NCBI GenBank assembly: GCA_963170055.1
Contig: CAUJGJ010000242.1
Coordinates: forward strand, 2,362,977 to 2,426,976
Reading direction: 5' to 3'
Length of the DNA: 64,000 bases
Source of the DNA: Halisarca cf. caerulea
Lineage: Eukaryota; Porifera; Demospongiae; Chondrillida; Halisarcidae
Of this stretch, positions 1 to 64,000 are shown one piece after another (the stretch's first letter is position 1; every line of letters starts with the position of its first letter). The notes beneath the pieces were generated by a model. That model saw nothing but the letters and a program-made list of their open reading frames with translations. It had not been told where the DNA came from and searched no databases. The position numbers and the translations under genes are program-made.

Positions 1-55
1 ATTACGGGCTATAACTCGTGAGTATTTCAACAGTTTGACCCTGTGAACATGTGCT

Positions 56-330
56 ATTATGTGACAAGACCTAAGGAAACACTCCAGTCCTCATGGATTT
101 TATGTGAAGAAAGGCTCTACCTAGATACTTAAAACTTTGTCAGATTGTCGCTGAAGGACTGAACTTCAAATTCTAATTCGGGGAAGATTGTTAGTCCATC
201 TGTTCAGTTTAAGCGTAGCCATTGGTTACTATATTATAGTTAATCTTATTGACCACAAATCCTTGGACATAACAGCCGCGGAATGGATTAGCATTTTCCC
301 CAAATCAGGCACAGGTGAGACATGTGCACT
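56..330. repeat. Direct repeat, diverged copy 1 (partner 1553-1815)
   Basis: Shares the landmarks ccTAGATxCTTAAAACTTTG, GGACTGAACTTCAAATTC and AATCCTTGGACATAACAGCC with 1553-1815 in the same order. Non-coding, of unknown class. Confidence 0.65.
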
Positions 331-599
331 TTGCGGAAGTTGAGGGGCATTTTGTGGCTTACGAGGAATTTAATACAATGTTCACACCGAGGACAGAGAT
401 TGTGCATGCAAGTCATGTGTTCCTCCGAATCCACAAAAGTATTCCAAGTGAATTTGTGGTAGCTTCAACGGAATATAGGCTGATAAGTAAGGTTTACCGA
501 TCGTTATAAACTGAAAACAGCTACAAAAGAAGAACGAAACACGATCTACTACACTAGGCTAAATCTTCTTCGAGGCTCGTGTAATGCTGACATCATATT

Positions 600-960
600 T
601 ATCACATGAAACCTTGTGACAATGGCCGAGAAGACAGTGTTCACCAAAGGTTGAACTTCTTTCAGAAAGGCGTTCATGTGAACAAGTGTGTTGCGAAGCC
701 TTGTTTCTGAATGGGGTTCACCAATGGTAATGACAAAGGTAATTTCTCACCGTTGGAGAATTTTGATCAAGTCTTCCATTCCCAACATGTGCATGGTTTT
801 GTGGTTAAATTTGTGGACGAAAACAACATTTAAGTGCACATCTCGCAAACGAATTAGGAAGATTCTCCAATGGTCAAAATTTAGATATTCATGTTAGAAG
901 TGTTTGGACTCCATATGACTACCTTAAACGAGCATTAACATGACTGCCCTTTCCACGGAA
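600..960. repeat. Interspersed 0.8-kb family, partial copy
   Basis: Matches 40620-40800 in the same orientation (CCAACATGTGCA and GAAAACAACATTTAAGTG landmarks). Confidence 0.5.
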
Positions 961-1552
961 ACTTATTTATCGATCCAAATCAACTATTGTTTTTCTAGCT
1001 TAACAAAGACAAGATATACAGTTACACCGAGAAATGTTACAGTGAATAGTTGTAATGATGTTTGATATCCTTCCCAGGTAGGTTATGGCAGAATGTTGAC
1101 ACAACACGGACGCTTTGTGGGTTTCACAGTATGAATTTCATTATCGGTGAATTGCGTGGGTTTCTCATGTGACTGTATTGTCATTCTGATGATGACGTCG
1201 ACCTCGTGAGCATGCCTAAAGGACGATCGACAACGACGTGTAAAAATCCTACTCGCAGATTGACGCTCTTACCGCGGAATACTTGGGGTCTTATATACTT
1301 CAACGCTATAGATACTGCAAGAACTCTAGGACTTCTCATCGGTGAGGTAAAAACGCATAACGCTGATCATTGCATGCATGCTTACGTGCGAAGCTTGAGC
1401 AATTGAACGGCAGTGTAGAGAGCTAAAGTGGTTGTTGGAACTACGAAAGTTCTAATTTCCCTCCAAGGCAACCGCAATTACATTAAGCCACGGCTCGCTA
1501 TATTTCTCGCGAGGGTTTTAAGAGTTTGCATGCGTTTTAAGCACGTGATATC

Positions 1553-1815
1553 ATGTGACACAGGCCTAAAGAAGAACTCGCGTCGACAAGGATTTTATGG
1601 CAAAAAAGGCGCGGGTCTAGATCTCTACCTAGATCCTTAAAACTTTGTCAGATTATCTCTAAAGGACTGAACTTCAAATTCCGCCATGGGGAAGATGGTC
1701 GGCCTTTCCGTTCAGCTTATGCGCAGCCAATTGTTGCTGTAGCCGATCTTTTTGTGTCTTTTTGAGCAGAAATCCTTGGACATAACAGCCGTGGAATGGA
1801 GCAGCGTTTTCCCCA
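1553..1815. repeat. Direct repeat, diverged copy 2 (partner 56-330)
   Basis: Same order of landmarks as copy 1. The 1.2 kb between the copies contains a fragment of the 0.8-kb interspersed family and nothing recognisable as a gene. Confidence 0.65.
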
Positions 1816-2467
1816 TGGGCGAAAAGTAAGATTAGGACATGTTCTGTCTTCTGAATACACTTGGGTGTTTTAATTCAGATTTCTTCAACCGCGTCTTTTG
1901 CAATTTTTGCTTATTTTGGTATAGTTTAAATATCGACCATATACAACACGTACAACAGGTTTTGGCTCTTTAAATTGCCAATGCACAAAATGCAAATGTT
2001 CATAATACTATCTAGATGGTTTCTTGAGTCTTTGCGTCTGTAGAAAGAGAAAACAAAGCGTTTTATTAGAGGCATTCGTAAGCGGCAGCCATTTTGTTCT
2101 TTGGCGAAAAGTGCCATAACATACATGCAATGGATGGATTTTCTCCAGCATCCAATAAGTGAATGTTAAATGTAGTATCGGATGGCCAAACTATTGCGGT
2201 GTTCTTTGTAATCTCTCATGTAATAGTTGTATATAATCGCACAATACATACATGATATGCAAAATATAACAAGAAGCAACATGCACCATTATAATCTGAC
2301 ACCAGTAAGATACACAGCATCCATCAGGTTTTTAAGTTACGGTTATTATTATATTCGGAAATGAGATACGTAATTGCATCACAGGGTTATCATTCTAGTC
2401 TATTTTTATAAAGTGTATTATCAAGCAATGTAGTTAGTGTATGGAAGAGGTGCGTATAATGCAGGTG
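1816..2467. other. Intergenic, nothing recognised
   Basis: AT-rich sequence between repeats. Short open frames only; no FN3, Ig or TE signature seen. Confidence 0.5.
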
Positions 2468-3307
2468 TGACATGTGCACATGTGAGCAGTACCCGAAATG
2501 GCCACGTGCAATGGAAAGTCGGTAGAAATTGATGTAACCCCACTTTTCTACAGTAACATTAATTCAACTATTTAACACTATAACAGTTCACTTAACTTTG
2601 TTCTCACTGCTTGGCAAAGCCGAAAAACGACCACAGATTCGGACTTAAAAAACAGGTTTAGTGCAAAACCCGGTCATGTAAACCACAGTTTTAAGCAGCC
2701 ACACTTTGTCAAGAACCTTCTATCAACAATATGTAAATTTCTACCGTCGGCAAACTTACCATCCCTCTTCATTCCTGAGATGTTCATCGAAATGTTGTTT
2801 AAGACCAAAAGTATAACGGTCACTACTAACCTGTGCATATGTTGGGAATGGGGCATGCTATTAAAATCTCCAACAGTGAAAATTTAGCTTTACCTATCGT
2901 GATCTAACTCCTGCAACATGGTTCCTCCACACAACCGTTTAGATGAGCAGGTTTTTGAAAGAATCCCAGTCATTGAAGATGTCTCTTTTTTGCCGTTTGT
3001 CACAAGGGTATCATGCGATATGATGACTCACCAACCCAATGAAAGTAATCATAGGTGAAATCGTTACTTCTCCAAACATAAACAAATAACCATTAGAACG
3101 TCTTGAAAACACTTCATGTGTAGACTAAATTAATACATGATATGCAATAAAATATTCTTCTGTTTGAGAGCAAGAAGGCCTATACTATACTTACACATGA
3201 CTCAAGAGTGTAAATCAGTAAAACATGGAAAATCTTTAATATTAGATCAAATTCCTTTGTAAACCACACAACACCCCTTTGTTTACTGAAAAGGCACATG
3301 TTATATT
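2468..3307. mobile_element. Interspersed 0.8-kb family, near-complete copy
   Basis: Runs from ACATGTGCACATGTGAGC to AAAAGGCACATGT. Internal landmarks (CCACAGATTCGGAC, GTGCAAAACCCGGTCATG, GTAAACCACACAAC) recur at 40207-41030 in reverse and 58086-60268. Ends are short inverted repeats. No coding capacity; probably a non-autonomous DNA element. Confidence 0.6.
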
Positions 3308-3322
3308 TGCAAAATTAATCAC

Positions 3323-3416
3323 TCATTTAATTGTCACTCCTTCGTAAGCTGGGCTTGTTGTCATGGTAACATCAGCATAGTGGGCTTCATCAACCTTTTC
3401 ATAAACAGCATCCACC
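3323..3416 (-). CDS. Gene A exon: cytoplasmic tail with three tyrosine motifs, stop
   Basis: 30 codons plus TGA. YEKV, YADV and YEGV follow in order. The second and third tyrosines are 11 residues apart, within ITAM spacing, but with Val instead of Leu/Ile at +3. Near-identical to the tails of genes B and C. Confidence 0.85.
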
Positions 3417-6400
3417 CTATAGAATCAAATAGATAGTGTTCACATTTCATCTGTATAAGTATATATTAATTGTATAATTTGGTACATAAGACTTGTATGG
3501 ACTTCTGGCATTATTGTACCAAATTTGAATTTGCAGACAAATTTAAAGCACTTAAAGTGGGCGACTGACTTATTTTCGGCTGTAGTATCTGTCTCAGTTA
3601 ATGTAGGTTGTTTCTTCCATTTCCTCAATTTGTAGACTCCACACACTATTCCTAGCACCAGCAATACAGCCACCACACCAATAGCTACCCCTCCAAATAG
3701 CACTCCCACAATCACAGTGTTGTTATTTGCAGGTCTTGGAGCATTCAACAAGGCTAAATAAGGATGGAGAATGAAACAGACACTGTTTTTGTACACAATA
3801 AGATGACACCATGTGCCCCTTACTATTTTCTGTGTCTCCCTTATTCTTCCCATTCTCAGTTGTAACTTGGACTGAAATAATATAGGAAACTTTAGAGTTC
3901 AAACCAGAAATGACTACACTTGAACGTGTAGTGTTGACACTTCCTCTAGAACTACCATCAACTGATTTGTAGGAGACAATGTATAAAGGAAATCCTTTAG
4001 CTTCTGTGTGGGACAGTGGTTGCCAGGATAAGAGGACAGAACCATCAGGATTCCAGCTAGCTCTCACACTGCCAACAGGTTTGGTGGGTACTGTATATTA
4101 TTATATACAAAACATAGTAGGTTAAATTCGGTATAATATGGAATACAGTGGAACCCCTCCTATATTTGTACACTTTGGACCTAAAAGCACTGTTCTGATT
4201 ATCGAGGTGTTCTTATATCAGGGTTTGGAGATGTACTGTGGCTTTTTGTAGTGGAATATTTGGTTTCAGTGGAATGTGTCCACATTAGAGGGGTGTCCCC
4301 AATTCAAGGGGCTGGATTAAAGGGGTTCCACTGCAAGAATTAAATTTTATTCATGCAATCAAGATTCACACATATCAATTCATTATTCGTAATACCTCCT
4401 TCCTTCGAAAACACATCAATTGCTGCTCTTTCCCCTAAACCTTTACTTGTACGAGCTCTAACAGCTACTCTGTATGGAACCTCACTTTCTATAAGGATTG
4501 ATGTACAGTGTGTAAAACTCAATGATCCTGGAAGTATACTTGCTATGTGAAATTTATAACTCACGAAGTCCATTCAGTGCAGCTGATTCAGTGGTTGCAC
4601 TCAATACTGTTTCAACCCCACCAATAGGACCATAGGTAACTTCATAGCCTAGAATTCTACCATTGGAGTTGAGTGGTCTTTGCCAGGTGATTCGAACACT
4701 TCCATTTGACATTGGCACCGACATGAGGCTTGCAACTGGTCCAGGAACTGTGACACAAGAATATAAAGCTAACAATATGTTCATTTATTTCTTAGTATAA
4801 TATTAAATCTAACTAAACAGTAATCTTGTAAAGGTAACCTATTGTAGATAAAAGAAATTATAGGATGGCCTCTCCAGAATATTAATTGATTTTACATGAA
4901 CACATCATTTGCAATTAACTTTCAAGTAGGCAACTAAAATGTGCATGTACTCACGGTCATCAGAAGTGCTGATCAGTGATCCTGTACTAAATGGTCCAGT
5001 CCCATTCACAGTAGAGGCAGCCACTCTCACTGTATACTCTGTTCCTGGACTCAATCCTGTGATGTTGTAGGTGATGAGCTCTGGAGTGCTGAAGGTGGGA
5101 TTTGGTGAAGGAACAGTGACATTTCCAATGTTTGGAGATACCTCAACCATATAGTTGGTAATGATTCCATTCCTACCACCAGCTAAGGGTATGTCCCAAG
5201 CCACATGGATCCAAGTAGATCCCTTATTCACACTTCTTACATTTCGAGGTTGCCCATCCGGAACTGTAGGGAATTATGAGATTCGAAGAAATGTCATGAG
5301 ATATCCATTCATTTGTGACACAAAAGAGAATTGGTTATTAACTAAACATGCATGGGCTAACCATCACTGTACGTCCTAGCAGTACCAGTCACAGGTACAC
5401 TCAGTCCTGCTCTGTTACCAGCTTGTACTGATATGGTGTACTCTTCATATGGATGAAGACCAGTGAGGGTCAGAGTAGTGGATGTAGTAGATCTACTCAT
5501 TCCAGTGTAGTTGACATGGTAGGTGAGAGGTAGCCGGTCACTGTTTAGAGGTGGAGTCCACTGTACTTTGATGGATGCTGAGGACAGGGTTGTGAGAGTA
5601 ACCTGTGGAGCTGAATGGTGAGGAGTATGTGATCAATGATATAAAAGCATGCCCGAAATTAATGGCATGTATACAACGATTACCTTCTGGTGTAGTAAAG
5701 CCTTCAAAATCAGAGTTATTTACCACACCAAGTGTGTTCCTTGCAGAGATCTTGAATGTGTACGCAGTGTTGGAGTCCAGACCAGTCACCGTGTACAGTG
5801 ACTGTCTAGTTGTGATAGCCTGCACTCCAGTACTAGTACTCAGCCCAGTCTTCATGTAGTAGATGATGTAGTCCTCAGCTCCACTGCTGGTCCATGTTAC
5901 TTCTATGCTGTTTTGTGTAGGGCTAATTCCTGTCACAACTGTTGTAGTTGGAACTAGTAAAAGGATGTATATCATGTATGAAATCAATGATATAACCACA
6001 TAACTTGGCATTGCACTAGCTACCAATCAATCTCCGGTACTGTTATAAGTTATTAATTTAAAATGTTGCCAAATGTGGCCTTTCTTCAAAATTGTAAGAA
6101 GGTGAAAATACAAAGCTGAAGGATAAAACCCCTTCTTAAACCCGCCTTTGTTACAGAGATAAACTGTTGCTTGCTGTTATTTAAATTCTCCTTTCTTCTA
6201 GCAGCCATTCATATTTGCCTTCTTCCTGTTGCATATATAGCGAAATTGTATAGGGGATACCACAGCCCCTAAAAAGAACATGCATTATAAAATGACATAA
6301 CACAATGATTATACTTAACAGGTTATTTTTTATAGTTGCCAATTATTTTTTATGAGTATCCAAAATGCAGTTGTTTTTGAGACAAAAACAAGGTAAGGGT

Positions 6401-9400
6401 AACAAATTAGTTACCCTTACCAGTAGGGGTAACAAATTAGTTACCTCTACAGCTCAGCCAATAGCAATAATACATTCAAATATGCTACATTTCTGGGTCC
6501 CTGGTTTGTTATTGGTATATCAAAGAAAAAACTGCAGCTGAATTGATGTAATCCTGGCACCCTCATGTTTTGCCTTGCTTAATATATATCCCATTTCTGC
6601 TTCAAAATCTGAGTAGCTCCAATAAAATGCCCAAGATTTAGCACAATAACAAACTTTGTTTACAAATTCTCCAGAATTGTTATGAAAACAGTGAAAAAGC
6701 CAGACACAGTGGAGACTAGCTTAAAAATAATTGGCCAGTATAAAAATTAACCTGTTACTTTAATTATTCCACGATGACGTCATACATCAAAGGGATCACC
6801 TTGGCAGTAAATTGTTTACTGCCCAAAAGTTAGGCAGTAACTTGTATAAGCGCCTACCCTAATATAGATTGGGGTTAACACATTAGTAGTAACAGTCATA
6901 TATAACGCCAGGAAAATGAGGTCAACTTTACCCTTTCCCTTGGTACCCGACGGATATCTAAACAGTCTAACTGTTCTGAACACAAGAGACAGTGATTTTT
7001 GAATCGTAGGAGCGAATAAGTTCTTAGTGTTTCAAAATCGATTTACTTGGAAGAAAGCTCCAGTTGGATTACTTAAAAGAAACAATTTTACAGATAAGGA
7101 TCTCTCCACTTGTCTTGTAATGTGTGTGTGCTTCCTAGTGAAAAGCCTATAGATATATTGACAGCACTTCGCTACAACTTATCATAGGCAGAATGATAGC
7201 TTGTCCCAGCCTTCGGCGATTAACCAGTTACAGTCAGACTTCACTTATCCACACACATCCGTTCTGAATGAAATTGCACATAAAGTGAGGGAACTGGATT
7301 AATGAGGGAGCAGTAGTATAGTGTAGAGTAGGATTATTGCAGATTTGTTCCAGTAACAACTACTGTGGAAGGTGAGGGAACTGGATGTCTGAGGTGCAGA
7401 TAAGTGAGATCTCACTGTACTACAGTTTTAGTGGGGCGTAACGTGTTAACTGACCTCACCCTCGGGCACTTTTAGGGTGAGAACAGCAAACACCTTATGC
7501 CACACTAAAACTGTAGTAACTAGTACTTACAGTTGATAATATAATGAAATATAATAAGCTCACGAGGAGGAGGGACATCTGCGATATAAAAATGATTATT
7601 AGTAATTGTGTAATAATTAACAAATTCAGCGTGCATGTGTTGTCTAACTTATGCCAATTATGTAATCTAATAATACTTTTATTGTAGGTCTAGAATTGTA
7701 GAGAAGATTGAGCAGTGCCAAATTAATTAGCTTTACACACTATTAAAGTAACGGTATAGGCATAGGGTGAGTAATTATGATATGAAATTAACCTTCAGAC
7801 ATAACACTAATTCATTTACTTTCCACAATTTGAAATTCAGGTTGCGTGGAAGTGGCGAATGCTTAACATAACATCACTTTGATAAATTTACTTATGTGCA
7901 TGTTCGATAACTATCATGTAGGATTCAATTTAAACTTGTACTTACAGTCAAAAGTTCTCTGCTGTCTTCTGTCACTGTATTGTCCTCGTCCACCTGATGA
8001 CACAGCTCCCACCCAGATGTAGTAGGTTGTTCCTCTACTAAGTGGACCCAGTGTGGTAGATGTACCAGTGATTCCACTAGTACCACAGTTAGCATTAGAT
8101 GGAGGCTCAGACTGTGTTCCGCTAGTTGTACTGTAACATACAGTGTAGGTGATACCACTTCCACTGACTGCGCTCCATGACACTCTTAAAGCTGGAGATG
8201 AACCTTGTACAGTTCTAGTGGCAGTGGCATCTCTGACCTTGGAGGGTGGTGGTGGTGTACTTGTGGGAGCTGAAGGAACGACAAGAAGTGATTCTATATA
8301 TAATAATCATTAGCAACAGTCATGGAACTGAGTAATGTAATACAATATAATTACATTTTAACTTGACAATGTAACAATTATGATACAAAAATAGAGATCT
8401 TTTGAAATCGCAATTAGTACTTCAGAACGAATAATTTTACTTGTCTCGTACGTATCTGGTGACTATATCCATAATAATTAGCTTTTGCTACTTGTAATAA
8501 GATGTGCCATGGGTACGGGGAACATTTTCGTTGTCGTAGATGCAAGGAAGCACGCACGTAGCTCGCTACTCCTTTCTTTCACCAGGGAAGCATTTCAGAA
8601 CAGTCAGGCATCAATACTTGTCACTTTTCGGACGCATGGCATAAATTTCGCAAGCAACAAATTATCGTGCTTGATTTTAAACTTTTGGCAAACTTTCTTT
8701 ACTCACAAAACTTTTTTGGTATTTCGGCCATTACTTTCAGTCTTATATGCTTCAGAAACAACTGTAATGTGGAATACCTTGCTAAAATTTATTACTTATC
8801 GGGGGAAAGAGCACTCTTATGCGTGTCACTGGTGACCAACTGCTCACTCATAAAAACAAACTCAAATTTTCCTGTGTGACAAGTCATTCCGGCCAATCAT
8901 GAGTAAGCTCTCATGATTGGCCAAAATTATGAGGTGCAGAAAGTCCCTATTATTATATAATAAGGTACTAGTTAGACCTGTCATGTCAAATCTTGTCCCC
9001 TAAAAGTTGTCTCCTATTCTATTGACAGCATAATTGAAAGATGTGTACCACACATAGGTAGACTTAGATAAATGCTGCAATTTGAGAGACAAACCAGTAA
9101 CCATTACAACATTATGATGATATACTGCAACAACAAACTCTTGTGCAATCCTTGAAATGACAAAGAGTTCTAGCCACCCCATGTTTGCGGGCATAATGGG
9201 CGATATCCAATGTGTCCGTCTGTGACGATTTCTCATGAATAACATTATATACTTGCTTCTTATTCTGCTCCCTCTAGACATATTATGTATTCGGTTATGA
9301 AGTAGATGCACAAGTAATGTCCCAAAAAGATCAAAAGCAAATCACGTTTCTAATGGGACTAAACTACGTCAGCATCATTGGTGCTAAAAGACCTACACAG

Positions 9401-12400
9401 CTTGTGTTATGCCATATGTGTTGAACAACTTAGCCCAATAGCAAACCATAAGTCTCCCTTTTCACTTATTATCTACTGCATTGATGGTTCATAAATCAAA
9501 TGGGACATGAAATATTTGTACATGGTTGGGATGACTTGCGAAAGCATGAGAATGAAACCAAATTCTAAATTTTCTATATATACCTTGACATTACAGAATA
9601 TACAGTCAATAAACCTTAAATTATGTTGCTCTATACACTCTGCATGCAGAAAGTCTTACATTGAAAATGTTACGTTTAGTTTTATATTTACGTGGAGAAT
9701 TTTTAAAACACGGAGATGTTGCAACTTACTGAGGAATACTGACAGAGTTGGTAAGCCATTTGCTGACCGCAGCCTACATTCATATTCTCCACTGTCTGTT
9801 GACTGGAAAGACTCAAAATGCAATGATATTGCATGACCTCCAGTGTTTGTTGCATACACATCTGGTGTACTTCCCGTTTTGGTATATTCCCCATATCTTG
9901 ATATTGAACTGTCATCACGTACCCTGTACCAATCTTTGACTAAGTTTGTTTCAGAGCACACAATGTCATATGTTTTTGATGGAGTTATTGTGAGAGTGGC
10001 TCCATTCTCCAGATCCACTTCACCTTCTGAGGCATCATTAGTGTATAGTCTTGGTTCAACAACTGAGTAGAAGTGAGGTATATATGCCATACATTACATT
10101 TTACATTTCAAATATAGGAACTTGACTTAAAGATTCAATTTTTATATGTAGTGCTAGTGAAGAAGCAAGTACATACTACACTATTACTGCACGTGTACAT
10201 TAATATTATGAAACACAATATTACTAGAGCTTAGATCATAATATTGCCAGTGAGAAGGATTATAAAGGAATATATAATATGCATGGAAACCATGCATAAA
10301 GAAGGAATTATAGGTATTAGACTACCTTTTGTCTGCATGTGACATAACATATAACATGAGATAATGAAAAATTATAATGCGTAGTTATTCGTATTGACAC
10401 TTTAAATAGCATTTTAACCATCAATGATACAGATTAATCTACAATATACAGCTTTCATAGTTGCAATGTACTGAACCCAATAATTATGAGGTATCATATT
10501 CCCCAATAAAAACTAATGGACAGTAACAGTTATTTCGTTTTGTTTGCTAAATTTTGTCAGGTAACACCAATCACATGCTCATACTATACAGACCAGCGGA
10601 AATTCTTTCAGCTGTGACAACAAACGGCAGGACATTTTAGTCCATAAAAGATAATCTGTCAACGTTTCAAGCACATGTTACACATGTAAGACATGCCCAG
10701 ATTTGTCATGATAGCGCTTCCCTGTTTGCATAGTGATAAAATGCTATTTTTCGACACCTTTAAGTTATTAGTCACACATTTATTTCATGATTTAGGTTGA
10801 TATTCGGGCATATACGAATACCAAATCCGCGTTTAGTGATGTTTTCTGTCGTCACGTTTAACTCAGTCATATATATACTGGCCTGTGACCTATCTAGATG
10901 TCCTTCAGAATTCTGATGGGTTTACAGGTGCCAACTTCAAGCCATTCATAGTATACAACTTTTCTATGCCGGGGCAAAAGAACCTTTACTCCTGTCAAGC
11001 AGTTACAACAACTTGAATTTTGCTTATTGAGGGTCATTTTTACAGATCTCGGCTGTGGAGTGGAATTGTCATTGCTTCCGTATGTGAAAGTTAGTAAATG
11101 TTTTGCTATAGCGATTTATGTGAAAAAGTAGTCTTACAAGCATTCCTCCATGATACGCTGAAAGTGTTTCGTTTTTGGTAGGTGTTAGGATAACCTTACG
11201 AACTTCTTCGTGAACTAACCAGATCTTTTAAATGGAATTCTTGAAATGTTTATGCCTCTACCTAAATGTTAAGCCCTCGTTTGACGCTCTCTGAAGCATC
11301 TACAAGATTAGAACAAAGGCTGTTTAATATGACCGAAATTTTCACACCTCCTAATTAGCACGGACATGTCCCACATGCGTAGACGTTTTGATCTCCGTTA
11401 TGCGTTTTAAACTTTCTTATGCAAGAAAGCTCTTCTCAAGCCCTTGGTCACATGACACCACGGCTAATTCATACATGTTCATATGTGGAGGCAAGCTTGA
11501 GCTTTTGAAGCTCTATCACTTTCAGATCTGCCCGTTCACAGTTTACTACGATCCATTGCTAACATGGTTGGCCAGAACCCTTTTTATTGATAGTACAACG
11601 ATTTAAATCTTGAATACTAGGAAGGTGGTCACATGGCAAAAATGTGATAATTTGTATTTAGCATGACAATTTAATCGCATACCTGTCAAAACCACAATAC
11701 GTCCCTTGCAACCATGAATCTGCCATAACTTACCTATGTGTATAAAATTGATATAAGTGCACTCCTACTTGTGAATCAAGTTAATATCGCAAGTCATGAA
11801 ATTTTGGCTAGCCTCATTTAGTGGGACACATAAATTTTTGTAAATGAAAATAGCAGTCTCTCATTGGATATTGCACAACTGTCACAATAGTTCCTCTCTT
11901 GTTTCGCAAGCATTTTCCTCTTTTAATGAACAAAAGTGAGTGTCATTTATCCTATAGCTATAGTTAGTACTTATTTCTCTCAGGAGTGAACCGGCAAGAT
12001 GAAGAACAGGTGAACTGTAGTCCTCTCTACAGTTCTTTGTCTTTGTTAACGTCATGGAAACTGCAAAACTATTGGCATATATCCTTACACAGCCACGTTC
12101 CCTAAACTTAACAAAGCAAACCCAAGGAATAGTCAAACTAAGGACCTAAGCAAAGTATGTTGCATAATTAATCCTTGTATACAAAAAAAATAATTATTGT
12201 GGATGACTAATTTTGTGGATCCTTTCGAACTACAAAAACTACGAAATTTATTAGCAGCGAAAGTTTCCCGGTGTATGATATTTGAAATAGCATACCATCG
12301 TAAGTAATGCTCTGTCTCCCGTCACTGTATGGTCCTCGTCCTCCTGATGACACAGCTGCCACCCAGATGTAGTAGGTTGTTCCTCTACTAAGTGGACCCA

Positions 12401-14186
12401 GTGTGGTAGATCTACCAGTGATTCCACTAGTACTACAGTTAGCATTAGATGGAGGATCAGACTGTGTTCCACTAGTTGTACTGTAACATACAGTGTAGGT
12501 GATACCACTTCCACTGACTGCACTCCATGACACTCTAAAAGCTGGAGATGAACCTTGTGCAGTTCTAGTTATAGTGAGACCTTGGACCTTGGATGGTAGT
12601 GGTGGTGGTGGTGGTGGTATGGGAGCTGGGGCTAAAAGAAGCAGAGTATTAGTACTAATATTGTTGGCTAAAAATCCATATTGATCAAAATTATAAGAAC
12701 AATAATAATATTATATATTTAGCTAAGGCAGTGAAGAATTTTCCATTGGAAACACTACATGCAGTATTTTTTCATATTCAGTTGTACCTAATTCAGAAAC
12801 ACCAATATGTACAAGACAACCCTCCCTTATACACTGTTCAATTCATGCACTGTTGCATGCTTTCTGAAATACCAGGGTTCTATCTAGCAGCTAGGGAGAG
12901 GGGAAAGCTTCCACCCCACCCCAAATGTCCAACTTCCTCTTCCAAAAAACAAGCGATTCGAGTTAAAAAACTTGTGGGCTGCCTACGGCCCTGGAAACTC
13001 GAATCGCTTGGAAATCGGCGTTGACTAAAATAATACTTCGAAGATCTCTTATGGTCTAAAAGACTCTTCGCTGATAAAATCAGGAGCAAACTAATGAATT
13101 TCACCGATATATAGCCGAAAGATTATGTACCGACTTCGCGTCCGCCATGTTGTTGACATATATATAATATATAGACATCATTCCGGACATTCCGGACACT
13201 TCTGATGAAAGTAAAGATTATATAGGGCCGCTTTCCGGCGGCCCAAAAACAACTTTAGTGTAATTTACTATGGGGAAGACCCTTTGTGAGGACTACAATC
13301 ATCTTCAATTTCACCTTTAATCAAATTACCTTAAATGATGTAATATGACCTCAGATCACCATACATAACCAAGAAGACCCAAGATCTCACCCTACATGGT
13401 TTATACATATACTACACACGCATCAAAACCTATGACCCGTCATTACACACGCATCAAAACCTACAACCCGTCATGTCTCACACAGTAGACATGCATTGTA
13501 AGTTCCCCGCCCTCCCCCTTAAACATCAATATTTGTTGGTAATGCACAATGCCAAGCATTATCCATAGCATAGGAACAGAATGTCGTGCATTTTAATATT
13601 GCATGATTTTGTGCATGACATCCGGTGCAGTTGAAAGCAAAAGTGTTTGTACCATAACAATATGCAGTGCAATTGTCTGTATGAGCATGCTTATATTCTT
13701 GGTTATAGAGACATTTCATAAGGTCTTTACATGAGTATACATTGACTAACATCGGAAACTAAGTAAGTTTTATTAATTTTTATAAATTAAAAGTGAGGAA
13801 TAATAACTGTGGATGCAACTTACTGAGAAATACTGATAGAGGTGTTAGGGTATGCCCATCATGGCTAGTGAATCTGCACTCATATTCTCCAGCATGAGTT
13901 GACTGGAAAGGTCTGAACTGCAATGTCAGCACATGACCATGTGTGTTTATTGCATAAACATCTGGTGAAGTTGCCGTTTGACTCAATCTGATTATTGAAC
14001 TCTCAGACTGACCACTTACTCTGTACCATTGCCATATGTATCGAGTGTCAGAACAGTAAATGTCAAATGTTCGTGATGGAGTTATTGTGATTGTTTCACC
14101 ATCCCGGTTGACAGTTTGATCTGAGTCACCCTTGATGTACACTCTCCGTTGAACAGCAGATCTAGAAGAAACATGTTGTGCAAAAG
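3323..14186 (-). CDS. Gene A: Ig/FN3 single-pass receptor with tyrosine tail (multi-exon)
   Basis: Probable type I membrane receptor. Exons in transcript order: 14186-13824, 12631-12296, 10062-9730, 8269-7946, 5953-5684, 5610-5362, 5263-4955, 4747-4565, 4488-4396, 4090-3824, 3753-3570, 3416-3323. Domains in order: Ig, FN3a, Ig, FN3a, FN3b, c, d, e (split over two exons), f, TM helix, tail. All introns are phase 1 except the last (phase 2), and the exons sum to 1000 residues plus stop with no internal stop. The first exon reads AFAQ-HVSS, like the back half of a signal peptide, so a small upstream exon is expected, as in genes D and E; I did not find it. Both FN3a exons begin with proline-rich linkers, which suits internal placement. 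The ligand is unknown. An alternative is two genes (13.8-12.3 kb and 10.1-3.3 kb), but no tail exons lie between them. Confidence 0.75.
3570..3753 (-). CDS. Gene A exon: transmembrane helix
   Basis: Phase 1 in, phase 2 out. Short juxtamembrane stretch, then a hydrophobic helix with GVLFGGVAIG (a GxxxG packing motif), Cys near the inner face, and the stop-transfer KLRKWKK. Confidence 0.85.
3824..4090 (-). CDS. Gene A exon: membrane-proximal FN3f
   Basis: 89 codons, phase 1-1. Contains VLLSWQPLS, LYIVSYKSVDGSS and a C-terminal KNKGDTEN. The donor after AAT A is a good gtaagg, which makes the lost donor in gene B stand out. Confidence 0.83.
4146..4333. mobile_element. MITE with CAGTGGAACCCCT terminal inverted repeats
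   Basis: Left end CAGTGGAACCCCT and right end AGGGGTTCCACTG are inverted copies around 188 bp. It lies in the gene A intron before FN3f. Confidence 0.7.
4396..4488 (-). CDS. Gene A exon: FN3e, second half
   Basis: 31 codons, phase 1-1. Contains EVPYRVAVRARTSKGLGE, the F and G strands. Length (93 nt) is identical in genes A, B and D. Confidence 0.78.
4565..4747 (-). CDS. Gene A exon: FN3e, first half
   Basis: 61 codons, phase 1-1. Encodes strands A to E of an FN3 (RITWQRPLNSNGRILGYEV). The rest of the domain is in the next exon. Confidence 0.8.
4955..5263 (-). CDS. Gene A exon: FN3d
   Basis: 103 codons, phase 1-1. Contains HVAWDIPLAGGRNGI, YNITGLSPGTEYTVRV and NGTGPFS, with N-glycosylation sequons. 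Donor gtgagt. Confidence 0.85.
5362..5610 (-). CDS. Gene A exon: FN3c
   Basis: 83 codons, phase 1-1. Contains KVQWTPPLNS and the conserved LHPYEEYTISVQAGNRAGLS block shared with genes B, C and D. The donor is gttagc, weaker than gtgagt in gene B. Confidence 0.8.
5684..5953 (-). CDS. Gene A exon: FN3b
   Basis: 90 codons, phase 1-1. Contains VTWTSSGAEDYIIYY and LDSNTAYTFKISA, the FN3 B/C strands and the F strand. Close paralogue in gene C at 33.2-33.5 kb. Confidence 0.82.
6027..7230. other. Gene A intron, repeat-rich, no exon seen
   Basis: Part of the intron between FN3a copy 2 and FN3b. It contains the hairpins at 6392-6448. No FN3 or Ig coding signature in any frame. Confidence 0.55.
6392..6448. 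repeat. Two adjacent hairpins
   Basis: GGTAAGGGTAAC and GTTACCCTTACC form a perfect 12-bp stem with a 6-base loop (aaatta). A shorter, related stem with the same loop follows directly. Confidence 0.7.
7231..7417. mobile_element. CAGT-ended MITE with TA duplication
   Basis: Begins CAGTCAGACTTCACTTATC and ends GATAAGTGAGATCTCACTG, flanked by TA on both sides. Tc1/pogo-type target choice. Confidence 0.65.
7946..8269 (-). CDS. Gene A exon: Pro linker plus FN3a (copy 2)
   Basis: 108 codons, phase 1-1. Linker PTSTPPPPSK, then the same Cys-paired FN3a as at 12.3-12.6 kb. Acceptor ttcag, donor gtaag. Confidence 0.82.
8270..9729. other. Gene A intron, no exon seen
   Basis: Includes the 8891-8922 hairpin. 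No domain signature was found in the open frames here. Confidence 0.5.
8891..8922. repeat. Perfect 13-bp hairpin
   Basis: GGCCAATCATGAG and CTCATGATTGGCC are separated by 6 bases. Confidence 0.7.
9730..10062 (-). CDS. Gene A exon: Ig-like domain 2
   Basis: 111 codons, phase 1-1. Cys in YDIVCSE, Trp in KDWYRV and the DSGEYECRL signature. Paralogous to Ig1 with the same donor gtaagttgc, but without the signal-peptide remainder, so it is an internal domain. Confidence 0.8.
10679..11379. mobile_element. CGCATGTGGG TIR element, copy 1 (gene A intron)
   Basis: The right end GGACATGTCCCACATGCG is intact and the left end is eroded. Internal landmarks (AATACCAAATCCGCGTTTAG, GTTTGCATAGTGATAAAA) match the copy at 20319-21048. 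Confidence 0.7.
11380..12295. other. Gene A intron remainder, nothing recognised
   Basis: Short frames only; no domain or TE termini that I could identify. Confidence 0.45.
12296..12631 (-). CDS. Gene A exon: Pro linker plus FN3a (copy 1)
   Basis: 112 codons, phase 1-1. Starts with the proline run PAPIPPPPPPLPSK, then an FN3 with SWSAVSGSG, an unusual Cys pair (YTVCYS and NANCST), and YYIWVAAVSSGG in the F strand. Donor is gtatgc. Confidence 0.8.
12949..13246 (+). repeat. Hairpin-bearing repeat family, copy 1
   Basis: Starts CAAGCGATTCGAG and reads back as CTCGAATCGCTTG about 50 bp later, enclosing a GGC/GCC-rich core. Ends with a second GGGCCGC/GCGGCCC pair. Matches 52809-53076. Confidence 0.65.
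13414..13475. repeat. Short tandem pair, about 30 bp x 2
   Basis: TACACACGCATCAAAACCTA followed by Y-rich CCGTCA occurs twice in tandem. Confidence 0.7.
13519..13745 (-). CDS. Candidate alternative terminal exon encoding a Cys-rich domain
   Basis: A 74-codon open frame ending in TAA with nine cysteines spaced C-x5-C-x13-C-x3-C-x9-C-x2-C-x9-C-x3-C-x9-C. A phase-1 acceptor (gatgttag) lies 78 nt below the gene A Ig1 donor, behind a pyrimidine-rich stretch. Splicing Ig1 to it stays in frame and would give a short secreted Ig plus Cys-rich protein. I do not recognise the Cys pattern. It could instead be a chance frame or a cassette with a weak donor. Confidence 0.4.
13824..14186 (-). CDS. Gene A exon: Ig-like domain 1 with signal-peptide remainder
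   Basis: 121 codons, phase 1 at both ends, acceptor cctag, donor gtaagttgc. V/I-set hallmarks: Cys in FDIYCSD, Trp in WQWYRV, and the GEYECRF motif near the end. The N-terminus (AFAQ) resembles a signal-peptidase site. Confidence 0.8.
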
Positions 14187-16260
14187 CTAGGACAAAATAT
14201 TGAAAGTGGCTATAATAGATATATTTCATCCAATATAAAGTAATCAAATTTATGCATGTGAAATGTTGGTATCTTATGGTCACTGAATTATAGAAATAAA
14301 TGCATCCAGATTCCCTTATGATACACTTTTCATTGAAAATGTACAATATAATACGACATTGTGTAACAAATAATGGGAACTGTAAGACAGTATTATAGAG
14401 ACTTAGTGGTGTGTGGAGATAATCTTTTTTGAGTATCATAATGTATGAAATTTCAGATTTCTGAGTAATGCGGACAAAGTAGGTATTCTACTCATTGACA
14501 ACTTGGTTTGAGAGAAACCTGCAATGGGAATATTAATTATGACTGTTCATGAAAACAGATTTGGTGGCTGATGTCCACTTGGATTGTTTATGTTTATTGT
14601 GTACCTCATCATGCAGGCTTTGTCCCCTAGTTCTGTTTTACATGTGGCACGTGCACATCAATCTATAACTAGTTGTAAACATAGCCAGGTATATCGTATA
14701 TGTACATGTATTTTGCAAGTTTAAAAAAGTATTTTACTGGCATTAACCAACCACAACATGATTGACCTACATCTAATAAAATGTAAGAATGTTGAAAAAA
14801 AAGTCTGATCCAATATTGTTTAATGGTATGAACCAGAACTATGGTTCAATAGTATGAATAATATGTGTACTATATTGCCAAAACTCCTGTATTGACTACT
14901 CATGAATTGAGGCACATAAGGACTGTCTTACAACTGTGGGGTGCATAGCCGCAGCATTGATTACCTTGTGGTTTGATTGTTATGAAAACTGCAAGATTAT
15001 GTAAACTTTTGTAGATTGAAGTGAGGATGAGATTGAAGGAGAAAATGGACTTCTATACTGCACTTCCACTAACTAGCATGAAACAAGTATTTCTGACGCT
15101 ACTAGCTGTGTTGTTAAGTCGATTTAGATCGATTGTTTGTGCAGACAAGCCTTCTACCATGGAAACTAGCCACTTCACTTGCAAATCATGCGCGCCAACA
15201 ACTACTAATCAGCATAAAATGGCAGACACGATCTAGGCTGAGCTCAATTGGCTGGAAATGATTGAAGGCACCTAAGGCACCTTTGAAGGAGACACTTGAG
15301 CTTCTTGTTGATAATGATGATGAATAAGACTCAAGAACGCATTAGCTGTGAGAATGGGTTCAGTTTGGGTTAGCTTCCCTAAGCAATTCTTTTGTTTATA
15401 GTTCACATTTGTTGCTTTCACTGTACTGCCAGGTCTTTCTTGCCCTAGAGATAAATGGTTAAATGTCCAACTATTAGATGAATAAGGGAATAAAAGTATC
15501 TTGCATAGTAGACGTTGATTGTGCATTTTTTTTCGTGACTGACCGTAATTGACCTGACAAAGGTATTTTGGTTGTAACATAAATAAGGTAAATATGGTTT
15601 AATCGTACTATAAAATGCATGCACCATCACTGTACCAAACACTCACAGTAATAAGGGCTTGGTACATAAAGAAGTGACTATTCTGCATGTCTCTTCTCAA
15701 ATTCTGAAAGCTCCAACTAAAACTATAAACTCAGGTAGTACTGTACTAACCACAATTATCTGAAACAAAACATTATGCATGTACGTACTGAATAAATTTT
15801 GTTATACAGTCATTTCTGGGATCTGCACCTTTCATCAGCTACTGTAGGACTGGATAGTAACAGTAACAGATGTTCCTTGGAAGCTTTGCATCAATAATAA
15901 CAGCAATTAGTGATTCATTTAAGTTAAGATTGTGGCTAGAACATTTCTACCAATTTGAATACTCCTGACATAATATAATACTAGGCAGATGATTGTCATT
16001 GTGGGGGCAAGCCTGAGTCACTGGTAGAGGCATAAAGACGATCGATAAGCAGCACTTCATTATAATGCTGGCTGCCCAAGAACTGGGATTTGCAATTGGG
16101 TGCATGCTTGTGTGTGAATAATATGTGGAGCAGTGCATGGGGCAGCTAGAGATTTGGTACAGGAGTGTAGTTCTTTAGAAACTTAGAATCAACTGAACAT
16201 GCAACCGTTATCAACGTCGAGTGTAGCTGCATGAATGTTGTATAATTAATGTGTTGTTCT
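14187..16260. other. 5' side of gene A: expected first exon not located
   Basis: By analogy with genes D and E, a 45-50 nt signal-peptide exon with a phase-1 donor should lie here on the minus strand. No candidate met start, hydrophobicity and phase together. A plus-strand signal-like frame at 15078 has no partner exons. Confidence 0.4.
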
Positions 16261-16612
16261 CAGGGGCGTAGCCAGGAATTTAGAAAAGGGGGGTGGGGAA
16301 ATGAGCAAAATTGTGGTCTCGCCCACTGTAAGTAGCAGGCTTTTACTCTGTGAAATGGCTGCCACATGCGCTAATTATAATATAGAGCGATAAAGCGACT
16401 CAAAAGGGTAGTTTAGAATCTTTCAAAGCACTCATTGAGGAGGAAGGTCAATTCTCTTGAAGTATCCTGAATAATTTTCTGATTTGGGGAGTAAAGTAAG
16501 GAATTACATGTTCTCATTTAAAAGGATCAAATAATTTCTGATTGTGAAATCCTGAAAACTTAAGGGGGTGGGGGGCATTTGCCCCTTTTGCACTCCCCTC
16601 GCTACACCCCTG
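16261..16612. mobile_element. MITE with CAGGGGCGTAGCCAGG ends, copy 1
   Basis: Left end CAGGGGCGTAGCCAGG; right end GCTACACCCCTG. A second, inverted copy is at 57657-58035. The flanks gttgttct and gttattgt may be an 8-bp duplication with changes. Confidence 0.7.
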
Positions 16613-17260
16613 GTTATTGTCTGTGGCATGCAGACCTGTGGCTAATCAATACTATGTGTTCCTTCTCCTGTTGTTTGAACCTCGGACTACAACCGTACAA
16701 TACAATTGTGTATGACAGGAGTGTGGGGGAAGAGAACGCCTTATCCCTGCTTTAGATCATAGGCCGATGTTCGTCTCATCCTCAGGAGTGGGTAATCAAT
16801 GCCTGTTTATACTATCGAATTCGAAGGACAAAAATGGCCTAAATCATCCACTTGATCCTTAAATACCCAGTTAAAGGGTTGATAAGGCCCACTGAGTTAA
16901 CAGAGAAGAAAACGAGCAAAGAGCGCTTACTGTATGGCAGTTGCCGAAGGTGCTGCTATGCACCTGGAAATATAATTAAGAAGCTGTGAAAACTTAATTG
17001 GCTGAGCGTACGTTCACCGGTCAAAAAATTGTCGGCCAGATGTATGACACATATATATCCAGCCACAGACTCGACCAGTGTACATCACGTCATTGTGGGG
17101 CTCGCTCAAGCTCACCCAATGATGGCATTATAAGTTCTAGTGTACTCCATCAAATAAATAATTTGCGAGTAAATTCATGTTTGAAATAATTGACAAATGG
17201 ATGTAGACCAGTATACGCATGTATAAGCAGAGCGCTTCCAAATGAATATTAGACTATATA

Positions 17261-17447
17261 CAGTCACAAGCACACCTAATATATCCAAAACTGGGTTATC
17301 TGAAAATTTAAGGCCTATTTTATCCAGCACTCCACTGTGAATGACTATCACTAATTTGTGTACAATCCACCATGATGTATCCAACACCTGGTTTATCTGA
17401 CAAATGTTATGAGGAACAAACATGGTCGGATAAATGAGGGCCCACTG
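17261..17447. mobile_element. CAGT-ended MITE with TA duplication
   Basis: Starts CAGTCACAAGCAC, ends GAGGGCCCACTG, TA on both sides. About 187 bp. Confidence 0.55.
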
Positions 17448-17619
17448 TATATAATTTTATATAATGCACAAGATTAAGTTTCCATTTCACAATTACATTA
17501 TAATTACATGAATAATCCTTATAAGCATGGTCCAACTTCACCTCACAATACAAAAGCCTTCTCGTATATTTATTATTCTAGTTCAGAAATATATCCTTGT
17601 ACAACTCTTGTAGGTACTA

Positions 17620-19030
<1,411 letters not shown>

Positions 19031-19202
19031 ATTAATACAGTTAATCCCCAGTGAGAAACACATCATGCAGTTCTTGTTTATAATGATAATATTATTATAT
19101 AGAGAGAAGGTATTAATTTCATATTGAACTCTCCTGCAGAGGGTAATTTGTGAAGTGCATGATGTAGGTAATGTGTAGAAGAGAAGAGGAAGTTATAATC
19201 AC

Positions 19203-19296
19203 TCATTTAATTGCTACTCTTTCGTAAGCCGGGCTTGTTGTTATGGTAACATCAGCATAGCGCCCTTCATCAACCTTTTCATAAATGGCATCCACC
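19203..19296 (-). CDS. Gene B exon 12: tyrosine tail
   Basis: 30 codons plus TGA with YEKV, YADV and YERV. Intact, which suggests the donor loss is recent or that the exon is still used. Confidence 0.78.
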
Positions 19297-22200
19297 CTAA
19301 GCCGGAATGCAAAGTGATCGATTGCTCAAATTTCACGAAATAACATATAATGGAATGGTTTATACATGCATAAGACATTTAGATGAAGGGTTATTCATCA
19401 AGGTACATATATAACATATATTTCAGTTGTGTTTACATGGTGTACACAACTTTGTGGACATATATGAATGTGTGACTAACTTGCTTTCAGCTGTAGGGTC
19501 TGTCTCAGTGGACGTTGGTTGCGTCTTCCATTTCCTCAGTTTGTAGACTCCACATACTATTCCTTGTACCAGCAATACAGCCAACACACCAATAGCCACC
19601 CCTCCAAATAGCACTCCTACAGTCACGGCAGTGTTGTCATCCACAGCAGCACTCAGCAATACTATTGAACAGGATCAATGGATTAATGCAGGCATACGAG
19701 GTTATGCATATACTGCAGTGAATGCAAGATTACTGTTAGTATAAATTGACATTCAGTGTTCCTTATTGTATTCTGTGTCTCCCTTATTCCTCCCATTCTC
19801 AGTTGAGACTTGAACTAAGAACATGTAGCCAACTTTTGAGTTTAGACGAGAAATGACCACACTTGAACTCGAAGTGTTAATACTTCCTCTAGAACTGCCA
19901 TCAACTGATTTGTAGGAGACAATGTACAAAGGAAGTCCTTTAGCTTCCACGAAGGACAGTGGTTGCCAGGATAGGAGGACAGTATCATCAGGACTCCAGC
20001 TAGCTTTCAAACTGCCAACTGGTTTGGTGGGTACTGCAACCAACGGTTTTGCAATAATAATGTACATAACACAATAAGTTAGTAAAATGTACAACTGCAT
20101 AATAAAATGTCATTTGTATGCTTTCAAGATTCACACAATATGGATTGGTCAAGACCATCTGAAATCAATTAGAAAATACCTCCTTCCTTTAAAAACACAA
20201 TTATTCCTTCTCTTTCTCCAAAGCCCTTACTTGTACGAGCTCTCACCACTGCTCTGTATGGAACCTCAATCTCTGCAAGAATAGGCGATGTAAAAAGTTG
20301 TTTGAACTGCGAAGAGTACGCATGTGGGACATGTCCAGATTTGTTATGATAACGCTACTGAGTTTGCATAGTGATAAAACATTATTTTTCGGCGCCTACA
20401 AGTTATTAGTCACGCATTTATCTCGTGATTCAGACTGATATTCGGGTGTATACGAATACCAAATCCGCGTTTAGTGACGTTTTGTGTCGTCACGGTTGCT
20501 CTGTCACATGCTCGCTTGTGACTAAACTGAATGTTCTTCGGAATTTTAGTTTTCGGCTGGGTGATGCACGAGGGAACAAGCTAGAGGCAGTTTCTTGGTG
20601 CCAACTTTGAGCCATCAGGAGAATACAACTTTTCCATGTGGCAGCAAGAGAGCTTTTGTTCCTGTCCCAAGCTATAGGCGCTTGAAGTTTGTCTTTTGAG
20701 GGCCAATATTACAGATCTCGGCTTTGGAGAGGAATTGTCTTTGCTGCCGCATGGAAAAGTTAGTAAATGTTCTGCTATAGCGATTTATGTGCAAAAGTAG
20801 TCTTGAAAGCGTTCCTCCATCTATCACCCCAAGCGTTTCGCTTTGTAGTAGGGGTTAGTAAAACTTAAGTAGCTTCTGCGCGCTTGAATCAGGTCTTTCA
20901 AAAGGGTACTCATCGAAACGCTTATGTGTCTGCCTACATGTTAAGCCTACATTTGACGCTCTGAAGCTTCTGCAAGTTGAGAACAGAAGCTGTAAAAAAG
21001 ACCGAAATTTTCACACCTTCGAATTAGCGCGGACATGTCCCACATGCGTAAAATCCCATCACAAAATGTTAACTCACCAAGTCCAGTCAATATAATGGAT
21101 TCAGTGGATACACTCAATGTTCTTTCAACCCCACCAATAGGACCATAAGTAACATCATAGCCTAGAATTCTACCATTGGAGTTGGTTGGACTTTGCCAAG
21201 TGATTCTGACACTTCCATTTGACATTGGCACTGACATGAGGCTTACAACTGCTCCAGGAACTGTGACACAACATATTATGCAATAAATACAACCTCATAA
21301 TACTGTAGTTTGAGTTTAAAATAAACACATGAATTTTGTAAACTTATTTTTATGGACAAAAGGAGTACATGCAAGTATAATAATATTTATTTTTTCCTTA
21401 AAGTTTATATTTAATGCCATAATTCAGTTTCTTTAATTGATCATAAACTGTGCATGCACTCACGGTCATCAGAAGTGCTGATCAGTGATCCTGTACTAAA
21501 TGGTCCTGTACCATTCACAGTAGAGGCAGCCACTCTCAATGTATACTCTGTACCTGGACTCAATCCTGTGATGTTGTAGGTGATGAGTTCTGGAGTACTG
21601 AAGGTAGGGTTTGGTGAACGAACAGTGACATTCCCAATTTTTGGGGATACCTCAACCATATAGTTGATAATGATTCCATTCCTACCACCAGCTAAGGGTA
21701 TGTCCCAAGCCACATGGATCCAAGTAGATCCCTTATTCACACTTCTTACATTTCGAGGTTGGCCACTGGGAACTAAGGAAGAATGAGATTCACAAGTCAA
21801 GAATTTAATGAGATTCACACCAAGAGAGGATCACTATCGAGTGCAAATTATAAGGAAACTCACCATCACTGTACATCCTAGCAGTACCAGTCACAGGTGC
21901 ACTCAGTCCTGCTCTGTTACCAGCTTGTACTGATATGGTGTACTCTTCATATGGATGAAGACCAATGAGGGTGTGGTCATTGGAACTTGAAAGTATAGTG
22001 TGTTGATTATTGTTGCTCATTGGAGAGGTGTAGTTAATATGATACATCAGTGAATTGCTATGCTCTGAGTCTTGCCATCCTATGCTTATTGATCTGGATG
22101 AAACAACTGATAGCCTCAGATGGTACACAGCTGAGAAATGTGAATATTTCAAGATAATACAAAATTTGTAGGAACTTATACGCACATACAATTTTACATA

Positions 22201-22364
22201 ATAACCGTATCTGCGAAAAGTGACTACTTCATGGGTCTTACCAGTTTTGCATTTCTGTGCATTTTTTGATAGTGTTTCAAATATAGTACAACTTGAACCC
22301 ATGCACTCGCGAGGTCGTCACAAGTTCCGTTCCGCAGTTATGTCTGAATACATTCCACTATCAC

Positions 22365-22416
<52 letters not shown>

Positions 22417-22815
22417 TATTACTTTAGTTTTGAGCTACAAGACTTTATAGTTCTATTTCCATTAGTATATAATATTATTATGAGTTCTGATATATAGTAT
22501 ACTGCATCCGTCTCCTGCAGGTCTTGTTATTGGCCTATTAATACAGGCAGTAATTATGCTATTGACAGAAATTAATGGTGGATGTATGGAATGGATCAAG
22601 ACAGAAAGTGCAATAACTTGCTTAAAATTTAATGGCACTGAAACTTCACCGACCTTTCACAAATTACCTAAAAAAAAGATTTGCATGAAAGACGAATTTG
22701 TGCACTTTTTGATAATGAAGCAATTGGAGCGCCATTCCCAATTGCTTGCTTTACCACGAAGTGGAACCTTTTAGTAAGTACGATCATATATACAAGTACA
22801 CATGCATGCATGCAT

Positions 22816-22897
<82 letters not shown>

Positions 22898-22925
22898 GCA
22901 CACACACACACACACACACACATGT

Positions 22926-22991
<66 letters not shown>

Positions 22992-24617
22992 CAGACATGT
23001 GTATAGCTAGCCAAACACACAACCACTAATGTTTAAATGTATTCACTCACCGGTTGGCAATGTGAACTGTTGCACTTCAGCTCTGTTTACCCCCAATCCA
23101 TTGCCAGTCACATATGTGATATTGTACTCAGTGTTGGGTTGTAATTGTGTTATTGTTACTGCATTAGAATAGGGAACACGTCTTGGTTGAGCTCTTGAGC
23201 CAACTTCTTTATAATACACAGTTCCAGAAGGAGGGCTTGGGACCAGTGTAATGGAATGAGTAGTGACAGCTGTCACTTGTATTTCAGCTTGGTCTGCAAT
23301 AGTATATATACACCCATCAATACTTAATAATAGCAGTGAAGGAGAAACCTGCACATTGTAAGTGCATGTAATCTCACTTGTAGTTCTAGCAGTGGCTCTT
23401 CTTCTGCTGCCTTCACCACTACGGAAAGTGGCCCAAACCTCCACTTCATAGGTGCCACTTTCCTCCAGACCAGTGATTGTGTACTGTGTCTGCTGTGAAC
23501 CAATTGTTCTTGTACTGCTCCAGGTACTAGATGATGTCTTGTGATATCTTAGTCTGTATCCAGTGGGATTTGTGAAGACTGATGGAGGCCTCCATGTCAC
23601 CACCAGAGCAATTTGTGTATCATGTAATCTCACATTTAGTGCTTTCACAGATCCAGATGCTAAATGCCAATACAATACACCCATTAGTAATGATGAACCA
23701 AGCAAACCAACATTTCAAGCCCACCTGTAGTACCAAACATTGTCCTCACAGTTCCTGCTCTGCTGCTAACAAAAGCCCAAACCTCCACTTCATACCTAGT
23801 ACCTGGTTTGAGTACAGGTGTGGTGTACTGTCTCCGTGTAGCAGTCAACTGTACAGTACGACTCCAACCACCAGGTGATCCACTAGATGGTCTCTCACGA
23901 TATCTGAGTTGATAGGTAACAGGAGTTGGATAGTTGCTACCAGAAGGTGGTCCCCATGTTATGATCAGTCCAAATATAGTAGTGGATGGTCTCACTTGGA
24001 GGGAGGTTACTTGGCCTGGTACTAAACAAATGTTTGTCAAATAAGAAAATAGCATTGGATGTTTAGTGTTAAAATAAATATGGTTTAATTCACACTTGAA
24101 AAGTACATACATTGACGAGTGCTTGCTATTCTTAATACACTCCGCCCATTCCCTACAGTAGATACTGGCCAAACCTCCACTTCATACCTGGTACCTGGTT
24201 TGAGTACAGGTGTAGTGTACTGTCTCCGTGTAGCAGTCAACTGTACAGTACTACTCCAACCACCAGGTGATCCACTAGATGGTCTCTCGCGATATCTGAG
24301 TCGATAGGTAACAGGAGTTGGATAGTTGCTACCAGAAGGTGGTCCCCATGTTATGATCAGTACAAATATGGTAGTGGATAACCTCACTTGGAAGGAGGTC
24401 ACTGGGCCTGGTACTAATAAGCAAGTAAACATTACTAATCCATGGATTTTAATAAGCAATCATGATGTATTGATTTAAGAAACTGAATGTCAACCATAAT
24501 TTATGACAATTAATACGTAAATATTATATGCACATATTCTGCAAAAATATTAACTAATATATGCATAAGCATAAGGGACATGTCCAGAATTGTTATATAT
24601 GATAGTGCTCCTCAGTT

Positions 24618-24694
<77 letters not shown>

Positions 24695-26008
24695 TATTAT
24701 ATATATAGTGAAAAAATGTTATTTTTGATGCCTATAAATAATAATCATTCAATTTCCCTTGATTCACACTATAATTCAGGCCAATACGAATGCCAAATCC
24801 ACATTTAGTGAGGTTTTCGGTCGTCATGAGTACTCTATCACATCCTGGCATGTAACCAAATTAGGCCGTTCTTCAGATTTTAGTTGTCTGCTGTGCGATA
24901 AATGAGGGAACAATCTCCAACAGATGTATGGTATCAACTGTGAGTTATTTGAGTTACAACTTTACCATGTTAGGTATTTGAAATCATTGCTCCTGTTCTC
25001 ACTTATAGGCGCTTCCATTTTGTCATTTGAGAACTGATTTCATCGATCTTGGCTTCCAATTGCAAAAGAAATAGCAAAAAAATCCAACATAGAAAAGTTG
25101 CAAGTACTATACTACAGTGTAACCTCTCTAAACCGTACACCCTTAGGACCAAAGAAAATGTTCAGTTTAGCGAGGCTTCTGGATTAGAGAGGTTCTATAT
25201 GTACAGCAAGTAAAGAGAGAAGGACTTGAAAACACACCAAGTTCTTAGAGGGTTCTGTTAAATATTACAAAGTGTTCCGTCATTTATCACCCTGAGAAAT
25301 TTGCTTTTGGGTAGGTGTAGGGAAAACCTACATAGCTGATTCTGTATGAGACACTTGAATTCGAAAATTAATAGAGATATATTATTAGGAATGTTCACAT
25401 GTCTGTATACTAGAAAAAGTCATTGCACTCTAAAGATCGTACAAGTGAGCAGAAGAATGAAAGAAGATCAAGATTTTCACACCACCTAAATAGCACAGAC
25501 ATGTCACAAATGCATGGTATTCTCATTTACTGTCTATGTGTCTATTACATAATTAGCAAAACTATATAGTCGTACCAATTACGCTGCAAATTCCAAGAGT
25601 GTAATGCTGCTTGTGAATCATGTAAACCTGAAATGGCATACCATTGTATGTGATGTTCTGTCTCCTGTCACTGTATGGCCCTTGTCCACCTGATGACACA
25701 GCTGCCACCCAGATGTAGTAGGTTGTTCCTCTACTAAGTGGACCCAGTGTGGTAGATGTACCAGTGATTCCACTAGTACCACAGTTAACATTAACTGGAG
25801 GATCAGACTGTGTTCCACTAGTTGTACTGTAACATACAGTGTAGGTGATACCACTTCCACTGACTGCACTCCATGACACTTTTAAAGTTGGAGATGAACC
25901 GTGTACAGTCTTGGTAACAAAGACACTTTGAACCTTGGAGGGTCGTACTTGTCCATTTGCTACTGACAACACTAGGATCAGGGTCATGGTACATACGTAC
26001 AGGTTCAT
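19203..26008 (-). CDS. Gene B: nine-FN3 receptor; donor before TM exon lost
   Basis: Exons: 26008-25642, 24413-24111, 24021-23725, 23659-23378, 23293-23051, 22130-21864, 21772-21464, 21260-21078, 20272-20180, 20033-19767 (by homology), 19661-19481, 19296-19203. The start Met heads a clear signal peptide (MTLILVLSVANGQ core). Domains: FN3a, two GSNYPTP-type FN3, h, short i, c, d, split e, f, TM, tail. The homology model sums to 961 aa in frame. The donor after FN3f is AT where genes A and C have GT, and reading on gives a TGA at 19753. As the sequence stands, the predicted product is an 874-aa protein without TM or tail. This may be a soluble form, a non-canonical splice, a sequence error or an early pseudogene. 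Confidence 0.8.
19481..19661 (-). CDS. Gene B exon 11: transmembrane helix
   Basis: Intact TM exon (GVLFGGVAIGVLAVLLV, then KLRKWKTQ), phase 1 in, phase 2 out, donor gttagt. It is reachable only if the upstream donor problem is bypassed. Confidence 0.75.
19753..20033 (-). CDS. Gene B exon 10: FN3f with read-through stop
   Basis: The FN3f frame (LYIVSYKSVDGSSRG) should end at 19767. The donor there reads ataagg instead of gtaagg, so the frame runs through NKEH to TGA at 19753-19755. I saw no nearby GT that would restore the frame. Confidence 0.75.
20180..20272 (-). CDS. Gene B exon 9: FN3e, second half
   Basis: 31 codons, phase 1-1, acceptor cttgcag, donor gtatttt. Contains EVPYRAVVRARTSKGFGE. 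Confidence 0.75.
20319..21048. mobile_element. CGCATGTGGG TIR element, copy 2, intact ends (gene B intron)
   Basis: Perfect inverted ends CGCATGTGGGACATGTCC / GGACATGTCCCACATGCG with TA on each flank. 730 bp, no long frame. It lies between the two half-exons of FN3e in gene B. Confidence 0.85.
21078..21260 (-). CDS. Gene B exon 8: FN3e, first half
   Basis: 61 codons, phase 1-1. Contains RITWQSPTNSNGRILGYDV. A complete TIR element (20319-21048) sits in the following intron, between the two halves of this domain. Confidence 0.8.
21464..21772 (-). CDS. Gene B exon 7: FN3d
   Basis: 103 codons, phase 1-1. Almost the same as gene A at 4955-5263, including NITGLSPGTEYTLRV. Confidence 0.85.
21864..22130 (-). 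CDS. Gene B exon 6: FN3c
   Basis: 89 codons, phase 1-1. Contains SIGWQDSEHS and HPYEEYTISVQAGNRAGLS. The first half has diverged from gene A while the second half is nearly identical. Confidence 0.82.
22364..22414. repeat. (TA)n microsatellite
   Basis: Uninterrupted TA run in the gene B intron between exons 5 and 6. Confidence 0.95.
22817..22990. repeat. (CA)n microsatellite
   Basis: CA array with few interruptions, immediately upstream (plus-strand sense) of gene B exon 5. Confidence 0.95.
23051..23293 (-). CDS. Gene B exon 5: short FN3 (type i)
   Basis: 81 codons, phase 1-1. Compact FN3 with PSGTVYYKE and LQPNTEYNITYV but no Trp in the B strand. Homologue in gene D at 46.6-46.9 kb. Confidence 0.78.
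23378..23659 (-). CDS. Gene B exon 4: FN3h
   Basis: 94 codons, phase 1-1. Contains GYRLRYHKTSSSTW and YTITGLEESGTYEVEVWA. Orthologous in position to the exons at 45.4 kb (D) and 62.6 kb (E). Confidence 0.83.
23725..24021 (-). CDS. Gene B exon 3: FN3 (GSNYPTP type)
   Basis: 99 codons, phase 1-1. Near-duplicate of exon 2 over its central part. Ends RTMFGTTG; donor gtgggc. Confidence 0.84.
24111..24413 (-). CDS. Gene B exon 2: FN3 (GSNYPTP type)
   Basis: 101 codons, phase 1-1. Contains TWGPPSGSNYPTPVTYRL, a GGW insertion and PGTRYEVEVWPVS. Confidence 0.85.
24567..25515. mobile_element. CGCATGTGGG TIR element, copy 3 (gene B intron 1), eroded
   Basis: Left end keeps GGGACATGTCCAGA; the right end is degraded. 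Internal landmarks match copy 2. It contains a TA array (24620-24710) and a nested CAGTGTAACCTCTCTAAACC MITE from about 25122. Confidence 0.6.
24620..24710. repeat. (TA)n microsatellite
   Basis: About 90 bp of TA inside the eroded TIR element. Confidence 0.95.
25642..26008 (-). CDS. Gene B exon 1: signal peptide and FN3a
   Basis: Signal peptide MNLYVCTMTLILVLSVANGQ runs straight into FN3a with the Cys pair (YTVCYS, NVNCGT). Unlike genes D and E, the signal peptide is not split by an intron. Donor gtatgc, phase 1. Confidence 0.85.
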
Positions 26009-27059
26009 GCAATTGTGAGTGAAGATGACAATAATAATTAATTATTGAGATCTCATATACATCAGTCAAACAGTATAAACTGATCTCTTCTCTAGGGAAG
26101 TGTATTTTACATACTATTTGCAATTAACATTTTTATGGGATGCGTTTTTCATATTTGTCTCAACCATTTTCAGTGTACACTAGACCCAATATCTTAGATA
26201 ATTCACTCAATAGCCTGCATGTAGAACCATCACCACAGTGAAACCTCTCTAATCTGACACTTTTGCAATGGAACTTATAATTAGGTAAGAGGCATATCCA
26301 GGATTTAGCTCAGGGAGGTACTTACTGTCCCTACAAATTATTTGAGTGCTAAATTACTTAAAATTCATCACATAAAGTATACATCATATAGCAGAGACAT
26401 GCCGATTATTATCAAATGTTGCATGTCCCTTTATAAAAATGGCATCACAAACCAAAATTTAATAATGATGACTCATTAAAGTGGTAAAGTGGTCACCAGT
26501 TTATCTGCCTATTCCTTTTGGCCAGCTTGAATGAAGGGATACGTACAATAGCAATTCAAAAATTGACACTTAACTACGCCTTTAGCTCAGTATATTGACT
26601 AATACTACCAACAACCTGATATGGTGTTGAAAACTCAAACTTTCAAATTGGGTGCATATTTTTAACATTTTTACTAAGTACTCACTGCAGCTAAGGCTCT
26701 GAGTCTCAGTGGAATACTCGAGCACTCAGTGCACACCACTGTATGTGCCCCTGCAGGTGATATAGCAACTATTAGCACGCTTCAACTAAACATCATGGTA
26801 TTTACTTCTAGCACATAATCTAATTACGTCCAGGCTACTCTATTATACTCCTTAATTCAAACCACAAAAATGGAGTGTAAATTCATACACTGCTACAATT
26901 TGACGGAAAAAGAGCAACGGTATCCAGTCTATAGAGTGATTCAAATATCCACAATTAAAGTCAAGTTTTTTGTCAATGGATACTCTGCTAAGTTCAACTA
27001 AATCTCGGGGATAATGCCTTAATTTTCTGTACACTTCACAAACAATGAGTGCTTTAAGA
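26009..27059. other. Upstream region of gene B, no gene seen
   Basis: Holds a fragment of the CAGTGWAACCTCTCTAA MITE near 26239. No exon candidates. Any gene B promoter would be here. Confidence 0.45.
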
Positions 27060-27450
27060 GTTCTGTGCTTACCAAGAGAAATCAGAATCCATAGCCTGTT
27101 TAAGTACATTGTGTAGGCTTTGACTATACCTTAGTGGATAGACCAGGACTGATCAATCTGACTTATAACTGTCCTCTCCTCAATTGAGTAACTAATCCTG
27201 TACACGTTTGTATAGTATTATTAGTCTTGTGGGTCTGCTAATTACTATACACTGTCTGAAGCCTCAGGTTGTCTGGAATGTCACTTATCTAATTACGTAA
27301 AGGTGTGTGCACCACTATAGAGTGAGCAGCCATACAGATTGTGGCGATATCACATGTCAATTTCATTTTCACTATCCCTTTGTCCTACATAAACAATTAT
27401 GAATGGTGCACACCTCATATATACAGGGATATTGGTGTGCTAGATGCTAT
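27060..27450. repeat. Recurrent block, front part only
   Basis: Shares AGAATCCATAGCCTG, GAGCAGCCATACAGATTGTG and ACATAAACAATTATG with the blocks at 17.6 and 53.8 kb, but has no TG array. Confidence 0.6.
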
Positions 27451-27556
27451 TGGTGTCAAAGCATTGCATGTCTAATTAGCCGTGCACACTGTACTGTAGG
27501 TGGCGGAGCAGAGGGTGGTGGTGAGGGGGGAGGGCAAGTATGTCTTTGCCAAAATA

Positions 27557-27735
27557 CAGTGTAACCTCTCTAAACCAAAAACCCTTGGGACCAAAAGAGT
27601 GCATGTCATTTAAAGAGGCTTCCAGATTAGGAAGGTTCTATATGTACAGCAAATATAGAGAGCAGGACTTGATAACACGTCCAGTTTAGAGAGGGTTCCA
27701 GATTACAGAGGGTTGGGTTTAGAGAAGTTTCACTG
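27557..27735. mobile_element. MITE with CAGTGTAACCTCTCTAAACC ends
   Basis: Inverted right end GGTTTAGAGAAGTTTCACTG with one or two mismatches. Other fragments at 25122 and 26239. Confidence 0.65.
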
Positions 27736-27943
27736 CACTATTGTATTGTCCATCAGCAAGGCCATAGGAGCCGGCATGGCTCAGCTGTGCCAGTTTTCAG
27801 GCAAGACTTTCAAAAAACATCATACAATTTTACACAAGTTTTACATCAGATAAGCTTACAACAGCAAACAACATTAATTTTCTAAGACTTATCAAGTTAC
27901 ACTTTCATATCAATAGTTTTACTATATATGCACGTAAAGTATT

Positions 27944-28769
27944 GATTAAAGATAGGTAGCCATGCTACACGCGTGTGACACGAGTGTAAAATAATACTTG
28001 TGCGAGTAGAATTGTTACTCGTGCAAGTAAAAATGACGACGTGAAGGTTAATAAGCTGGTATATATTTTCAATGTATAATTGTAGTACATTAAGTGTTAT
28101 TTCGGAGAGCGAATTGACGGTTGATTGTAAGAACTAAGTCATGGATACCACCTTGGGATCAACTCGTGGTGAATATCCCTATGCCCCTCCCAAGTCAATC
28201 GAAGATAGTTCGTCTTTTCCTAGCTGCTCGTCAAAGTAACGGTTTATTTTCGGAAATTGGCCACTTCGGTGAATGCCTATCGTCCCTCCTTCGATTTTTG
28301 TAGTTGCCATCGCTATGTATCTCCATCTTTGTTGTGTTATTATGATGTAAGTGCCTACGGAATGTCTGTAGCCCCAGGCGATTGTAACGTACCAATGCAG
28401 TTTTCTTTTGTACCAATGCAGTTTTCTTTTATTTTAGCCTGCCCAGCTTGGGTCTGCTGCTTACGCATGGCTGTTAGGTCGCATGTTCTAAAGTTGATCC
28501 GGAGTTCATTGTATAAGATCGATCACGGTACCGCGATAGCGTCGTGTATTAGGCTTCGTGACTGCCTGTGATCTTTCCGCCTAACCCGATGTCTTGTTTC
28601 ATGTTTATTTGGTTTCAAATTGTTTTATCGGTACCTTTATATTTCAGCCACTTCTCCACTGGTTCGTTCGCTTTTTGAGGTGTTAACTTGCGTGTATTTT
28701 TTTACTCGCACGAGTACACGCGAACTATCTGTGTGTCACATGCAAGTTGCTGGTTACCTATCTTTAATC
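27944..28769. mobile_element. TIR element, ends GATTAAAGATAGGTARCCA
   Basis: 19-bp terminal inverted repeats with one mismatch, followed by a further inverted segment rich in CGTGTG/CACACG. 826 bp, no recognisable transposase. Confidence 0.65.
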
Positions 28770-29295
28770 TGTTCTGTAACTGATATGTTACAGCTGATAT
28801 TGGCCTAAAGCAAAATGGTAAAACAAACCTTCTTGTTTTCTCCCGGAACAAGATATACAGATCTGAACTATACTTTTATATCGTAAGAGCAAGGGCATAT
28901 ATAAATGTTTGTATCTGAGTAGCCTAGAGGCTTATTGAGTATACATTTGAAAGATTTTTCTTTGTGGACATGTCAGGCCTACATGAAACACAAAGATTGC
29001 AAATTCTGATCATAGAATCGGGGCCAGGTTCTGTGTGTATACAAAAGTAGGTTCAAAATATGGTATAAAGAGTAAACTTACTAAAATTAATCGAATAAGG
29101 CATTTTGATGCTCCATTTCATGGCTTCAATATCCCACAAGAAAACCCACATGTTATTATCACAAGAAAACCCAAGAAAACATGCCTAGCTTTTTCCACAA
29201 AACATCGGACATAGAACATATGGTTCAATACACGAAGATTCATTTTTCGTTGGTCCTTAATGAACAATCTATCTAATAGATGGTATGTGATACAT

Positions 29296-29340
<45 letters not shown>

Positions 29341-30660
29341 ATTCTATGATATCACAGGGCATTTGTATCCGCCCTTGTAACAAAGGGGAAGTTTTCTCGT
29401 GTGATTTTCATCTATTGCGCCATATATTACCACTTATCTTTCATAAAAATAAAGTTATGCATATCTGTGTGTTGATTATAATTGTGTTTGAGTAATGAAC
29501 AAAGCAAACTAAGTGAACAACGACGGTTTGAAAACTTTCGGTAAAAGACACAAATCGGCTTTTCCGGAATTAAACTTGAATGGCATTCAAATGGGTTGAA
29601 ACTTACAATAATACTTAGCTACTTCTATGATCTTTCCAGATTTTGCTTGCACTTAGCAATATAACTGGTCTAAGCATTTTATTAAGCAAAATACCACTTT
29701 AGGGGGAGCAAATTCAGCGAAGAATGCAACAAATTTGCATATTACTGTCGCTCACCTGATTATATTGCTTCATACAAGCAGAAAACCAAATAGTAACCAC
29801 TATCCAAAGTCCAATCATTAAACAAAAAAGGAACTTTCAGGATGCTTTCAATTCCGGAAAAGTAATTCTCTACCAACCTATCGAAAAGCGTCCATTTTTC
29901 ATGATGCAACGTGATGACTCAGTGGCATTTCCTCGTCTTGCCCCAGAGGGTCGTTAAACTCAAATCCATAGTATAGGTATTATTTTGCATGCATGCAAAG
30001 CTCTATTTTGTGATTGGTTACTGGTTTTGTACAATATTATTATTATGGTTATTATTATTATTTTATAGTTAACCTTAAAAAATATTCTCAGCCAGTTTAA
30101 GAACACATATTAATAAAAATTCTATTTTCTTGAGCCAACCGTCAGTTTAGGCAGACAAATGATCGATTTTGCTGTAAGTTGTTTTTGTCCAGTTGTTTTA
30201 CCTGTTTTGAACTAGGTATTTTAGGTCTTATCTTCATTCACCTGCGCAAAAATTGTGCAACGTGATGACATGTGACGTTTTGTTTACTGTTTCTGTGACA
30301 TAGTTTACTAATTCTTGGACATGCATGAACCAATTCTCCAACAGCTGTGGGCGGATATAAACACCCTGTGATATACATATAGTACACAATCTAAGTCCAC
30401 ATGTGTGTATCATGTGTGTAAACACAGGTAGGCTATGACAGAACTACAGATAAATGAGGCATTTTTGTGGTTTTCAAGAAATATTACGTTTAACAAGAGT
30501 TGCGTTTGCAAATTGTGTGTGAGTTGACATGTAAATCACTAGAAAACATAGCATCAGATTCTATGAGATGATATTGACAAATTATAATGCATGTATAATC
30601 ATGTCATAATTGCATCATACAACTATCACTCCATACACACAACTGTTTATACCGTGCATA
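28770..30660. other. Intergenic, inverted fragments and a TA run
   Basis: TATCACAGGGCATTTGTATCC near 29350 recurs inverted near 30355, suggesting an old inverted-repeat element of about 1 kb. (TA)n at 29301-29337. No gene seen. Confidence 0.4.
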
Positions 30661-30753
30661 ATATATAATTAGAATAATACTTTATCTCTTAAGTTTGCAA
30701 TACTTTGGTGTACCACACATCTACATGCAGATGTTAAGCTGCAAGAGCATTCA

Positions 30754-30847
30754 TCATCCAACTGTAACTCCTTCGTAGGCTGGACTTTTGGCCATTTGCA
30801 CATCAGAATAGTGTACCTCATCCACCTTTTCATAAATGGCGTCAACT
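30754..30847 (-). CDS. Gene C exon: tyrosine tail
   Basis: 30 codons plus TGA, the same 94-nt length as genes A and B. YEKV, YSDV and YEGV are all kept, so the signalling tail looks conserved even though the ectodomain is damaged. Confidence 0.75.
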
Positions 30848-30969
30848 CTACACAAAAACAAAAATCATTTGAACACATTAGCTCCTAAACCAACAAACTG
30901 AGAAATTAATAAAAAAAATCAATAGCTTCTATTTAGCCATTGCTCAAAACTATTTTGTCTTTAGCTTAC

Positions 30970-31165
30970 TTGCTTTCAGGTGTAGAGTCATCTGGTGAAG
31001 GCTGATGTGGGTGGTGCCTCAGTTTGCAGACTCCACACACTATGCTCACCAGTAGCAATGCAGCCAGTATGCCAACTGCTACTCCACCTAGCAAGGTCCC
31101 AGCAATAACAGCAACAAAGGAGTTGTTCTGACAAGTTGCTGCTTGAGGATCCCTCACTTGAAGGT
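30970..31165 (-). CDS. Gene C exon: transmembrane helix
   Basis: Phase 1 in, phase 2 out. GTLLGGVAVGILAALLLVS, then a Cys and a shorter basic stop-transfer (KLRHHPHQ). Donor gtaagc. Confidence 0.75.
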
Positions 31166-31496
31166 CTACACAAGTGGAGCATAGCAGGTGGTTGGATTAT
31201 ACGCAATAATAAATCTGTAAGTATCTGTAAGTATACATTAGAAATGTTCAGCTACTGTAACAGTAAATACCCACAAATAATGAATAAAATTGTGTGAACT
31301 GTGGCCAGAAGATTTGAATATTGGTATGGAATTTGAATACTCAAAGCTAATCTGGTTATAGTGAATATTGACTGTAGCGAAAGGTTGTCAGTGTCCCCTG
31401 GGAATTGTTATGAGTTTTCCTGTATAATATCATAACAGCATCACATATGCACAACTTGAACAATAAACAATTGTGCGGAATGTTCACTGCTCTTAC

Positions 31497-31748
31497 TTGT
31501 TTCATTTCCATTTCCAATTGCAACTCTAATTGTAAAACGGTACTCATTCTGTGAACTCAGTCCTGTGATGACAACACTTGAACTTGTAGTGTTAATGTTC
31601 CCTTTAGAGCTGCCATCAACTGATTTGTAGGAGACAATGTACGTAGGGATGCCACCAGCTTCTGTATCTGCCAATGGTCTCCAGTACAAGAATGCTGAAT
31701 CATCTCGTCTCCACTGAACTTGTATACTACTGATGGTAGTAAGGGTCA
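31497..31748 (-). CDS. Gene C exon: FN3f
   Basis: 84 codons, phase 1-1. Contains YIVSYKSVDGSSKGN and FTIRVAIGNGNETS. The donor gtaaga is intact, in contrast to gene B. Confidence 0.72.
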
Positions 31749-33082
31749 CTACAGCAATACACAAGATCAATGTAAGAATTATTCAAACAGAACTTATATA
31801 ACATGCAGTATTTGGATAGCTATGTATTATGAACATGTACTCAGTAAATATACACACACAAGAAAAGCAATGCCATGCATGAACACATGGACATATGCAT
31901 GTTAGCACACATGAACACATACGTAAGTCCTCACACACAAGCTCTGAATGCATGTACACATAATATTATGTCATTCCATGCAAGCACTTGAGATTCAATG
32001 CATGCAGTTCTGTGTCAATGTACTAATTGTACCCAATGGTAATTGTGACTTGGATTAAATGAATTTAACTTAAAATATTCACATCTAATTTAATGCTATG
32101 ATAGCATAGTAAGTTGCCAATACTAAAGTATGTCAACCATGACACTGCACTAAAGAAAGTTAAACTGCATTTGAATGCTTCCCTACTATGGCCACCTCTA
32201 CAAATTTTACTCAAGCTCCATGCATGAATTTGACCCTTACAAACTCTTCAAATTCACACATCTCACTTGTGAAGGCTTCAAGCTACTTAAGAACACCTAT
32301 ATTACTATACGCATAAAGGATGAACTTTACTGTGCTCTCAAACAAATTTAAAGTGCCCTCTTTATAACTACAATAGAGAGGTTAAGACTAGCGTAAAAAT
32401 GTTACATGGTAAATGTTGACATCATAAAAATGTCACATGTCTTTCCCAAACCGAAACGTCACTGTGAACATTCAGCGATCTCGACGTTGAAAGGCAAGTT
32501 TCACCGTAACTTGATTCCGTTGGCCTTTTCTTCCTTTTCACTTTGTTATTTCAATGTAAGGTTTGTTTCTTTGTCTGGAGTAGTGTATTGTGCATATTTC
32601 TAAGTGACTTAAAGGTTCATTTCGAATAGTTTCAGAGTATACGGATGTTTTCGTAAAAGGCCTAAATCTCCTTCCTCGCTTGTTGTTCCTTTCCTTAAAA
32701 TTCTTAGCTGCAGCTCGAGAATATCTGAATATAGATATATAGGATTTGAAGAATAACATAGCATTGACTTCTGAATTTGCAATGCATGGACCTCTTATAG
32801 GCTCTAAAAGTAGTCAAGTCAAAAATCGTCTAGGGTTCAAAATTACCAACATACTTCCTTTTATAGATACTTTCACAGCCAAATTAATCTTCGCTCGTAT
32901 TTAAAACGCTGTACAAGCCTTCTTTCGAGCACCATTCTTTTCTTATGTAGTTTATTGGGTTCATGGTGTTCTTAATTGTTTGTTTATTCTGCACCGTATC
33001 TGTTAATGGTGATGTCACCACACTTTGCCATTTTTAACGTTTACCGTACATGCTGATCTTAACCTCCTATTATGGGGCTCAC
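31749..33082. other. Gene C gap where FN3d and FN3e are missing
   Basis: In genes A, B and D this interval holds three exons. Here no FN3 coding sequence remains on either strand. Confidence 0.6.
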
Positions 33083-33171
33083 CATCACTGTATGTTCTAG
33101 CAGTATCAGTCACAGGTACACTCAGTCCTGCTCTGTTACCAGCTTGTACTGATATGGTGTACTCTTCATAA
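33083..33171 (-). pseudogene. Gene C: 3' fragment of FN3c
   Basis: Retains EEYTISVQAGNRAGLSVP and the donor. Homology to gene A breaks abruptly near 33171 and resumes in intron sequence, so the acceptor and first part of the exon are deleted. Confidence 0.72.
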
Positions 33172-33241
33172 GGAGATCAATGATACTACACGTATGTATG
33201 CATTACATTGTCAAAAATGGAAAGTGACATGCTTCATTAAC

Positions 33242-33487
33242 CTTCTGGTGTAGTAAAGCCTTGGAAATCAGTGCTATTTACCACACCAAGTATGTTCCTT
33301 GCAGAGATCCTGAATGTATACACAGTGTTGGAGTCCAGACCAGTCACTGTGTGCAGGGACTGTCTAGTGATAGCCTGCACTCCAGTACTTGTACTTAGCC
33401 AAGTCTTCATGTAGTAGATGATGTAGTCCTCAGCTCCACTGCTGGTCCATGTCACTTCTATGCTATTTTGTGCAGGTATAATTTTAG
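33242..33487 (-). pseudogene. Gene C exon: FN3b with shifted 5' end
   Basis: Matches gene A FN3b (VTWTSSGAEDYIIYY). From the ancestral acceptor (33514) the exon is 272 nt and hits TAG. From an internal acceptor it is 246 nt and in frame. Confidence 0.6.
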
Positions 33488-33875
33488 CTATATTATTATT
33501 GGTTTCGCTGGAACTATAGTAAAAGGATATCACGTAAAACAGTATTGATGGCAACTATGAACTAAACCTTATTATCTTTTTGCTTTTAAGTTACACTATA
33601 CGCACAGTACAAGGAAATCTGTATGAGCTTCTGTGATTGATGGATTAATGCAATTAGCATTCATGTGTCCATTTGCTGGAGATCAACATGCATGCATTTT
33701 TACTGCATGCATTACCACCACAAAATGGGACTGTATTATGAAAAGACTTACACCATCATGATAAGACTACTGAGCACAAAATGTATGTATGTTTGTAGTA
33801 TCTAAATTAAAAGATCCTGCATAGAACATACCATTATGTGCATGTGTCACATGAACGACAGAAAGAATAACTAAC

Positions 33876-34154
33876 TTAAATTCTCTTTTGTTCCATATGG
33901 TCCTCCTCCAATGGCTGACACTGCTCTCACTCTAACTTTATAGCTCCTGCCAGTGAGCAGATTCCTGTAGATATGCTTTCTGGTTGGAGTTGAGAAGGTT
34001 CCAGTCCAACTTCCTGAGAGCAGTGTCCTGTAGTTACCTTCATATCTTGTAATGGGAACATCACTTTGTGGTGCACTCCATGTTACAGTCAGAGACAAGC
34101 GATTGCTTCCAGATTCTGAGAGTTGAACAGAGATTGCAGAGATTTGTCCTGGGA
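33876..34154 (-). CDS. Gene C exon: FN3 (intact frame)
   Basis: 93 codons, phase 1-1. Contains LTVTWSAPQSDVPITRYEG and YKVRVRAVSAIGGGPYG. I saw no counterpart in genes A, B, D or E. Confidence 0.7.
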
Positions 34155-35267
34155 CTACAAAGTAAAAGTAGTTCTGAGTCAATCACCAGTCCTACATTTA
34201 TATACATACAGATATTTTCCAGACGTCACACCTATAAACACATTATGTTTCACTTGTGTTAAACAAGTTGGTTATATACTTTTCCTGTTGCATGTAGGGT
34301 TACTGTATTCTATGCATGTGCATGATTGTTAAGGTTTGTTATACAGTGCATTGCATAAAAAATGACAATAACATCACTTTTCCCTGTGTGTTTTGTTAAT
34401 GTTTGTCAGCGGATGTCTGTGTAATTTTTAACGGTTTCCAGTTATCGCTTGTTTTCGTTGGATGGTTTCCAGTTCAAATGTCAACGGTTTTCAGTTGAAA
34501 GTACTTGGTTCAGCAATGAAGTACGCAAATTTCTTGTTTGTCATTTTTGTATACTTCGGTATACTTCACAATGGACATAATCAGATACAAAGACAATAAT
34601 TTAAAATATGATACACAAGCTGTTCTCAAGTGTTTGAGGGGTTAATTGCTTGAAGATCGTGACTTTCGCATAGGTGAGGCAGTGATGGTGAAGTCCAAAT
34701 TGCAACAGGATATGTGAGTGCTATCAAAAAAAGAGACGTTGCCAATTGCGCTGATAATAAAGTTGGCTTTTATACGCTGCTTTACGTAATTATAGCTTCT
34801 CATTCAGCACACGTATTACATTGCATATTAAATGCGGTTGTATTGTAAGTAGCAAGAGTGTAACAGCATAAGTTATCAGTAAAGCACTAGTGAGTAGTTA
34901 TAGTGCTTGACCCATTGACAGTACAGTGGTAATAAGCCAGTGGATAAACGCTAGCATAAACAACAATAGCGGTTTACAGTTTACGGTTGTCATCATTTAT
35001 TGATGATCCGTACTGTAGACGTGTATATAAACAATTGTCTTACAACTGGAAAAGAACTGACACCCGCTATCTATGCATAATCATACACACAGAGGACTCT
35101 AGAGAACGACGTACATTGTTACACAATTATTCCTGGTTTTATAGTGTATTATAATTGACAGAATTCCTTCCTTATATAATTGATGAATAGCATAATATGC
35201 TGTTCACAATTATTATTATTTGCTTTTACACCAGTTTCTGATAAACGTGCCTACGTGCCAAGCTCAC
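34155..35267. other. Gene C intron, nothing recognised
   Basis: AT-rich, no long frame, no clear element ends. Confidence 0.45.
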
Positions 35268-35510
35268 CGTTGTATGTGGTAGTCTGTGACATTCAATAGC
35301 TGGTTGTTGTCACTCCAATTTCTGTTCTTGCCCCCACTCTCACTTGGTATATCCTACCAATTTGTAGACCACTGATGGTAGTGCTAGTTGACCATCTACC
35401 AGGATCAGTAGCAGTGGTGTAATCCCCACTACTTCCTATTCTGTACTGTATGGAGTATCCAGTAATGGTGGAACCAGTGGGAGGTGTGGGTGGAGTCCAG
35501 GATACTCTGT
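35268..35510 (-). pseudogene. Gene C: truncated FN3 exon with nonsense codon
   Basis: Open from VSWTPPTPPTGSTITGYS through YQVRVGARTEIG to a TGA, after which the frame continues to a good donor (gtgagct). Upstream of VSW the sequence is a CA/TG microsatellite in place of FN3 strand A. Confidence 0.7.
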
Positions 35511-36784
35511 GTGTGTGCATGTGTGTGTGCACATGTGTGCATGCATGTGGTGTGCTTGAGGCTTAAGTGCATACAAGTGTGTGTATACGTATAAGGTAGT
35601 CATAGCAGACCGTGCAGGCTGAGGTGTTATAGATTATGTTTCAGGATAGGATGTGAATTCTAGCGAAATGTATGAAAATTGTTCAAATAACTAGTCAATC
35701 AGTAGGCAAAGGTTTTAAAAAGGCTTCGAAGGAATTGTACACACTAAATAAACCATTGATTGTAGCCAGCTCAATGCAGATAAATAGCTTGTCTGAGATG
35801 CCTTCAAATTATCACAGAAAATCTGTCGTATACGTAGTGCTTATTTGGCAATGAGCTAATTACCACAATCATGTCTTTCACTTGTTGTTCTCTCCCTCAC
35901 ATCACACCCAAAGTTGACAGTAGTAAGTGCGCTACTCCCTCACGGGTGTGTATTAACTATATCATACTTCATACCACTTATATGTGTGTGTGTAACAGCA
36001 AGCACGATCCAAAGTTGTTTTCTTGCTGTATGTGCACAGAGATGTATAGTTACATTTTCAATACAGCAATATCAGGAACAACATGCACTCTCACCAAGAC
36101 CTGTATTTTATTGTTATCAATTATTTAACTTAGATAAGCTGTGTCTGTCAAGATGAGTGCTAGGCTTCTCAATTAAAGGATTATAGGATAACTTTAAGAG
36201 CAGTAATACAAGGTCCTGTACATGCACTAGCTTGAAGTAAAACTGTGCATGTGTGTCTCCACACATGTCTGCAAAACATGTTTCACTATTTCTAGAGTCA
36301 ACACACAGACTGGGGTGTAATAAAAGAGAATCATGTGGTCTGTGCATGGGTCTGTGCAAGCAAAAACACATTAAACATTGTTGAATTATACAGTCACATG
36401 TTTTAAAAAGGCATTGTGGCTCTAACAAGCCCTTTATGCATACATATTTCTGGTACATTGAAACCTCCGATGGTGGCATCTCCAGAGAAAATACACAGTA
36501 TAGTGAACCTCTCTACAAAGATACGCTGTGAATCTGCTGATTACCACACACTGTCTGTAGTTTGTCTGAAATATCACTGATCTTATTATAGCTTTGCATG
36601 CGCTTAGTATGTACGGATTGTGAGGATACCATATTTCACATTCATCCTCGCTATGACTTTGCCATATATAAACAATCTCGTATATCCGTCCACTCCATAT
36701 AAGGATATATAAGGATGTACCAATGTGTGCTCAACCCAGTCTATATACGTTACTTATAGCATACACACTGTACGTGTGTTACGT

Positions 36785-37010
<226 letters not shown>

Positions 37011-37112
37011 CTGTGTACATGCCTGTGTGTGCACATGGGTGCATGCATGTGGTGTGGATGTGTGTTTTCATTGTACACATGCATAAATGTGTGAGTGAGG
37101 TGACAATTCAAG

Positions 37113-37519
37113 TATAATGCAAGGCAGCATAAACTATCAAAATTTTTCAACCACTGTTATTACAAGTCACCTCAACTCGTTTCAAGGGCACAGCATATCA
37201 TTGTAAGCACCTACACGCACGTGACCAAATGAGCTAATTTGATTGGTGCAATCCACTGGACTCTGTTTGGACTTCGATATCTTCTACGGTGGTAGTCTCG
37301 TTCCCAGTCCAACTTCCGCCCTCCATGTTGGAAGCGGAAGCGGTGGGCTGGGAACGAGACTACTACGGTGGTTGCATTTCAGCTAATCCGAAATGAGAAT
37401 CAGAATCTACAGATGTGAGCACTTACAATGATATGTTGTACGCTTGAAACGAGTTGAGGTGACTTGTAATTACAGCGGTTGAAAAATTTTGATAGTTAAA
37501 TATGCTGTCTTGCATTATA
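37113..37519. repeat. Large palindrome, about 100-bp arms
   Basis: Left arm 37113-37210 is the inverted copy of 37419-37519, including GAGTTGAGGTGACTTGTAAT and TTGAAAAATTTTGATAGTT. A second hairpin element sits in the middle. Confidence 0.85.
37293..37362. mobile_element. 70-bp MITE with TAGTCTCGTTCCCAG ends and 9-bp duplication
   Basis: Ends TAGTCTCGTTCCCAG / CTGGGAACGAGACTA, flanked on both sides by CTACGGTGG. The duplication length points to an hAT- or Mutator-type transposase. Confidence 0.8.
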
Positions 37520-38330
37520 GTCAACTGTCTGTTGATGGATATAATACCGTATATTATAGTATAGGCCTCTTGAGGAGTGAAAGACGTACATATATATATT
37601 GCCCATATCTACATGTATGCACCTCAAGAATGAGGACTTGTGTACAGCATAGCTCATCTCATACAAAGACTACTATTTCTCTTAAATCCCTTGTTTGAGT
37701 GCTATATTATGAATCACACGTCACTAACTGCTACACACTTATGTATGTGCGCACCAACGACTACAAAATTCAAACTTGTCCATGTTATGTGAGGGATACA
37801 TAATACTAACCATGTTATATTATGAATAAGGTACATTTTCAATACTGTAAGGCAACAAACAACAAGTTTTCTCTATAGGACATGAAATATTAAGGAACTG
37901 ACATAAACAAGTTGTGTCTGAGGATTGGCTTCTCAATTATTAAATTAAAAGGATCACTTTAAGTGCAATAATGTCAGGTGTTATACACTAGCTACATGTT
38001 AGCTAACTTAAAGTAAAAGGGTGCGTGCTTGTCTGTGTGCTTATGTACATGTGTCTCCATTACTAAAGATCATGTACATTGTAATCTGTATGGACACTAA
38101 TGATATGGTCCATGCATGCCATAAATACAAGACAAAAGTACTAAGCAGTATTGTTGAACTCGTACAGTTTGTCACTAGCATTAAAGAGAAGACGTCATGC
38201 ATGTTTGGCTCTAGCAAGCATTTCACGTATATTTGCTGTACTACCTTGTAAACCGATTTAGAACACCCATGTGTCTGGATATGAAGTGTTTTTAGATACA
38301 AAGACAAGAAAATTAGCATGTACACCTGGT

Positions 38331-39741
38331 CCAGTAAAAATTTGAGATTATATTATTATATTCTCATTATTTCTTAAACGTGTCATATTTAGAATGGGGC
38401 ATTGTCGTACATGTTATCAAATTGAATACATGAATAAATTTGTGGCCTTCCACGGGAAAACCAGGGTTTGGCTGTTCTTTTGACAATTTTCAAATATTGC
38501 ATTTCTCGCATGATGTATGCGAAATAGACCTATTGGTATGGTTGGATCCCCTTTTCCATTTTCAATTTTGAATTCAGAAGCAAAACTACAAAATTATTAA
38601 TAATTCATAAGGTAATTTCAAATATTCATATGCTAATTATAATATTAATATTTGGTGTTTTAGCAATGCAAGAACATGGAATGGCAGAATCAATAAATGG
38701 TTGGATATACATGATAAAGTTAGCAGCAGAAATATTATATGCAACAAATGATAAAGTAGTCACAATTACTGTTACTTGGAGGGGCACGTATGTTGTTTCG
38801 GATGTCCTGGCTGCTTGCACACAGAACAGGAACGTTTGACTGGAGTTTCTAACTTGAAAGGATTTCTGGTGTATTGTGAGGGTTCTGGAGCTGGTTTGCT
38901 GTGGATAGGTTTGCAACAAGTGAGATTCATCCCCTAAGTTCTCTTACACAATGGTCTAATACCACTGCCGAGTGAGATGAACCTAGTACTTGCACCAAAT
39001 GATCATCATGATGGCTTATCATCAACATGTGTTTTCAAGTGCATTAATCTGTGCCAAAGTACATAAATTCAGTTCTTCAGAACTCAGCTGTTGGAAATTG
39101 TTACTCATTTTAAGTATCAAATGTGCAAGAAATAGCCATGGAACCACAGAGGGTCTTCATACTTCCTAGCTGACACCCACTTCGTCTCCAACAAAAATTC
39201 GCCTATTAGAGACTTTTCTTGCTCATATTTAAAGTTTCTTTCGACTAAAATTGATCAGATTTGGCTTCTTTGAACCCTTTTTCCAGTTGTGCCAACAGAG
39301 ATATCATTTCATTTAGCGATATTCACTCGTGATCGGTCAATGATGATTTTCATTGGTAACTTGGGGTTGGAACGTCGAATTCGTTTGATTCAAACGGATG
39401 TAGGCTCCTTAGTGAACGTAGATGCAGAACGTAGAACGCCCCTATACTAGTCATATTCTAGCCGCTCTAGCTCCCCTTTCACATATCCTCATGATATAAG
39501 AAATTTTACAGAAATGCGTATACTGAAATTACCGGAAACAGATCGAACCCTGTTTTTCACGTGGAAGCCTACTAATAATGCATTTGGTGGAAGCCACAAA
39601 AGAAGAACATCTGTCGAATTGATAAGTGCTCACTCGACTGGACTCATTCTACTAACTGACACAACAGGCTACAAATATAAGGCATAGCTGGCTTACCCTG
39701 ATTGCAGCTTTATTCAAATGTAAAACATTTTTGCAGTGAGG
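38331..39741. other. Region upstream of gene D
   Basis: No exon recognised. The last 150-200 bases before the start match the region before gene E (GGAAGCCACA, GATAAGTGCTC, CATTTxTTCAGTGA), so a shared promoter and 5' UTR probably lie here. Confidence 0.45.
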
Positions 39742-53311
<13,570 letters not shown>

Positions 53312-53799
53312 AAGTTTCAACATTTCAAGGTCAAGCTTGATAGTGTGCGTGTGAATTTATATAATTCTGCATAAAACGCATAGATTTAAGTAAGTAAACA
53401 GTAGCAGGAAATGATCTACAAATATCTTATTTGCAATATCAGTTATTCATAAAAGTCTGTCGAGATATGTGGTGCCAAATTCAAAGCCAGAATAGGTCAC
53501 AATGTGGTATGTATACATGGTTTTAAGTTATGTGGTCAAAGCGTCACACCTCCAAAGGTCTTGTCATGTGCGGCCAGTGTAATCTAACCTGAATTGTCCA
53601 GTAAAGTCAAAACCTTTCAAAATTGCACTACAAATTACAAGACAATCATGCATCCCATATGTGGCTCATCTTATAAAGACCAAACTATTGTTTACATATG
53701 TAGCCAAGTTTACAGATGCCCTAGTATATTGTTCTACTATATAAGTATATCTTGGTCACAAAGCCTTAGGCCTTATCTATGCATATCATGAAGATTGGG

Positions 53800-54249
53800 T
53801 GTTGTAGAACCAAGTGATATCGAAATCCATAGCCTGCTCAAGTGCATCATAGGTTTTGTATATAATTTTGCTGTACCTGGACTGACTGATCAGATTTATA
53901 ACTGTCCCCCCCCCCCCCCCCCCCACACACACACAATTGCATGTGCAGTTTGCTTCTGTAGATACACTGCATGTGGTCTGCTGATTACCATACACTGTCT
54001 GTAGGTTGTCTGGAATATTTTTTATCTAATCAGAGGTTTGCAAAATACAATAAATGCATGAGCAGCCATACAGATTGTGGGGATATCACATGTCACATTC
54101 ACATTCACTATGACTTTGCCTACATAAACAATTATGTATGTCGATGCGTTCCCTCTATACAAGGATACTGATGTGCCAATGGGCGCTCAAACAATCCATT
54201 ATAATATGCATGATATCTTATAGCATACACACTATAATATGCATGCGTG

Positions 54250-54319
<70 letters not shown>

Positions 54320-54911
54320 TGGGTGTGTGTGTGTGTGTGTGTGGGTGTGGGTGTATGTGTGTGCATGTGTATGTGCATGTGTGTGCATGAGTGTGTGAAT
54401 GTGTGTGCATGAGTGTGTGAATGTGTGTGTATATTCCAAATGTGTGAGTGAGGTGACATTTAAATAGGTAGATGTACAATTACGTAACATGCAAGAGTGG
54501 TATGCAGGCATACAATCTGCATAATACTGATATTATTGCATTAACACTAACTTAAACACAGTTAATACGTATCTGTACACATTCAATAAGGAGTGCATGT
54601 GTGAGAGAAGAGCCAGAAGATTTTACAATACCTCGGGGAACCTCATGTTGCCAATACATAAAACTATGAAAGTTTTGAACAGATTATTGTGTTACATTGT
54701 CTTTTGTACCTAGTATGTATCCTATGCATGGTATAAAGCCTGATGCATATGTATTTAACTCAATAACCACAACGTCATGAACAGCGAAGTGCATGAGAAC
54801 AAACCACGCAAAGGAGCCACACATGTAGAGATGGGGTGCTCTGAGACTCACATTTATCGCATACAGTTTCGACATATACATATAGCAATGACTAGGCACT
54901 TCATTATCGTC

Positions 54912-54953
<42 letters not shown>

Positions 54954-55990
54954 TTATACTCTGTATTGCTACTGTCCATTAACAAACACAAGCCATAATA
55001 ATGTAACAAGTTCAATTTGCTAGAATATTGATTCTCAGACACTTCAATGTCAACAATTGTGTAGTATGCAGTTTATATAATACTTTGCAAAATATGTGTA
55101 CATATATATATGCAGGTGCATATAATAGCACTTGTGTGTGCAGAGGATACTGTATATTATTATGTCAATATGACATGCACATTGCACATTGAACCTCCCT
55201 TTATCAGTATGTATGCTTATCACAATGTCATAGACTAAAATTAATGATCACATGTTGTGTATGCACTGCCAACTGTCTGTTGGTTTGTATGGGCCACCTG
55301 AGGAGTAGAAGATGTCAATATATGGTCCTTACCTACATGCACCTCAGGAAGAACTTCTGTACTATGTAGTTCACCTAGTACGTTGACTTGCTTGAGTGTT
55401 GCATCAATTAAATCATACATCGCTAACCACGGCACACTTGTGTATTTGTGCACCAGCAAATACACAATCCAAAGTGTTGTGTTGTGTTATGTGAGGGATA
55501 CATAATATTATTAAGCTACATTTTCAATACTGTACTTAATGCAAAAAACAACATGATGTTTTCTCTACACGACATATAATATCAATAATCCAACGTAAGC
55601 AAGTTGTGCCCGTAAAGAAGGGCAGTTGGCTTCTCAATTATAAAATTTAAGAATCGATCCCTTCATGTACAATAATGACAGGTACCATACACTATAGCTA
55701 CATGTTAAATAGCTTAAGGTATAAAATGTCAGTAAAAACAATGTGATCCACGCGTGCCATACATACAATACAAATTTCAGTACTAAGCAGAATTGTTGAA
55801 TTCATACAGTCTGTCACATGTATTAAAGAAAGGACACCATACACGTTTGGCTCTAGCAAGCATTTCATGTATAATATTTTAGTACTACATTGTAATCAAG
55901 TGATTTTGGATACCTTCCATATGTGACTGGATGAAGGCTTTATGGGTACATACACAACAAAACTACCATGTGTATCAGTAAACATGGGAG
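53800..55990. repeat. Recurrent block with TG array, copy 3
   Basis: Same order as 17.6-19.0 kb: ATCCATAGCCTG, GAGCAGCCATACAGATTGTG, TG array (54251-54435), GTGAGTGAGGTGACA, then the CTTCTCAATTA segment. Contains poly(C) at 53907-53924 and (TA)n at 54917-54950. Confidence 0.6.
54251..54435. repeat. (TG)n microsatellite
   Basis: TG array with GTGGG interruptions and a TGTGTGCATGAGTGTGTGAA tandem pair. Confidence 0.95.
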
Positions 55991-56213
55991 ATAATATAAT
56001 TATATATATATATAGATTCTCATTAATTTTTGGACATACATTTAGTATAGGGTATTCTCACACATGTTATCAATTAGAAAATAAATTTGCTGGAAGCCAC
56101 ACAAGAAGATCTGTTGAATAGATAAGTGCTCTCTCCTCTGTATTGTTGTCAGTATAAGGCATTGCCATGTTTCACTGATCGGAGCTGCTTTCAAACAAAA
56201 CATTTCTTCAGTG

Positions 56214-56262
56214 ATGATGAAAGGAATGGATTACCACCTACTTATCAAACTCTTCACATTTG
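56214..56262 (+). CDS. Gene E exon 1: start and first half of signal peptide
   Basis: Two ATGs in a row, then 14 codons, donor gtaagtcg, phase 1. Homologous to gene D exon 1. Confidence 0.76.
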
Positions 56263-59200
56263 GTAAGTCGTCTTCCTTCTAGCCATAGGGAACAGTGCAC
56301 ACCCATTGGTAATCCAATGTGATCCATAATCTATTTCAAATTGGTTATGTATAATATCTGGTATAAAAGGTAAATCCCTGATAAACAAGTAATTCCCCAT
56401 TTCAGTACTTAATGAATGACTTGGAGTTTGACATCAACATCCCGAATGCCATTTATATTACATTGGTGTATGATAAGCACATGATCACTATGATGTATAT
56501 ACGTGCATGGAACTAGTGGCTCGCTTATGTTCTTGCGTGAGCAGCTGCAGTTTTAGCAGTGAACAGTCTGCGAGCTGCCCTCTCCTAGCTGTTACTGTAT
56601 TTTTAGCTAGTACAGTACACGCTTCCATTCGGAAAGTCTGCAATAATATCAAACTACATTCAATTTGATGAAATGCAGACATTCGAAGCAATTCAAAGTA
56701 TCCATGCAGGAACTGATGCATGTAGACCAGATAACTGTAACTACATGAAGATTATATACTTCTCTTAATACATGGTACGCAGTCTACATACAAACTCTAT
56801 TGTAGTTAACTATGTACGTACATCTCATTTTTCTATAGTTAGTGAATTAACACTTCTGAATTCTATAATAATTTTATGTCAGTTTTACTAATATGATTAA
56901 TACTAATACTTTACCATTATAATACAAAAATGTAGTGCGTGATCTAAAACGGCATAATTTCAGTACCGGGACTTAATATTCTTGTAATTTATAAGTAATT
57001 CTGCATTTACCTGACATACAGCAATGTGGACTAGACCTTTATGATGGTATATTATGAAGCTATACATTCTTTTTTTCACGTATTAACGTCTGCATTTTCG
57101 GTTGAAGTCTCTAAACATTTTTGTGCCAGCAATCTGGCACACCGGTTGTCCCATCAAGCTTACGTAGGCCTTACATGCACAGTATGATTGTAAGTTTGCC
57201 TGATTTTATCATTTGATCTGCAACACATTTTGTACTTTAAGATAAGCATCCATAATGTCTTTGACAATCTTTCTTTCATTATGTCTGGTTACAAAGTATG
57301 GATGGCCCCATCAGTTCAAGCTCTGTCCAGTGCTGTTCAGGGGATATCTGCTTCTAGGACAGTGTATAGTTCATCTCCAGCTTTAAGTGTGTCATGGAAT
57401 ATAGTCAGTGGAAGTGGTATCACCTACACTGTATGTTACAGTACAACTAGTGGAACACAGTGTGGACCGCCCACTAGTGCCAGCTGCAGCACTGGGATCA
57501 CTGGAACATCTACTACATTAAGGTACCTTTATTCAGGGTATTACTACTACATTTGGGTGGCAGCAGTGTCATCGGGAGTGCAAGGACCATTCAGTGATCG
57601 CTACCAAATCACAACATACAGTGGTAAGATTTCACAGAATATTATAGTACATAAATTGGGGGCGTAGCCAGGGGGGTGCAAAAGGGGCAAATACCCCTTT
57701 TGCACCCCCCCCCCCCTTCAAAATTTCACATCTTTAATATTTATTTTGATTCTTTTAATAAGAACATGAAACTCCTGAGTCCTTACTGTATACTCCCAAA
57801 GATGGAAAAGCTTCTAGATACTGTAACTTGCAAATAATTGACTTTCCTCCTCAGAGACAGCTTTGAAAGATTCTAAACTACCTTTAATCATTGAATCACT
57901 CAAGTTTATTGCTCAGTACAATTAGTACGTGTGGCAGCCATTTCACAGAGGAGAAGCCTGCTACTTACAGTGGGCATGACCACAAATTTGTTCATTCCTT
58001 TGCCCCTCTTTTCTACAATCCTGGCTACACCCCTGTAAATAGTGCAGTAACTAGTGTATTTTGTTGTCAACTCATCGCAGGTGTGACATGTGCAGCATGT
58101 GTGGTGTTAGAAAATGGCCATCCTAAAGTTGGCTGAAATGAACTCCCTCTTTTTCTTGCTTCCACGGTACTTATGCAGTACAAAAGGCATTCAAAACATT
58201 AATTGACTATTTTATGCTACAACAGTTACCTAACTTTATTGTCAATACTTCGTATAGCTGAAAAATTGACCACAGATTCGGACCTTAATCAAAATAAGTT
58301 TAGTGCAAAACCCAGTCATGTTGACCATTGCAAAGAGCAGCCATACTTTGTCAAAAACATTCTAACAATTATAATTAATATGTAGATTTTCACCACTGTT
58401 GAACGTACCATTCTCTTTCGTTACCGAGATGTACATCAAAATGTTGTTTTTGACACAGAGTAAAACTGCAAACTTGTGCACATGTCGGGAATGGAGCATG
58501 CTATCAAAATCAACAACACAGTGCATTTATTACCACCTGTGGCTCACTTGGATTGTGGGCATTGCCTATTCTCAACGTCACAAATTAGCAGCTGTTCTTG
58601 ATGCATCATTGAGCATACTTCAGGCAATGTTTGATAGTTCCCATACCAGCAGAATGGTAGGAAATGATGACTTTGGTGATGTTGTGGTTACAAATATGTT
58701 AAATGTCACAAAAATGGCTGTTTTTCTGAGGTGAAGAAACACCAGCTTTGCCGCGGGTCAACATTTCTTCTGATCTTTGTGCTTTCTGTTTTCATGGGTA
58801 CGGCATATGTCAAAATTTACGAAAATCACTTGGGGAAAGTGTTATACAGTGAGTCTCGTTATAACGAACATGCTTACAACGATTTTCGTTTATAACGAGG
58901 TAAATATCAAGTCCCAAGTCCCAATGCAATCGTTATAATGCAATTGTTAACATTATAACGAACACGCATATAGCGAATATTCGTTTTTAACGAAGGAGAA
59001 GATGCGACCGCATCGTGAATTTGTGACTTTATAGCGAATTATGGGGGGACACATGCAACAATGACTTAGTCTTCAGTAGAAAAAGGACCTTATTCGAGCT
59101 CTGGATAGTGCCGCACCATCGACATAAGAGAAAGGAGGAAATTGCAGCCTACTTTGGTATACCACACAACGCGCTATCAACGATTGAAGAACCACACAAG

Positions 59201-62200
59201 TTTGGGAGCAAAAGAAATTTGCTGATTACCTTAAGCAAACCTTGGTTTAGGTTGTTTCATTGCATTTGTTACTTACATGTCATTTCAATGTACAACTAAT
59301 AGTGATATTTTGATTTGAAACACATAGAGTTTGTATTAAATGTAAATTTCTCTTATAGTGAATTTCTCTTATAAAGAATTTTTTTGCCTCCCCCTGAGAT
59401 TCGTTATAATGAGACTCCACTGTAATCAGGTATGTATTCAGTGTATGCTCATTTAAACGAAATTTTTCATGTTTAATGGGCAGAAAAAACAGGGTTTTTT
59501 GCCCATAACTTTCGTTGCGTCTGTTATAACCTATTCCCCAAGTGCTTTTCGAATGTTTTGCTAGTTTTTCCTTCTTTTGAGACTAGTTTTATGAAAATTC
59601 TCGATAATTTTGACCAGCGGCAAAGGCAGAGTTCGTTTAAAACAGCTACTTTTCAGTCATGTTTTTCTTCCTTCAAGAAAAAAGTTATACCGTTAGAATT
59701 ATAACTTCGCAGTAGCTAGTATACTATGTGTTCTTTTATTCTACTATATGAACTTAACGTCCCCCTATTTGTATTTAGAAGAAAACGATGAGCATGTGAG
59801 CACCTACTCAGCGACGGTCAATATATATGTCATTTTCTCACGGGCAGTTATAAATACCTTGTGTGTAGTGAAAATTTACCTTGACCTAGATTGTGATCTA
59901 ATTCTAACGATATGGCTCCCCTACACAACCATTTAGATGACTGGCCATGGGTTTTCAAAAGAAACTCAGATATTGAAAAAGTCTCTCTCGCCGTATGCCA
60001 TAAGATGGTCACAAGATATAATGATGTCACCAACATGTAGCGATCAGTGAAATTGATACTTCCTCTAACACAAATGAATAGCCATTAGAACATTTTGAAA
60101 ACACTGTATGTGCCGACTAGTGCGATATTCGATATAATTCTCTTCTGTTTGAGAACAAGAAGGCCTATATTTCAAGCGACTTCATAAACGTAAAATGTGA
60201 TATTATTTAATGAAATTCCTTTGTAAACCACACAACGCCCCTTTGTTTCCAGAAAAGGCACATGTTACAAGGGAACAACAGAATTATAAAGTACTGAATG
60301 AGATGAGATTATGATAAAAATAATACACACACTACACATATCAAGATATAAAATAGAAATGCAAAGGCACATGTTATACCTGTGATCTGCACATTTTATA
60401 TATTATTCATGTGCACAATAACATTATGATGCATATTGTATAAGAAAACATGAGAGCTATATAATGGGCATATTATATAACACATTATTTAATTTGTGTA
60501 TGAACAAAACTGAAGTCAACATCATAAAAAGAGTGCGTATTGCATATGCACAATTTGTGCTACACAATGTCATTTCAAATTCCTGATTTTGTCTTTTCAG
60601 CTCTATATTATACAGTGTACAATATTCAATAAGTGCCTATTGTACTAGACTAAGTCCTTGTACACTTTTTCAACACATGGCTGTAAACAATTATGCATAG
60701 GTGCACCCAAAGCTGTAAAGTGACACATCAAAATATGTCATTATGATCATTATGATAACCTCAAGCTTTTCATAGCATGACCAAATATGGCATTTGATTG
60801 AAACTTTCTTTAATGTGAAGCATGCATTGAATGATTATTGCATTTTATTTATCAGTACCAGGGACAGTTTATGTCTCTGTGACACCCTCAACTTCTGCAT
60901 ATGGATTGGTTGTTACATGGGGTACGCCTTCTGGAACGTATCCAACTCCTCTAACCTACAGACTGAGGTATCGCCTTTCAACATCCAGCAGTTGGAGCGG
61001 CACATATACAGTTTATGGAAGACAACACACAATATCCAGCTTATTACCAGGTACCAGATATGAGGTGAGGGTTTGGTCTGTTTCACCAATTGGAAGTGGT
61101 TCAACAGTGTCAAGATATGCAACCACATATCAACGTAAGTAGATTCTTCATATCAGAAAACTGCATGTATATTCCATTATTTTATACAAAGTGTACAGTC
61201 ATTTACTGTCTATTCCACACAATGCATGCGCAGTGCCTGGATCAGTGACTTCTCTGAGTGCAGCACCATATTGCTTTGGATATGCATTGACCATAACATG
61301 GGGATCACCTTCTGGTAGCAACTATCCAACTCCTGTTACCTATCGACTCAGGTATCGTGAGAGACCATCCAGTGGATCAGTTGGTGGTTGGAGTAGTACT
61401 GTACAGAAGACTGCTACACAGAGACAGTACACTACACCTGTACTAAAACCAGGTACTAGGTATGAAGCAGAGGTTTGGGCTGTTACTAGCATTGGAAGAG
61501 GGCCAAGTGTCACAAGTACAGCAACTACATACCAATGTACTGAGTAGATTGATTAATTCTATCCTAGAAATCCACATCTGTATACTGATCCTTTCTTTTC
61601 ACATGTAGTGTCAGGCCAAGTAACCTCTCTGCAAGTGAGGCCATCCACTACCATATTTGGACTGAACATAACATGGGGACCACCTTCTGGTAGCAACTAT
61701 CCAACTCCTGTTACCTATCAACTCAGATATCGTGAGAGACCATCTAGTGGATCACCTGGTGGTTGGAGTAGTATAGTACAGAGGAATGCTACACAGAGAC
61801 AGTACACTACACCTGTACTCAAACCAGGTACTAGGTATGAAGTGGAGGTTTGGACAGTCTGTAGTGTAGGAAATGGACCTACATCATACAGAACAGCAAA
61901 CACTCTTCAATGTATGTACTTCCAAGTGTACACACATTATATACTTATCTTTACACTATTTTCTTTTAACAAACACTTATACATAATATTATAGTACCAG
62001 GATCTGTTACATCCCTCCAAGTGAGACCATCCACTACCATATTTGGACTGATCATAAAATGGGGGCCACCTTCTGGTAGTAACTATCCAACTCCTGCTAC
62101 CTATCAACTCAGATATCGTGAGAGACCATATAGTGGATCACCTGGTGGTTGGAGTAGTACTGTACAGAGGACTGCTATACAGAGACAGTACACTACACCT

Positions 62201-62840
62201 GTACTCAAACCAGGTACTAGGTATGAGATAGAGATATGGGCAGTGTCTAGCAGCTCTGCAGGACCTACTCGCCAAGTGAACGGGACAACAGGTAAGGAGC
62301 AAATTACAATGCAGTCAGGGTTAGTTTGTACAGAGGAATTGGTAATATTGTTTAGTAAGTACCTGATTTAGTACATACTCCTGGATAGTAGGGATTATTT
62401 TTATCATTCTGTCCCTGTGTATAACTCATGTACATAAACCAGCCCTGATAATAAGTACCTATGTTATTTCAACTAATTTTCAGAATCTGTCCTTTTTAAG
62501 GTACATATTAAGCAAGTTTGACTACATTGAATTGACATTTTTGCTATTTATCCAGCATCTGGTGCAGTAAGAAGTCTTAGAGTAACACCACATTCAACTC
62601 AGAGATCACTGATTGCGACATGGCAGCCTCCAACAGATATCACCACACCACGTCGATACAGACTGAGATTTCGTAAGACACCATCAGGTAGTTGGAGCAG
62701 TGAAAGGACGATCTACTTACCAAAGACACAGTACACTATAACTGGTCTGGAGGTTACTACTAGTTATGAAGTGGAGGTTTGGGCGACTCTGGGGATCAGC
62801 GAAGGTAGCAGAAGTAGACAGACAGCTATTGTGAAAGGAG
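56214..62840 (+). CDS. Gene E: FN3 receptor, tandem duplicate of D, 3' part outside window
   Basis: Exons seen: 56214-56262, 57297-57623, 60856-61134, 61234-61536, 61609-61911, 61995-62291, 62556-62840. All are open and phase 1, giving 614 codons so far. The split signal peptide is MMKGMDYHLLIKLFTF plus VWMAPSVQA. The seven exons pair one to one with gene D exons 1-7, and five of them have identical lengths. Intron sequence also matches, for example after exon 5, so the D/E duplication is fairly recent. The expected exon 8 is not recognisable before the window ends. At its place the intron homology stops exactly at the acceptor, so gene E may be truncated or rearranged. Confidence 0.8.
57297..57623 (+). 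CDS. Gene E exon 2: signal-peptide end and FN3a
   Basis: 109 codons, the same length as in gene D. The Cys set VCYS, TQCG, ASCS is kept. Donor gtaaga. Confidence 0.85.
57657..58035. mobile_element. MITE with GGGGCGTAGCCAGG ends, copy 2 (inverted)
   Basis: Left GGGGGCGTAGCCAGG, right CCTGGCTACACCCCTG, inverted relative to 16261-16612. Includes a poly(C) run near 57704. Lies in gene E intron 2. Confidence 0.7.
58710..59660. mobile_element. Inverted-repeat element hosting a pogo-like relic
   Basis: GCTTTGCCGCGGGTCAA at the left pairs with an inverted TTGACCAGCGGCAAAGGC at the right, and CACTTGGGGAA with TTCCCCAAGTG. The two halves flank the relic at 58847-59422. Confidence 0.6.
58847..59422 (+). 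mobile_element. Pogo/Tigger-like relic with CENP-B-type HTH remnant
   Basis: Ends CAGTGAGTCTCGTTATAACG and an inverted CGTTATAATGAGACTCCACTG, flanked by TA. An interior frame reads EEIAAYFGIPHNALSTI, the recognition-helix region of pogo-family DNA-binding domains. No catalytic part remains. Confidence 0.7.
60856..61134 (+). CDS. Gene E exon 3: FN3
   Basis: 93 codons. Contains VVTWGTPSGTYPTPLTYRL and LLPGTRYEVRVWSVSPIG. Donor gtaagt. Confidence 0.86.
61234..61536 (+). CDS. Gene E exon 4: FN3 (GSNYPTP type)
   Basis: 101 codons. Near-identical to gene D exon 4, with the same weak donor gtactg. Confidence 0.86.
61609..61911 (+). CDS. Gene E exon 5: FN3 (GSNYPTP type)
   Basis: 101 codons. Near-identical to gene D exon 5, but with an extra Cys in EVWTVCSVG. 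Confidence 0.86.
61995..62291 (+). CDS. Gene E exon 6: FN3 (GSNYPTP type)
   Basis: 99 codons. It keeps the GGWSSTVQ segment that gene D exon 6 has replaced. Ends SSSAGPTRQVNGTTG. Confidence 0.86.
62556..62840 (+). CDS. Gene E exon 7: FN3h
   Basis: 95 codons. Contains YRLRFRKTPSGSWSSERT and TSYEVEVWATLGISEG. Donor gtactg. Confidence 0.85.
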
Positions 62841-63067
62841 GTACTGAATAACTAATGGTTTAATTTCCTTGTATACTTAGTTATCCCACATATTAATATC
62901 ATAGTAAAACATCTTCACAACTACACATTTGGTTCCACTGCTTGGGGCTGTTCTAAACAAGTTTTTCATAAGCAATATATACGTTTGTACATGCACAAGT
63001 GAAAAGGTTAGCAACTTGTGTGGTTTGTATAGGGAGTGATGTAGTAATTAGTGACTTTGTGAAGCGA

Positions 63068-63823
63068 ATCCTCGAGGTACGTTACGTCCAACTGGGACAT
63101 AAACGGGACACAACATACAATGGCAGACATTATCAAGCACTGAAATAAATTCTGTTGGAACAAGATGCACAGTTCCCTAATTAATGACAGTTGGCTAAGG
63201 CTTGACCATGTCTATTTTGTATATATCTGATATAGACCTGAGCCTAATCCTAAAGTCATTTGACATCATCTGCTACCCAACGAAAAAGATGACAGCTCAA
63301 GAATTTTAAACTTCACTCAAAATTCCGGTCGGAAAATTTAAGTCTTTGAAATCAACAATTTCACAGAATGTTCCTAAAGGACCAAATATCTGTATGTTGT
63401 TCCATTCATTTTATGTTCATCGTTTTGTGGCCGCACAGGGTTTATTCTCAGTAATTTCTGTGGATAAATTAGAATTTTGACGCTGTGGAGTGGAGCAGAC
63501 TAAATCATTTTCTGATTTAGTAAGTTTACGCTTTCTTCCACATTTTTAGCCTACTTTTGTATACAAAAACCTCATTTCCCCGACTGGAATTTGCAATCTT
63601 TGTGTTTTTACATAGACCTGACCAAAGGTATACGACAATGATTTTTTAAGCACTAGATAAGTTTCTACTCTACTCATATACAAAATTGATATGTCCTTGG
63701 TCTTGTATAAGAATACTTCAGAACTGAATATCTCCTTTTGGCAGAAAACAAGGGGTTCCTTGAGTACTTCTATTGCATCTGCCATTTTGTTTTATGTCCA
63801 AATCAGATATAATCTACTTGCGA
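63068..63823. mobile_element. Insertion in gene E intron 7, absent from gene D
   Basis: Gene D runs GACTTTGCTAAGAGATTTCAC where gene E has this 756-bp insert. GCGA occurs at both junctions. Subterminal inverted GGACATAAA and AATGGCAGA segments suggest a MITE. Confidence 0.6.
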
Positions 63824-64000
63824 GAGGTTTCACAGGAATACCATTTACCTCCAACGATTCAACAGGCAACTATTATTGCCGTTCAAAGCATTTGGATAGT
63901 GCTGAACGAAGGTTAGGATGAGAATTGTCGGTCAGTTACCCTCTGCGTGGTGTTGTACGAAATAATGCTCCAAGAATGCCCTTGAGATCACTTGTTGTAA
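63824..64000. other. Gene E, expected exon 8 not found
   Basis: Intron homology to gene D holds through ACCATTTACCTCCA, then stops exactly where the gene D exon 8 acceptor would be. A short frame with GNYYC is present but not convincing as an Ig exon. Confidence 0.45.

Follow-up and report, generated by a model that had tools for sequence, protein, structure and literature searches.

Sponges distinguish self from non-self. The stretch of DNA analysed here, called the window below, comprises 64,000 nucleotides and harbors five FN3/Ig receptor genes, which raises the question whether these genes belong to a recognition system and how such a system would signal. The original prediction had suggested a possible recognition or immune-type receptor locus in a sponge and likened it to the clustered, rapidly diversifying Alr receptors of Hydractinia. 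The window corresponds to bases 2362977-2426976 of contig C226, which is 7.3 Mb long and belongs to an assembly of 194.5 Mb in 454 contigs. On the mitochondrial contig C454, in which TGA is read as tryptophan, COX1 was 91% identical to a UniRef cluster assigned to Demospongiae (I6LIL5_XESMU), as compared to 88% for the best named cnidarian entry, a sea anemone, among the 120 matches listed (7999 candidates scored); with such values, COX1 by itself is weak phylum evidence. The same contig encodes atp9 and carries tRNA genes for Ser, Cys, and Leu around COX1. Among mitochondrial traits, atp9 and a large number of tRNA genes mark demosponges and are not known from cnidarians. Because COX1, atp9, and the tRNA genes agree, the host is a demosponge as judged by its mitochondrial genes, and the predicted placement in a sponge was borne out.

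The five genes in the window are paralogues, three on the minus and two on the plus strand, as originally predicted. A chance resemblance is excluded because 38 own-strand FN3 exon matches were found in the window and many blocks shared between genes are 70-95% identical. FN3 and Ig exons from 250 contiguous kb (22.5 kb of these being N) were clustered into types at 50% identity. These types recur in the order Ig (K) and FN3 B, zero to four copies of FN3 A, E, H/J/I, D, F, G/M/O, C, TM, and tail from the N-terminus to the C-terminus, and the types present differ from gene to gene. Thus, each gene combines its own set of FN3 and Ig exons with a common 3' plan. A transmembrane exon and a short YxxV-type tail are common to the four genes with visible 3' ends. 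The predicted combination of varied domain sets with a shared C-terminal plan holds for these four; gene 5 is cut by the end of the window and gene 3 is shortened.

Gene 1 (3323..14229, minus strand) encodes a type I receptor of 1015 residues in one intact open reading frame of 12 exons without stops, all introns being of the GT-AG type and the ectodomain exons being separated by phase-1 introns. The domain order is putative signal peptide-Ig-FN3(B)-Ig-FN3(B)-FN3(I,D,F,G,C)-TM-tail. Eight ectodomain exons of gene 1 were scanned with Pfam and gave fn3 or Ig: fn3 exceeded the cut-off on all six FN3 exons scanned, V-set/ig did so on the second Ig exon, and the first Ig exon stayed under the cut-off. 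Sponge aggregation factors are characterized by domains of the Wreath and Calx-beta type. The V-set-like second Ig exon of gene 1 (9730..10062, minus) reached 27.1 bits at a cut-off of 26, the first FN3 B exon (12296..12631, minus) 39.2 bits, and the membrane-proximal FN3 C exon (3824..4090, minus) 31.5 bits. The second FN3 B exon (7946..8269, minus) represents the membrane-distal module that is homogenised across the array. An AlphaFold model of exon B, obtained with a five-row alignment, had a pLDDT of 73 and resembles FN3 domains in the PDB; the model of the Ig exon (pLDDT 50.6) was too poor for use. The transmembrane exon (3570..3753, minus) is followed by a tail exon (3323..3416, minus) with YEKV, YADV, and YEGV and then a stop.

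Gene 2 (19203..25971, minus) has the order FN3 B-A-A-E-H-D-F-G-C-TM-tail, and the GT of the donor site that follows FN3 C, its last FN3 exon, is lost, AATAAG being found as compared to AGTAAG in six other minus-strand genes. Gene 3 (30754..35562, minus) has a short ectodomain of L-N-I-C types plus a partial FN3, with some domains incomplete, followed by TM and a three-tyrosine tail. According to the order of exons, the minus block switches to the plus block between 35563 and 41926. Gene 4 (41927..53311, plus) reads FN3 B-A-A-A-A-E-J-D-F-M-C-TM-tail with an uncertain first exon; its tail (53210-53311, plus) contains YDKV...YGVM, that is, two tyrosine motifs with the middle tyrosine absent. Gene 5 (57326..64000, plus) begins with FN3 B-A-A-A-A-E and ends at the window edge, where the next 5 kb are N.

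The cluster extends far beyond the window. Searching with TM plus tail yielded 120 matches: 60 TM and 53 tail matches on C226, one TM match on C155, and six on other contigs that look like chance. Among the 60 TM matches, 58 fall at 1.642-2.508 Mb and the other two near 7.2 Mb. The flanking scaffold, on which the original prediction had proposed to look for further copies, thus contains them, and the number of TM exons in the cluster is about 12 times that visible in the window. Exon B gave at least 116 matches on C226 between 0.96 and 7.31 Mb, a few of them half exons (best 150 of 312 candidates), and all 37 matches of the Ig exon, with the second Ig of gene 1 as type, were located on C226 (51 candidates). 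Receptor tyrosine kinases were rejected as cluster members, as no match to PF07714 at C226:0.96-2.78 Mb was among those listed (best 127 of 948 candidates).

Multi-gene blocks with the same tail order recur at 1953377/1966955/1974769/1982515, 2161579/2180177/2190459/2197436, and 2296891/2311043/2320425/2328069. TM-tail pieces are mostly 95-99.8% alike across these blocks; three comparisons gave only about 86% (L044 and L045 with 2297464, L038 with 2320368), and two pieces outside these blocks, separated by 200 kb, were 100% identical. The near-identical blocks, 200-508 kb apart, may be recent duplications, in part perhaps duplications of the assembly. Some genes of the array are probably broken: a stop interrupts the aligned stretch in 9 of the 60 TM matches, and in addition to gene 2, truncated tails at 1738709 and 1847987 and an orphan tail at 2309963 were found.

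The tails were predicted to be conserved in their tyrosines. In an alignment of 46 minus-strand-type tails of matching length, tyrosines 1, 2, and 3 were kept in 43, 43, and 44 tails and the valine at +3 in 36, 43, and 41; the prediction has to be restricted for gene 4 with its two motifs instead of three, and all three plus-strand tails found are devoid of the middle tyrosine. By a loose pattern, three tyrosines occurred in 34 of 55 tail exons read. Tails of at least 30 residues (n = 52) comprised 42 distinct peptides and contained three YxxV/I/L motifs in 34, two in 13, and one in 5 cases. The ITIM is defined as [IVLS]xYxx[IVL] and the ITAM as YxxI/L-x6-8-YxxI/L. A strict ITIM was absent from 36 of the 52 tails (one in 15 tails, three in one tail) and a strict ITAM from all 52; identity with strict ITIM/ITAM immunoreceptors was rejected on these counts. 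ITAM-like spacing appeared in 38 of 52 tails once V was allowed. Among 39 unique tails, nonsynonymous and synonymous changes numbered 18:18 in the six motif columns as compared to 162:65 in the other 25 columns (Fisher p=0.019). Constraint is stronger in the motif columns than elsewhere in the tail; for the tail as a whole, dN/dS was 0.59, no lower than in the membrane-near exons of the ectodomain. The genome also encodes SH2 domains (53 exon matches). On contig C195, an SH2 and a PTP exon lie 9.5 kb apart on one strand and may belong to a candidate SHP-like gene.

Sister genes with a different cytoplasmic part had been missed in the first reading because they are located outside the window; with them, a different mechanism becomes the likely one. 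A genome search with Y_phosphatase revealed at least 53 PTP matches on C226 (best 150 of 265 candidates); all are on the minus strand and lie either at 1.088-1.682 or at 7.245-7.320 Mb. In the zone at 1.09-1.68 Mb, the same Ig and FN3 exon families lie upstream of the PTP exons on the same strand. The 53 matches listed group into 17 sets, 15 of which show an upstream B, C, or Ig match within 32 kb, with no other set in between (B in 14, C in 8, and Ig in 8 sets); two sets are devoid of all three and nine are devoid of C. As an example, one minus-strand set consists of Ig at 1307299, B at 1304960, Ig at 1303630, B at 1302792, two fn3, C at 1296274, and PTP from 1292436 to 1286281. In piece L149, FN3 C is followed on the same strand by a hydrophobic TM segment and this by PTP exons, all within 7.1 kb and with 2.5 kb of N in between.

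Twenty PTP pieces were read. The active-site signatures WPDxGVP, HC, and SAGVGRTG were present in all 13 first PTP domains among them, the HC-SAGVGRTG junction being inferred because HC and SAGVGRTG sit on neighbouring exons, and two pieces were second PTP domains with CSDGMGRSG. Two hand-joined two-exon peptides scored 115.8 and 105.6 bits for Y_phosphatase. Hence, the sister genes are predicted to be receptor tyrosine phosphatases with an FN3/Ig ectodomain, a TM segment, and PTP domains with WPD and HCSAGxGR, in which exon order and strand suggest the joining of ectodomain and PTP. Unlike these sister genes at 1.09-1.68 Mb, the window genes are devoid of a PTP domain: PTP probes gave no match at E<1e-3 on the 250 kb around the window (22.5 kb of N), and all 20 pieces of the positive control were recovered. 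As FN3 C-like exons have PTP exons as neighbours on contig C89 as well, the architecture with a phosphatase probably came first. One family of phase-1 FN3/Ig exons adjoins two kinds of cytoplasmic part, either a tail with up to three YxxV (about 60 TM exons, those of the window among them) or PTP domains with the active-site signatures.

The ectodomains of the two zones were comparatively analyzed, the class of an exon being taken from its position on the contig. The median synonymous difference (pS) of B between the phosphatase zone and the tail zone was 0.093 (18 x 45 copies), and the values inside the zones were equally low (0.086 and 0.101). For C, the median between the zones was 0.626 (8 x 22 copies). 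Synonymous sites of B are free to change because B of both zones differs from that of the plus-strand genes by a pS of 0.447-0.468. These values indicate that B has evolved in concert or has spread recently, over about 1.3 Mb and through both zones; the homogeneity could originate from the recent spread of one exon instead of conversion. The proximal FN3 C and the cytoplasmic exons are old and different between the zones. B exons resemble each other far more closely than the introns on either side do; exon-limited conversion of B was set aside because other exon types show the same contrast. A tree of B had 13 changes of class label as compared to a mean of 15.3 after shuffling (minimum 12), and 7 of 11 phosphatase-zone copies had a tail-zone nearest neighbour with 9 expected. 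On the tree, the two classes were not told apart, and their mixing was indistinguishable from chance; this agrees with mixing of B between the classes, but the power is low.

We consider it slightly on the probable side that the window shows part of a megabase-long array in which recognition receptors are paired, one class being tailed and the other carrying a phosphatase. This reading is based on the distal domain being shared while the cytoplasmic parts differ: related ectodomains with different signalling parts occur in one cluster, the joining being suggested by order and strand, and B, the putative ligand-binding domain, is homogenised between the classes whereas C is not. Against it we count the scarcity of strict ITIM and the absence of strict ITAM in the tails, the unremarkable dN/dS of the whole tail, the B tree, the PTP sets with no B, C, or Ig upstream, and the genes that look broken. 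In each zone, ectodomain and cytoplasmic exons would be spliced into one receptor, and both classes would bind the same or overlapping ligands via the distal Ig-FN3 module at a contact with a cell or particle. The tails would be phosphorylated by a cytoplasmic kinase and SH2 proteins would dock; phosphatase receptors, brought to the same contact by the same ligand, would strip the phosphate. The response would be set by how many tailed receptors are engaged relative to phosphatase receptors. Receptor phosphatases may have given rise to the tailed class when their TM and cytoplasmic exons were exchanged at the phase-1 junction.

An allorecognition role of the array is possible. As a histocompatibility locus, in which polymorphic ectodomains separate self from non-self upon contact of sponges, the array is nevertheless rather unlikely. 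The host is a demosponge, and a large array on one contig with duplications, probable pseudogenes, and type I receptors with YxxV core motifs would fit; Botryllus fester co-receptors (FcoR) of like build are described in the accessible part of one study with 53 loci and ITIM, hemITAM, and core Y-x-x-I/L/V motifs (PMC11067881). However, the distal domain is homogenised inside the genome and not diversified. As to the dN/dS of ectodomain and tail asked for in the original prediction, B had 0.85 (95% 0.75-0.96; 74 unique copies) and C 0.45 (0.38-0.54; 33 copies), as compared to 0.59 for the tail, and the pooled values of B and C inside 250 kb were 0.85 and 0.57; none exceeds 1. A tree-based codon count found 3 of 97 codons of B at p<0.05, which is about chance. 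Positive selection on the distal domain was thus not supported, and the Alr-like rapid diversification originally predicted found no support in this genome. Moreover, related FN3/PTP arrays on other contigs suggest a wider use.

Adhesion or developmental receptors, in which LAR-like receptor phosphatases and catalytically empty paralogues of these would serve ordinary contacts between cells, are an unlikely explanation as well. The nearest solved sequences include FN3 domains of RPTP LAR/delta/sigma, titin, and Dscam. A full-length homologue search, in which 34 proteins reached E<=1e-10 among 7995 candidates scored, revealed no sponge orthologue, and the nearest proteins were mostly sidekick-, LAR-RPTP-, and Dscam-like with 24-30% identity. 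Against such a role we count about 60 tailed copies, recent block duplication, varied domain sets, and a homogenised distal domain, which in our judgement would be unusual there. It seems improbable that the array is a self-recognition locus which works by homogenisation: each haplotype would spread its own B (and Ig) through both classes as one shared surface tag, a matching tag would engage both classes and be quenched, and a mismatch would upset the balance and lead to rejection. Finally, it is very doubtful that the array is mostly noise from birth-and-death of receptor phosphatases with copies devoid of phosphatase as decaying by-products. The lost donor of gene 2, the short gene 3, broken tails, and block duplications agree with decay; however, gene 1 is wholly intact, each tyrosine is retained by 43-44 of the 46 tails aligned, the motif columns are constrained, and the 52 tails are mostly different peptides.

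The paired-receptor reading was compared with known systems. Among the papers listed by the literature searches, with subscription papers and preprints mostly outside the search, none has a title or abstract beginning that mentions such a sponge array, which is weak evidence of novelty; the accessible parts of PMC5450542, PMC12909245, PMC4772301, PMC5336234, PMC5041008, and PMC12723187 contain no such array. In a transcriptome study of Amphimedon grafting, the word 'receptor' is absent from the main text as far as accessible, and adhesion genes of the aggregation factor are given there as not significantly enriched (PMC5450542). One contig with about 60 tyrosine-tailed genes and more than 12 phosphatase sets, with a common homogenised distal domain, provides a concrete gene set for testing.

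Receptor tyrosine phosphatases of the LAR type (R2A) and of type R3 are like the array in their Ig and FN3 ectodomain and in the PTP domains with active-site signatures of the sister genes; their second PTP domain is matched by two pieces of the array. In contrast, the window genes are devoid of PTP and the array is a large tandem expansion. One Amphimedon sequence is assigned to the R3 type in the part of PMC5336234 available.

By analogy, Botryllus FcoR and Hydractinia Alr appear to be the closest cases that work alike. About 50 FcoR, type I receptors with Y-x-x-I/L/V core motifs, are encoded in one locus according to the accessible text of PMC12065747, and they are in this respect like the sponge array; their ectodomains are Ig/sushi and their tails long, unlike the array. 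CD45-like receptor phosphatases are expressed in Botryllus ampullae and are, in the same portion of that source, not named as members of the FcoR family (PMC12065747). The Alr complex likewise consists of clustered single-pass receptors with pseudogenes (PMC11067881, in part), and candidate genes with ITIM and ITAM motifs are reported for the Hydractinia complex (PMC12065747, in part). Alr ectodomains are IgSF and highly polymorphic, whereas the sponge array is mainly FN3 with some Ig and has a homogenised distal domain; judged from domain content, the ectodomain of the array is not of the IgSF-only Alr type.

In vertebrate immunity, activating and inhibitory receptors are paired in an arrangement that looks alike. 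KIR, LILR, SIRP, and FcR-like are paired receptors with clustered genes and distal homogenisation. CD300A/CD300C, as far as the source was accessible, is a paired system with common ligands and opposing effects. Together, these vertebrate systems share with the array related ectodomains, opposed signalling parts, clustered genes, and homogenisation of the distal part. In contrast to them, the sponge ectodomain is FN3-rich, the tails are YxxV, mostly devoid of a strict ITIM and all devoid of a strict ITAM, and the opposing member would contribute phosphatase domains of its own instead of recruiting SHP. If the pairing is true, sponges would have to be included among the animals in which paired receptors counterbalance each other in phosphotyrosine signalling, and in their case the phosphatase would be part of the receptor itself.

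A further large FN3 array was found on contig C89 (1.61-2.15 Mb); among the matches listed, it includes tyrosine phosphatase (PTP) exons at 1.61-1.62 Mb, and its exons resembling FN3 C, the membrane-proximal type, are 44-49% identical to FN3 C of gene 1, the intact minus-strand receptor of the window. The C89 array is probably a sister receptor-phosphatase cluster. Contig C155 (764860-765580) carries isolated relatives of the window family, a single FN3 C exon and a transmembrane (TM) exon; no family tail was found in this 0.7-kb piece.

On C226, the contig of the window, exons of the membrane-distal FN3 type B were also present at 2.57-2.69 Mb and 0.96 Mb, with no TM/tail or PTP neighbour among the matches listed; they possibly belong to receptors with a third type of cytoplasmic part or to secreted forms. 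Inverted pairs of B and Ig exons, scoring equally and separated by a few kb, were observed at 1628107-1635925 and 7256120-7260265; these are either true palindromes or assembly fold-backs. Within the window, long CA/TG microsatellites lie within or between receptor genes (18009-18550, 22773-22998, and 50093-50286).

Kinase-domain and SH2 exons were arrayed in tandem on contig C81 (1.02-1.22 Mb), representing candidate non-receptor tyrosine kinases. SH2 and PTP exons on contig C195 (1645724-1655658), located on the same strand 9.5 kb apart, may encode an SHP-like phosphatase.
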